Shown piece by piece: positions 1 to 64,000 of a stretch of 64,000 nucleotides of DNA. The position numbers were made by a program, and so were the translations under genes. Source of the stretch: Symbiodinium natans (lineage: Eukaryota > Sar > Dinophyceae > Suessiales > Symbiodiniaceae). The number at the start of each line of letters is the position of its first letter. Position 1 is the stretch's first letter. The notes under the pieces were generated by a model. It saw only the letters and a program-made list of their open reading frames with translations. It had not been told where the DNA came from and searched no databases. The stretch covers positions 239,155-303,154 of the forward strand of contig CAJNDS010002726.1 of assembly GCA_905221605.1 (NCBI GenBank), written 5' to 3'.

Positions 1-1005
1 GATTTGGGGCTGGCCTGGCGACTGAAGATTTCAGGGCCCGACAACCTCAGGCCTCAAGGTTTCAGGCTTAAGCCTTTGCTCCGGCTCAGATCTTTGGTCT
101 CTCAGGCTCAGTTCAGAAGCGATTTCTAGACAACAACGCCATTCAAGTTTTGTTTGCATCGCCCGAAGTTTTTTTCAAAATTCCGGGGGGCCTCCTCAAA
201 TAGACCCCCCTGAATAATTTTTGGATTTTTGTTTCACAATTCCGGGAGGGCACACTAATCAGGATACAACATTATCCTGCTGTCGCATGAAGCGCACCGC
301 GCCGCAACCCTCACGCGACCTAAGATTTACCGGCACCCTCCAACATCCTTAAAGCAGGGCAACTGCGGACATAACCCACTTCACTGATTTAAATGTCCGC
401 GAATCTGTCCCTGCACCCGACACGGAAACGATAGTTGCTGTTTATTTGCGATGTTTCGTACCGATTTATTTGTAGATCAAGCAGCAATTAAGCTGAAAAT
501 AGAGCATTCCGGTTCAAAATGACCAACGTTCGCACGAAGCTGCGACCCTTGGCCATTCGCTTGATATGTGCACAAGCCATGCTTCCAGTCGGCTTGCTTA
601 CCACAGGCCATCCAGCGCGTCCGAACCGCAACACCAGAGACCTACGATGATCTACGGGCCGCTGGGCTTTCAGCAGATTGAGGTTTATTTGTTCAAGGCT
701 TCACCGGCGTCAGTTTAGATGTTTAAGGCTTCACCGGCGTCCCAAGGGTGCGAAGCATGAAGGTTCCGATGTCGCAGGATGAGACCCAATGGCTCTACGC
801 TGTATCTTGCTCCTTGGATTTCCCGCCATCAAAGTTCAAAGCTCACATGTCTGGACGGATGTTTCTTTCAAAGCCCCGAAACCTCCAATCACATCCCACG
901 GCCATGCAATCAAGCAAATGAGGGCCTCTGCCTGCATAGTGTCAAAACCCCAGACTCCAGTCAGACAGCCTCTCCTGGACAGCAGTTTTCGACACGCCGC
1001 CTCAG
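1..1005. other. No supported gene; probably intron or upstream sequence
   Basis: The two open frames here (836-1024 reverse and 789-1070 forward) have no protein-like composition. A 15-bp word, GCTTCACCGGCGTC with its flank, occurs twice within 690-745. Because exon 1 starts in the middle of a coiled coil, this stretch is probably an intron of gene 1 or contains unrecognised exons. Confidence 0.5.
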
Positions 1006-1058
1006 GCCACGCTCGAGGAGACACAGGCCAACAATCTCGCTGCCCGGCTCAAGCGAGG
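1006..1058 (+). CDS. Gene 1 exon 1 (coiled coil)
   Basis: Acceptor ccgcctcag, then ATLEETQANNLAARLKR, then donor gcaagg. The exon ends in phase 2 and joins exon 2 cleanly (GG + A). The residues are amphipathic and charged, as in a coiled coil. It is the first exon I can see, probably not the first of the gene. Confidence 0.6.
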
Positions 1059-4000
1059 GCAAGGGCATGACATCTACATGTATATATGGTGTTATACTCA
1101 TGATGATATTATACAGATACATACGATATGAATATATATATATATATAATGCACTTCGATTTCAGTCCGCCAGGCCCCGCCTCCTGGATTCCCAGGGCTG
1201 GAAAAGCAGTGGAGCTTCCCGAATCTCAACGCGCCTGAAGTTCCTGAAAATCTTCAGCTGAACATGTTCCAAGAACCACACTAAGCGACACCCTCAAAAG
1301 AATCCTGAGCATGCCTTGTCAAAGGAAGGCATGGGTTCGATGGCCGAGAAGGTGCCATCCCAAGCTTCCCCGCGGGTTTCTCTTGGGCTTGGGATTCCGG
1401 GATGGCAGATTCGAGTGCTTTTGTGGTACTTTGGGGGATGCGGGGTGACGTGACGGCCGTAGCCTCAACCAGAACACCCACGGAAGCCGAGGTCTCGGAG
1501 GAGGCCACAAGGGCGCTGGAGGAGGCCTCCGGTCTGCATGGGGCCATCTTTTCTTCGTTGTCGGATGTGTTCGTGTGTGTGTGTGGTGGCTTCTACGGTA
1601 TGTACATGTATGTACGATATACCATGTAGTTGGGTTTTGTTGGGCTTGATCGGGCATTGGACCTGAGGCTTGCGATGGAGATGTCCATAGTCTAGAGTCT
1701 AGAGTTGCGAGTTCCTTAATTAAAGCCTTTGAAGTCTGAGCACTTGTTGAATTGCGAGCTTATGTTTTTGACACCTTCAGCGGTTTTGGTGTGTGAAGTG
1801 AGGAGGTTACGGCAGCCATTAGAAGCTCTCAAGCCCCTGGAACCGTGCAAGCTGCAACAAACACCCCCAAACCCTCAAGGCTGATATTGCATATCAGGTA
1901 GCAGGACCTTTGCCAAGTTGAGGCACAGCGCCGAATCGATGAGATCCACAACAAGCGCGTGGCGGAGGTTGCGTTGGGGATGTTGGGGTCAGGGGCTAGG
2001 ACTTTCAGACAGTTTCCGGCCATGTCCCTCAACCCCTTCTCGACCCGGCAAAGAAACTTCCACCATTCAATTCCTATAAGTCCCCGTCCTTGCCACCTTC
2101 CCCTGGTGCCTGAGCCAGGAGCAGAGGAAACAAGAGCAGCTGGTCCGCACGAAGCCATCCTGTTCATTCCCCCCCCCCCCCCCCCCCCCCAACGCGAGAC
2201 CTGCAAGCGCACTGCAATCCTAGAGTCACAAAAAACCAAGCTGTATGCTCACACTACAGGCTCTTGACCTTCACTAAATTCGCAGAGGGGGACGATGCCG
2301 GGATACATCAGAGAGTGAGCATCGTGGCCTGCAAGCCTGCGCCCAGTCTCCTTCAGAAACCAAGGCAGGAGAAGCAGAAGAAAGAGATGGAAGTGAAGGT
2401 CGAAGCCTTCATCAAAGAGACCAAGGCGATTTTCTTGTGTGTTTGGAGCCCTGGCTCCATGTGTTTCGACGAAGCGTTTCTGCTTGAAAGGTCACCGGTC
2501 ACTTTCAAGCCAGACCCCATCACAATCACAGCCTACAGTGCCTACAGGAGGAGGGGGCAGCGATGCTGGCAAAGGTGAAGGACGCAGAGGCGCGTGTGTG
2601 CCAGGAGTTGAAATGAATCTACAGGCTTCAAGGATGGTAGCTTTTCACCGCTAAAGCTTAGGTAGAATGTTCCAACGGAAGCAACTCCAAGGTTTCGGGT
2701 CTCAAGGGCTTTTTTGCAGACCAGGGTGTTGGAGGGCCAGGGCTTAGGATGCAACAGTTACGTCCAATTCCCCAAGGAAGCCATGGCCAAAATCAGATCC
2801 TCACGGAGTCACCATCGCCCACAGTCCTGTTTCTGGAAAGCCTTCTACTGGGAGCCTCTCAGGCGCTGGTGGAAAAGCTGAAGCAGCCGGAAGGCCTCGC
2901 ATGGGCAGTCCCATGTGCATGTGGGGCTTTTTGATCAATATGTGTAGCTCTTGTTTGGAAACTTCTCACATCTTCTCATATCAAAAACTACAAACCTGCG
3001 CCAACGTCCTTTTAATAATGCATAGGTACCTCATTCTCGGCTCGTTCTTTTGCACGACCACAGAAGGCTCGCCAGATGAGATCGTCGCCGAGGCCGAGAA
3101 AACTGACAAGGCCGGGTTTGGGCTGCTGGGGTGCGGTGACTCAACCGGCATGACACGGAAATGTCTTCAGAGTCAGAGTCCTCAACCTTCCAAAACAAGA
3201 CCTGGCCTGGCCCAGACTCAGCCTGGCTTTCTAAGGCTTTCAGGCTTAGGCTTAGGCTTTTTTTTTTCTTTTTTTTTTTTTGGGGGGGGGGGGTTTAAAT
3301 ATCGATTGCCCGTAGGGGCGCTTCCAGCAGGGACGGGCCCCACCCCGGCCCAGCCTTTCTCACCTGACTACTGGTGCAGAGTCCTCGAAGCTCTGCTTGC
3401 TACAAACAGTTGCTTAAACCCCCCCCCCCCACTTAAAGCTACAAAGCAGAGGCCGTGGAGGAGACGCGCGAGGGCGCCAAGCAGACGCGGGCAAAGATCA
3501 TGGAGCGACCTGGCCTTTAAAGATGGGATGTTAGGATGTTCTCAATGCGGGCTCTTGGCACCAAGCGCCTGGTGGCCCTGTGGCCCTGTGGCCCTGTGGC
3601 CCTGTGGCCCTAGCCTGGCCTCAGAATCAAGAAACTGTTGCTTTGAGAGGGTGGGAGCTCTCTTGGCGCTTCTCTTCGTGGGGTGGGAAGGGGGGGGTTC
3701 TTCACAGCAAAGGCGACTCAGATCTTCACCAGGCCTTGCTTCACATGATCTAAAGCAGAATGCACCATCCAATATTTTGGGGAGGCATAGTTTTCAGGAT
3801 GGTTCGCGAACGAACGAACTCACTGCGCTTTTTTGTACAACATACCAGCGAGTGCAGTACAGTGTCGAATCTTCACTGTCTTGGAGATTGATTCGTGCTT
3901 TAGAGACCGATGCTGAGCAGGATGGGCAGCTCTTCCAAGTGTATTGTGCTCTGCTTTCCGTGGAAGTGCATGCTTCATGTACATTCCCCGTTGACCTGTT

Positions 4001-7000
4001 GATAAACCGAGCCGACGTGATTCAACCTGGCCTTCGAATTAGGAGCGTAGGGTGTTTAGTGTGCAAATGCCATGAGGAAGCAGAAGGAGCTCGCAGACGC
4101 AGAGTCGTTCAGGAAGGCCACGTGGCAATGACAAGAGGTCACAGGTCCGATGCTAGTTGTGCAGGAGCTTGTATACAAATTGCTAGATGTGTTGGCATGA
4201 GTCAGGCATTGCGCTCACGGCACTCTTCTAGGCCGTACAAAATTGTTCACACAATCCACGGTCGTTCCTCCTGAGCCTTTCCTCTTGAACAACTGTAAGC
4301 TCTCAACCCAAGCAAGGCCTTTTAACCCTCGCTGTCTGGAGCGTGGCGTCGGATCTTGTCGGGCTTGGAGGGTTGCGGAGTTTGGGAGATGATGCCTTGA
4401 CATTTCCCAATGCTCGCAAGGGCCTCTCCCCCCCCCCCCCCCAAAAAAAAAAAATGCGCTCATTCACGCAGACATGCCGCATATTCTCAACCAATATAAT
4501 TGTTGAACTCACAGATGTTAGTGTCGCTGGAACTGGTCCCGAAGGTCAAACGCGAGATCCTGGAGCTCGTATCCCGACTGGCGGCCGGCGTCCGCCTCAT
4601 GGAGCGCTCCAAGGCCACTATACCGAGCTTTTTACACAAACCCGACAAGCGTAGGGTGCCTAGGCCCTATAGGCACTTCAGAGCCGTCGTATGTGTCTTT
4701 CTGACGTAAGATTAAATAAAGATCGAGGCCGGTGCAGGTTGTAGCCTCAAGTCCTTAAGCCCCAAGACCTCCCGCAAAGCCCGTTGGCCCCAAAGACCTG
4801 AGTGCGCAAGCCTAAACCCCAAATTCCCACCACAAACTCATCTGCAGGGCATCGTGCAGGGTGCTCTGGCTCGTGCCGAGAAGAAATCCTCAGCCCTCCA
4901 GCGCCATGCCACAGACGATTCCTCCAAGGTTTAGGGTTCAATAGGGTCTTGGGGTTGCATTTTTTCCTGTTGTTTTTCCGGCCTTCCCCAAACAAAGACA
5001 CTGCTCAAGAGATGTCAAGAGCCCCCCCCCCCCCCTGCTCGCCCAGTCCATCCCAGCCCCCTACACAGCAATGTATTGGAATTATGAGGACCCGGGTTTA
5101 GGGTTTAGGGAGTTTAGTATTTAGGGTTCAGGGATTAGAAATTGTACAGGGTTTGCGTCCACAGAAGTTTGGACCGAAACGTTTCCGCCTTGGCAGCTAG
5201 ATTTCATTTGTCTAGCATTCTGGCAAACAGATTTGGGCTCAAAGCGCAATTCATTAACTGCCACCCATCCAAGCCCGCAAAATTGACTTGAAAGAGGGAG
5301 GCCGGCAGGCATTTGGTGTGCAGGCCCCCGCAGTTGGCCTGTGGTTTTCTGAGGTGGTTGCCGAGACTAGACACGGTGGTGTGAGCCCAAATGATTCGGA
5401 GATAGCTGGCTGACCTTGCACAACGAAGGAGCTACGAGGGATTTAAGGGGAGCCCAGGCCAGTCAGAATGGCAGCATGGCATGGCGTCCTTGCCAAGGCG
5501 CTGTTGAAATTGAATGTTTACAGTTGGCTATAGCGCGTCCGAGCAAGGAAACTGGCAGAGCGCGAGCAGGAGTTCGCCCAGTTTGACAAAGACAAGGATG
5601 TACCAGGGATTGGCGAAGCTCTCTAAAGGCCGTATACTGGTAATGGCATGGTACACCTTTAAAGACCCTTAAATTTCGCGCCATTGAATCCCTCAATCAA
5701 TGAAAAATCCGCCAGCCTTGAAGCTTATTCGAGGGGAGTACTACAGGGCCCCCCCCACCACCCCCCCTCGGTTTCGAAAAGCCACGTGATCTGGCACTTG
5801 TCGCAAGCTGCACAGGGCTACACCCTCAATGCCCTCAAGCCCCAAGTCGTGCACCGTGAACCTGAATTCTGCACTCAAGGCCCCGAACTGCAAGCACGCT
5901 TTGCCAGTTGTAAACGATGGAGTGCAGGACGGCAAGCTCAATCGCCGGGAAGTCGAGTTGCCACTTGCCGTGAGGTCTCTACATCTTGAGGGGCATGAGG
6001 TGTCCAGAGTTTCGTCGTACAAAAGCGCCGGGGGGAAAAGGGGAGAGGGGGGGGGGGTGTGGGGGGTTGAAGTGGCTTCCGCGGCTTCTGGAAGCTAAGC
6101 CCCATGATCCTGAGAAGGGTAGCGGCTCCCATTCCTGATTGTGTGCCCAGGTGCCTGAGACCTGACGGACTAGGTTTGAGTGTCTAGGGTTGGTGGTTTG
6201 CCGGACCCCCGGCCTCCTGTGGGCTGTTTAGGGTATATGGGTTGGGCGAGGGACATGGGAACATGCAGCTTAGTTTCAATCTAAGACGCTTGACTCTAAG
6301 CGTGATGCCCAGTGATCCTTAAAGGGCCGACGATGGAAAGGCCATGAAACACGGTAGATGCCTCCATCACGCAAGCCCACAAGCAGGCAATGTAGACCTG
6401 AAAGCCTGACGGTCATATTTGTTCCCCAAGCTCAGCTGAAACTCAGAAAGAACGGGTGACTGCTAGTGGCGGTGAGAACCTGGGAGCACGCAGTGCCCCT
6501 ACAACCCTTAGAACTTAGCATCCTTAGAGAAGCCGAAAGCGACCACACATCGCCTATGTTTGCCGCAGTCAGAAACTTTGAGCCGGTGTACGGTGTTGGA
6601 GGTTGGGGTTCTAGTTTTATTGTCGGGGCTTTGGGCCTTAACGGTGAACGGCTTGTCCTGAGGTACTGCAAAGAGAAGCTAACCCAGCAGCTGCCAAAGG
6701 ACTCAGTGTTACGGCCTGTCCTGCTGGAATTCCGATCGGTTGGTACCCGAAACAACTCGAGACGTTCGTGCCGAAGGTTGAACAAGTCGGCTCGCCAAAA
6801 GCTCTTGAGCCTCAAGGAATGTGAAACTCCCCAAGCTGCAGCATGCATTGTCTCGTGGCGCTGGAAAGCGGGTCCGTGCTATACACGGTTACGTTAGTCT
6901 TTGGATTGTTGCAAAGCAAAATGGTGGGTCCTGGCATCAGGAGCATTGCCCTCGCGAAACTTTGCAATATTGTCAGAAATCCTCGATCCACGCCCCCTGT

Positions 7001-10000
7001 AACCACTTTCGAACCCATTACGAGCTCCACCCGAACCCGATCCATATGATCAGGAACATCCGACACCATATATTGGACCTTGGGGACCCCCGACCCGCAA
7101 AGCCCCAAGTTGCGCGGATCTCCAGGACGTCTTGGATGTGATCTTGGCAAAGCTTGGGCCAGTCACGTCCGAAAAGTGGCTGGGATCTATTGAGACACCT
7201 TTTGAGGTCCGAGATCTCAGGATTACTTCGTAGGACTTGCAGGAGTCGCGCTTCGAGAATGTGGAGTTATGGTGCTAGCTTAGGTCTTTCAGCTCCTGGG
7301 CTCAGGTTTGGGCATTGGGAGGTTGCGAATGTGGCTCTCAGATGCGGCCGTGGGAATTGGAGGGTTTCTCGTGCAGGCGATTCGCTGTTGGGCAAACTTC
7401 AACGACTCCTTCATAGGCATATGAAGTTGAGCAACTGATCGACATCGCATCTGTTGAAAGATAATCAGGCAAATAGAAGCCAGGAATCATCCGATAAATG
7501 TCCTGGAAGCTAACAACAGTATCCCTGCAGCATCCCGCCCATCGAGCCCTCCTACTCCTCCCCCCCCCCCCCCCCCCCCCCCCTACAAAGTGCAGATCTG
7601 CCTACATTTCTGGGCTCTAAAGTCCTGCAGCAATCTCCCCTCAGCCCATGCCATCAGCTCCGAGACCCCAACAAAGGTTCCGCCCCATGCACCAGCCTCT
7701 TGGTTCCTGCTTAGAGCGAAGGTTGTACATAGGGGTTTTGCAGGGTGCTCAGTAAAGTTACAATACGAGTTAGCTTTAAAAGGGTCAACCTGTAATTCAA
7801 GCTGGTGGCTGTTGGGTTTAGGCGGAGGCCTTGGGCTTGAAAGTGCGGTGGATATCAGTCCGCGCCATCACGAACTCCTTGATATTGATACGCAAGGTTG
7901 AGTTGATTGGCAGGTTCCGGCAGCATGGGGCTTGGGGTACGAGCCGTGAGTACACTGCAGATTCGGTTATCCCGCTGTCTGCCGGTGTCTGCGCGGCCAC
8001 CCCGATCCCAAGAACCGATCGATACTCTCAACTCTACCGAGGAAGCTGTTCATCGCTCAGTCAGAACTTCTCGCGCGGCAAAAAGCAGCAGAGGAGGAGG
8101 CAGCCGCAGTTTCGAGATGGGGTGGGGAGGGCTTACGTTTCTTGCAGTATATCTTGCCCATATGATTAGGCAGGCAGGCCTTATCCGACTTAACACCACT
8201 AAATTTAGAATCCAGTTCCTGATTCCTCACACTTGTCCCAGTTTCAACTGTTGCATCGAATTACTGCATCTATTGCAAGTTAGAGGACGTCGAAACGGTT
8301 TGTCATGCAAGCTGCCCCGGCTGCGCCCTGGTCCGTACAGTCCGTAAGCCCTGATTCCTTGAAGCCCCGAGGCTTCAAAATCAAATTGGTTCGGAGCATC
8401 ATCCTACAATTGAACCCCAATCAGTCAGGAGCGACAGCGGCAATTGGAGGAGGAGCGGAAGGCCTCGACTCTTCTTTGCAAGCGTCCGCTAACTGGTACT
8501 TTCCCGGAAAAGTATCACACCCCTAAATTTGTGCGTGGTGTTTGGAAGGAGACTTCAGCCAATTGCCCTGCAGAGGAACTAGCCAACCAACCGACGACGG
8601 CTCCAAACAGAACACAAGACCCCAAAAACCATCAAAAACCCAAACCCCCCCCCCCCCCCGGAAGACATCCCTCCATCGCGAAACAACTGCTCTTCGAGCA
8701 GTCTCCAAAGCTGACAGATCCCATCCGCAAGGCGGCCCAGGCGGCACTGGCAGAGGTCTCCAGCCTCTACTCCACTTCCGAGGCTGGTTTCTTAGGGTGT
8801 ATTCTATACAGTCCACATACAAGCTATTCAGCCGATCAACATAATAGGGAAATCTAGCCTATAGGAGTTGCCTAGGTTCAGGCTTCAATGTTCCAAAGTT
8901 CGGGTGAAAAGAGAGAGTCTAGGATTGGGACTGACTCCGAGCAAACAAAGCAGAACTGAAACTCTTTAGCAGATTTAGCAGCAGTCCCAAGGTCTCAAGT
9001 ATTCCCAAGTTCCAATTTAGGGGACAGGCTGCCAGCATGGAGCCTTCCTGTGCATTTCAGGAACTTCAGCATCTGGCTTCAAGATATTTGGTTTTGAGGC
9101 TTTATTCCATGTTCACAACGACAAGCCTTGCGCACCATTCAACGTGTTCGACGTCAGGCGTCGTTTTGGAACGAATCGAGGAGCCCAGCTCCGCTGGGGG
9201 CTTTAGGTGAAGCGCCAGATAGGTCCAGACGCTACTCAGCAATACACCTGGTGCTGTTATGAGTCCCGAAAGCCAAATTCCACCACTTGAACCAACTGTT
9301 TAGGGTGACTTAGGGTGATGGTATTGTCTGCCAGTCACTGCACTCTTGCGGAGGCCAGTGCGGCCGAAGCGGAGAACAAGGCACGGCTTATGGAAGAAGC
9401 TTCAATGGATACCATATATGGGCTTTTTTACTCCGGGAAGATGATCGTCGCTTCAGGCTTCGGGTTACTTGTAGTATGGGCGGTGGAAGACCAAGGCTTG
9501 ATGCCCCAAACACTGAAACAAGCGATAAACAGAGCAAGCGATGCACACATCTATTTTGTTGATGGTCAACGGCCCGAAGTCCGGCAGCAGGGCTTAAAGA
9601 GCGCACCATCCGTCTCAACCAAAAACCCAAAGCCGCCGCAGGCTCGGCCTTTAATCAAGGAGTCTGACAAGGCTTGGCGTCGTAGCAGAGCTTGTGGGGT
9701 GCGAAGGCGTCGGGTCGTGACAGCTGCATGTAGCTTTACGTGCATGTTTGGGAGGGTGGGTGCATCCCACAAGAATGCGGAGAGACTGTCCCCATTGCCC
9801 ACCATCAGCTTGCAGAGGCACCAGCTTGTTAGTGCATGCAGGCTTCTGATGAAATCGTCGCCGAAGCCGATGAGGTACACCATGGTACACCGTTCGATGT
9901 GTTCGGTCACTTGCAGAGCCGATGCAAACTGGTGGAGCTTCGCCTGGGCTCTGTTGAGCCCTTGAGCCCTGTCCAAGCGTCCACGGTCCTAAACCACAAG

Positions 10001-13000
10001 TCCCACACCCAAACACCCGACACCTGCAATGTCTCAAACTTGGCAACCCAATTGAATGGCTCGGCTGTGGAGAGACGCGGCTGCTGCCGATCACTGTAGA
10101 CCTTTGGAAAATTGCACTCCCATGTAACATGACTTCAGCTCGGAGCCCAAGCGACAGTCAAGCGTGCAACTAATTTCAGAAACTCTCACAGAGATTCCGG
10201 GGGATTTGCAATTGTAGGGTAACATGTGAAAAGGCAGAACTTAACCGGAGCTTCGGCGTGAGCTTGCAAAGAAAACGGCATCCAAAGAGCATGATAATGT
10301 CCAAGACGACCGTAGCCGTGACCAAGTGTGGATTTCTCACAAATCTGCAAAAACAGGCGTTGTTGGAATGGTAAGGGGGGCACTCATGTACACTGCAACA
10401 TTTTGACCAGAAAACACCCCAAGACACATGTTAAGCAAGGTTGAAAGAGCAACTCACACAAGCTGAGCCCAAAGTCTGAAGCCCTTCACAACCGCGCAGA
10501 GACCCGACAAGGCCGAAGCTCTGGCATCGCGAGCAGAGCAGGACTTTTGACATCTGGGGGGAAGCTTATGAATCCACCCCCGTCCATCTTATCTTGCGCG
10601 AGGACAAAACAGCACAAGGGAAGCCGTGGTAAGAAGCTTGCTGAGCTCCAAATCTTGTTCGCCAAGTCGTTATGCTTGCATTCAGCAATCCGAGGAACAG
10701 ATGGTTTGCAGCTGCTCCTGGCTGTGTTCTGGGTTCATGAGCGTTTTCATTATGAAAACTCACCCACCCACCTACCCACCCACCCGTAACACGAAAGGGC
10801 CAGAACTTCTTGAATTGCGGCGTTTCGGGTTTGGGAAATGAAAGGCTGAGTGCGGCAGTTTTCAGAGCTTTAGTTTGACAATCAGGTCTTGGGGGCCGTT
10901 CAATCCACCCTCTAGTATCTTCGTGATTTTGAAGACCCCCCCCCCCCGGTCCCGAGGTGAGGTGGATTTCGTACATGACTAGGGAGGGGTTCAATACGCG
11001 TTTGAAAGGCTGAATGATGGGATATGATGGGATAGGAGTGTGGACGAGGAGACTGCTATTTCATGTCATTAAGGTGTTGGGGCTAGTTGCAGGACCTGGA
11101 ATTTAGCAGGGTTGCTAGAAAAGCCTGTTGGGTCAAGACAGAGGCCTCAGGACAGCGTAACCTTTCTACAACTTCTGCTGGGAAGTACACACTTCAGGCT
11201 TCTTCAGGCCCCTCAAGCTTCAGACCTCCACATCGCAGAAAAAAACCTCATCCGTTCCTGCAGGAGTTGCAGACGGCTTCGGCAAAACATGCCGAACAGA
11301 AGGCCATGCGGACAGTCTATTTGGGGAGCGGGGGCTTAACCTCTAAACGCACAGGGCTGGAGGATTCACAGTGTTGGAGGATGCCTGAACCCTTCAACCC
11401 TGCAAGACCAAACCGCAAGCCCTCCAACTGAAACCCTGGAAATCCAAGTTTCGATCCCCGTATGAGTTAAACCAAGCAAGGCCTCTTGTGAAGGTTTGAG
11501 TTCAGGGGTTCAGGCGAACTCTTCAGCACGCCCTAGAGCGAACTATGGGCCTAACTACCTTCGGATCGTCGAAATTTGCGTCCCTGGGTTGGGCAGGAAA
11601 GCTGCCAGGCGAACGAGGGCCTGAAGGCGACCACCCAACAGGACCTTAGGGAAGTCAGGGCTGCGGATGTTCAGGCGCTCGCATTCGGTGTAGGTTCTGA
11701 AGTCTGTCGTAGGACTTCTTGATTTTTTTGCAAATCCTTCTGGTAAGGTTCAGACGAGTGCGGAGCAAACACGCCCCGCAAGACTCAGACCCGCACTGCA
11801 ACATGTGTAACCTCCACGCCCTTAGCCTCAAGCCAGCAATGATACCTGCAGTACATCTTTTTCCCACACTCATCAAAGTTTGCCCAAACAAAAAACTGGG
11901 GGTTCGATCCTGCAGCAAAAACTTCCTCACACCCGAAGCCACAACTGCCAGGAGTTGCAGCGGCTGGATCAGCAGCTCGGCACCGTCAGGGTGTTCGGGG
12001 TTATCGGTTTTCGGCTTGGCACGAATGTCCAACATTCCCAAGCCTCCCCCAAAGCGCGATACTAGCAACTACCAGCGCTTTGTTCGTAGCGACGCTACAT
12101 GACTAATCCCTTCCCCCTAATATTAAACGCCCCCCCCCCCTCCGCCCATAGAAACTCGAAATGTGTTTTTATTATTAGGGTTTTTTTTTTGTCCAAATGT
12201 CATGTTTGGGGTCCAAAGGGTTTAGGGTCTAGGCTTCAGATTAATTACTTACTTAGGGTGTAAACTGATAGAGAACAGAGAGGAAGAGAGAGGGAGAGAG
12301 AGAGAGAGAGAGAACACGAATGGAGGCATCCTCAGGCCAGAGCTCGAGCAGAGGAGCGAGAGAGGACCCGAGTCACGACTGCATTGGAAGGGGAGAGCAG
12401 ACCTGGCCTGGAGGACATCGAGATGGGGCCGACCTCGGGGGTGGGGGGAACTACGAAACAGAAGACCGGGCCACGACCACAACAAACAGGGGGCCGGAAC
12501 AGGGAGAACACTACAACGAGGACGCCGAGACGGGGCAGACCGACGTGGAGGGAGGGAACAAAGATGAAGGCGACACCGAGCAGCCAGTATGTACAACCCG
12601 TGTACCTCGGGGCGGACAAGACCACAACTTAACAACCTCGACTACGCCGACTTGCGTTTGGGGGCAAGTGAAACCAACTTGTACTCTGTGGGGTAAACAC
12701 AGCCCTTGCATGGACAGAGCAGCGGGCCGTCGTGGCTGGTGTCTCCTTTCGGGGGGACATCTCCACTGGGTAGAAGAAGAAGAAAAAGAAGAAGAAGAAG
12801 AAGAAGAAGAAGAGAGAGAGAGAGAGAGCTCCACTCACGCAACACAGCAAGGCTCAGACAGGGCTTTGCAGCCACTGACTCATACACACACACACACACA
12901 TTCACTCACTCACTCACTCACTCACTCATTCACACAGACGGATGCTGGTTGGCTTGAGGGTTTTGGGAGCCCTCAGCCCACCCACTAGTTCGGAACAGGG

Positions 13001-16000
13001 TTAAAACTGTGGGGGTAATTTCGGGAGGATTTCCGGAAAGTGTTTTTAGAATTAGGTGGGCATTTAATCAAAGGGGGAAGGGAGTACAGTAGCGCCAACG
13101 AAAACACCAGAAGCTCACACCTCCGAGGCGCGAGAAGAGCCTGAAGGGCCGGAACCTCACTGCGAGACTCCGGGGGCAGAGTGCGGTCTTGAGGTAGCAG
13201 CGATGAAATATGAATCCGGGGCAAGAGGGGGTTTGGAGCTGCGCAAGGGGTTGCTGCAATGTTCATAGTGGCTACGGTTATAGCGCAGCATCACTGGCCT
13301 GGCGGATTTGCAAAGAGTGGGTATTCGGTAGTCGGACAATCCCAGACCTTCCAAGCTATGGAGCTGGAACGACTTCTGTAAGTTCTATTCGACACGTAGC
13401 ACGCGGCGATATATATGAGTTCGGAAATACTTAAGAGCCTCCTTAAGAGCGAACAGATCTGAGGCCGACTCTCGAAGATCGTCGCAGCCGTGAAGCTCGC
13501 CAAGGAGAAGGCGTGATGGGCTTGTGGTGGTGGACAGTGGGCTAGACTTGCCAGCCCCGTAAGATTCTGTGGGTTAGGGCTTCAGGGAGCTTTGGGGTTG
13601 AGGGTGCAGAAAGCTTCAAACCAGCAGCCAAATCCGCAAGCCCTATATAAACCCTCAACGTAGGCCCTCAAGTCAGTTAAGTTCACCATGCAAGGCCAAG
13701 AGGAAGGCGTTTGCAGAGTTCGATCAGAAGCGCCACAGGGCCGCACAAAACCCTGATGCGTCCTGGTTTTGGAGTCTCCGCTCGGCCCCCGCCCCAACCC
13801 TTGACTCGCACATTCTTCGCATGTCTTAGTGGCCTTCGGATGGGCCGCGATCATCCCTCAATGAACCTTAAGCTCCCTCGCGAAGGAAAATTCCTGAATC
13901 CCCAACATATCGCAACTAACGGCTTGTGATTTGTGCATCCTCATGAGCCTTCCATCTTACTTTGCCACGGCACAGTCCAAAAGAGCGCAATACATCATCC
14001 TAAGCTCGAAAGACGACCAAGCGTCTCTTGCAGCTCACAGCTCTTGATGGAAGACCCGAACTCCTTCTCAACGTTCAGGTTTGCGAGTGTTTGGGACGGC
14101 TTTGGTGTTTGATATGGGAAGTTCTCATATTTTCAACCTCTTCTTGGGGTTGGGCGTGGCACGAGAGATTCCGAGGCACTGAGTGCGCCACAGCGATCCG
14201 ATCCAAGATGAACGCCGAGGCGGTGCCAGATCCCCCCCCCATTCCCCCTTCCCTCCCGAAACCCCGGCCATGCACAGTGACATTCAGGCCGGTTGTTGTT
14301 GGCTGTCGGCTCTCTGAACAGCCTGTTAGTGCAAACTCCTGCAACCCGGGAGCTCTAAACGGCTTGAGGAGAGCCCTGGAACCCTCGCTCAGGGAACCTG
14401 GTAGGGCCTTGCGGTGTATTTAGACTATCCCGAATCCCCGAATCCCCGAACCCCACAGCAGGCCTAGAGTGAAGGGCCTTGAAGACGTTTACAGTGATGC
14501 GGAGTGGCTGCGGGGCTCCAGTTCGATGGCAACACTTTAAGGCGCCCAATTCAAAAACAGCTTGATTTCTCTCACCGCACGGAAGAAAACCTCTTTCCTC
14601 GCTACTTGGCCCTCGAAAGATACTGAGAGAAACTGCCAGGCCCAGTCTGCTGACCAATTCTTCGAGGGGCTCAACTCGGGCGCTGCACTGTCGAAGGAGG
14701 TCTTCTTGAGCTTCCTGCAAGGCGGCTGGCTTTTCTGCAAGGATGTGCTTGTTTTTGGCTCTCTGGAACTTTGCATGGTGTCTCCGTATGCTGTCGATGT
14801 CTTGCGAACCTTGTATGAGTCTGGGTAGGCATTTCAGATCCGAGGGATCAGGATGGTGTACCGTCTGCCTGCCGTGCCTTTAAGTCTTGTTCGCATGACC
14901 GAGAGAAAGTGCAAAGTTGTTACTGGTACTGTGCGATCGAGTGGTTTTAGTTTACAATCGGTGTTTCATGGTATTTCTGCTTCTGTGTCTGTGTTACGTA
15001 CTAGGTACCTGTGCCTGTGTGGTTTGATTGCATGGTTGCAGGATGGGTCCTTTCTGGCGCGTTCAGAAGTGCAATTCAGGTTGCAAGTGCCTCAAAGGTT
15101 CGGCTGCGGATCGAAGCCATAGCAGAAACGACTCGACGCACCATATGAGACCCTGAGTGACAGAAGTTGACGCGGGATTGAAGAAACTTCCATCTTGATA
15201 CACCCATGAACTCCTGCTCAGAGGCTTGGATGGTCTGGAGCTCTTCGATGGGCAGGCAGACAAGCTCTTCAGCAATATGGCCGGCGAAGCAGGCTCTCGT
15301 CGCCAAAACATTTGGAGTCTAAGACTTCTAAGAGTTGTGAGCTTTCCGACTGCGACTGCAACACAGAAGCCCAGCACAGGGTCCCAATCCAAAACAAACC
15401 CAAAGAAGCCCCAAACCCGAGTCTGTCCGAGACGCTTAGCAGTAAACCATCCGTATGCCGCGCGCCAAAGTTCAAACTGAGCCCCCAATTGCGAGAAGCC
15501 CCTAAAACAAAAATCCGCGTTGCATCTGTTAATCGCGATTATACTTGCACTGAGAAACCTGCTTGCAAGTTTTCTCGTTTTAGGGGGTGAGGGATTGCAT
15601 TTTGGTCCCTACCGGATCATTAAGTTAGCTTGCCACCAAGCATATCAACCTCAGCCAAGTTTACAAAGCCCTATTCAAGTTCAAGCTCTTAGTCCAAGTA
15701 TTGGTCTTGGTTGCCGTGGATTCGCTCAACGAGGCTCTTGATTCAGAGGTGCGAACTGGGCTCTGCTCGAGCATTGATGCCTCGAACGGGCAAGTGAAGA
15801 GTTGAACCTCCAGCTTGGGAAGAGCAGTTCCCGAGCTTCCCATCTCTTCCATGGGAACAGATCTGAGCCCATATCTACTCTCCGCAAACTTGAGGACTTA
15901 AGCATGATTTCAGAAGAGGCCCACATTTTTGGCTCTTTGGGTTCTTTGACCCTTTTACCCTCCAGCAGTTCGTGAGACCGTGTTTGCCAGGCGAGATCAG

Positions 16001-19000
16001 CAAAGAGGGCTTCAAGGAGCTGGTCCGGGTCTTCTACAAGTGTGTGAAGGCCAGTCCCTGCATCGCCCCCCCGGGCTTCGATTTACGGCATCTAGCCACC
16101 ACGCTTTCCCGGCAAGATCCTATACTCACTTTTCCTCTAGGCGACGGTCATGAGCGAAGAGATGTCCATCAAGTCCAAGACAATCCGCCGCCTCGAGGTT
16201 GGCGAGGCCCTGTTGAGGGTTTTCAGGATTCGTTCAAGATGCCGGGCCAAAAGTCTGTTGCCCAACAGACGGCGGGGCCCAAAGTCCTCAAACAGCGCTT
16301 CACCACTTGCTCGGGTCTCGCCATTCATGGCTCCGGGTGTTGCAGGTACCTTTACCTGCAGGATCATTGCAGGCGTTTTTTCTCTCGGTGTTAGGTAAGG
16401 GTTTGAGTTCACATGGTGTTCTGCGGGTTCAGGGACGCGAGTTCATGCCAAACAAATGCCTCAGCACCCATGTAATAGGCTGCAGGGCCGCAGAAGTCAA
16501 CAGATGATGGCAGGGTATGATACATGATGCGCTGAATCCATACTCACTCTTGGAGTCTTCATCAAGAAGTGGCTGCCTGAGTCTTGCAAGGAACAAGGCG
16601 ACAAGGGGTCGGGTTAGGCACAACAAGTTGCTGCCAGGCATGATCGAGTATTCAAATGTCTTTGTTGTCATTGGTACGGGTTCCTTCCTACTTCTTCGCG
16701 TGTTGAATACATATTTACTCAGTCGACTTTGTGATGCTCTTCTGGCGATGCTTGCCCCGTGCTGCACACGCAACAGTGAACGAAAGCTTGTTTGCTTAAC
16801 AGCTTTCATGAACGGAGGTGGAGAGTGGCCCGAGCGGCAGACGCATTACGTTCTTGTCTGCTCGTTGCAGTAGACAGCGGCATATTCATTCAGAAGTTGC
16901 TCCATCAGCCATCCGCGTTTTGTATTTCTGCAGGGTCCTAACCTATATCCCTTGCACCACCTGAATGAGTCCCCACGAGCATTTTGGATCCCTGGGTTAC
17001 CTGAACTCTTGTTCAAATTTTTCAGCCACCGGGATGTCGCACCAGCGGCCTATAGACGCCCCAGTCCCGTTAATTCCTCAACTCCTGAATTTAGGATTTG
17101 TTTAGTGTTCCTTCTTTGGTGCCGCTGTTTGTCAGGTGCTCGAGGCCTTGGAAGGGCCAACAATGGAGGAGGTGCCGGTGTGGGGATGTGTGGAATAAAT
17201 ATTCTTCGATGCTTCGGATATTCCCTTTTGGTTTCGAGATGAAAAAATATATGAGCCCAGGGTTTAGAGTTCAGAGGTGTGGGCTGCGGGCTTCTGCCTA
17301 TACCTTGTTCAGCGAATCTCGGGCTCAAGGGCTTGTAGCACTGGGAATTGTGTTGAGTCTAAAAACGAATTCCGGGCTTGCCTTTGCTGCTGAGTGTTCA
17401 TGCTCCGAGCTGGGGGAATGCATATATGGATATGTCCCAGAATGTTGCCTCTTTGGGACAGTCCCGTCAGGCGACGAAGGTCAAGCGCCTTCGATGTTTG
17501 GCCACTCAGGAGTTCACGGGAGGCTTAGTGCTGGCATTCAGAGGTCAGGATGGAAGACATACTTTAAACTTTCGTGTTGTGTCCCTGACCAATGCTGCGA
17601 TAGCAGCTGTTAGTACCATGGGCAAGTGCCGAAAAGATAACTCATGATTTTGTCGGCGTTCCTCGCCACCTCTTGCAGACCAGACAAATCAGGTCAAATA
17701 GCCTGTAGACTCTTCAGAATCAGAAGCTGGCAGCAGTCCCACTTGTTGCGGTGCTTGCGAGGATGAATGCACAGGCTGGGTTACACTCGCAGGCCTGGCA
17801 GCCCGAGTTGTCTTCCTGCTCAGGGCAGATGAAGATTGAAGAGCGATCTAGCTTCTTTTTATCCGCTTGTACCCTGAGCCTGGCAATGCCTGATACTGCA
17901 CCTACTGGCGCGTTTATCTCTAGCCCTAAGCCCCTAAGCCTCAGCCCAAGCCCTGGGGTTGAACGCTTCGACGTTAACATGAAAGCCTTGTTAGCAACGG
18001 ATAGATCGCTACCCGGCTTAAGCCTACGCAGTTCAGGCCAACTTGTTTGGCCAAATGTTACAGCATGCCCGGAACCAGCACCAGGATCATCGCACCAAAG
18101 CCCTCGGACCCGGACAGGCAACCAGGGGACATCGTTCCTGGAAGCCGGTGGGAATTTCTACACCTGCGTCAAGGACATGCCGCTGTACAGGTTTAGGGGT
18201 TAAATTTCGCCAGCGAGCGCCCCAACCTCCGCTATCGCAAGTTTGGCTTGGCATGCAGGCTTCTCGGGGCAGTCTGCAATCAACCTGGCACCAGGGTTTC
18301 TGAGAAGTGCATATGTTTGAGGAGGCGTAACAACTGGGCGTGCATCTTGTGCTACACGTCAAACAGTGACTGAGTACGTTCTACGAGGCTAGTATATGCT
18401 ACTGAACCTCGCTTTCGCACAAGCGGGAGATGGGCTGAGGGCGCTTAGAGAAGAAGAGCCTGGGCACTTCTGATTCAACGCCACCTGAATCCTCATATCT
18501 AGAGTCCAGAACCCACTAAGTATGTAAATCCCAAAAGCTCCTACACACCCCATCCAAGCCACGAGCCTCTACTTCCAGGAGACCTTGATTACTGACGGCC
18601 TCTGTGTGCAAGACAGCAAAACTGTCCGGCGCTTGGCGAAAGGCTCGTGGGAGATGGGGGGTTTAGGGGCATGATGTGGGAATCGGTCCTTTGACTTCCA
18701 TTTTCACTCTAGGTTTTCGGGCGAGAATTGTTTCTATCTCCGGGTTGAGCTTAGAGGGCTAGATGACAGGGTTTGAACACAGGGTTTGAACTCAGGGTTT
18801 CGGTGGTGGAAATCGATACAGTTGTCCTGACGGAGCTGTTGAAGTGTGTGCTACGGAAGTGGAGTAGGGCTGTGCGTGTTTACGGAAGCTTCATCGGTTC
18901 GCCCTTTCATTGGCATGAAGGGAAGAGAGTGAGCGCAATGCACTAATCATTCATCAACAAGGGTCTTTATGCTTCTAGTGAGTTGTGGTGTGTTTGCCTG

Positions 19001-21050
19001 AAGTCCTGCAGTCTTCCATGCGATAAGACAAAAACCTGGGGGCTGGCATTGTCGTTTACCTGTCATGTGAAGCCCCAGAGCCCTCACTTGCTAAGCACCA
19101 AGCACGAAACCCGAACGTTAAAACCCTGCACACCTGATGAAGCACACCCTTGTCATCTGCCAGGGGAGGTGGTGGAGGTTCTGGAGTTTCCCAAGAAGGA
19201 CACTTGATTCGGAAAGGGGTGGGGGCATTGCTATACGTCTTCACCGTAAATTACTCAGGGGTGGATTTTGCTGTGTGGGTGGATCTAGGGTTGGAGACGT
19301 TCGGACGAGGGATGTGGGCTTTCAAGGGGGTGAACGTGTAAACTAGGCTCGGGCGACTAGGGGTGAGTTGCTTGAGGATTTCAGGGACTGTGAATTCAAA
19401 GCCCTGGTACTTCCGGCAGAGTTGAAGTTGAAGCCCGAAATTGAAATTAAGAGCCCGTAGTCCCGCACAGCAATGCAACACAACCTGTCTGTGCAAAAAG
19501 GTGACTGGAACCCGGACACCTTAAAAACGAAGAGGAAACAATGCACCCCAAGCCAAGCTACGCCAAGAAAAGGGTATACCTCAAAACTTTGGTGTCCAAC
19601 TCCACAGGACGCCACAGCCGACGTGCGGCGGATCAAAGGCAATCATGCTGTTTTGGGTTTTGGGTTTTTCTTCTGGTCTGGGCATCGACTGCACTGAGAC
19701 GCGGTATTATGTGCTGGAAGTGGGACAGCCTTTTTCCACCACGAAGTCCTCAAGTCTTCTAGATCCTTGCACCTCTTTGCGTGCACGAATCCACTGCCCT
19801 CTTCGACCCAAGCTCCCAAAGCCCCTTAGAGCAAACTGTGGAAACAGAACAATCACAGCAGAAGACGCCGCCAGGCAAGGCGAAGCAGGACGGCGCGGTC
19901 GGATGGCATGGCACCCAGCAAAACCGCAAGTGTTTGGGTCGTATCGCGATGTACGGCTTGCAGATGTAGCTTAGGGCCTGCATATGAGAGTTGGGGAGTA
20001 CACGAGGGCTCGGACTCTCGAGTCTAGCGTGTGTTTTCAAGTTCGCCTTGTAGGGATTATGGGGTTGGGGTCGAGGAGCTTAGTGAATCTGGGCTTTTTG
20101 CTGGAAAGTTTGGGGAGGTTGGCATGATGCCATGCTCAAGGACCTACGGTGTACAACATTCTGCTAGTAGTCGGGGGTTTTGAAACCAGCCCCGGACGCT
20201 TCTCATTGCTTGAAAATGTCCGGCTTCGGTGCCGTATCCGCTCCTTTGGGTCGTGTTTTGAGGGCCCCAGCGCCACATGCAGTGCCACGTGTCAAGGATC
20301 ACGATTGCCAGCAATGCGGGAACGGCCTTCCTCGAACCCTGCTGAGGGAGCGGTGGGTATGATGCATGGCATCCTTCCCCTTTCTGCAGCGCATAGATGA
20401 AGAAGGGGTGGATTCAGAGATCCGAAACTCCTACACTGCTCAAAACCCTCCACCTCGTAGAAATCGCAAGACTGGCTTAACGAGAGAGACACGTAGGAAT
20501 TAAACGCTGGCCCTCAGCCTTCTCGCCCTCAACACTGAAGACTGCAGAGGGGGTTGCTTGCCGAGCCCAGGGAGGCACAGTTGGCTGACACAACCGCTCT
20601 TTACGCCCTAGATGCCATCGAATTGTGCAAAAGACTTTCTTTCTGCACCCCGGCTGCCAGAACCATGACATCCTTCAGTCGTACTTGACAGGATGACGGG
20701 CGGACTTAGTACATTCGGTACGCAGTCCAGAAAAGGGACCCAATTGAAGTCATCTTATTTAACAAACCTACTCACCTATGCATATAGTATATGTATGTAC
20801 ATACATATGTATATATGCATAATGAATATATAGCCCCTCTCCCAATCCACCCCTGGGTTTAGGCTCTAGTGCTGAATGTATATGTGAAAGCCTAAAGCAA
20901 CAGTAAGTAGCTATGCCCTGAATGCCCCAACTGTCCTCCTCAGCCAAACCAGCAACCCTTATGAAGCCTATAAAACCCAGTGACCAAGTGTGCAGCTCTG
21001 TTCCTCCTCTCAGCGTAACGGTCGCGGAGCGCGAAGCCAAAAAGCGTCGA
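1006..21050 (+). CDS. Multi-microexon gene 1: coiled-coil / EF-hand / repeated SH3-like module protein (partial)
   Basis: I infer one gene from about 40 short blocks, all on the + strand. They sum to roughly 1.8 kb of coding sequence in 20 kb. Each block follows a pyrimidine-rich stretch ending in AG, uses mainly G or C at third codon positions and gives plausible protein, while the DNA between them is stop-rich. My donor choices are about 27 GC, 8 GT and 5 GA. Order: coiled coil (exons 1-12), EF-hand (13-14), coiled coil (15-25), degenerate EF-hand-like part (26-28), then two modules ending in GTSFLE and GTAFLEP (29-39). I recall large dinoflagellate predicted proteins with phrases like these, but cannot check that. 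A calcium-sensing cytoskeletal or scaffold role is only a guess. The exon set is incomplete: phases fail before exons 9, 13, 39 and 40, so exons are missing there. The true start and stop are not seen. Confidence 0.72.
1473..1524 (+). CDS. Gene 1 exon 2 (coiled coil)
   Basis: Acceptor aaccag, then TPTEAEVSEEATRALEE, then donor gcctcc. The phase continues from exon 1. An acceptor at 1462 is possible, so the start is uncertain by about 10 bases. Confidence 0.6.
1929..1967 (+). CDS. Gene 1 exon 3 (coiled coil)
   Basis: Acceptor ggcacag, then RRIDEIHNKRVAE, then donor gttgcg. It is 39 nt, phase 0 at both ends. Confidence 0.65.
2119..2142 (+). CDS. Gene 1 exon 4 (coiled coil)
   Basis: Acceptor gagccag, then EQRKQEQL, then donor gtccgc. 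It is 24 nt in phase 0. A longer form ending at 2153 with a GC donor reads on sensibly but breaks the phase with exon 5. Confidence 0.55.
2169..2190. repeat. Poly-C tract
   Basis: An uninterrupted run of about 22 C, in the intron between exons 4 and 5. Confidence 0.95.
2369..2425 (+). CDS. Gene 1 exon 5 (coiled coil)
   Basis: Acceptor caaggcag, then 19 codons EKQKKEMEVKVEAFIKETK, then donor gcgatt. Phase 0 at both ends. Codons such as ATG GAA GTG AAG GTC contrast with the surrounding stop-rich DNA. Confidence 0.72.
2548..2589 (+). CDS. Gene 1 exon 6 (coiled coil)
   Basis: Acceptor gcctacag, then EEGAAMLAKVKDAE, then donor gcgcgt. 42 nt, phase 0. Translation continues for a few more plausible residues, so the donor could lie slightly downstream. 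Confidence 0.65.
2863..2893 (+). CDS. Gene 1 exon 7
   Basis: Acceptor gcctctcag, then ALVEKLKQPE, then donor gcctcg. It ends in phase 1, matching exon 8 exactly (G + AT makes the Asp codon). Confidence 0.65.
3076..3110 (+). CDS. Gene 1 exon 8 (coiled coil)
   Basis: Acceptor ctcgccag, then (D)EIVAEAEKTDK, then donor gccggg. The core DEIVAEA recurs in exon 20, which suggests an ancient duplication of the coiled-coil block. Confidence 0.68.
3262..3293. repeat. T-rich tract followed by poly-G
   Basis: Runs of T interrupted once by C, running straight into about ten G. Intronic simple sequence between exons 8 and 9. Confidence 0.8.
3450..3490 (+). CDS. Gene 1 exon 9 (coiled coil)
   Basis: Acceptor acaaagcag, then (E)AVEETREGAKQTR, then donor gcaaag. 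Translation is also open and plausible to 3505 (AKIME). The start phase does not fit exon 8, so a small exon between 3111 and 3449 is probably missing. Confidence 0.6.
3569..3611. repeat. 9-bp tandem repeat (GTGGCCCTG)n
   Basis: About five near-perfect copies of GTGGCCCTG. Intronic. Confidence 0.9.
4084..4116 (+). CDS. Gene 1 exon 10 (coiled coil)
   Basis: Acceptor gaggaagcag, then KELADAESFRK, then donor gccacg. 33 nt, phase 0 at both ends. Confidence 0.65.
4429..4453. repeat. Poly-C joined to poly-A
   Basis: About 13 C followed directly by about 12 A. Intronic. Confidence 0.9.
4515..4613 (+). CDS. Gene 1 exon 11 (longest exon, 99 nt)
   Basis: Acceptor actcacag, then 33 codons including LELVPKVKREILELVSRL and ending MERSK, then donor gccact. 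Third positions are strongly G/C. It is the longest exon in this gene and joins exon 12 in phase 0. The predicted structure is a long helix. Confidence 0.78.
4848..4928 (+). CDS. Gene 1 exon 12 (helix/coiled coil)
   Basis: Acceptor catctgcag, then 27 codons beginning GIVQGALARAEKKSSALQ and ending DDSSK, then donor gtttag. Phase 0 at both ends; follows exon 11 directly. Confidence 0.78.
5089..5140. repeat. Degenerate TTTAGGG telomere-like words
   Basis: Several GGGTTTAGGG-like words in a row, then degenerate variants. This is the plant/alveolate telomere motif in an interstitial, intronic position. Confidence 0.75.
5548..5596 (+). CDS. Gene 1 exon 13 (EF-hand, first half)
   Basis: Reads KLAEREQEFAQFDKDK, then donor gatgta. 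The final Asp-Lys-Asp-Lys supplies EF-loop positions 1-4, and exon 14 supplies positions 5-12, so a GA-AG intron splits the loop. If GT at 5600 were used instead, an extra Asp would spoil the loop spacing. The acceptor is unsure (5543 or 5547) and an upstream exon is probably missing. Confidence 0.72.
5928..5969 (+). CDS. Gene 1 exon 14 (EF-hand, second half)
   Basis: Acceptor ggagtgcag, then DGKLNRREVELPLA, then donor gtgagg. With exon 13 the loop reads D-K-D-K-D-G-K-L-N-R-R-E, with Asp at 1, 3 and 5, Gly at 6 and Glu at 12. That is a canonical calcium-binding pattern. Confidence 0.78.
7126..7151 (+). CDS. Gene 1 exon 15 (tentative)
   Basis: Acceptor gatctccag, then DVLDVILA, then donor gcttgg. 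Its place after the EF-hand fits the helix expected there, but the evidence is thin. The frame stays open downstream for about 30 residues. Confidence 0.4.
7560..7583. repeat. Poly-C tract
   Basis: About 24 uninterrupted C, among the longest homopolymers in the window. Confidence 0.95.
8061..8099 (+). CDS. Gene 1 exon 16 (coiled coil 2)
   Basis: Acceptor atcgctcag, then SELLARQKAAEEE, then donor gcagcc. Phase 0, joining exons 17 and 18 in frame. Confidence 0.66.
8429..8461 (+). CDS. Gene 1 exon 17 (coiled coil 2)
   Basis: Acceptor aatcagtcag, then ERQRQLEEERK, then donor gcctcg. 33 nt, phase 0. Strong heptad-like charge pattern. Confidence 0.72.
8702..8755 (+). CDS. Gene 1 exon 18 (coiled coil 2)
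   Basis: Acceptor ttcgagcag, then SPKLTDPIRKAAQAALAE, then donor gtctcc. 54 nt, phase 0. Confidence 0.7.
9354..9380 (+). CDS. Gene 1 exon 19 (coiled coil 2)
   Basis: Acceptor ttgcggag gives phase 0 and reads ASAAEAENK, then donor gcacgg. An alternative acceptor at 9334 adds a few residues but breaks the phase. Confidence 0.5.
9842..9874 (+). CDS. Gene 1 exon 20 (coiled coil 2)
   Basis: Acceptor gtgcatgcag, then ASDEIVAEADE, then donor gtacac. It repeats the DEIVAEA core of exon 8, with different codons, which argues for selection on the protein. Confidence 0.72.
10501..10542 (+). CDS. Gene 1 exon 21 (coiled coil 2)
   Basis: Acceptor accgcgcag, then RPDKAEALASRAEQ, then a probable GA donor (gacttt). 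Phase 0. Confidence 0.55.
11264..11302 (+). CDS. Gene 1 exon 22 (coiled coil 2)
   Basis: Acceptor gttcctgcag, then ELQTASAKHAEQK, then donor gccatg. 39 nt, phase 0. Confidence 0.7.
11609..11674 (+). CDS. Gene 1 exon 23 (coiled coil 2)
   Basis: Acceptor aagctgccag, then 22 codons including NEGLKATTQQDLREVRAADV, then donor gcgctc. Phase 0. Confidence 0.7.
11952..11990 (+). CDS. Gene 1 exon 24 (coiled coil 2)
   Basis: Acceptor caactgccag, then ELQRLDQQLGTVR, then donor gtgttc. Phase 0. The following intron holds the dispersed repeat at 12.1-13.1 kb. Confidence 0.7.
12276..12312. repeat. (GA)n microsatellite
   Basis: GA-rich run ending in about ten clean AG dimers, inside the insert that splits the dispersed repeat. 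Confidence 0.9.
12384..12632 (+). other. Unassigned open frame in the insert
   Basis: An 82-residue frame rich in Thr, Arg, Gln and Gly (for example GPRPQQTGGRNRENTTTRTP). It overlaps open frames on both strands in purine-rich DNA, so it may be only a compositional effect. I do not recognise it; it could be a decayed mobile-element protein. Confidence 0.15.
12772..12830. repeat. (GAA)n then (GA)n microsatellite
   Basis: GAAGAAGAA repeats with one AAAA interruption, ending in GAGAGAGAGAGAG. Confidence 0.93.
12883..12930. repeat. (CA)n then (TCAC)n microsatellite
   Basis: CACACACACA followed by about seven CACT units, at the right end of the insert. Confidence 0.93.
13478..13510 (+). CDS. Gene 1 exon 25
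   Basis: Acceptor ctctcgaag, then IVAAVKLAKEK, then donor gcgtga. Phase 0 into exon 26. A downstream acceptor at 13486 is possible. Confidence 0.62.
13695..13739 (+). CDS. Gene 1 exon 26 (second EF-hand-like segment)
   Basis: Acceptor catgcaag, then AKRKAFAEFDQKRHR, then donor gccgca. The FAEFD phrase parallels FAQFD of exon 13, but the residues that follow (QKRHR) lack the acidic ligands, so calcium binding here is probably lost. Confidence 0.65.
14646..14741 (+). CDS. Gene 1 exon 27
   Basis: Acceptor gcccag, then 32 codons starting SADQFFEGLNSGAALSKEVF, then donor gatgtg (phase 0, fits exon 28). A GC donor at 14722 is the alternative. The L.SGAALSKEVF..F part resembles the second half of an EF-hand without calcium ligands. 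Confidence 0.65.
15256..15292 (+). CDS. Gene 1 exon 28
   Basis: Acceptor gatgggcag, then ADKLFSNMAGEA, then donor gctctc. It ends in phase 1 and joins exon 29 (G + GC) to give NMAGEAGEISKEGF. A longer start at 15222 is open but out of phase. Confidence 0.7.
15991..16049 (+). CDS. Gene 1 exon 29
   Basis: Acceptor tgtttgccag, then EISKEGFKELVRVFYKCVK, then donor gccagt. Phase fits both neighbours. The helix leads into the first SH3-like module. Confidence 0.82.
16141..16206 (+). CDS. Gene 1 exon 30 (module 1 start)
   Basis: Acceptor ttcctctag, then 22 codons including SIKSKTIRRLEVGE, then donor gccctg. The intron before it is only about 91 bp, the shortest in the gene. The (S/D)SKT.RRL..G phrase recurs in exon 35, which marks a repeated module. 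Confidence 0.85.
17136..17171 (+). CDS. Gene 1 exon 31 (module 1)
   Basis: Acceptor gtttgtcag, then VLEALEGPTMEE, then donor gtgccg. Phase 0. Counterpart of exon 36 (VVEVLEFPKK). Confidence 0.82.
17471..17522 (+). CDS. Gene 1 exon 32 (module 1)
   Basis: Acceptor tcccgtcag, then ATKVKRLRCLATQEFTG, then donor gcttag, ending in phase 1. The spacing to the next GW agrees with the second module (exons 37-38). Confidence 0.8.
17775..17792 (+). CDS. Gene 1 exon 33, an 18-nt microexon (module 1)
   Basis: Acceptor aatgcacag, then GC TGG GTT ACA CTC GCA G, then donor gcctgg. With exons 32 and 34 it gives G-GWVTLA-GNQG with both phases correct. It is the smallest exon found; its reality rests on the precise phase fit and the matching GW...G.AGT arrangement in module 2. 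Confidence 0.78.
18118..18173 (+). CDS. Gene 1 exon 34 (module 1 end)
   Basis: Acceptor acccggacag, then NQGTSFLEAGGNFYTCVK, then GA donor gacatg. The GT at 18191 would break the frame into exon 35, whereas the GA donor keeps it. Confidence 0.82.
18579..18642 (+). CDS. Gene 1 exon 35 (module 2 start)
   Basis: Acceptor tacttccag, then ETLITDG followed by SKTVRRLAK, then donor gctcgt, ending in phase 1. Homologous to exon 30. Confidence 0.83.
19164..19198 (+). CDS. Gene 1 exon 36 (module 2)
   Basis: Acceptor atctgccag, then (G)EVVEVLEFPKK, then GA donor gacact. Homologous to exon 31; the phase fits exons 35 and 37. Confidence 0.82.
19608..19638 (+). CDS. Gene 1 exon 37 (module 2)
   Basis: Acceptor actccacag, then DATADVRRIK, then donor gcaatc, ending in phase 1. 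Corresponds to the KVKRLR region of exon 32. Confidence 0.76.
19875..19910 (+). CDS. Gene 1 exon 38 (module 2)
   Basis: Acceptor gccgccag, then (G)KAKQDGAVGWH, then donor gcaccc. Corresponds to the EFTGGW region of module 1. The phase to exon 39 does not close, so a further microexon is expected between 19911 and 20311. Confidence 0.74.
20312..20340 (+). CDS. Gene 1 exon 39 (module 2 end)
   Basis: Acceptor gattgccag, then NAGTAFLEP, then donor gctgag. Homologous to NQGTSFLEA of exon 34. Confidence 0.72.
20783..20830. repeat. TATG/TATA microsatellite
   Basis: ATGTATGTACATACATATGTATATATG-like sequence with local self-complementarity. Confidence 0.85.
21014..21050 (+). CDS. Gene 1 exon 40 (tentative last visible exon)
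   Basis: Acceptor cctcctctcag, then VTVAEREAKKRR, then donor gctttt. The phase from exon 39 is off by one base, so it may belong after a missing exon or be a chance frame. No stop exon is identified. Confidence 0.48.
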
Positions 21051-22436
21051 GCTTTTGGATATTCCAAGGTAGATTGCTGCATAGGCTGCTGAGGGCTGTT
21101 GCTTAAAATTAATTCCTACACCAAGGGAAAGTGAGGAAGCAAACAGTCGTGCACATGTTCTAGACGTTTAGAGATGTGGCATTTAGATGCATTTAGACCA
21201 TGTTCCGCTTCAGGGACACTGATCTGCCAAGTCCTTATGGACGCAGCTCCGAAGGGGCGTATGCTTCTGAGGAACATTTGAAGCTTTTGTCGAGTATTAT
21301 TGCGAGCGTGTGGGCCCCAAAGCCTCAGCTGAATATGGCCCACATTTCTTGAAACCCAGTATAGAGTGGCCTGAAGGTAGCCTGAGCAGGTTTAGGCTTC
21401 AGGATTTGGATCTGAGCTCAGCAGTCAGCAGTCCAGGAGGTTGTGTTTGTCTAGCGCATTGTCTGCCCCCCACCTTGCCACCTCGAGCAAGAAGGCGTAC
21501 ATCCAAACAGCTACGCTTAGCTGCAACAGGCCTTTGCTACACGCAGCAGAAACAGCATAATTACTTCCCAAATCTCAGCTCCCTCCTGTCCACCAAAAGC
21601 AAGAGAAGGGTCTCTGACGTCAGGCCTGGCTCTTACGGTGCGGCTGACGGGCTCCTCCCTTGGCTTGGCTCTGAGATGCTCTGAGAGGATTCCGAGGTTT
21701 GTTGTCTGCTACAGTCTCAGCAAGTCCTGAACTTTGTCAAAGCACTCGTCCCAGCAGGGAATCGATGCGCTCAGGTGCACACGGACAAAATCTTGTCTAC
21801 TTGCCTGAAGTCCCCTGTGCTCTCCATTGCTGAATGCCGATCCCCCCCCGTGAATTGCTCGAAGAAATCCGAGCATATTTGGGCAGGACTAATTTTGGAT
21901 TGTATAGTCCCTGGAACTGTATTTTTTCGGGTCGTTTGAAGTTTGGCGCATCATCCCAGAGCCACCGCCCCCTCCGCCTCTTCCACTATACAGGGATACC
22001 GAGGTTCACTCATCATTAGACAACAGGTCAGAGCTACGATGTGAGGGAAGCCCTAAAAGCTGATGATGGTGTGAAGCAAGAGATGCCCCCACATTCTTCC
22101 AAGCCCCCAGGTTCCACTTCTCCAGCACCCCACGGCTTCCAGGCGGATGCTTCTAGGGTTTGGAGCAGCTTGCGGACCTATAGTCCTTGTTCGCAGTGGG
22201 CCTTTGTGGTTGTAGACGTTTTTTGGATCAACAAGGACAGTACAAGGATCTACAAACGCCATCAAACTTTAGAGTGTGTCAGATCGTGCCCGGGCCACGC
22301 TGGAAAAGGGTTTCGACGAGACTTTTACAGATCTGGGTTCTGTGGATTCCATGAGCCTTGGCATTCTCTTGGCACATTCAATTCTTCCACTCTCCTAGAA
22401 GCATGCTTCTCTAGAGGGGATGTGTGCCGTGCCCAG

Positions 22437-22497
22437 GGCACTGGGGACTGCGCTCAGCTGGACGACAACCTCATCGGATCGTTTGGGCCCTGCGGGG
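22437..22497 (+). CDS. Gene 2 exon candidate, Cys-containing
   Basis: Acceptor cgtgcccag, then GTGDCAQLDDNLIGSFGPC, then donor gttctg. The Gly-Asp-Cys and later Cys resemble the start of dinoflagellate sushi-like modules as I remember them. Weak: no phase partner is known. Confidence 0.35.
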
Positions 22498-22776
22498 GTT
22501 CTGGGATGCGTTGGGCCGCAATGGCAAAGCGCTTCAGGCTGGTTTTGTGCTTGGACACAGGGCTTCTTCTGGGACACTTGCTGGATCCACGTTTCTCGGA
22601 CGAGTCTTTTTCTTGAAGCGGTGTTAATGCAGCTTCCGTTTCATCAAGCAATCCGAAGCATCACGATCTTCTAGTAGGATATGGAGTGGCGGTTCAAGAA
22701 CCGTCAGCCAAGGTTCTCCGTGGGCTGCACCGCATCAGCCTGGAGCCACAGTATTTACCACTGTTTGGTCGGGCTA

Positions 22777-22829
22777 AAGGCTCCAAGGCTCCAAGGCTCC
22801 AAGGCTCCAAGGCTCCAAGGCTCCAAGGA
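22777..22829. repeat. 8-bp tandem repeat (AAGGCTCC)n
   Basis: About six and a half perfect copies. Confidence 0.95.
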
Positions 22830-24641
22830 CTTTCCAGTTCTTGACGGCAGCGATGACAAAGGGCATTACAAGTTCCTTCGCAGGAAGAAGTAACTGGTGA
22901 CAGTCAACTCCAGCCAATCGGGATGAAACAGTTGGAGAACTTGTAATTTGCTTCTTTGAAACTCGCACACGTCCTGAGCCTTCTCTGAACCCTTCTGCAA
23001 ACCCCGCGGAACAGGAATTGCAGCAAGTTGCTAGCTTGGATTCAGGACAAAACAAAGTGAGCAAGGCCTGCAAGACGTTAGATGGTATCGAGCCCGTAGC
23101 TTGTATGTGGCAAGCAGCTTTGAAAGCGAGAAAGCGTTAACGAGTTTAAGGAGGCTTGGGGGTGTTGGGCTCGGGGACTACGCTGGGCTGGGCACTGGCT
23201 GATCTGGAGTTCTTGCATAGTTTTGGCCACACCCCTCCAACTCTTGTCGTCTTTCCTTTTTGCCAGGATGATGTAGGGCTTTATCGTGATCGTACGACAG
23301 TGCGGCAACAAGAACTCTTGTGCTTGAGGGCTTGAGCTTCGGGCTTCAGGGCGCAGATGTGCTTAGGGTTCTGAGGGCCTGAGTTGCCTTGATACGTTGT
23401 TCAGAGGGGTCTGCTTGTGTCTCACGTGATGAGGAATTGGTGGAACATGGTGGAACCAAAAGCCGGCATTGCGCCCAAAGCCTGTATTCAAGACTCGATG
23501 TAGTCAACAAGCCCGGCCCGAATGGCATCCCTGACTTTTATCGTCTCATTGACAACTCCACCCTTAATCACCCTTAAATCCACCCTGGGCGCCTAGGAGT
23601 TCAGCTTGGAGCTAGGCCAGTGCGCTCGCCGGCTGCATGTGAAAGATCCCTGGCCCCAGAGGGCCCTCAACCGGACAACTAGGGATACATTTGTATGTTT
23701 CATCGGGCTCCTACAAGGCCGACTCTAACTGGGACTCAGGTCTAGGTTTTGCGTTTGGGGATCGAGGGTCCCGGAAGGTTCGTCTCCATCCCCTTAAGGA
23801 CCAACGACGGCCTCACTGGGAGGGCCAGAAGGGCTTGGGGGTGTAAACCTGCGCAGGCGACGTCGGTCTGTGTAGGGATTTAGGATATACAGGCATGGGA
23901 TGTTGGCAGTTTTGGGAAGATTCTGACTCAGGCTTTCGAGCTTCTGTCTCGGATTCGCATCGAAGGCTTCGGAGTGCACCACGATGCCAGCTGAGGTGTT
24001 GAACACGTGCGAGCCTCCCAGTACAGCTGTTGCATCCGTGGGTGGTGCGACGCAGGCTGTGTTTTGGGAAGTTGTTGCGTGCTGTTTGAGCCTCAATCAG
24101 CTACTGCTTGGGAACCGGGATGAAAGATCAAGAAGGACCAGTCACGCCACAAGAAGCTAGTGACCACCTAGTGCCAGCACGGGGCGGAGAGATCCTGAAA
24201 GCTTGGCTGAGCCATGACGAGTTTAGGACCTGCATGGGTTTGGGGATCGTGGGCCATATAGTGCACCTTAGGACGCACAGCATCAAGACAAACTGCGAAG
24301 CAAAGCTCCTGTCAGCATCGGGCTAGGAGTGCACATGATCCCTTGCATCCCATGCCAAACCCAAAAGGTTGGGGGGGGGGGCACCGGGGCACCCTTCTTT
24401 GCTCTTCGGCCCTTTTGCGCGGCCTCACATGGCCTTGTCAAGCATTCCGCATTCCTGCGCATCTCACCCTGTGAACCCTCACTAGTCTGGCTCGCTGGTT
24501 CTTGACGAGCAGTATGAGCACAACTGCCCTAACACCTCCGACGCCGGCCGGGGGACCTAGCACATGTTGCAGCTCCGTTGATGAGGGCCCGGTTGCTTCA
24601 AATGAGCATGATGCATGCCACTGGGCTCCGCACACGTTCAG

Positions 24642-24746
24642 GGTTAGCGTCGATGGCTTGATGCCTTACAAAATATCCCAAGGCGACAAGTGCGACGTCA
24701 GCTGTGCCCGTGGTTATGGCGGCGAGAGCACCAAGCTTCGATGCTG
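24642..24746 (+). CDS. Gene 2 exon: sushi/CCP-like
   Basis: Acceptor cacgttcag, then VSVDGLMPYKISQGDKCDVS, then CARGYGGESTKLRC, then donor gtcagg. The pattern G-x-x-C-x3-C-x2-G-Y-x-G...L-x-C is typical of sushi domains; the first Cys would come from an upstream exon. Confidence 0.6.
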
Positions 24747-27700
24747 GTCAGGAGTGGGCAATCGAAACCCAGATTCTTGAGATCTTTTAGGAATGCTTGG
24801 AATTTGTAAAGGCGGGGTTCATGCTCCCGGGTTTCGGAGTGCTTGGGGGGGGGGGGGGGGTTCGGCGCATCGTGGGATGCCCATGCTTTTGTTGTTGCCT
24901 TGGGCATGGCAGGATGGGGGTATAGAAGCTCATTTTTAATTTAACCAAGCGCGGATCACGAGTAAGCAAAGTAGCAGTTGAGCCCTCCTGCCCAGAGCGA
25001 ATGATCCTCAACAAATGCACTGCTGGCCTTCTGCACAGCTTCGAGAGGCGATGTAAGTTGCCTAAGCCAGAGAGCGTCTCTCCCCCCAGATTTGGTGCCA
25101 GTCCAGTTCAAGAAATGCCGAGACTGCAGAAGTGACATTATTGTTGGCGTTTTCGTGGGTGTGAGATCCAATATCTTGCTAGCCAAGCCATACAGGTCTA
25201 AACCCCCCCCCCCCCCCCACGTGAACGAGGTGGCTATGGCTTGGGGATTTGGAGGTTTGGGGTTGCGAGGTTTTTCGAGGGAGGACGAGGCATTTTCGGT
25301 GCCTTGGGGTTGGGGAGGGGATGGCGGCTTGGAGGCTTGGGCGCTAAGGGAGTTTGGGAAAGTCTTGTGTTTGCCTTGGACAGGAGCGATGGAGCCCATC
25401 GGGGATCTCCCCAGCTGCGTGCAACTACCCGTGTACGCCAGGATCCCAAGTCTGTCAACCGTTACAGACTCCCGTTGCTTTTCGGCTTTGCGTGTCACAT
25501 AAAGTCCCCAAAGTCAGAATTTCACCGCTTGCACGCACAGACTGCATTGCCTGGAGTTCTGAGTTTCAGCAAAACGGTGAGCCGTGACCCCCGTGTCTGT
25601 CAGCATAAAAAGTGTTGGGCTTAAGTTGTTTAACGCGAATTAGGGGGGCCCGCTGATGCCTATCAGCCGGCCTTGCAGTAAAGTGCGTCGACGTTAAGCA
25701 TCTCTGTAAATCTTCAGATCTCCCCAAGCAACTCATGTGCCTCGCCAGGTCGCCGTCACAGGGACGATCGACCTTCAGGTCAATGACCCCCAGGTGCACA
25801 CAGAACCGTCCTATTGTGATTTTTCCGGATACCGTGCTTGATGGTGCTTCCATGGCTTTTGTAAGGCAATGTTCTTGTAGGCAACAAGCTGACCCCTTGA
25901 ATCCACCGCTTAGGATCTAGCTGCTAGCTCAGAGTACTTGCAGGCGACAACAGCACGTAGGCGAACGACGGCCGGCTTAAAACGGATCCGGTAGCGCGAG
26001 CATTTCGCGCTGCTTCAGGGTGAGGGCTGAGAGCATATCCATCGATAGAGCAATGCGTAGTCACTACAAGATAGTACTCAACGCCCCAACTTGCCATTGT
26101 TGTACCTGTCGCTGCAGATCATACTTGTTGAATCTTTGTGGGCATGGTCTCATGCATGATGGGCTGCCGGTCGCATTGAACAAAAGCTTAGGGCCAGAGG
26201 GCGGGTTTAGGCTAAGGGTCTTGAGATCCCCAAGACATGGGGAACCACCGCAGGCTTTCATCCGAGATGAGAGCGTGCAGCAAGGGGTGGCTGCAGGCAT
26301 CGCCAACACCTTCAATGTGTGATGCCAAGACTCTTCGAACTATTGTGACAGGCGTTTCGACTTTCCGGAGCCTCTGTAAGGCTTTGGGTCGCAGATTCAA
26401 TCTTATTCCGGGTTTGACAATTTGACGCAGATTGTCAACAACCGACAAGCACCCCTGACATCTCCATAGGCCTGAAGCACCTAACCCTGGAAGACCGATA
26501 GGACGGAGGAAGCGGTCTATCAGCAGACGGGTTCATGTTGGGCGCCAACACACATGTCGCACCTCGCTCCTTCCACCGCCCTGTCAGGGAAACTAAAGAG
26601 CACTTTGTAGAGTTTGCAGGTCTCGGTCGCAGCTGATTGGGTTTCGGACTGAAAGGGTCTCGTGTGTTTTCGCCCGATGGCATCACCAAAAGTCATGCAT
26701 ATTCTTTGAGACCCAGGGAGTAAGTACCTTGAACCCAAACACTCCTGTCAGTCTCTCCACCTAGGTGGATGTATCGTGGGTCAATGTGTCTCTGAAGGCT
26801 ACGTGGCAGCACAGATTTGGTCCATGACTTGCACCCGAGCTACGGTACTTGAATTACTTGAATCCCTAACCATCAGCACAAAGCTCTTGATGCATGCCGC
26901 CAAGCCGAGAAGTATCTCGCACGCTCAAATACGCCATAGTTCAGGCCCGGCCGTGGCCTATAGTCCTGAGCAACACCAGCTAACAAGATGCGGAGTGACT
27001 TGTTCTGTGGCTTCCTCAGTGTTGTAGTTGCCTAGGGGCAGGGGTTTGGGGTTTGTGTGGAGAGAACATGTGTCGACTCAGATTGCCACACTCGACCTCG
27101 TGGTCAATAACACCGGGGCCGCAAATTCCACGGACGGTGCCAACGCGTGCGCTTGGCAGCAATGAAGGTGTGCTAAGGCTTGTTCTAGTCCCAGGCTCGT
27201 TTCTAGGGCCATGCGAGCACATTGATGGGTAGGCCGCAAGCTCTATGACAGTTCGAGTGATTTGGTGTTTGGAGCAAACCTGCAACCGGTCTTGGGGTTT
27301 AATGCGGAGGTTGAATTGAAGGGATTGTGCTTCTGGAACTCCTCGAGGTTGAGGGATCTTGGGGGGGCTACTAAGGGTGATTTAGGTTCGGGGCCAGGGT
27401 TTTCCCGGCGATGGTTTTCATTGTCATGTCTTGCCGAGGGTCGTGTGGCACTTGTGGTCACTACATGTCACTACCACACATAGGAAAAGCTGCACAGGAT
27501 TGTATGAATAGATCAAGCATCTTCTACTCTATGCTTCGGATCGGAGCAGAAGGTACTGTACTTGTAGAGGCTCAATATGGCCACAGCTGCCCATATTCTA
27601 GCCTGCGAGTGCTGCGCATTGTTTGAGTAGAATGTAGGAGTATAGACTCGAGGCAGTGAGGTTGGGTTGAGGTGAGGTTTTCCTGTCGTGAACTTTGTCA

Positions 27701-30700
27701 GTTGGTCAATACACATTGCAATACGAGGGCCGACCGTGCACCCATGCCATGAATCCCCAATAGCAGGCGACAATCGGGCTCCCGAATCTAAGCCCGAAAC
27801 CCTAACCACCTGTACCAAAAGAGTCCCCTTGCGAAGGACAGGCGGCAGGCGCTTGAGCTTCCTGGAGCCGCCCGGAAACAAAAATTCGCTTTCAGAGGAC
27901 GTGCTTGAACTTCCCCATTATGCCATCCAGCCGCGACAAGACTGCGACCTAGGCAACCAGAGGCCTCCTTACCACGGCGTCTGGCTACGCTGGTCGTGAG
28001 AGTCACTCTGCATGCATTTATACAATTCCTTCCTCGTAGCGTTTGCTGTTGCTGTCATAGTCGCAGGATTGTACCATCATGCCCGCGCATCCTTAGAAGT
28101 ATGCGTACTAGATGTCTGTTTGCTGGTGCGCGTTTGCACTTGTGTTTATCCATATATTTGTAGTCATGTAAGCACATGAGATGCTTCAAGGGCCCCTCTG
28201 CTGTGACATCTCAGATCTTTAACAGTGGTTGTTGTTTACGGGGCCCTTGAAAACCGGTCCCAGTGGGCCCAGCCTTCATCTAAATGCTTTTGAGTGCCTC
28301 TAGGCCTAAAGGTCGAAGCCCTGAGCCCCAACCGCAGCACGAAACAATGCATGTTTTCGAGTTCTGGTGTGGACGCAGAAGGAGTGTTTGGGACTGGGGC
28401 CCTAGGCCCCAGGCTGGCTTCAGTTCCGAGTCGTGATATTGTGGATGCCAGTGACCTTTGCTTATTGTCAAGTGCCTCACTACGAACACCCCCGTCACAC
28501 ATTCCAAAACACAGTCTGCGTGGAAAATGATCAAAAGTAGGGAGGGGTCTGTTTTAACTCAGGGTTCGGGGGGTCTGCTCATGCAAAATGAATCTCCATG
28601 TGTAAAAGGCGCAGGCATGAAGCCGGAGTCTCAAAAGTCAACCCCATTAGGGCGGACTCTTGGGGTTTCCGGAGCCCCGGGGGCAGGTCGAGTTCACCGT
28701 CACACAGCAGGTGAATTCTGAAGGCACTCGGCAGCTAGGGCGGCTATAGGGCTATAGGGGTTCGAGGAGCAGCTCAGCACTTGAAGGGCTTTGATGAAGC
28801 TTCAACTTGTAGCATGGCTTGTGAGTAGTGCTTAGCGTCAGCAGTGCTTCATGAGATCAACCACCTGCACGCGTCCTCAACGAGTCTGAGGAAGGAGAAC
28901 CCTCAAGTATCCCAAGCCCGAAAGCCCGAACGCCCAGCTGCCAGCACCAAGCGCTTGATCGATCTGCCTCGATGTGTGCTTAAAGACTCCCGTTTGCCCA
29001 CAGCTTTGCCCAGATGAAGTCGAGCAGAGAGGAGCTCAGCTGCTCGAGGCAGGGGTGGCTGGGGGGATCAGTTTATGCTAGGAGTCAATTTGGGGGGGGG
29101 GTCTTATAGCCCGACACATCTCACAGGCTCACTCGTAAGCTTTTCTAGGCCCGCTTCTTCAGGTCCTGATCCTAAAGCAAAAATAGACACCAGTCCCCAC
29201 AACGTAAGCTGCCAACCATGACACGCCCGGAACTCGTGCGCATGGAACCCAGGTTAAGGGTTCAGGGAAGACTCGGCGCTAACATCTTCATGTGGGCTCA
29301 ATCGGCTGTCTGATGTCTGCTGATGTCTGCTGTGATCTGGTGTTGCTTTGTCGAAGTTGAGAACAGGAAAACATGCAAATCGCGTACTTTCTCCTCCTGT
29401 GAGGTAGGGGTGAGGCAAGAGACACTGCTGAAGGGTCTAGAAGGGTAGGAGCTACATTGCTTGCTTGAAAGAAGCTCTGTGCAAGATTGTTGGTGGCATG
29501 TCAGGCACTGGGAGGAACCTCGGACGACCAGCTTACGCAGACGTTGCTCCAGGTCTCTCGATGTCACATCGTTTTGCACCAACGTCTGAACCCTTAGAGC
29601 CCTTTAACCTTCCAAAGTTCCAGAGCTGGGTGCTCGTGGCTCAGGCTACTGTTCTGAGGTTGCAGGGTGTGTGGCAAAGTTCTGCTGTCAGAAATGCCTG
29701 GAGCGTCTCCTGCTCAAAGCAAGCCGCAACAAAACCCTCTTTGGGTGCGTTGTGCCCGTTGTCCAAGCCTTTTTGTGGCTTCAGATTCCAAAACACACCG
29801 ACAAACATACCTACATGAATGCGCACAAGCTCACGTGCTGATACTTGCTCACGTGCTGATACTTGGCGCACCTGAGCCGTGGATTTTCTATAGAAGTTGA
29901 GCAAGGGCTGAGCACAGCCGATGGGCCTGGCATGGCCTAGCAGTTACAGCTTCAGATATCTCACTGGGATTTTGCAGGCACCTTAGGTGGCCGAGGATGC
30001 ACAACGAAGAGTGGAAGCGGCATTCCGCGTACATCGCGCATTCCAACTTCTACCGGGGCCCAGTTGCAACCAACAGTCGCTCTTAGATTTCCAAGCTACT
30101 CAACTGCAGAAGTTGGAGCAGCGCAAAGACAACACAAGCTCCAACAACTAAATCTTATTTGAACCTCGAACCCTTGCTGTACCGGGCGGATGGTGCTTGT
30201 GTGCAGGCCATTACCGAAGCGTCTGGTGGAAGCACGACCTACGAGGCACCTGAAAGCGGCGACTTCGAGTCTGTGAGAGCTGAAGCCTCGAAGTGGTCTT
30301 AAAGGGATCGAGAAAAACAAGGTGTGAGGTTCGTCTGTTTTTGGCCAGGCAACCAGCCAGGCCCTTACATGCCGCGACCCTATAAGCCCTGTAGTTGTAC
30401 TCTACGAGGCACTCCATGACGCATGCCTGTTCGCAGATGATGTCTTGCGCACGAGGGGCCCTACATAGCGAATTTGATTATGCAACGTGAAACTCGGAGT
30501 CCTCACTGTTAGGTTTTGCCTTTTTTACCTATACCTACGTCTGCAAGTGGAGTGCCTGTCCACTGGTGCCTGACATGGCCACCCGCGCAGGTCAGCGTTG
30601 TGGGTCGCGAGGCACCTTCTGCCCTTGTGGGCCCAGCAGCTCAAACACCCCATCTTTAAGCCTACCCTCGACACCACACTTGGCGACTCCATCACTCTCA

Positions 30701-33700
30701 CGCCCTCGTACCCTCCTAAATTACATGTTTGGGGACGAATGCCTATGCGCAGAGTCCTCGGACTACAACCTGAAAGTGTAAAACGGCCTAGCCACTCCCA
30801 ACCATCCATGCCTTGTTTTTCCATTGATCAACCCATAAGCGGCTTGTTGATGCTTTCAGTTGCTTCGGGCTTGGGCTCAGGGCAAACGGATCAGGGCTGA
30901 GGCTGTGCAGTTGGACAGTTTGGGGCGCTGACGGGTGACAATGGGTGTGGCTGTGATTTAGGCGGCTTAAAGTTTCGAAGTGCTATCTTCATTCACGGGT
31001 TCTACTACCTCTCTATAGAGTTCGGGGTAGGGATCAGGGCGATGCGAATTTGCACACAGCAGACTTAATCCCAGCCCCGTCGCAGGCCACGGTCCAAGTG
31101 CTCTTCGGCGAAGAGGTGCCGCTGTTCAGCGTCTGGATGAAAGTTGTATTATACTAGTTACCAAGTGTAAAGTTCGGGGCATCTGGAGAGCTCTGCTCGT
31201 TTTACTTCAGAACTTCACGGTTATGGAGGGACCAATTTCAAGAGACTTCTGCGGGTGCAGCTTAGAAGTAGCCTGAAGAAGTGGTTCAACAGGGGCCCTG
31301 GCAACACTCGATAAAATTTGCGATGCTGCCGGCCTTCAGCGGGCTTTTGATGAGCCATTGATTCTGATGAGCCATTGATTCAAGTGCTGGGGCGCACCTT
31401 AGGCCGGAGAGGGGTTTTATGGGATGTGTTCTCGCTCTCGTTGGGCATTTGCCCGAAAAGAAACCTGCTCCTTTTTGATTCGCCAGACTCGATCCTTCGT
31501 CCTAAGCCTTACGTGTAGTGGTTTCGGGTCTAGGATGCCACTGCCTTGCGGTAGTTCCCACGCAATAACGGAGCTGTTGCGGCAGCTCGAGGGCTCAGGG
31601 TTTGAAAAGCACCGCATGCTGGATGCACAGCTCTTGGTCTTGCCTTCTTGCTCGCAGCGGCACCGCAGGATGTGTCGGGCGACTTTGTCATTACGCAGCT
31701 TGGCAGACGTTAGCTCAAGTTGAAATCTGAACGTCTGATATGGTCATTAGGTATACTGCAAAAGTCGGCACCTGAAGTCCTGGCCAGAAGACTAACACTT
31801 CAACCTCTGACCCTCGTCGTTTTTCAGCCAATGCCAATCTTGAAATACTTCCACATGATCATGAGCTAAGTTTGAGAGCGGCGTCCGTGCTGCGAATGGG
31901 GCTCAGCCTTGCTCAAAACCTTATCGCATCTGCTGCCCCACAACTATGGTGTGAGGAAAACGACCCACAGGCGGCTCGAATGCCAGAGCACCTCATGGAC
32001 GCTGAAGCCAGGTACCTCACAATAGACACCGAAATTCTTGCTCAAGCGGCACTGATGCGTCATCTGCTGTCGATGGCGCGAGGCGCATGAGGTGTGGCAT
32101 CTTGCTGCTGGGCACATTGTGCACAGAGCTGCTTCAACTTCTGAAGGCTCGTCCAGACCAAGGCAATCCGCCTGACACACCCCCAAAAGCCTTCAGCCGA
32201 ATTTATTGGTCGATTGAAGTGGCGAAGAGCTCGGTGCTAGTTACATCTAATCATCCCTAATGTTGATCGTCTTTCGTGGCAGTGACCAAAGACCGCAACA
32301 GTGAGCTATACATCTGAAACCTGCCTGGGCTGAGGACCAGCGCCCCAACAGGCAAGGTGGGGCGGGAGGGGCGGGAGGGGCGGGGGATGCAGGGGGATGC
32401 AGGGTCCCAGGGTCCCAGGGATTCCCAGGGCTGGTTGGGTTTTGCTCATGGTCCGGACGCTGAGGGTCGAGGGAGCATTTGGCATCATTTGGCCAGGATG
32501 AATTGCAGAATGCTTTCACTAGTCGTAGAAAGAGCCGCGCGAATCTTTTCAACAGGTGACGTCCCGGCCCAATGTTCGTAGTACATGCTGATATATGTGT
32601 TGAGGAGAAGCTCTTGTGAGGCAACACCGCCCTGCTTCCTGCGCCTGGTGACTCGGGAACCGGCAACTCAAAGTTGAAGCCTCCCAAACCCCGAGATCCC
32701 CAACTCCATGCTTCCATGTCCCTCAACCCCCGGCGTTTCCTCGTGTCCGCGTGCAGTTGAAGCAGTCCCCACCGGCCTGATTCTTGGCATCGTCGGTGGC
32801 ATCATCGGTTTGTTGGCTTTCGGCCTCTGCAGCAGCCTGAGAGGAGGGTGGCGCTTGTGAGCTTAGGTCAAGGCTCAGGTCAAGGCTTAGGTCAAGGCTT
32901 AGGTTCTTACAGGTTCAAGACTCAAGACTAGCCTGTAGGACTCGTTCCGGGTTTGGGATTCTCGAGAAAGACTGGCGTTGGCGTTGGTTCGGTTTTGCCT
33001 GGGAACATGGAAGGGTCTTGAAGTTTAGCGTTGATGTCAGAGTGTATTTTGATCACGCAGTATTTACAGAACCGGTGTCCTAAACTGGAGGGGTTCTACC
33101 TTGGAGTTTAAGGCCTAAAGCCAAGCGCCCTCAACTGTGAACTGTAAACGATTCCGCACACCCGACACACGCAAAGTGCTGGAAGGTCCACGGTTTCCAG
33201 TCAATTCGAGTCAGGTCTGGGTGATCTATTCGGATTATAGCCGAGGGCTTCTAAGATGCTACGTTACGTGAACTCGAAATCCTAAAGCCCGATTCTAAAT
33301 CTTACATCTTCATGCCTATGCCCATGACAACATGTCAGGTGTTGGCTGCATCGTTGGGCGGTGCTGGGCGAAGATGGTGGGCAGCTCAGGGATGTTCATT
33401 TGGTTCTGATTTTGTTTGGTGATTGTATCGGTTTAAGTGTCAAGACACTAGCAGCTGTCTGTTGGACATCTTCTTGCACTTTCGTTGGTTTTAGCCGATG
33501 GTGTGGGCTGCTGTGCGCTTGATCGACATTCAAGCGGTCGGCTTTCCTTACAATGTGTGGCAGACCCCAGCCGTAGGAGCACGATGTTCAAATCAGACCT
33601 GCCTCTGCCCTGCAAGGCGAAAAACAAGACTGAGCACTTTATCTTCTCAGACAGCGCAAAGCTAAGTGTGTCGGACTTGCGTTAGCTCATTCCCCTCTGA

Positions 33701-35188
33701 GCTTCAGGGGCTCAGTGGCTTCGGCTGGGCTTCAAGGTTCCAGGCAGCCTTGTTGGTGTTTCATATCCAGGGCGGCTTGGCGCAACAGAATCCTTTCAGG
33801 AGCCCTGAACCCAGGTCCGCCGCAGCCAGACGTGGAAGTACCCACGGGCAATGAGCAGGAGCTTTCAGAGAGCTTTCAGAGCGGTTCAGGGCTTCGGGCC
33901 GGGCTGATCAACACGTGAAACCTGACGCGGCACATGCCAAGTAAAAGAGGCAAGCTGCAGGGTCCCGCACTCAGCGGAGAACTCTCTAGAACTCGACAAC
34001 TCTCCACTGAATAGTTCTCCGTTCAAACTGATGGCTTGTTGGTTGGTTTCGGTCTTCGTCCCTGGAATCTAGAACACAGGACTGGCCACTTTCAAGATCT
34101 AATGTCCCACACTACTACTTCTTTTGTGGTCGCGTGGGAACCCCTGCCGACGACTTCTTCAGGACAACCAGCGCGGCCTTTTCCTGGATGATAACTCCCC
34201 CTTCAATGCCGAAGCCTTCCGAGACGAACCAGTTCCCGCGGACTCCCCATCACAGGCCGGGATGGGGCGAACAGCCTCGATCCTCGAAGTTCTTCTTGTA
34301 GCAGTTGCTTCGCACATCTTGCTGTTGGGTTCATGGTGTTGGCCGGGACAGGCCAGGGACACCTGCCGCGGGATCACAGGGGCAGAAGACAGCCTGGGAA
34401 CCGAAGCACGGGATAATCGAGATGAAGTACTCGTCAGTGCCTCGCTCTACCTTCACTACTGCTGTTGAGCTACTAAGCTGGGTTGCTCTTTTTCCCAGCT
34501 TCACTTCTGTGCATGTTTGGGGATGATGAGGCTTTTGAGTTTGAGGTTTGTTAAGAGAGAGAGTATCTTTCCGTTTCAAATCTTCGGCAGGCCCGGAACC
34601 GCGTAGTGGAGTTCGAAGAGGCTCGGCCGGATTTAGGGTGTAGGGGCAGGCAGGGTCAACCGTGTGTTGGGTTGTTGAGTCTCGGTAAATCTGGGTTATT
34701 ACAGCTCGGCCCTTCTCTTCACGTGATCTTACGGGATCAGGCTCTCAGGTGTTGCAAGATGAGGTGTACGGATACAAAAACGTTCGAGGAAGACTTTGGT
34801 GGTTCGGCCGGAAGAGTTGATTTTTCATTTAAGGCTTGCGGTTCTGGAGTTCAAGGGGCCTAGGAGTTATGGCCTTTCAGACCGGCTGGTGCTTCTTCGG
34901 GTTGTGGGTGTGCAGGCAGATCGCAGCTTCCTGGTCTGTTAATGAGTCTTAGAGCGCCATAACGTGATTCTTTAAAGAGGTGGTTCTTTGCTGCAGAAAT
35001 CTCGAGCACGGGAATCTCATGACCCCTTGACTGAAAACCTAGTATTCTGGATATTTCCCGAGTTCTTCTTGCTTGAATTGCCGATGATCTTGCTAACATG
35101 CCTCCCTACCCCAAACAGTTGTGGATGTGCAGCCATCACCTCAGACGGGCTCCAGGGACTGATTGAACAAAGCCAGCTCAGTGAGTGA
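24642..35188 (+). CDS. Multi-microexon gene 2: sushi-like, beta-rich, single-pass membrane protein (partial)
   Basis: About 15 short exon candidates on the + strand follow the same rules as gene 1 (AG acceptors; GC, GT or GA donors). Order: a Cys-rich sushi-like exon; a beta-rich module in three exons (GTIDLQVNDPQ, then an AF..D..V..GVAAGIA helix, then VDVSWVNVSL); more beta-rich pieces; a 20-residue hydrophobic helix; then an acidic tail with a possible stop at 35186. This is the layout of a type I surface receptor or adhesin. I recall repeated modules of this kind in dinoflagellate predicted proteins, without a formal name. The 5' end is missing or unrecognised, and phase breaks before the transmembrane exon and the last exon show that some exons are missing. 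Confidence 0.65.
24845..24860. repeat. Poly-G tract
   Basis: About 16 G in an intron of gene 2. Confidence 0.95.
25203..25218. repeat. Poly-C tract
   Basis: About 16 C in an intron of gene 2. Confidence 0.95.
25749..25793 (+). CDS. Gene 2 exon: beta module, part 1
   Basis: Acceptor cctcgccag, then VAVTGTIDLQVNDPQ, then donor gtgcac. Phase 0, joining the next exon to give ...VNDPQ-AFIRDE.... Confidence 0.76.
26254..26316 (+). CDS. Gene 2 exon: beta module, part 2 (helix)
   Basis: Acceptor accaccgcag, then AFIRDESVQQGVAAGIA plus four residues, then donor gtgtga. It matches a D-P-x-A-F-x-x-D...G-I-A phrase that I associate with repeated dinoflagellate extracellular modules (recollection, unchecked). 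Confidence 0.78.
26765..26797 (+). CDS. Gene 2 exon: beta module, part 3
   Basis: Acceptor ctccacctag, then VDVSWVNVSLK, then donor gctacg. Phase 0. An alternating hydrophobic strand, as expected after the helix. Confidence 0.76.
27082..27117 (+). CDS. Gene 2 exon candidate (beta strand)
   Basis: Acceptor tcgactcag, then IATLDLVVNNTG, then donor gccgca. Phase 0, plausible strand with an N-x-T glycosylation motif. Confidence 0.5.
27842..27856 (+). CDS. Possible 15-nt microexon (GRRL)
   Basis: Acceptor aaggacag, then a GC GGC AGG CGC TTG A block coding (G)GRRL, then a possible gc donor. An Arg-Arg-Leu often precedes the next strand in modules of this kind as I remember them. Very weak alone. 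Confidence 0.22.
   Translation, partial: AAGA
28687..28710 (+). CDS. Gene 2 exon: 24-nt microexon (beta strand)
   Basis: Acceptor cgggggcag, then VEFTVTQQ, then donor gtgaat. Phase 0 at both ends. Confidence 0.55.
29014..29048 (+). CDS. Gene 2 exon candidate (helix)
   Basis: Acceptor ctttgcccag, then (D)EVEQRGAQLLE, then donor gcaggg. Reading through the donor gives AGVAGGI, like the GVAAGIA helix at 26254, so the end may lie further on. Confidence 0.4.
29831..29866. repeat. 18-bp direct duplication
   Basis: GCTCACGTGCTGATACTT occurs twice in tandem. Confidence 0.9.
30207..30245 (+). CDS. Gene 2 exon
   Basis: Acceptor cttgtgtgcag, then AITEASGGSTTYE, then donor gcacct. Phase 0. Confidence 0.62.
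30591..30611 (+). CDS. Gene 2 exon: 21-nt microexon
   Basis: Acceptor acccgcgcag, then VSVVGRE, then donor gcacct. Phase 0; joins TTYE and ATVQVLF of its neighbours into a continuous strand pattern. Confidence 0.55.
31086..31142 (+). CDS. Gene 2 exon
   Basis: Acceptor cccgtcgcag, then ATVQVLFGEEVPLFSVWMK, then donor gttgta. Strong G/C third positions. A GT at 31116 is an earlier possible donor. Confidence 0.62.
31346..31381. repeat. 18-bp direct duplication
   Basis: GATGAGCCATTGATTC occurs twice, 18 bp apart. Confidence 0.9.
32355..32420. repeat. Short G-rich tandem repeats
   Basis: Successive short tandems: GGGGCGGGAG, GGGGGATGCA and GGGTCCCA, two to three copies each. Several G runs could form a quadruplex. 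Confidence 0.85.
32757..32856 (+). CDS. Gene 2 exon: transmembrane helix
   Basis: Acceptor tccgcgtgcag, then VEAVP, then TGLILGIVGGIIGLLAFGLC, then SSLRGGWR, then donor gtgagc. The 20-residue hydrophobic stretch with spaced Gly is a typical single-pass helix, with Arg on the C-terminal (inside) side. Donors at 32842 or 32848 are alternatives. The start phase needs one base from a missing upstream exon. Confidence 0.75.
32862..32908. repeat. 14-bp tandem repeat
   Basis: About three copies of CTTAGGTCAAGG with small changes. Confidence 0.88.
33830..33858 (+). CDS. Gene 2 exon: cytoplasmic tail
   Basis: Acceptor cgcagccag, then VEVPTGNEQ, then GA donor gagctt. Polar and acidic, as expected after the membrane helix. 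Confidence 0.48.
34163..34255 (+). CDS. Gene 2 exon: cytoplasmic tail (93 nt)
   Basis: Acceptor acttcttcag, then 31 codons starting DNQRGLFLDDNSPFN and ending DSPSQ, then donor gccggg. Phase 0. Acidic, Pro/Ser-rich, probably disordered. Confidence 0.75.
34591..34620 (+). CDS. Gene 2 exon: tail
   Basis: Acceptor tcttcggcag, then ARNRVVEFEE, then donor gctcgg. Phase 0. Confidence 0.65.
34997..35020 (+). CDS. Gene 2 exon candidate: tail
   Basis: Acceptor tttgctgcag, then KSRARESH, then GA donor gacccc. Phase 0. Confidence 0.4.
35133..35188 (+). CDS. Gene 2 last exon candidate with stop
   Basis: Acceptor gatgtgcag, then AITSDGLQGLIEQSQLSE and TGA. Third positions are mostly G or C. All three frames stop within this stretch, so the terminal exon is probably here even if the frame is wrong. 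The phase from 35020 does not close. Confidence 0.45.
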
Positions 35189-36046
35189 GCAGCATGCCTT
35201 CCTTGAGGAAGGTTGGGGGTTCCTGGCTAGAAGCAAATGGTGATTTCTAGCCTTTTCTAGTGTTTTTAGTGTTTTCTAGTTTTTTCCAGTGTTTTCTAGC
35301 TTCTTCTAGGTTTTTGCTAGCCTCCACCGGAAATCCCGGGAAATGCCCAGATGTCCGGAAAACGAGCCCGAGCAATTCCCAGAAATCCGGAGATCGAGCC
35401 CGAGAAACTCCCGGAGGCTTAAGGTTTAGGGTTACTCGTCTAAACTACAGGCTGCAGATTCCTCGAGTTGAGCATCTCACTCGATTCCTTAATATCTCGG
35501 GCTTTTCATAGCTTCTGCTAGTTATTCACAGTTGTTTGTTCTGCATTCTTCCTGGAATCGGAAACAAACACCACAGCAAATAATCACCATGTGGGGCTGC
35601 TGGAATGAACTCCCCTCAAACGACTGAAATGCAAATTAAAGCCGCCCTCACCCCGACCCACGCCGCTGCGACAGACTCACGCATCGGCTGCTCCCACTCA
35701 GGCCTGCAGCCTAGACTAGCGCGACAAGTTCAGTAATCGTCTATCAAGCATCGAGTGCTAACAGTAAGCAGTCTACCTCCCCAGCATGTTTTCGGTTGAT
35801 CCCTTCAACTTTAACCCTTTATATCACATCAATCCCAGACCTTAAGTCCGAGGTCCCCCAGCCCTAACCCTCGAAGTCCCGACGATCCTGAGAAACCTAC
35901 GCCCCAAGTCGTAGGAAGAACCCGGGTTGCTTTCGTGTTCCGCGTTTTGAGCTGGCGCTTCAGTTGTAGAACGGTACAGTAAGACGGGAGAAGAAGGGAG
36001 TGAGTGTTGACTGATCAGGGTATGCTTGCAAAGCACTAGTTTGCCC

Positions 36047-36059
36047 GGGGGGGGGGGGG
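36047..36059. repeat. Poly-G tract
   Basis: About 13 G. Confidence 0.93.
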
Positions 36060-36336
36060 TTTGAGGTTGTCGGCGGCGTTTGTGAGCCTGCTACGTAGAG
36101 TGAGCTTAGCAGGCCATGCTTGGATTTGTAGGTTTGTTTCTTTGGAATGGGGTCCCAGTCCGCAACCATTCTGAGATTTGTTTAGGGTTTGAGGCAGGTG
36201 GTTTGAGGCTTTGTGCTTGAGGACATTGTGCAAGAACTTGTCGTGATTCATCGGCTTTGGCATGGTGCCTTGTGTGTTGTACTGTCGGGTGTAGGGTTGG
36301 CGAGCCTTTTACAAAGTCCATGGTTTCTCTTGCAGG

Positions 36337-36363
36337 TGCAGGCTTCGAATCCGCCAGCGCAGG
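36337..36363 (+). CDS. Exon-like block (third gene candidate)
   Basis: Approximate limits. Acceptor tctcttgcag, then VQASNPPAQ, then donor gtccgc. Good splice signals, but no partner exon. Confidence 0.28.
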
Positions 36364-38699
36364 TCCGCAGCCTGGAAAAGTAGTGTTGCTCAGGGCTTCC
36401 GAAATGCGTTCCCAGGCTAAGACCCTGACTTGTATTAATATACGAAATTTAAAAACTCAATGCGTGTAACCGAGCGCCGCTTCGTCCTTGACTCTGAACC
36501 CTTGAACCCTGCCGACCCCCTTCCAGTCGGATTTCAATCTTTCAGGCCCGGAGCGGCCATATACCGGAGAGCGTTCGTAAAGCAAACTTTTTTGGTGAGA
36601 TCGCCGGCCCGAAAAGTTGTTCCGACCCAGCGGGGGGTTTCCAGGTTTTGCCGCACTGGCACGGAAGCGCGAGTAGAACATGACCCGGCAAACTTCGTTC
36701 TCTCCTAACAGCAACCCATACCGTTTCCGAATGTCCAAAGCCTGCAGTCAAGTGTGGTCCTGACCTTCCTGAACCCTGGAGCCTGATCCCATCAATCGCC
36801 CCAAATTCTCCCTTGGGGAGTTCATCGGGGCTAAGACGTTTTGTCTGAGGCGGCACCATCGCGATCCTCAAGAGGTTCTTATGATTCCAGTGCTTTTCCC
36901 ATCCAGGACTTGGAAGTTGGAACCAGAGCGCTGCCAGCTTTCGCTTGACATCTTTGGTTTTTTGGCACCCGCTGAAACTTTGGATGGTGACCCCTCTCCA
37001 GAAGTCAACTACCCGAATGCCTTCCTCACGTTGCCTAAGGGCTTGGGAAAGAGGATCCCTTGCTTCAGCCTTGGTTCTTCGGACAGGGTCGCATGCGTTA
37101 TCATTCGATTCTCTACTAGGGATTGGGAGGTTTGGGCTGGGGAGCTGCAATGTTTCTTCAGGCTACAGGCACCCAGCTCCGAGGGTTTGGGGTGTTGCGT
37201 TTTTCGGTTTCCGTAATTTGTTTCTTTCACGTACGCACCCATGCTTCAGCCCTGTGCGGCAACTCTGCATGTAACGTGATAAAGCTTCGTCTCCACGACA
37301 CCACCTGCCCTTTAGAACTCTGAAACCTCCGCAAGCCTGTCCATCCAAACAGTACAAGGAATTAACACAATGGCCTATGCCCCGAGACCTCCAGACCCAG
37401 GGCAATTTTGGCACAAATTTTCCAGGAGCAGACCCACTCCGAGCCTGAGCCAGCGTGGTGCTTAGGAAGGACTCCATTTGGAGATGTTTGGGGTTTGGGC
37501 ATGGGTGGTTCAGGGTTGATTTGTTTCGATGACTTGTGTTGCGGGATGAAAGTTTCGTACGGCGGCTAACATGGCCCCGAAGTGCGATCATTGCGATCAT
37601 CATGCCGGTGTTTGTTAAGTAATCTAGGGCGTACGGCGATTCAGAACCCGTAGGGCTTAAGCATGCTTGGTTCGCCACAGATCCCACCACCCCAGTTTGA
37701 TGCGCCTCCTTCTCAGAAAACTACATTCTTTGTGGTTCGAAGCCCTTTGACAAGCTGCCAGACTAAGCCTAAGCCTTCAACAAAGCTTTCGGCCTTCAAG
37801 CCAATCTCCAAGCCACCAACTGCTCGGGCATCTGAGATGATGATCAGCAGCGTGTAGGCTGCGCCCTTCTCAGAACTGTGTCATCGTGTCATCAGCACAG
37901 CAGGTCTTGGGCTTCAAGGTTTCGGCTTGATATGGAGTGGTGTTGACGGTTTGGGGGATGCCTTCACTGTCTTCAGACATTCCGACTGCGATTTTGGGAG
38001 GATGATGTTTTCTCAACCCCCAAATTCTTTGTGCACATTCCTGTGACTTACCTGAACTCTGAATTCTAAATACTAGTTCAAAGGATCGCAGCATGTCTCC
38101 TTCGGTGCTCCTGAACAGATTACGATTGAAATGCGTACTCATACACTGGGGCTCCGCACGGCACAGAAGCCTCGAGTTCACCAGCACCTACCTGTCTCCC
38201 GCTATAGCAGGCGTCATTGCAAGCTTATCAGGATCCTTTGTATCAAGGACCCCACCTCAAGTCAAAAGTGTCAGGATGCTAGACTTGCAGCATCTGAGGT
38301 ACAAGATGGTACCTTCAACTTTTCGAGGTTTTCAGTCGGTCGCTACGCGTTCACTCCAACATTGTAAACATGTGCATATGTCGTCTCATGTTTGAGATGA
38401 GCATGCTAGAGGCTTAGAGGAAGGACATGCTTTGACATGCTTGGAGTGATGTTTTCCTGTGAGCTAGTTGCGGGCCGTGCCCCTTTTCGGAACAAAGGCT
38501 GGGCAATTTCAGAAACCAGTTGCTCAGCTTGGTCCCGCCCGAGATTTTGCGCCAAAAGACTGATGTTCTCAGATGACTCGGACTCACTGGTTCATGAATT
38601 TTCATTAAAGGGGTGCTCGGAAGCGAGCGATGCGTTCCCCCTAATGTGAGCCCCCGCACCGCCCCACATTCAAAATGTAACCCGGCCGGAGAATATTTA

Positions 38700-38875
38700 C
38701 AGCTCGGGGGGGTGGGGGGGGGTCCATTTACGGTTTGGGAACCCACCCAGGGGTTTAGGATATGGTTTATTGTTTGGGGTTGGGAGGGCGGGTGTTGGGA
38801 AAGCACATTCCAACCCCCCAACACCCCCACACCCGCCAAAGCCCCACCGCCCCCCCACCACCTCCCGGCTGAGTT
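38700..38875. repeat. G-rich / C-rich imperfect inverted repeat
   Basis: GGGCGGGTGTTGGG near 38786 faces CCCCAACACCC and CACACCCGCC near 38815-38840, and a G-rich run near 38705 faces a C-rich run near 38850. The region could fold into a large hairpin. Confidence 0.6.
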
Positions 38876-39276
38876 TGGGGAGGTTTGTGAACATGAAAAT
38901 TTAAGATTGTCGCTGGAAGTCGAATTGTAGGGAACATATTGTCAACCGGCGTGCAATTTGCAATGCACCTAAGAAGGATCGTCTTGAGGAACAAGGTCAT
39001 GGTGCAGTTATAGATTGCTTTGTGCTGGGCTGGCCAGCAGTGCGACACGAGTCTCCTCTGAAACACCTCATAAACAAACGTCCGAAAAAACGAAACATCC
39101 ATACAGAAACCTCCCTGAACCCCGATGCGCGAGACAAAGTCTATTGGTCACTTGGAGCCGTCACTGGCGGTCATTCTGCAACCCCGCCGAAACGCATTCA
39201 AGCCGCTGCAAGCCCCTTGCCATATTTCCTGTACGACCCAACAAATCCAAAGACCGCAGACCGAGTGGACTCGTAG

Positions 39277-39311
39277 TTTTGAGAAGACTGCACGACGAGC
39301 AGCAGCGGATG
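39277..39311 (+). CDS. Exon-like block (third gene candidate, coiled coil)
   Basis: Acceptor gactcgtag, then LRRLHDEQQRM, then donor gcaaca. Same style as gene 1 exons. Confidence 0.4.
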
Positions 39312-40651
39312 GCAACACTCGGACATAAGATCATGGCTGTAGTCAGGATTCAGCATGTCGGACGCAGGGCTTCATAGAAGTAGAGTTGAGGGTTGCCCGG
39401 TCAAGACCTTGACCCGACATCAAAAGGGAGATCTACATAGGGGATAACCGTCACTTGGATATGATTTGTTTCACAATAGTTATGATTATGATAACACGCA
39501 GGGTCCGGCGTGGAAGGTGTGGAGTTTGTGCATTCTGTTCGCAGGTGCATACTACTTACAAGTTTTCCCGGAAGTGAGCTCAGGCGAAGGCCAAAGTGTT
39601 GTCATACTCGGCTGCGATGCCTTTGAATCCGAACTCCAGCAACGTGCTGTCCGGCATTTTCTTTGTGGAAGGTTTGTTTCTGGGAGGGATGCTCTCTTGC
39701 TGATGCCTCATGCTGGTCCGATTTGTTATCCAGCGAGGGCTGTTTACAGCAGGCTTGCGTGCACGGGACCTAAGTGTCAGTGGTCCGCAACCGACTGAGC
39801 AGAATCCAGGGGGGAGGTCAACTGGGTTCAATGCCGTTCAGCACGGTTCAGATTTCAGGACGATTGGCACCCAAACGTACCCATACAAAAGCTCCCCGAA
39901 GTTTTGTATGGCCTGAACCCGAAGCCTTTTCGTGCTGCCCCAAGACGCAACAGATTTATCGTGCCTCAGCAATTTACTCTTGCACTTGACCGACTAGCAC
40001 TTGATTACCCGAATCTTCCCTCCTCTGGCTTCACGCCGGCAGCCTTTGCCGACGAGTTTTTGGGTTCTTCCAATAATTCTTTGAACTCCAGCCATGCCAT
40101 GAAGCCAACATGATTTATTCGGGCTTCTGGTGCATGGCTCAATTGCGTGAGCATTGCGTGTTATGTGGTTTTCTCCCCAAAGGGATGAAGGGAACCAGGA
40201 GGGATCGAGAAGGCAAACACAGCTGTATCTTCAACATACATTGCGACCACGCGACGAGGTCCTGATTAGAATTAGGTCCACTGATGATCTCCAGTCACCA
40301 GAGGTGCAGGGCTTTGGGCTCTAAGCCAACGCCCAACTCCAGCAACCCCGAAGCTTAAACTGTGCGTCATTGCCTGCTCGGAGAAACCCCCCAAGAACCC
40401 TCTTCTGTCAAAGCCACTATGGAGCATTTTTTCGCAAGAGGTGTGTATAATACCGTCTGTTTCAAGCTGCCGGACGCACGCGTGAGTCAGCATGTTTGGC
40501 GGCATCCGAGTGCGACTTATCATTTTCAGTCTCGTCAGTTTATTGTGCTGCGCACGTCCTTGGCAAATTAACCTCTATGCGCAGACTGACACATGATCAG
40601 CTGTGGCCTGATTGCATCCGTTGCAACGGAAAGCTCCATCCCGCTTTTAGT

Positions 40652-40687
40652 AAGACAGAGGACGCTGCTGGCTGGCTTGAGCAAAGG
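40652..40687 (+). CDS. Exon-like block (third gene candidate)
   Basis: Reads KTEDAAGWLEQR after ttttagtaag. The boundaries are not clear. Confidence 0.25.
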
Positions 40688-41625
40688 GTTTGAGGAGGTC
40701 GGCTTGAAGCTACAACTTTCTACAGTCAGGCTCCTTAGTCTAAGCTGGAGGATTGGAGGTGGGATAGTCTGTCAAGTAAACTCTACGTGGAATCGAGACC
40801 ACCTCTTCTAGTACGTTCTTGCAGCCGCAATCTACGACAATCTGGGGTCAGGCTTCCACATGGGCGGTAAGTAGTCAATCTAGAGTTGAAGCTGGTGACT
40901 GTGGTGGTCGAGCCTTGGCTTCAACTCTCCCACGGTCCTAGCTTGTGCTCCATAGGCTCCATGGGCAGCCTGAAAGCGCCTCAAATCAGCATCCAGCGAG
41001 GGGTGTCAAGAGCACAACCTCGCATGCCTGACGTGGCAAAGATTCGCGCAAGACAAGAGCAGGTTGATGCAGGTTGTGTGGTTCTGGGTTTGGGCCTCAC
41101 CCTTCTTAGCCAGCTGGCACGTTGAAAGAAGGTTTGCTGGAGTGCCACAGTACTATAGCTCCATGTAAGTCAAGCCTACACTTTGAACCCCGAACTCCTA
41201 ACCAGACCTCGTTCACGACGGACACCTCAAAGTTGTGGAATCCGCGCAAGCGAAACGATTGTCGGAGAGCCGGTGTAAGACGACCTTTCGCTTTTATCCA
41301 AGTTTCTCCTTCCGGCCTCTGTGCATTCCCTCTCTACGAGCGAGCGCAAGCGCGCTGGACTCGCCCGCCTTCGCATCGAAAATTAAAAAAAGCCGCCCCT
41401 GGCTTCCCAGCACGACAGCAAGTTCTAGATTCTAGAACCGAGTGCAAAGCATTCGGAGGGCATCCAAGCAGTCCCTACAGCGTGTTCTTCTTTCCCCCGC
41501 AGGGGCATGACGTCCGGGCGACAAAGCCACAGTAGGGCGCTGGCAGTGCTACGCCACGCTTACATCCACAGCGGCAAGGGGCTGGGCTCCTCCAGCTCTG
41601 CCATGGTCCAGCTCCCATCGCGGGG

Positions 41626-41675
41626 CCCCACCCCACCCCACCCCACCCCACCCCACCCCACCCCACCCCACCCCA
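41626..41675. repeat. 5-bp tandem repeat (CCCCA)n
   Basis: About ten perfect copies; the other strand is (TGGGG)n, a quadruplex-forming and telomere-like sequence. Confidence 0.95.
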
Positions 41676-44445
41676 ATGGTGAATGCGAACATGAACAAAG
41701 TTGGTGTCCCCGCTGACGCGGGCTGGGCAGCCGGGGCCGCAGAAACTGCTTGTGTAAGGCACGGAGGTGGGAGGCCGCTGGAGTCAGGGACAGTGCTTCT
41801 TTGCGCGACCTCGTTCGCCTGCGTGCCCAGCGAGCGTCTCGTGGTCCGGGCGTCCAGGCTCCGAGTTCAGCTTGTGTCTTAAGTATTCCCAGGGCTTAGC
41901 AAAAATATGATACAATCAGGTGCTACACTGCTACGAACCCATACTGAAGTTGTGCATGCCATGAGGCGAACTACAAGAGGGACCGAATACAATTCTCGCC
42001 TAAACGACGCTCGAAAAGACCAGAGCCCACTACAACTCGAAGAGCTTTGACCTGAACCATGCGTGCAGCCAATACCCACAGGTTTGTGGCGAGCTTTGCA
42101 TAGGCTTTGGCTGGCCAGCTGCGTTCGGGAGGCGATCGAAACTGGCGTGGTCGCTATAGGCGCCAAGTAGAGCTGTGGCAGCGGGGCAGCTTAGTGCGCC
42201 CCCCCTCCCTCTGGGACCCTCGGACAGAGGAGCCGCAGACCGATGCCGTGGGAGGTCCCGCTTGTCGGCAGTTCGTACAAAGGTAGCACCCAAAAAACAA
42301 GAAACTGGGCCCTCTATAGCCGCCACCCTCACCGTCTCGTCTCCACATACTGATCATACTGGACCCTGCCCTGGGCCGGCCCGGCTGCCGAGGCTGCGCG
42401 CGCAAGCGTTTACAACTAAACTGGCAAGGTAGACGGCCGGTTGACGCGTCCCAAACAAAGTCCCATAAGGCTTGGTCCGGGGTTGCTGGCATTGTTTTCC
42501 TGGGTTCCTGGGCAATGGAATCGAACTGGATCCTGAACGGTGCGGAGGCGTTGGTGACTTGGTGACAAGGTTTGCACACAAATTGTTCTCTGCTCTCGCA
42601 CGCCTTTTGTGTGCTTGGCCCTGCCGAGAAACTTAGCGAGCTTGTTGCAAAAAAAACGAGGGTTGCCGAAAGCCGTTGACCATCGCCCCGGCGCCATGCC
42701 AGTGCAACGCGTGAAGGCTTTTGAGCAAGCTCATGAAGACACTGCCTTCGAACATGCCTCGGCCGTATGTTTCATGGGCCGACGTCGCTGGTCGTGAGGC
42801 CACAGTGTGCATGTACTCCTCTAGCATGTCCAGTTTGCTCGCAGACTAAACCCCCGGCCCCTGGCCTTGCCAACAAGCTTTGGGACTGTAGCTCCTGTGC
42901 TTGGCAGCGTGCCGCGTCCCGGGTACAGTCAGCAAAGTCGTAACGTTCGGCACGTGGATGTCAAAAGAACTGGTTTAACTGAGCACTGAGACTTGGATGA
43001 AAAACTGTGCTTTGTACGCATCGGATATAAAGATCGTCGTTGATTTCTGAATGGAGATTGTGCCTTGTAGGTAGGGGGCACCTGTCGTCACCCACCAATC
43101 AGACCGGGGCATCTAAAGCAGGGCAGACCGACCCAATGCCAATAGCATATTCTTGACATCTTTGCACTATGACACGAACGAAAACCAAGCTGAAAACGCC
43201 ATGTTCTGTGAATTGCCCGGCATCCAGCGGGTGGCAACATGCACTTTGTACTCGATGGCCAATACCGATGTTCGTCGATAATTGTCACACGTTGGCTGTC
43301 GAAAATCGCGTCACGTGCGAATGAATTTCATACAGGATTGCACGCAACCGGTGGAATCTTAACAACAAGGTCAAGGAAAATTGCAACTCGATGACGCTTG
43401 TCGCCGCGACAACCGGACAGACGGCCTGTTGCATTGTTGGTTTTGAACAATTGCTGCTTTCGATTGCTGCATGCATCAGCATGCACAAGGCACGACACCG
43501 TCGCACTCGCTGTTGTCGAAAATGGTAGGCGCAACTTGTTGCCGGAGGCATCCGAAAGAATGCTCCCATGTCGGCTGTCTCGGCGATATGTGCCATTCAT
43601 CTCTGCACCGTTGCCACAATACAGCAATGGTACGTCTCAGCCTGGGTTGAGGTCACAGCACCACGGTGTGGACATGATCTCATTTACAAAAACCAGCTCA
43701 TCCACCAGATGCCCAGACTGAGCCGAGCTGGCACGAATGCATTTCCGCAGATGCGACCGACGGAATCGACTCTCAAGGGAACTTGCCATTTGCTCAGAAA
43801 GTGAGAAGCTCGTGCTCAGCTGCCCTCATTCTGACTTTCTTCCAAACTGACACCAGGTCTGAAGCACATAAGTCAGGACAAAGAGGTCTTGCCAGTGCAA
43901 CAATGGGATGGGCCAAGGCAAAAACATCGACAACAAGCTCGAGGACTCTGGTGCACCTTGAGGTGTCATCGCCTGTGTGCAATCACACGTGCTCTGGACT
44001 GTGCCTTTTTCAATGTCCGTCCGAAAAGTTGGGATGCCAGGCAGAATTGTTGGACTTTTTGTTGTCCTTACAAAAATCTGCGGCCTCTGGGCCAGCATTG
44101 TTTGACGACGTTGTTGCCAAGACATGTCGTCGGATTGTCGCTTGCGAGTATACTTAAGCTGCGTTCTCCGACACATGTTCAGCGCGACCCCAGCAGCCTT
44201 GCTTCTGATCCGAATGCCGCCTGAGCTCCTGTTACCAGGCCAGCAACGCTTGTCATTGGTGATTTGGCGGCGACCCCGGGATCACTCGAAAGCGATTCGA
44301 CTGCGTCAACAATTCGTCGTTGGCATGTGCCGTCCATGCGGAGACACGTCTCACGGACAAACTCGCTTACCCGCAAGCGGCTCCGACCGCTGGTGGGCCT
44401 GGGTCTGGAGGAAGGTGGCAGGTTCAGCCGCCATGCTGTGGCCGT

Positions 44446-45610
44446 CTATGCGATCCGCACTTTCACCCCGCCCCACCCGCGGACGTTCATGTGTTGTGTT
44501 GTTGGCGCGTCGCGGCAATGCGGGGCGACGGCGGCGATGGACTTCGTCGAACTGGCCCAGCGGAACAAGTATTGGGCGCCAGTCGCTGTCCGGGGTGATG
44601 CAGGCATGGCAGATGTCGTGGCATGCCCGCGATGCTCACGTATGCTGGATGGGGAGGAGGCCGCCGTGCCTTCTGTCGTTGGCATGCCATCATGCCAAGA
44701 CTGTCGACGAACGTGACGCCACAGGCCTCGGTGACCATGTGTTGCGCTTGTGGGCGGCAACCACGTCCCGGCGCCATGCGGACCGATGCGGCCGATCAAT
44801 GCATGGTCGCTGCCGGTTTGCCCGACAGCCCCACCAGATGGCGACAGCAAGCGATCCACGAGCCTGGTTGGAATGCGCGCCGCCAGTCGGCGATGTCGCC
44901 TCGCCCACGAACTCGTGGCTTTACGTCCCCTTGGCCGTAGTTGTGCCGAGGAGGCGCCTGTGCGTTTGTGAACAAGCCCACCCGCCAGCGAGGTCGGCGA
45001 AGCGGGGCATCTGCGCTTGCAGCCCTGCGCGACTTGCAGCCCTGCGCGACCCTGCCAGGCGTCCGCCCGTACCCCGCCAGGAAATCGCGGCGGAGTCGCT
45101 GCAGGTCGACCCGGCACGCTGCGTGGCTTTGACGGTGCAGCAAGTGGCCGAGGCATTGCGCAGCACAAAACGCAGAGCGGCCCCTGGGTTGTCAGGCGCC
45201 ACTGCCGAGCACTCCGCGCTGGAGGATGCTGGAGGCGTTTACAGCCGTTGCAACAGCCTGCCGCGGGCGCAAGTGCCTGCCGCAGTCGCAGACGCACTTG
45301 CTCTCCCGCGCCTCACGGACCTTCGCAAGCCCAATGGTGGCGTTCGCGGCATCGCGACAGGCGACGTTCTCAGGCGTCTCGCGTCCAGGGTGCTGGCTCG
45401 CACGTTTGCTGACGTGTTCGACCGCGCCACACGCCCCTACCAATACGCCCTAAATACGCGCGCTGGAACGGATGCCTTGGCCGCTGTCCTGTGCGCCGCT
45501 GGTGAGATGGACCCTCAAGCGGTGGTCGTGTCGCTTGACGGCTGTAGCGCATTACGATAGCATCAGTCGTTCGGCCTTCTTCCGCAAGCTGCGGGATACG
45601 GCGCCCCAGC
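44446..45610 (+). pseudogene. Reverse transcriptase, N-terminal half (copy A)
   Basis: One frame is open from 44124 to 45560, through the fingers/palm region to SLDG (the first catalytic Asp codon at about 45537). One base then shifts the frame and YDSISRSAFFRKL follows in the next frame to about 45610. The family keeps a Tyr two residues after the catalytic Gly, so the shift falls inside the catalytic motif. Confidence 0.8.
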
Positions 45611-46620
45611 TCGAATTCAGACTTATGTGCACCCATCCGTCTGTTTCGGGTTGGAGTTTGTTCCGGCAGGCCCGCAAGCAGCACGATTTCAGACTCGTGT
45701 ACTTCAGTGGGGTCGTCGGCTTCTCGGTTGGCCACGGGGTTCACCTACTCTTGCTGTTCAGGGTCAACTCAGGGGGTGTGATGCTGAAACCATTCGTATT
45801 GTCCGGGCAGCTGGTTTGTAGACTCGGCTACTGAGTTTGCCCCAGGGTTGTTTTGCAGGGCAGCTCGCGCACTTTGTTGACCAACACCCTTCATCTTGGG
45901 TCTCGTGCACGGGTGTGCCACATCCAGTTGAGTGGGGTGTTCACTCCGGCTGTGCGCGGTGGTTGAAGCACGCCCAGTTGCTGTTAACTGGTAGGTCTAA
46001 TGCCTTTCTTGCCTCCGGTCTGAATAGCTTGCAGTCATGCTCCCAGTGGCAGTCGGTGCCGCGTTTGACCCCCATTGTTTTTAGTAGCAACAATCAGATT
46101 CATCATGTGCGTTATTGGGGTCTGGCTCGGTGTGGCCATCACGACTTCGCGGATGGCAGGTCCGCCCGTCATCGCGGAAACACCTCTGATGCCCCTTGTC
46201 GATCCTTGTCGTTTTTGCGCATCTTGTGTTGGCTCCCTCGCACATGCATTTGTAGAATGCCCTGCTCATCATCAAGCACGCAGTCGCTGGCGACGGCAAA
46301 CCTCCGGACGGCGCGTTTTTTCGTGGCACACATTGTTTTCCACGGACCCGGCTGTCAACACTGACCGAAACGTTGAGTGCAACATTGCCTTCGTTGGCCG
46401 TGTGCGCCACGCAGCTGCCGCGTGTCAGATGTGACCTGAGCTGTAGGAACTTCAAACAATCCCCCCGAACCTTGTACTTCATTTTTGGCACGTTGTTGTT
46501 ATCCTTGGATCGTATACTGTTGTCGCCGTGTATAGTGATCCTGTTACGTCATGTGTTATGTTTCACTTTCTGACCATAACGCATGGTCGTTCGAAGACAA
46601 GTCTCTCTCTGATCGAGTGC
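45611..46620 (+). mobile_element. Nested fragment of a second non-LTR element (C-terminal part and 3' tail)
   Basis: In shifting frames this reads LLGWPRGSPTLAVQGQL, GQLAHFVDQHPSSWV and a terminal C-x2-C...H-x4-C type knuckle, CRFC...SLAHAFVEC, then a stop and about 150 bases of A+T-richer tail. The GWP.GSP phrase and the terminal Cys/His knuckle are what I expect at the end of a different LINE-like protein. Copy A resumes right after it (YGRQ.ST.GG). The exact ends and any target duplication could not be fixed by eye. Confidence 0.55.
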
Positions 46621-47370
46621 CCGGCTGTTGGCCATTCCCCCATTCACGTGCATTTGTCTATGGACGCCAGTGGAGCACCAGTGGTGGGACATGGCGGGAC
46701 GACGATGGGGTGCGCCACGGAATACGCCCGCCTCGCCCCTGCCCTTTCCGCCCTTGGCCAGCATGAAGCATTGCGACAAGCGTCCCTCATTGCTTTCTTG
46801 GACGACCTCTGCGTCCTCCTAAAGGATGAAACAGCTCTCCTCCGGTCACAGGCTGGCCCACAGGCCAGGGCGTGGTTAACTGCCATACCCCAAACCATGT
46901 TCTTGGCACTGCGCCTCCCGTTGTGGCCCACCCGGATGCGGAGGAGCAGTGGACGCATTTGTGCGACCATGCCGCCTCGTATGCACGCGCGCCGGTCTGC
47001 TCGCTCGCAGGGCGACGCAGGCATACGCAGGCGACCAACAATGGCTCGCGCTACCACATGCCACCACGGCGCCCAATGTTTACTCCGATGACGACCTCGT
47101 CATCCAAGGAGCGACGCTTCTCGGTGAGCCGTTTGCTGCGACGCAACACCGGTGTCGCCGCTGTCACGCACAGGTTTGCCTCAGCACTGCACTGCCGCGC
47201 AAGATGGAGTTGCCTTGCGGGTGGCCAAGCTGCGTAAGCGAGCCGCCTATATACCCGGAGCTTAATGCCCGCTTCCGCGACAGCTCGCGATCGTGGTGCT
47301 AGGGTCCGAGGTCGGCGGAGCTGGAGCACTGGTGCGCGCCAGCTGCTCCGGGACCTTGCTGGGCCATGCT
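46621..47370 (+). pseudogene. Reverse transcriptase, second half (copy A) with internal deletion
   Basis: Resumes with FVYGRQ, then ALGQHEALRQASLIAFLDDL (Asp-Asp codons at 46801-46806). Straight after, KDETALLRSQAGPQARAWL belongs far downstream in the family, so several hundred bases between them are lost. Further frameshifts follow: CTRAGLLARRA, then QDGVALRVAKLRKRAAY, then VVLGSEVGG at about 47305. Confidence 0.75.
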
Positions 47371-47760
47371 AGTGCAAAAAGTGAATGAACTGACCGCGCG
47401 AAGTGAGTAAACGAAACGCTGAGGCCCCCATCATAATCAAGGTGGATAGTGCACTTCTTTCTAAAGATGTGTCCGCACGCAGTTAACCTTTGCACTTATA
47501 ATAGAATTACCGTAACAAAAAGGGTTCATGGTGCCGTTTACGCGGTTGGAATTTTATTTATCCTCTCACTCACTTGTTCACTCCGTTCACTCTATAGACG
47601 AAAGCAGTGAGTGAACAAATACAGTGAAGATATGCACGTAACATGACTTCTATTTCTCGTTTCGTTCTTGCATTCACATGCCAGAAATAGTAGTCGGGCG
47701 TCGTTCATTGCACGCACTTCACCTTTAGGATGGTATATTAGTATTTTGGTGGGAGGATAA
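47371..47760. other. Spacer between the two convergent retroelement copies
   Basis: A+T-richer than its flanks. It contains GTGAGTGAACAAAT and TTCACTCCGTTCACTC words that resemble, in reverse, sequence at 49585-49700 beyond the other end of copy B. No gene is seen. Confidence 0.5.
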
Positions 47761-47806
47761 AAAAAAAAGGATACAGTGTTTTTTTTTGTTTTTTTCGCGG
47801 ACCTTT
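47761..47806 (-). other. A-rich 3' tail of retroelement copy B
   Basis: On the reverse strand the coding remnant is followed by GAAAAAAACAAAAAAAAAC and, a little further on, a run of T. The first run fits an oligo(A)-type 3' end of a non-LTR element. Confidence 0.5.
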
Positions 47807-47841
47807 TTCCCTCTGCCGTCATGGTCTCGAGGGCTTGGCGC

Positions 47842-48144
47842 CTACGGCCGCAGCGGCGGCAGGCTGCGCCCGGCGCAGTCAGCCAGCGACAGCACGGCCT
47901 CCAGGGCCGGCACCATGCGGGGGCCGGAAGGCAGCAGTCCTGCTGCAGCCGTGCCCAGGGCGGTCTCGGCAACGGCAACTTGGACCGCCACGGACAACAG
48001 CCCCCACCAACGGCGCGCCCAACCGCTCGCTGCGCTGCGGCGCATTGCTGCCGGAGCGCGGTAACCCCGCGGTCGCGTCAGGGTCTGCAGGAAAGTGCGG
48101 GCCTGGTCATTCCAGCGCCCCCCGACCTCATTGCCGAGGACCAT
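47842..48144 (-). pseudogene. Extreme C-terminus of the copy B protein
   Basis: Reads VLGNEVGGRWNDQARTFLQ, then RAPAAMRRSAASGWARRWWG and VAVAETALGTA. The same GSEVGG phrase ends copy A, so both copies belong to one family. Confidence 0.7.
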
Positions 48145-48232
48145 CAGACGCTGGGGGCCGGTACGCGTCCCTCTTCCGACGCTCCGCGCGGCGGAGCGAG
48201 GCCCCGTCCCAGCTGGCCGCGCGGGGTGCGGT

Positions 48233-48619
48233 TCACCGTCGCGTTAAAGGCGACACGATAGTGGCGTCGCAGCAGAGGGCGCCACCCCAGCTCGTGGCAC
48301 CGTAGACCACCAGGTCCAAGTGGCGCTGGTCCCCTGCTCGCACTCCCGGCGCCGTTGTTCGCACCAGCAGCTGCTGCGGGACGACCTGGCCTTCCGGGCC
48401 GACGGCCTCGCGAGAAACGCGAACCCAAGCACGCTCCACAACTTTCGCCCGGCGAGCCAACAGGCCTGTGCGCGGGCACGCCAGAGCGTGGTCGCCGAAC
48501 GCATCCGTTCGGCGGCTACAGCCGTGTGCTCCTGCGCCGCTGCAAACGTTTGGCGCGAGGGGCAGGGGCAGGCGGAGTCGTCGCGGCAGGGCAATTTGCA
48601 TGTCCGACGGCGGGAGCAT
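48233..48619 (-). pseudogene. C-terminal Cys/His knuckle and endonuclease-like segment (copy B)
   Basis: A 128-codon open frame holds GDHALACPRTGLLARRA (His, Cys and a downstream basic patch) and then HLDLVVYGATSWGGALCCDA-TIVSP. In site-specific non-LTR elements such as R2 and NeSL, a Cys-Cys-His-Cys knuckle followed by (P/L)D...D-x-(T/K) is the restriction-like endonuclease. I infer the same here, with Leu in place of the usual Pro. Confidence 0.55.
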
Positions 48620-49600
48620 CAGGCCCGGCTCAGAGGGGGATCAGCAGAGAGCCAAGCGGCTGCTTGCGGTCCGGCTTGGGAGCGCAGCAAGGCCGGGCGG
48701 CTGGGCGCCAGGGAGGGCAGCAGCACACAGTCGCGGTAGTAGGGGTTGCGAGTCTGCGACGCGAGCCGCTGCCAGCCATGAGGCCAGTCGCCAAGCCCCG
48801 CTTCGTCCGCATCCGGGGCAGTCGGGCGGGCACCAGCCGCCAGCACCAACCAAGAAGGGCAATCAGCTCATCCCCCGGCTTGGAGGACTGCTCTAGCGCC
48901 CGCGGCGCTGCGGAGGCAGGGTGCAGCGTCGTCCCGGGCCTGCTCCAAGGCCTCAGCGCAGGTCCGTGCTGCGTCAGGGCAGCGGGCCTGGATGACGGGC
49001 AGGGCGTCAGCCCGGCCAGCCCAATAAGCTACGGGTCGCGTCCTGCAGGCCCAGCCCGCCGAGCGCAGCGGGAAGGAACGCCAGCGCGCGAATTCCGCAG
49101 ACATGCCTCCCATAACGCCGCATCATGGGCTACTGCGTACGCTGCGACATGGTCCGGGGGCACCGTTCGGAGCGCATGGTTAGCGCGCGGCGAAGCGCAC
49201 TGGGCGAGCAGGAGCCTGGCGCATTGGAGATCGGGGAGCTTAGGGAGTTGGTCGAGCAAGAGCTGCTCTTCACGCATGCGTCCCTCCGACCAAGCCCGCG
49301 AAAAATCCAAATAATGGCCAAGGGGCGTGCCGAGGACGTCGACGTGCAGGATCCGTCAGCGCTTCCCACGTCGCCTCGTCTCCAGGTGCGAGCGGGGTGG
49401 CCGTAAGGGTGTGGCGGGCACGCGAAACTTCCCCTCGACGGACATGAGCGCGTGCCACGAGTCTTCTGCGCTCGGCCTCAGCGGGATACCAGTATCTGGT
49501 CGCATCAGGCCGTCGGCATGGGCAATCCCGGCGAGCAAACGCGCGAGGCAAGCAGGCTTTACCGGCTCGGACGCGCAAAGGGCGCTCACCAGCTCGTGAG

Positions 49601-52600
49601 TGAGTACACGCGCGTAGATATTACAAGCGAGCGAAGTGAATGGGCGTAATTATATTGATGGCGTGTGAACGAACTGAACGTATGAACGGAACGAAGTAAC
49701 AGGCCGTAACGAGCACTGCCCTCGGGTCCGCTTGGCCGGCGCGGCTGCGCGCCAGCCAACAGTCGACTCCAGGGCTGAACCACGTGGTCGCCTTGCTGAC
49801 GCAGCGGCCACGAGCCGCCTGCAGCTTCGCGGCCCAGAACGGGGTAGAGTTGTAGGAAACTGCCATGCTGCGTAAGGCGTGCAGCAAGAACCCGCGTCGT
49901 GCAGGAGCAAAAGAAGCATAAAAAACAAAAAACTGTGGAAAGAATGGAACCCCCCCTGCAGGAAAAAGGCGTGCAAAACAAACATGAAAAATCCGCATTT
50001 TGTTTCATGGACGCGCATAGGTTAAACACACAAGAATTCGCCGCAGTAGTACATGGACAGCTACACGCACTGCGCCGTGAAAAGTCATGTTGGTCGCAGG
50101 CAATTGCGGTGCTCGTCCAGCGCGCCGAGGGCGAGAAGGAAGCTTTCAGCTGTTCGGAAATAAGTTTGGCACCTAGCGTGAAATCATGAATGTGGGCTGA
50201 CGGAAATTGCACCACAAAGCAAACTGTGTGTTCAACGGCGCCTAGGATTTTAGTTAATAATGCCATGTTTGCACTGCCGATTTTATTTAGTACCCGTGCT
50301 GCACCGAGGCCCTGTTTACACTGGACTTGGGCAGTTGGTATGCCTAAACTCCAGATTGTCATGGTCTCAGTGGTTGCCAAGGGTGGGGTGAGGAAAGTTC
50401 TCTCCTTCTCTTTGTCGACCTGTTTTGATGTTCTGTGGGGAATTGATGAAGCAAGACATACACTGCCACCTAATACCACTAACGTCCAAAAAACACAATG
50501 GTTGACCTTCCTAATCCGACGCTCAAAAAGCAACACGTGCGATGTGAATTGGATGGCAGTTTGATTGTACATTACTGATTCGCGTTCCGTAAATGCAGGC
50601 ATGCCTCTACTTCCTCGTGTTCCTGCCATGCGGCAAGTTGTTCTGGCACTGCTTGTGGGACTGCAACACGTCTCCGCCTCAGCGGCCTGATTACATCGCT
50701 TGCTAAAAACTCGACTTCTTGGGGAAGGCAGCCTGTTTCAACCAATCCAAGGCGCATTGGTGGAAAAGAACGGCATCGTGAATGCCCGCACCCTAACATC
50801 CAACCGGTCTTAGGAAACGTAGTCGTGCTCGGCAATTGGTGCATGTCTTTGTTACGCCCCGCATTGTAGTGGGAAGTTTGGTGGATTCCGGAAGTGTGTC
50901 CAGGTCCGTGGGCCAAGCCAGCAGATGGCCAGCGGCGACGGAACTGTATTGAATTGTGGGGAGGTGCAACCATGCCCGGGCGAGGATTGCTTGGCGCTAA
51001 TAGTATGTGCAGAGGTTAAATTCGTAGGTTGCTTTTCCTTTGGCAAAGACGCAGTGATCAACCGAGGTTGTTTTGTTGCAACATGCCGACGAGTGTGACG
51101 TGAGTTTGGGCATGTCTTTTTGCCCCACCCAAACCATGGTCATTTTTTCCTGTTATTCTGGGGTATGTGGCCGCGAGCTTCGTACATTGCAACATATTGC
51201 AACAACACAGGTGCACGACATGACTCCGGTTTCTGGAGGTTGTTCCTGGGCATGCTGGCAGCGCCGCGGCCACGTGCCAAGATGGCGTCTTCAGTGGGAA
51301 GCCGAGTTGCCGATGCATGCTGACGCCATGATGGATTTCGGCGTGAGTTCATTCGTCATGAGGCATTGACACTGAGAATTGCTTGTTGGGACCTCAGCTA
51401 TGCTTGAGTTGCAGCTGGTTTGGGGGTGCAAGAACTAATCATCGAATACGCGGTTTGCGTTGTAAAGTTGCCGCTGCAATGACGACGCGTGCGCTTAAAA
51501 AGCATTTTGAAAAACAAGACCAGAAAAGCAAACCCTTCCAGCCGACACCGACGCTTTTCCAGCCAGACTCCTTCAGCTACACGAGGGTTTGCAAATGTTT
51601 GCAATCATTGGCTTGCGTTTTCGCTGTTGCAGGGTTCGCGGCGCGAGGGTTGGCAGGCCATTGGCATCCAGACCCTCCAAAACCATGTGCACGTCAAAGC
51701 CAATCCCCAAATCTCACAAAGCTGGCGCTGCAGGCCATCTACATATATTGAAAAACTCTGTATTTCCAGGTTCCTAAGACCATGATTGTTACGTAAACTT
51801 TGCCAAGCATGTAATTTCTTGGTTCCAGGCCCCCCTTTGAGAATTGAAGCCTTTTTTAAAAGATCGGCTTCAACATTTCGAGGTCGCGGAGGCCGAGAAA
51901 AATCTCATAAACAGTTGAAAAGAAACGCAGCATTCTGGATAAGAGTGTGCGAAGAATACTCTGGGATCCTACTTACATGTAAGCTGGAATGGAAACCCAT
52001 AATTTCCACGGTATGTATGCAAATCGAACAGGAACTAAAAGGTTCCGAGTTGCAGAAATGCGGTAGATGCTTCACCTTGATGAAATTCACAAAAAAAATT
52101 CACAAACACTTTGCGATGATACTGAAGGACAACAGACGCACGGAGAGTTTGTGTCTGTGTTTGTGTTGCACGAGCACTCAATTCCTGGAACCTTTAGTGT
52201 GCAGAATCTAGCCGGTTTGTTTGCCACTGGGAGCGTGCCGCTGGGCACGTGAAGTTTAGAAGGCCGTTGCCGTGCACAACGTCGACGCAAACGGAGCTGC
52301 AGGCTCGGTGCGAGGTACGGCCAGGCTTTGGATGTTTTATGTAAATTCAAGTGCATGAATGCCTCCGTTACACACGTCCATCATCCAAAATGTGTCGCAG
52401 ATTGCGAGGGCGCGCAAGCCGAGAGCACTCTCATTGACAGGTGGGCGAGCTGCTCGCGAACCTCACGCCGGCTTCCGAAGTCCCAAGTCGGCTGCTTACG
52501 TGCGGGTTATTCCTCTTGAGTCATTTGAGTCTTTAGCCTACAGGCTGCCTAAGGTTACGCATTCATCTCAGAGTTGATGTTTGTTTGTTTGCCTGAAGAT

Positions 52601-53660
52601 GCGTGAAGTCTGTGCCTAGTCATGTCATGGGGTTAAGCTACGCGTAAAGGCTGAGCGTCACCACATACTCCAGGTCAACCCCATGTACTTAGCAAGCTCT
52701 TTTCACATGGCCCTCCGAACCGTGGAGTCCGAAGTTGTTTTTCCAGGCGGCGGCAGCTGGACAGTTCCGTGCGGGGATGTCAACATCAAGTGACCGAACA
52801 TGGAACCGCCAAAACCCAGGCCCTACAAGCCTAGAGACTTGTGGCGGTCGCCTTTGTTTTCCTCTGTTAGGAGTAGGGACGTGCAGTTGTTGCTCAATCA
52901 TCTTGCGCTTCAGCGCCAGCCGCGCCGCTGCACTGAGGGCTGCTACCAGTACGACAACAATTATTCTTTACATAGTAGTTATTGTGACGAAAGACTACTG
53001 TCTTGTTTTGGCGGGACACAGTTAGCAACGGTTTCCTACGACTTCCCCCATGTAGCGTCGAACGGTTGGCAAACAGAAGTTTTGTTGTGACACTGTTGTG
53101 ACTCAGAACAGGTATGAAGGGCTCATTGGCCTGAGCTGTTTCCTCGGGGACATCACGGCGGATGTGTCTGGTTGCAGCCCTGCAGCCTGCAATGACTCGC
53201 AAAGGCGGGGCTTGTTTTGGCAGATTCATTATTCGGAAAGCTACAATCTGCTACAACAAGCTCACAGAGAGCTTTACCTATGTTCCATGACTTGCGGGCA
53301 GGGTCCACAATCGGAACCTTTTGCTCACATAACTTTGCTGGGTCTTTGTGTGCCGCAGGGACGGCATCTATTTCGGCGCAGGTCCATTGTTCTGTCCAAC
53401 GGCGACGCGTCGAGTATTATGCTACGTGGTTAGCATACAATGGGTGGGCTAGGTTGATGTCGCGTTTGCTGCTTGTGTGCATGTCATGTCCACTTGCTAA
53501 CGCGTGAACATACAGACATTGAAGGCCAGAGTATGCGCTGCTGGTGAGTTTTAGGTTGACCGCCTCTTCCATGGGCGCTGCTCAAGACCGCACGCTCTGA
53601 ACTCAGTGTTGCTTGCAGTCAAGGCTTACGCGCTGCGCATTGTTCTTGAATTTGCTGTTC
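49601..53660. other. Unassigned region between retroelements and the microsatellite
   Basis: The reverse frame at 49586-50629 (347 codons) starts inside the retroelement flank and has no recognisable domain. Its opposite strand, 49899-50564, is open except for one TGA at 50187. Neither is supported as a gene. The rest holds only short frames. Confidence 0.45.
49899..50564 (+). other. Unassigned open frame with one internal stop
   Basis: Begins MQEQKKHKKQKTVERM and continues for about 222 codons with a single TGA at 50187. I do not recognise it. It could be a decayed element protein or chance, since the complementary strand is open as well. Confidence 0.2.
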
Positions 53661-53715
53661 ATAGAAAAGAAATAGAGTAATGTGGTTGTTGTGTTTTTTT
53701 GTGCTTGTTGTGCTT

Positions 53716-53914
53716 GTTGTGGTGGTTGTGGTGGTTGTGGTGGTTGTGGTGGTTGTGGTCGTTGTGGTGGTTGTGGTGGTTGTGGTGGTTGTGGTGGTTG
53801 TGGTGGTTGTGGTGGTTGTGGTGGTTGTGGTGGTTGTGGTGGTTGTGGTGGTTGTGGTGGTTGTGGTGGTTGTGGTGGTTGTGGTGGTTGTGGTGGTTGT
53901 GGTGGTTGTGGTGG
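53716..53914. repeat. 9-bp tandem repeat (GGTGGTTGT)n
   Basis: About 22 copies, nearly perfect apart from one GTCGTTGTG unit. Confidence 0.95.
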
Positions 53915-54108
<194 letters not shown>

Positions 54109-54240
54109 GTTGTGTGTGTTGTTGTTGTGTGTGTTGTTGTTGTGTGTTGTTGTTGTGTGTGTTGTTGTTGTGTGTGTTGTTGTTGTGTGTGTTGTTGTTG
54201 TGTGTGTTGTTGTTGTGTGTGTGTGTTGTTGTTGTGTTGT
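54109..54240. repeat. 14-bp tandem (TGTGTGTTGTTGTT)n
   Basis: About nine copies, a compound of TG and TTG. Confidence 0.9.
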
Positions 54241-54279
54241 TCGTTGTTGTTGTTGTTGTGTTGTGTTTGTTGTTGTTAG

Positions 54280-54312
<33 letters not shown>

Positions 54313-54404
54313 GTTGTTTGTTGTTGTTGTTGTTGTCGTGTTGTTGTTGTTGTTGTTGTGTGTTGTTGTTGTTGTTGTTGTTGTTGCTTGTTTGTTGTTG
54401 TGTT

Positions 54405-54600
54405 GTTGTTGGTGTTGGTGTTGGGTGTTGGTGTTGTTAGGTAGTTGAGTGGTTGGCCTGTTGGTGTTAGAGTGTTGAGTGTGGTGGTTTGTTGGTGTTG
54501 GTGTTGGTGTTGGTGGGTGTTGGTGTTGGTGTTGGTGGGGTGGTGTTGGTGTTGGTGTTGGTGTTGGTGTTGGTGTTGGTGTTGTTGTGTTGGTGTTGGT
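54405..54600. repeat. (TTGGTG)n hexamer array
   Basis: Runs of GTTGGT hexamers with unique interruptions at about 54438-54490. Confidence 0.9.
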
Positions 54601-54639
54601 GGTGTGTGTGTTGTTGTTGTTGTTGTTGTTGTTGTTTGT

Positions 54640-54732
54640 TGTGGTTGTTGCTGTTGTTGCTGTTGTTGCTGTTGTTGCTGCTGTTGCTGCTGTTGCTGTT
54701 GTTGCTGTTGTTGCTGTTGTTGCTGTTGTTGC

Positions 54733-54755
<23 letters not shown>
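54640..54755. repeat. (TTGCTG)/(TTG)n array
   Basis: About a dozen TTGCTGTTG units running into pure TTG. Confidence 0.9.
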
Positions 54756-54765
<10 letters not shown>

Positions 54766-55011
54766 GGTGGTGGTGGTGGTGGTCGTCGTCGTCGTCGTGG
54801 TTGTTGTTGTTGTTGTTGTGGTGGTGGTGGTGGTGGTGGTTGTGGTGGTTGTGGTGGCTGTGGTTGTGGTGGTTGTGGTGGCTGTGGTTGTGGTGGTTGT
54901 GGTGGTTGTGGTGGTTGTGGTGGTTGTGGTGGTTGTGGTGGTTGTGGTGGTTGTGGTGGTTGTGGTGGTTGTGGTGGTTGTGGTGGTTTTGGTTGTTGTT
55001 GTGGTTGTTGT

Positions 55012-55190
55012 GGTTGGTTGGTGGTTGGTTGGTGGTTGGTTGGTGGTTGGTTGGTGGTTGGTTGGTGGTTGGTTGGTGGTTGGTTGGTGGTTGGTTGGTG
55101 GTTGGTTGGTGGTTGGTTGGTGGTTGGTTGGTGGTTGGTTGGTGGTTGGTTGGTGGTTGGTTGGTGGTTGGTTGGTGGTTGGTTGGTGGT
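55012..55190. repeat. 11-bp tandem repeat (GTTGGTGGTTG)n
   Basis: About 16 nearly identical copies, the most uniform block of the domain; a young expansion. Confidence 0.95.
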
Positions 55191-55664
55191 TGTTGTTGGT
55201 TGTTGTGGTTGTTGGTTGTTGTTCTGATTAACTTTTAATGTGGTTGGGTGTGGGTTGTTGTCGTTGGTTGTTGGTTGTTGGCTGTTGGCTGTTGGCTGTT
55301 GGTTTGTTGTGGTTGGTTGTTGGATGTTGTTTGTTGGTGGTTGGCGGTTGGCGGTTGGTGGTTTGTGGTTGGTGGTTGGTGGTTGGTGGTTGGTTGTTGG
55401 TTGTTGGTTGTTGGTTGTTGGTTGTTGTGGTTGGTTGTTGGTTGTTGTTGGTTGTTGTGGTTGTTGGTTGTTGGTTGTTGTGGTTGTTGGTTGTTGTGGT
55501 TGTTGGTTGTTGGTTGTTGTGGTTGTTGGTTGTTGTGGTTGGTGGTTGTTGGTTGTTGTGGTTGTTGGTTGTTGGTTGTTGGTTGTTGTGGTTGATTGTT
55601 GGTTGTTGTGGTTAGTTGTTTTTGGTTGTTGTGGTTGGTGGTTGTTGGTTGTTGTGGTTGTTGT

Positions 55665-55672
55665 GGTTGTGG

Positions 55673-55742
<70 letters not shown>

Positions 55743-55743
55743 G
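55665..55743. repeat. (TTG)n microsatellite
   Basis: About 26 uninterrupted triplets. Confidence 0.95.
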
Positions 55744-56566
55744 GTTGTTGTCTGGGTTGTTGTGGTTCTTGTTGGGGTTTGTTGTCGGTTGTTGTGTTGT
55801 TTTGTTGGGCGTTTGTTGTGGGGTGTGTGGTTGTTGTGGTTGTTGTGGTTGTTGTGGTTGTTGTGGTTGTTGTGGTTGTTGTGGTTGTTGTGGTTGGTGT
55901 GGTTGGTGTGGTTGGTGTGGTTGGTGTGGTTGGTGTGGTTGTTGTGGTTGTTGTGGTTGTTGTGGCGGTTGTGGTTGTGCTGGTGGTTGTGCTGGTGGTT
56001 GTGTTGGTGGTGGTTGTTGTGGTGGTTGTGGTGGTGATTGTGGTGGTGGTGGTTGTGGTGGTGGTTTTGGTGGTGGTTGTGGTGGTGGTTGTGGTGGTGG
56101 TTGTGGTTGTGGTTGTGTTGGTGGTGGTTGTGGTGGCGGTGGTGGTGGTGGTTGTGGTCGTGGTCGTCGTGGTCATGGTTGTGGTCGTGGTCGTGGTCGT
56201 GGTCGTCGTGGTTGTCGTGGTTGTCGCGGTTGTCGTGGTCGTGGTTGTCGCGGTTGTCGCCATGGTCGTGGTGGTGGTGGTCGTGGTCGTCGTGATCGTG
56301 GTCGTCGTCGTCGTCGACGCAATAAAGTCAGGCCTCGGTTTGTGATGGGAATCCTTGGCCTAAGGCCGCACAGCTTTGTGAACGAGTCTGTGAGCTGCAA
56401 GGATACCGCTGCCGGTTTAGGGTTTGGGGGTTCAAAGGGGGTTTAGCTGCTTCACCTTGTTTAAGACCCTCCTAAATTAAGCAGTTTTTGTTTTCCTCAC
56501 CTTGGTTTCCCGCGGACTGTGACGTTCTTTCTGGGGTGATCTGTGTCTTTCCTCAAAACACTGCCG

Positions 56567-56570
<4 letters not shown>

Positions 56571-56601
<31 letters not shown>
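56571..56601. repeat. (GT)n microsatellite
   Basis: About 15 uninterrupted GT dimers. Confidence 0.96.
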
Positions 56602-56670
56602 GAAGATTAAATTTTCGTCTGATGATTGTGACCTGTGCCTGTTTCCTACGTTACCATCCTAAGGCCATCG

Positions 56671-56940
56671 AATAATCCCTTCCCCCTAATAATAAACCCC
56701 CCCAAATCTGTGTTTTTAATATTAGGGGGAGGTTTTTGTCCAAATGTCATGTTTGGGGTCCACAGGGTTTAGGGTCTAGGCTGGGAAGGCAGGGAATGGA
56801 GCTTCAGGATGTTGGTTGGCTTGAGCCCCCAGCTCGGAACAGGGTTGAAACGGCGGGGTCGGTTTGGGCAGGATTTTCCGGAAAGTGTTTTTTCATTATC
56901 AGGGGTACATTTAGTAACAGAGGGAAGGGAACTGGGGAAG
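56671..56940. repeat. Dispersed repeat, copy 2 (uninterrupted)
   Basis: Matches the two halves of 12101-13085 in order but with only about 25 bp between them, so this copy shows the pre-insertion state. It carries the same CCCTAAT...ATTAGGG inverted pair near its left end. Confidence 0.8.
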
Positions 56941-56984
56941 GGATTAGTACAGTGTGGTATATGGCAGATGCGTGGAAACCTCAA

Positions 56985-57140
56985 GAAGATGTTGGGCGAG
57001 TGGAGCTCTTACTAAAAAACACGTCATCCCTGCGATGCGGACTCGCCCCAGCTGTGCAGGAGGGAGAAGAAGATGTTGGCGGGCAAGCCCTAGCCCTAAA
57101 CCCTATCAGAAGATGTTGGTTGGGCAAACCCTAAAACCCA
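56985..57140. repeat. Outlying units of the telomere-like minisatellite
   Basis: AGAAGATGTTGG followed by GGGCAAACCCTAAA-type words, two to three times. Same unit as the main array at 57.9 kb. Confidence 0.8.
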
Positions 57141-57269
57141 ACAGAGCTTTCTTTCTTTTTTTTTCTTTCCTTCTCCTCCTTCCTCCCCCCCAAACCCCAA
57201 GCTCCTCAGCAATAGCAGTAGAGAAAAAACAGAGGTTTTCCTCAAGACAGAGAAAAACACCTGGCGAAT

Positions 57270-57700
57270 TGACCTTGCCCCACATGCCCCACTTGCTGTT
57301 CCGGAAGAGCCAATCGACGTTGCCCCACTTGCCTCGCTTCCCCACTTGGTGGCCCGAAAGAGCTAATTGATTTTGCCCCACTTGCCTCACTTGCCCCCTT
57401 GCCCCATTTGCCTCACTTGCCCCATTTGCCCCACCTGCCTCATGGCTTTAACAGGAAACCCCCCCCCCGTGCTGTCAAACTGAGCTTTTTTGAGGCAGAC
57501 GTGTGGCTGCAGCGGCAAAAACTGCAGGGTGTGGGGGGGGGCGGGGGTGGGGGATTTGGGGCGAGTGGGATTCCCCCCCCATCTTGCCCCAGCAAGTGGC
57601 AGGGATCACTTGGCATGTGGGGCAAGTGGGGCAATATCGTTTTGCGCTAGGGGACCAGAGCAAGTGGGGCAAGCGGGGCCAGTGGCAGAAAGCAGCTAGC
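57270..57700. repeat. Inverted arrays of CCCCACTTGCC / GGCAAGTGGGG
   Basis: 57275-57445 has many TTGCCCCACTTGCC-like units; 57598-57690 has the complementary GGGCAAGTGGGGCAA units. The arms can pair around a centre with poly-C/poly-G runs. Confidence 0.8.
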
Positions 57701-57889
57701 GGCTCACGAGTGTGCACGCTTTTCTTAAGAAACATAGAGAGACATAGAGGTTTTCCTCTTACAAATACAGAGAAATAGATTAAAAATGCAGGACATCGAG
57801 GTTTTCCAACCCCCCCTCCCCCCCACCCCAGCCCACCCGAAAAAACTCACCCAAAACAAAAAAAGTCGCAAACAAATACACCACCCGGC

Positions 57890-59115
57890 AAAACCTAAAC
57901 CCCAAAAAGAAGATGTTGGGTGGGCAAGCCCTAAACCGAATCCCGAAAAGAAGATGCTTGGTCGGGATATGTAGACCCTAAAAGAAGATGTTGGGTGGGC
58001 AAACCCTAAACCCTAACCGACGATGTTGGGTGGGCAAACCCTAAACCCTAACAGAAGATGTTGCGTGGGCAATCCCTACACGAAGATGTTGGGCGGGCAA
58101 ACCCTAAACCCGAAAAGAAGGTTTTTTTGGCGGAAGCGGGGGGGGGGGGGCGGGGGGCCAGGGGGCAGGCGGCAAACCCTAAACCCTTGCAGGGGAGGTT
58201 GGGTGGGCACACCCTAAACTTCCCTAAACCCTGCAAAAAGATGTTGACTGGGCAAACTAAAAGAAGATGTTGGGTGGACAAACCCTAAAACCCCCAAAAA
58301 GAGGTTGGTGGGTAAAAGAATATGTTGGGTGGGCAAACCAGTGGGCAAACCCTAAACCCCGAAAGAATATGTTGGGTGGAAAAACCCTAAACCCTAAAGC
58401 TGCAAACAACATGTTGGGCAAAAACTAATCGTTTGGTGGACAAACCCTGAACCTTAAAGAAGATGTTGGCGGGCAAACCCTAAACCTAAAAGCAGATGTT
58501 GAGCGGGCAAACGCGAACCCTGAAAGAAGATGTTTGGTGGGCAAACTCGGGCAAACCCTGCTCCTTAAACGAAGATGTAACGGAGATGTTTGGTGGGCAA
58601 TCCTAAACCCTAAAAGAGGTTCAAAAGAAGATGTTGGGTGGGCAAGCCGAAGCCCGACAAGAAGATGTTGGGAGGGCTGGCCCCCAAAAGAAGATGCTTG
58701 GTGGGCAAACCCTAAACACCAAAAGGAATTTGCCCTGAGAGAAGATGTTGGGCAGGCAAACCCTAAACCCTAAAAGAAGATGTTAGGTGGGCAAACCCCA
58801 AACCGCAAGAGAAGATGTTGGGCGGGCAAACCCCAAACCCTGAAAGAAGATGTTGGGTGAGCAAGCCCTAAACCTTCAGAAGGAAATTGGGTGGGCTAAC
58901 CCGAAACCCCAAAAGAAGATACTGGGTGGGCACACAGCACACTGAAGCCCGAAAAGAAGATGTGGGTTGGCAAACCCTAAGCCTTGAAAGGAAGAAGATT
59001 TCGGGTGGGCAAACCCTAAACCCCAAAAGAAGATGCTTGCTTGGTGGGCAAACCCTAAACTCCAAAAGAAGATGTTAGCTGGGCAAACCCTTAACGAAGA
59101 TGTTGGGTTGGCCAG
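57890..59115. repeat. Telomere-word minisatellite, 35-45 bp unit, about 30 copies
   Basis: A degenerate unit: AGAAGATGTTGGGTGGGC, then AAACCCTAAACCCTAAA, then a short spacer. Each unit joins a G-rich word to one or two CCCTAAA telomeric words. Units vary in length and divergence, so the array is old. Frames across it have no coding value. Confidence 0.92.
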
Positions 59116-59338
59116 GCAAGAAATGACACAGCTGCCCCAAAAAGACAGACAGGAATCACAGCAGAGCAAAAGTCACAAGCCACCAAATCCATGCTGTAAA
59201 GAGAGGAGGCAAAGGAACACCGACGCAAAGAGACACAGATTTTTAATCAAGAAGCAAGGAAACGAAATCAAAAAGTCGGGGGCGAATCAGAAACGGAAGA
59301 GCAAATCACAATCCCACACACCTAAAGCAGCATACCCC

Positions 59339-59339
<1 letters not shown>

Positions 59340-59369
<30 letters not shown>
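59340..59369. repeat. (CT)n microsatellite
   Basis: CTCTCCCTCTCTCTCTCTCTCTCTC. Confidence 0.93.
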
Positions 59370-59939
59370 GCGGAGATGCTTTTCATCCGTGTTGCCACAG
59401 GTTTTTTTTGTTTAGCTTTTATGGGCAAGTACTGACACCGGTTCAGTTTTTGGTCCGAAGTGCTAAGCCTAAACAATCTCCACCCCCAACTCCTTCAAGG
59501 CCTCTCTTAGCGCCAGGCCCTGAACTCCACCATTGCAGGCGTTGCCAGCGCGGCTTCCTAGTTCAGGGCCAGCATGGCTTAAGGAAACCGAATGTCTATG
59601 GGCTGTCTACGGAGTTTACAAAGTTGAAGAAGGCTGTGGGAAAGCATGCTTATTCAGAGCTTAAGACCTCGTGCTGTTGCATGGCTGGGGAGTACGAGGC
59701 TTTGGAAGCTTAGCCTCGTGCCCGCAAGGGCATGAACCCCCCGCGCGCATGGTCCCCCCGACCTTCGGGTTTCAGGTTCGAGCGGACAAGAATGCAAACC
59801 CCAAAGCAAACCTTGCAGCCTTAAAGGCTGTTCTACATGAAACGAGTCAATTCTTCAGCAGGTGAGATGAGCCATGTTAAATTGTGTTCATGAAGATGAT
59901 TGTAGATATACATATCAGTAAGTAAATAAATAATGTAAA

Positions 59940-60048
59940 CATATACATATATATATACATATGTATGTATGTATGTATGTATGTACGTAATGTATGTATG
60001 TACGTATGTATGTATATATGTATATATGAATATATATATATATATGAG

Positions 60049-60080
<32 letters not shown>

Positions 60081-60255
60081 TGTATGTATGTATGTATGTA
60101 TGTATGTATGTATGTATGTATGTATGTATATCTTATGTATGTATATCTTATATTTGTGTATATGTATATATGTGCATATGTATATATGTATATATGTATA
60201 TATGTATATATGCATATATGTATATATGTATATATGTATATATGTATATATGTAT
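59940..60255. repeat. (GTAT)n and (ATATGT)n microsatellite
   Basis: Two blocks: about 25 ATGT units, then a longer run of TATATGTA units. It opens long Tyr/Met/Val/Cys and Thr/Ile/His frames that are not genes. Confidence 0.95.
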
Positions 60256-62506
60256 CTGTGTGGTTTGTCCCCTGGCGTGGACTTTGTTCACCCATGCCCG
60301 ATCCCAAGACATGCACCCTTAAAGTGTATCCCCAGAGCCACAGTGCGACCCTCTAAACCCTAAAACTCCTTTGGCTCGGAGCCTAAAGTCCCATGTGCAA
60401 CTTAACTCACCCTTTAAAAATGCCATTGCATCTTAACTCAGGCGCTTCGTGCAGCATGGGCGTCCAGGTCTCAGGACAGCGATCGAGTGCTGGTGTTTCC
60501 TTTTGGGGCCTTGAGGGCACCGGAACGCAAGGTGCGGGCTGCATGCCTTTGCGAGATTGTTTCAAGCGAAAATCCTCGGGCTTCACAACGACCGTCATGC
60601 CCAATACCATCAGCTTAGACGCACTTGGGCCTTTCGGACTTGACAACTGAGGGACAGGCCCTTCCGAAGAGCCATTCGCACTCCCAAACATAGTTTGGAA
60701 CCCCATGAAGCCCCAATGAAGCCTCAATCGCTGTCCTCACGGCCTTAGCTTCCAAGCTGACACAGCCTTGCAGCTCGCTACTGCAACAAGCTGCCGCCCC
60801 ACTTCACGCCCCGAACCCCGCATCCCTCTGAGGTCTATGCTGTGGATGCGTCCAGCTGTGGGCCGGGAGGTGGGCGTTGGGATACGTTGGGTGACTGAAA
60901 TGAGCATCACGTCCTCCAGACTATGTCTCGCTCTCTCGTTTTTCGCCTTCTCTCGTGTTGATTGCCTTTTGTAGCTGTGCTTTTGTAAGATCTGCCGGTG
61001 CAGCCGACCCTTACTTTTGGAAGCATCTTTTTTCAGCTTTCGCATTCTTTCTTGCAGCTACCACGCCGAGTACGATGTATCGAGGGGCGCGAGGGGGCAC
61101 TGTGATGTAGCATGATGGAGGGGTCGAGACTATGTCATGTATTGTCATGTGGTCCACCCAAACTAGAGCTGAGAATGCTCCTTGCGGGCTCCTCGCAGCC
61201 CTAACATGCCATTCGTCTTAATCAAAACCCTTAAACTAGCAACAGAGGCAGTTCTTAGTCATCGGGTCGATGCACTTCTTCACTTTGAATCTCTGCAAGG
61301 CTGTCCAGCATCTGCATCTCAGCTGCAAGGAAATGTGCCTGCCAGACGAGCGCAATATGTTTGGGCAGAGTCGCGCAGTTGTCCATGCCCTATTGCAGCC
61401 CATGCACCGTAAATCGCTGGCGCCGACAGGAAAACATGGCAGAGAATATTCCTTCTTCAGCCCTTCATCCTCCAACCCCTGCAAAGGAACAAAGCAAAAG
61501 CAAAACGTTAAGCCTTCAAGCTGAAGACACTGAGCTCCGAAGTACCAGGCCGTTCTCGCCCAGCTGGGCACGCGGGCGCTTCCGGCGATGTTGACCACAT
61601 CAACCCTTGTGCAGTTTTTGCGCCTTTCGATTTGGGGGCTGGAGGGCGGGATTTCTAGGAGGTCCAATGGAGGTGGTCGGATGCACCCCCGAGGCCCGCC
61701 GAGACCCGAAACCTCCCCCGATACCGATGAAGGTGCAAAGTTCCAGAAGACCGGGACCCCATCTCTTGCGAGTCCCCCTCGAACCTTCTCTTGGTGAAGC
61801 CTTGCGGTCGCATCTTCCGTGGCCCTGGCAGGCTGTGTCCATCTCTACCGCTTGGACCCGAGAATCGAGAGTTACAGTTGGATCTGGAAGCTTTCGAGTT
61901 CGAGGGCGGGCTGCAGTCCCGGGGTTTTTGCAGGAACCTCCGCGGTTGGTCTTGGTACACATGTGTTGTTTCTATATGTCGGGAAGACATGTTCCGGTTG
62001 CCAGGGGTGCAGGAGTATTTGCAAGCTTCAGAGGCTGCGGCCCCAAAAAAGGAGCCCCTCCGCCCCCACACGAGGTGTCAAACCCACTGCTTCAAACCCT
62101 GAGTTCCAGGTTCCGAGCATTGGACCCACACATTGAGAAAGGCGATGAAGGCAGAGGACACAAGAAGGCATTCAACCAGATCTGGTGCCAGGATGCACCG
62201 TTGACCAGTGGAGCCTCCACCACAAGGCCTGGCGTCCAACGACTCTGGTTTTTGCAATGGAGGAGGATGCCGGGTCATTGCAACATGGAGACGAAGATCT
62301 TATAGGTAGAGTTGAAGAGGCTCTCCTAGAACTTCCAGGTTGAAAGAAGCGGGTTCTTTTCAAAGAGCGTTGTTCTGGGCAGGCATAAAGATGGCAACTC
62401 TAAAGCTTTTCGAACTTTTCGACGTTTCAGCGCTCAGAGAGGCCCTGCTCTACTGTCATTGGTGGTTGGACGGGCGATTTCCGCGTGCAGCGTGGCTCTT
62501 GGGGGG

Positions 62507-62521
62507 TGAGGGGGGGGGGGG
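62507..62521. repeat. Poly-G tract
   Basis: About 12-15 G broken by one GA. Confidence 0.9.
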
Positions 62522-64000
62522 TTTGGGTAGGTTTGGTACAGATTTGGCCTTTGTCCTGTTTTGAGTTCTGAGATATTTTGCTGTGCAGCTTGGGCAAGTT
62601 TGGGATTCGGTTCGGAATGGTTACGGCGTTTACGGGTTGAGCTCCAAAGTCTTCCCGGGCTTGAGGCGGGAAGCCCTCAAGATACCGTACAAAAAAAACA
62701 AAATAGGATCGTGCCGAGATGGGTGCAGAAGGCCTCATTAGTTTATGTTTCCGGGCCATATTGAGGACGCACATGTTTACACGGATCTGGATGAGGTGCT
62801 CCTACACCCAGCTATCCACAGACTCGTCTGGTCAGCATCTCAGCACTCCACTTCTCCTCGGGCCACGTGCATGCCAAGCGCATTGTGTCATGCTGCACAC
62901 GCAAGCCGGCCCAGAGCCAGAACTTGAATCTTAAAGTTCTTTCGGTTGTTTGTTAAGTTCGGGTGCTTGCGGAAACATGATCAGTTTGTTTTTACGAATA
63001 TCTTGTTCGGTTTGTGAAAGTTGCGCCATCGTTCAAAGTATGTTTCGGTTTTGTCGGTGGTTGGGTTCAATGGCCATTTCCAACAGGCAAAAAGCAGGTA
63101 TAGTTAGGCATGCACAAGTCCGATGTGCATGGCACCAACTTAAGATTCGCTGTGGGCGGTTAGCTTCGACCGAACAATGCTAAGCTAAAGACCAACAGCC
63201 CGCACCGCCGCAAAACCCCTAAAGACACACAACTCCTTGACGTTTGCCACCGCCCTCTTAGCATGCAATCTTCTTGCCCATGAATGTGCTGCCACCATGA
63301 CTTGAGTTTGCGCTTCGATGCCCTCGATGCCCTGAGCCCAGAATTGCTTCCGCCTAGGCTGTGCGCCAGGCGTGTGCACCACTGGCACATGGCCCAGTCC
63401 AGCATGCGCCAAGTAGCAGGTGCTCGTAGCCAGCTGCATATTAAGACCCTGCTTACGAGTGCTTCGTTGAGTGTCATACCCCATTCCGTAACAAACCAAT
63501 GAACTAAATTCACCGTTTCGCTCAACAATACGTAGTTGGTGTGGCGTGCGGAGACAAGACCTGCTCACTGCTGTGCTTCGAGCAGACTTGAAGCTGTCAG
63601 GTACAGTCATTCCAAACTGAGCGATTCTGACAAAAATCACATGATCCCTGCGTAAGTCGGTGACGTTGATTGCAGGACCCACATCTGGCGAATGCTACGC
63701 ATATCCACTGATGCTTGAAACCAATGCACTGGGTCTCCTTAGTGCCTCCTGTCGTTTGGACATCTAGTAATTATGCTCTACAGCCATATTTTTGCCTAGC
63801 AGCCTAGCAGCGTCTCGGCACCTGCTCTCAGATTAGGCGATGTATGCCTCCTCATCGTGTCTTGAGCTCCAGCTCTCGAGGTTTTGAACATTTGCACACC
63901 AAAAACACATCAGGATCGCAAAGCCGAGGTCAGCAGGCAGTTGTCGTTCTCGGCATCTCTCCGGTGAATGTGCCTATGACTTCAGCCCTGGCCAGCGCGG

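What the first reader, a model, noticed from the sequence alone, without database searches (positions are those of the whole stretch)
1006..21050. A gene split into about 40 microexons across 20 kb
Blocks of 18-99 nt (mean about 45) join in frame over most of 1.0-21 kb and give one coherent protein, while long open frames in the same DNA do not. A coding fraction near 9 percent with exons this small is extreme even for dinoflagellates, and ordinary gene finders would miss it. This is the strongest candidate for an undescribed structure in the window.
Basis: partly seen in the sequence, partly recalled or inferred. Interest (0 to 1): 0.92.

Follow-up and report, generated by a model that had tools for sequence, protein, structure and literature searches.

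The report
Algal gene in ~50 tiny exons
A gene of a dinoflagellate alga appears to be cut into roughly fifty very short coding pieces spread over more than 20,000 bases, which intron-free and intron-poor relatives in the same genome support; it sits at the small-exon end of what is normal for these algae rather than being a new kind of gene.

Summary
I curated 48 blocks of 12-99 nt (mean 42.5) at 607-21068. Joined in phase they give 680 aa without a stop; donors GC 33, GT 7, GA 7; 46 of 48 acceptors AG|G, the published profile of Symbiodinium natans. The strongest evidence is an intronless paralogue on contig C202 with an 895-aa open frame. Spliced alignment to it scores 621.5, against at most 182.2 for 8 shuffled proteins and at most 140.5 for 8 shuffled DNAs. 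With codon and splice weights re-estimated on 200 kb of other contigs, 29 of 30 exons called in the first 24 kb overlap curated ones. Corrections: the gene begins about 5.4 kb or more upstream of the window, and exon 607-657 was missed. A 10% coding fraction is not extreme. Exons are about half the genome's usual length, but a similarly small-exon stretch occurs in the 200-kb sample. The product looks like a coiled-coil, EF-hand protein with two C-terminal repeats. Seven exons are tentative, one of them doubtful, and the 3' end is unresolved. No transcript could be examined. New member of a known kind.

The parts
   Evidence: paralogue A ILQKLAAVTPENYDHIK, ungapped; AG|G (alone only E 6.1)
1006..1058 (+). 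exon ATLEETQANNLAARLKR; donor uncertain (1026/1038/1058)
1174..1196 (+). exon PRLLDSQ, tentative
   Evidence: phase and AG|G only; falls in an alignment gap; not
1329..1351 (+). exon MGSMAEK; start uncertain (1325/1329)
   Evidence: 1325-1351
1492..1524 (+). exon VSEEATRALEE
1923..1967 (+). exon AQRRIDEIHNKRVAE
   Evidence: paralogue AQLRVEQIKQHRAEE
2119..2153 (+). exon EQRKQEQLVRT; donor uncertain (2142/2153)
   Evidence: 2119-2142; not
2365..2425 (+). exon QEKQKKEMEVKVEAFIKETK; acceptor uncertain (2365/2369)
   Evidence: 2369-2425; 2369-2392; not
2548..2589 (+). exon EEGAAMLAKVKDAE
   Evidence: 2548-2580
2863..2893 (+). exon ALVEKLKQPE
3067..3110 (+). exon SPDEIVAEAEKTDK
   Evidence: 3076-3110
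3452..3504 (+). exon AVEETREGAKQTRAKIM
   Evidence: 3452-3502
4077..4116 (+). exon KQKELADAESFRK
   Evidence: one search keeps only 4113-4116
4515..4613 (+). longest exon, MLVSLELVPKVKREILELVSRLAAGVRLMERSK; acceptor AG|A
4848..4900 (+). exon GIVQGALARAEKKSSAL
   Evidence: 4848-4928
5548..5596 (+). exon KLAEREQEFAQFDKDK, first half of the EF-hand loop
5928..5959 (+). exon DGKLNRREVE, completes the EF-hand loop DKDKDGKLNRRE
   Evidence: EF-hand_6 match at residues 238-259 spans the joins at 245 and 255.7, E 4e-4, below cut-off
6663..6699 (+). exon YCKEKLTQQLPK
   Evidence: found with the paralogue, YAKGEFRFPLSK
7126..7161 (+). exon DVLDVILAKLGP; donor uncertain (7151/7157/7161)
7243..7271 (+). 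exon ESRFENVEL, tentative
   Evidence: end chosen after the paralogue, PRALFQRVKV; other ends; not
8042..8099 (+). exon KLFIAQSELLARQKAAEEE
8429..8461 (+). exon ERQRQLEEERK
8732..8782 (+). exon AAQAALAEVSSLYSTSE
9354..9380 (+). exon ASAAEAENK
9660..9671 (+). exon ESDK, tentative (12 nt)
   Evidence: 9642-9671
9842..9874 (+). exon ASDEIVAEADE
   Evidence: paralogue GRDEITAASEA
10512..10541 (+). exon AEALASRAEQ
11264..11302 (+). exon ELQTASAKHAEQK
11609..11626 (+). exon ANEGLK; donor uncertain (11626/11641/11674)
   Evidence: longer
11952..11990 (+). exon ELQRLDQQLGTVR; donor uncertain (11974/11984/11990)
   Evidence: 11952-11984; not; ending at 11974 it joins 13128 directly in phase
12336..12364 (+). 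exon ARARAEERE, doubtful: lies in a stretch inserted in a repeat that has a second copy at 56.67-56.93 kb
   Evidence: by phase and AG|G; speak against it
13128..13147 (+). exon REKSLK; end uncertain
   Evidence: other ends
13464..13510 (+). exon RLSKIVAAVKLAKEK
13695..13731 (+). exon AKRKAFAEFDQK, tentative
   Evidence: not
14176..14219 (+). exon TECATAIRSKMNAE, tentative
   Evidence: not
14640..14721 (+). exon AQSADQFFEGLNSGAALSKEVFLSFLQ, degenerate second EF-hand by alignment
15224..15292 (+). exon LDGLELFDGQADKLFSNMAGEA
15991..16049 (+). exon EISKEGFKELVRVFYKCVK
16141..16206 (+). exon ATVMSEEMSIKSKTIRRLEVGE, repeat 1
17136..17171 (+). exon VLEALEGPTMEE, repeat 1
17471..17509 (+). exon ATKVKRLRCLATQ, repeat 1
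   Evidence: longer
17762..17792 (+). exon DECTGWVTLA, repeat 1
   Evidence: paralogues GAEGWATIT and GTVGWATAT; 17775-17792
18118..18173 (+). exon NQGTSFLEAGGNFYTCVK, end of repeat 1, start of repeat 2
18579..18642 (+). exon ETLITDGLCVQDSKTVRRLAK, repeat 2
19164..19198 (+). exon EVVEVLEFPKK, repeat 2
19608..19638 (+). exon DATADVRRIK, repeat 2
19875..19905 (+). exon KAKQDGAVG, repeat 2
21014..21068 (+). exon VTVAEREAKKRRAFGYSK, tentative 3' part; acceptor AG|C; Cys where the paralogues have Trp
   Evidence: 21014-21043; end 21068 set by hand; not

Best explanation
A protein-coding nuclear gene of a Symbiodinium (assembly size and G+C closest to S. natans) is split by spliceosomal introns into about 40-48 exons of about 43 nt inside the window, plus about six or seven upstream. 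Splicing with GC, GT or GA donors and mostly AG|G acceptors joins them in frame. SHOWN by computation: the exon chain as a whole, its coding and splice signal, and colinearity with an intronless paralogue; a further paralogue has about eight introns. INFERRED: the gene is expressed; the product is a protein of very roughly 850-900 aa with a dinoflagellate N-terminal domain, long coiled coil, one canonical and one degenerate EF-hand, and two C-terminal repeats with a faint SH3-like signal; it probably acts as a calcium-responsive scaffold. The introns show no sign of recent introner copies among themselves; this was not tested against the whole genome.
For: Split-half gene model far above shuffles and reverse strand. 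Two C-terminal repeats align at 131 against shuffles of mean 25.4, max 55, n=2000. In the same genome, uninterrupted frames on C1905 (302 aa, E 3.5e-27, query 17-204) and C202 (895 aa, E 1.7e-25, query 19-207) match the 218 aa joined from exons 36-48, spanning all 12 joins. Spliced alignment to the C202 protein, similarity plus splice score only: 621.5, against shuffled protein mean 166.8, sd 9.0, max 182.2 (n=8), shuffled DNA mean 120.6, max 140.5 (n=8), reverse strand 106.2, reversed protein 170.1; with the codon term 959.4, against maxima of 340.0 and 93.0 for the two kinds of shuffle, 62.6 and 336.9. Joined 680 aa against paralogue A: score 502, shuffles mean 69.2, max 120 (n=300); 32 of 47 joins lie in ungapped stretches with at least 4 residues on both sides. 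Codon and splice weights re-estimated on 200 kb outside the window (started from the window's splice matrix and a generic codon table): 29 of 30 exons at score 8 or more overlap curated ones, 39 of 48 at score 4 or more. The same weights with the paralogue as guide: 46 exons in range, 41 overlapping, 29 identical. Published S. natans donors GT 23.6, GC 58, GA 18.4% and AGG acceptors 97.1%; before I read these, the self-trained model had GC 33, GA 4, GT 3 of 40.
Against: No transcript or protein evidence was available. Seven of 48 curated exons are missed by the guided path (1174, 2365, 7243, 11952, 13695, 14176, 21014), which adds five others. Runs pick different tiny exons between 6.0 and 8.0 kb, 9.0 and 10.5 kb, and 12.0 and 14.6 kb. 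Exon 12336-12364 lies in an insertion within a repeat. No convincing last exon with a stop was found, and exon 48 would give Cys where the paralogues have Trp. The joined protein's EF-hand hit (E 4e-4) is below Pfam's cut-off, it has no PDB match up to E 0.1, and a 53-aa query found no viral-contig relative. The unconstrained phase test was 3 of 6 in one half. Phase consistency and the absence of stops in the curated chain are partly built in.
Confidence: 0.93

Rival explanations
1. The locus is a decaying pseudogene: an ancestral intron-rich gene whose exons still look coding but which is no longer expressed, the intronless C202 copy having taken over.
For: No clear terminal exon with a stop; Trp to Cys in the last repeat; an intact-looking intronless paralogue exists.
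Against: Open frames and splice signals survive in most exons, though the curated chain is in phase and stop-free partly by construction. The two proteins are so diverged (35-38% identity in the C-terminal part) that a long-dead copy should have lost its frames (inference).
Confidence: 0.08
2. Chance: a permissive splice grammar (AG acceptor, GC/GT/GA donor, blocks under 100 nt) lets coding-looking blocks be chained in random DNA.
For: The grammar is permissive; my own models add doubtful 12-25 nt exons, and low-scoring chains appear on shuffled DNA.
Against: Shuffles, reverse strand and shuffled-protein controls are all far below the real score; colinearity with paralogues that read through.
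Confidence: 0.01
3. Several neighbouring genes on one strand rather than one gene.
For: Dinoflagellate genes lie in unidirectional arrays (passages); no transcript links the parts.
Against: One open frame on C202 is colinear with exons from about 5.4 kb upstream of the window to 19.9 kb in one order.
Confidence: 0.03

Closest known systems
Ordinary intron-rich genes of Symbiodiniaceae (S. natans averages, PMC10666404 Table 2)
   Same: GC/GT/GA donors, AG|G acceptors, intron length (mean 392 here, 486 published), coding fraction of the order of 10-20%
   Different: About three times as many exons (about 48 in the window plus about six upstream, against a mean of 15.7) and exons about 0.4 of the mean length (42.5 against 106 nt)
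Micro-exon genes (MEGs) of Schistosoma mansoni (PMC10526429, abstract start in the search listing: short exons of 3-81 bp, long introns, secreted proteins)
   Same: Coding sequence made of many very short exons between longer introns
   Different: Coiled-coil and EF-hand protein (secretion not tested); exons not regularly a multiple of three (19 of 48)
Aphid bicycle and megacycle genes (PMC9168663, passages: megacycle has more than 100 microexons, about 2000 aa)
   Same: Very many microexons in one gene; the published extreme is larger than this one
   Different: No relationship of the proteins was tested; bicycle internal exons are almost all phase 2, here the phases are mixed
Intronless paralogue C202:879878-882565 and paralogue C1602:572894-577683 (span of the aligned exons) of the same genome
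   Same: By alignment the same N-terminal domain, coiled coil and EF-hand region; C202 also has the two C-terminal repeats (the C-terminal end of C1602 was not fetched)
   Different: 0 and about 8 introns

Membership tests
dinoflagellate spliceosomal multi-exon gene | GC, GT or GA donors in dinoflagellate proportions | tested here: met
   GC 33, GT 7, GA 7 of 47 against 58, 23.6, 18.4%. Donors were restricted to these three, and published weights were used from then on; before that GC 33, GA 4, GT 3 of 40
dinoflagellate spliceosomal multi-exon gene | AG|G acceptor | tested here: met
   46 of 48, but curation favoured AG|G from then on; of the 10 sites set by eye beforehand 8 are AG|G, one AG|A and one was misplaced
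dinoflagellate spliceosomal multi-exon gene | exons join in frame to a protein with relatives | tested here: met
dinoflagellate spliceosomal multi-exon gene | spliced, trans-spliced transcript | not testable with these tools
   no transcriptome held
EF-hand protein | Pfam EF-hand above gathering score | tested here: not met
   joined protein: EF-hand_6 20.3 bits, cut-off 25; paralogues A and B exceed it. The loop DKDKDGKLNRRE fits the EF-hand pattern as recalled
SH3-like repeat | Pfam SH3 model above cut-off | tested here: not met
   SH3_3 E 0.051, 14.2 bits, cut-off 27
introner-derived introns | introns share sequence, or have terminal inverted repeats | tested here: not met
   0 hits among the 47 introns at E 1e-3; inverted match of at least 8 nt between the 25-nt ends in 0 of 47. 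Against about 290 kb of other held sequence 3 introns have hits: 215 of 218 rows from one with telomere-like repeats, 3 from introns 30 and 31. The whole genome was not searched with introns
Schistosoma micro-exon gene | exons in multiples of three (recalled as typical) | tested here: not met
   19 of 48
aphid bicycle gene | internal exons almost all phase 2 | tested here: not met
   entry phases 0: 31, 1: 9, 2: 8 of 48

The most novel reading that the evidence does not exclude
Within one genome a single protein family has members with 0, about 8 and about 50 introns, and the extreme member's introns carry no trace of introner elements. Its microexon state would then reflect a gene-specific burst of intron gain (or unequal loss in the others) by an unrecognised route, and a splicing machinery that handles exons of about 40 nt with non-GT donors routinely.
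Probability: 0.25. Interest if true: 0.55.

Novelty: new member of a known kind. Interest (0 to 1): 0.38.

Why it matters
It shows that a gene built of exons of about 40 nt with mostly GC donors can be read from raw dinoflagellate DNA, and that an intronless paralogue can stand in for a missing cDNA. Such genes are probably easy to miss or truncate in annotation (not tested here). The series of 0, about 8 and about 50 introns in one family is a handy test case for intron gain and loss, and for how exons this small are recognised.

Tried and rejected
Relatives in IMG/VR: none; 28 stretches matched a pattern and none was confirmed. PDB: one weak hit for the C-terminal 218 aa, E 0.74, none up to E 0.1 for the joined protein; paralogue A matches EF-hand proteins there (best E 3.2e-5). 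Pfam on a hand-joined middle part gave PPV_E1_N at E 0.0067, 17.3 bits under a cut-off of 22.5, which I take as composition noise in a coiled coil.

A spliced-leader relic as a sign that C202 is a retrocopy: no match printed with up to 4 errors in any locus held then (motif from memory), so retroposition is unproven; a poly(A) tract was not tested. Introner origin: no support within the gene. Shared intron positions with C1602: 2 of 8 identical, chance about 2.4% each, 6 of 8 not shared; the direction of change is undecided, and the C1602 model had no shuffle control. My first spliced alignment was flooded with zero-length exons, so I raised the intron cost. The first curated chain broke frame after exon 17; exon ends were revised with the paralogue in view, so searches are the more independent tests. 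Exon 31 (12336-12364) looked acceptable until one search showed repeat copies on both sides of it; a 47-exon chain without it, with exon 30 ending at 11974, is also in phase and stop-free (665 aa). The Cpn60 family as an exon-length baseline was too fragmentary: 15 matches. Pfam found nothing in four open frames at 44-49 kb.

Full report
What was claimed.

Where the window lies. It is C2414:239155-303154 of a 759,417,921-base assembly in 2543 contigs. Published S. natans has 761,619,964 bp, 2855 scaffolds and 51.79% G+C (passages of PMC8045281); the 2-kb bins of 1-44 kb have 51-55% G+C. The species is therefore an inference, not a test. Splice-site usage fits it: S. natans has GT 23.6, GC 58 and GA 18.4% donors, 97.1% AGG acceptors, 15.7 exons per gene, mean exon 106 and mean intron 486 bp (section 5 of PMC10666404 read in full).

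Is it more than chance? I wrote a small gene finder (exon = AG acceptor, phase-consistent codons, GC/GT/GA donor). Started from a generic codon table and eight made-up splice strings and trained on one half of 1-21.1 kb, it scored the other half 152.8 and 190.5, while 60 dinucleotide shuffles each averaged 63.3 and 61.9 with maxima of 94.8 and 93.7, and the reverse strands gave 66.2 and 48.8. A free exon list without the chain gave phase-compatible neighbours in 8 of 10 and 3 of 6 pairs, so that test alone is not decisive. Two stretches of the joined C-terminal protein are repeats of each other: alignment score 131, against a maximum of 55 in 2000 shuffles.

The strongest evidence: paralogues. 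The joined C-terminal 218 aa (exons 36-48), searched against the whole genome, gave 14 matches; the best two are uninterrupted reading frames elsewhere: C1905:355701-356267 (302-aa frame, E 3.5e-27, query 17-204) and C202:881966-882523 (895-aa frame, E 1.7e-25, query 19-207). Both spans cover all 12 of the joins in that query. The C202 frame is a complete-looking intronless gene. I aligned its protein to C2414 with a spliced aligner. Counting similarity and splice signals only, the real score was 621.5; eight shuffled proteins averaged 166.8 (max 182.2), eight shuffled DNAs averaged 120.6 (max 140.5), the reverse strand gave 106.2 and the reversed protein 170.1. The splice weights in that run came from curated exons of the window, but the same weights served every control.

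With codon and splice weights re-estimated on 200 kb of four other contigs, the guided path had 46 exons in the range; 41 overlap curated ones and 29 are identical, seven curated exons are missed and five others added. That training started from the window's splice matrix with a generic codon table, so it is not wholly independent. Without any guide the same weights called 30 exons at score 8 or more in the first 24 kb, of which 29 overlap curated exons (39 of 48 at score 4 or more); the reverse strand gave 6.

The curated model. There are 48 exons from 607 to 21068: mean 42.5, median 39, range 12-99 nt, 35 of 48 at most 51 nt. Introns average 392 (median 331, 81-1108). Coding is 10.0% of 20,462 nt, 680 aa, no stop; the joins are in phase by construction of the chain. 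Donors are GC 33, GT 7, GA 7; acceptors AGG 46, AGA 1, AGC 1. Against paralogue A the protein scores 502 (300 shuffles: mean 69.2, max 120), and 32 of 47 joins lie in ungapped stretches with four or more residues on both sides; against paralogue B it is 297 (max 70), 11 of 15 joins. Tentative are the exons at 1174, 7243, 9660, 12336, 13695, 14176 and 21014, and several ends (see parts).

Of these, 12336-12364 is doubtful: the DNA on both sides of it, at about 12101-12235 and 12987-13083, matches one repeat copy at 56.67-56.93 kb that lacks the stretch between. Leaving it out and ending exon 30 at 11974 gives a 47-exon chain, 665 aa, again in phase without a stop.

Beyond the finding's coordinates. 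The gene does not start at 1006. Exon 607-657 follows an upstream exon at about -621 to -592, ungapped against the paralogue, and the N-terminal domain (YYWDERDGPSFNGWWFGPK then VGGDQVWAYN...) lies about 5.4 to 3.2 kb before the window, C2414:233747 on. The whole gene therefore spans about 25-26 kb or more with roughly 47-55 exons. The upstream exons were found with the paralogue as guide and not tested one by one.

What it encodes. Paralogue A has an EF-hand pair above Pfam's cut-off (EF-hand_7, E 4.1e-9). In the window gene an EF-hand loop, DKDK|DGKLNRRE, is assembled across the join 5596/5928 (EF-hand_6 E 4e-4, below cut-off), and the second EF-hand has lost its loop (14640-14721 against DKDGDG in the paralogue). 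Most of the rest is coiled-coil-like by eye. The two C-terminal repeats give only a faint SH3_3 hint (E 0.051). A calcium-responsive scaffold is my inference.

How unusual is it? Exons are about 0.4 of the published mean. With the same re-estimated weights and threshold, 310 exons from 200 kb of other contigs, both strands, have mean 110, median 84 and 23% at most 51 nt, against mean 53 and median 51 for 30 in the window. One run there (C1905 minus strand, 39 exons, mean 82) has ten exons in a row with mean 55, against 53 for the smallest ten of the window's run. At a looser threshold two short runs of 12 exons have means of 49 and 50, but such calls include false ones. Detection favours long exons, and false calls tend to be short, so these numbers are rough. 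One 50-kb block (C149) held 5000 N.

The coding fraction is ordinary for dinoflagellates. Larger microexon genes are published in aphids (more than 100 microexons, passages), and a class of them in schistosomes (listing). A search for 'microexon' with 'dinoflagellate' listed three papers, none on dinoflagellate genes by title, so I saw no prior account of a dinoflagellate gene of this shape in that library; most papers of subscription journals are missing from it.

Origin. A third paralogue, C1602, has about eight introns over the aligned part, with exons of 21-566 nt (no control run). Two of its eight intron positions coincide exactly with C2414 positions and six do not. The 47 introns show no similarity to one another at E 1e-3 and no terminal inverted repeats; they were not searched against the whole genome. 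Whether C2414 gained introns or the others lost them stays open, and no spliced-leader relic was found to mark C202 as a retrocopy.

Verdict. A well-supported, strongly fragmented dinoflagellate gene: a new member of a known kind, of moderate interest, chiefly for the intron series within one family.

Noticed in passing
window 12101-13083 and 56670-56930: An interspersed repeat: two flanks at 12101-12235 and 12987-13083 match one copy at 56.67-56.93 kb (75-77% identity); the 12-kb copy has about 750 nt with AG, AGA and CACT repeats inserted between.
   Followed up: partly
window 53681-56120: A 2.4-kb TGT-type triplet array with extreme strand skew (GC skew 0.92, AT skew -0.97 over 54-56 kb).
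   Followed up: no
window 44106-49311: G+C-rich stretch (62% and 67% in the bins at 44-46 and 48-50 kb) with overlapping long open frames that look like a broken non-LTR reverse transcriptase (recalled resemblance); Pfam found nothing in four frames at E 0.01.
   Followed up: partly
window 57887-59095: Tandem arrays of about 35 nt with the core AAACCCTAAAAGAAGATGTTGGGTGGGC, containing telomere-like CCCTAAA units.
   Followed up: no
window 5094-5154: Telomere-like TTTAGGG repeats inside an intron, matching many places on other contigs of the genome (215 of 218 rows).
   Followed up: partly
G000 contigs C835, C1347, C1602, C1902, C2110, C2433 and others: The N-terminal domain (WDERDG..GWWFGP.VGG..VWAY) is a multi-copy family, on 25 of the 27 contigs listed at E 0.05 or better, some in long open frames and some in short ones; the C202 protein, which carries it, had no Pfam match in that stretch up to E 1.
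   Followed up: partly
L035-L039 (C149:20001-70000): 5000 of 50000 bases read N, so a stretch there is withheld or unassembled.
   Followed up: no
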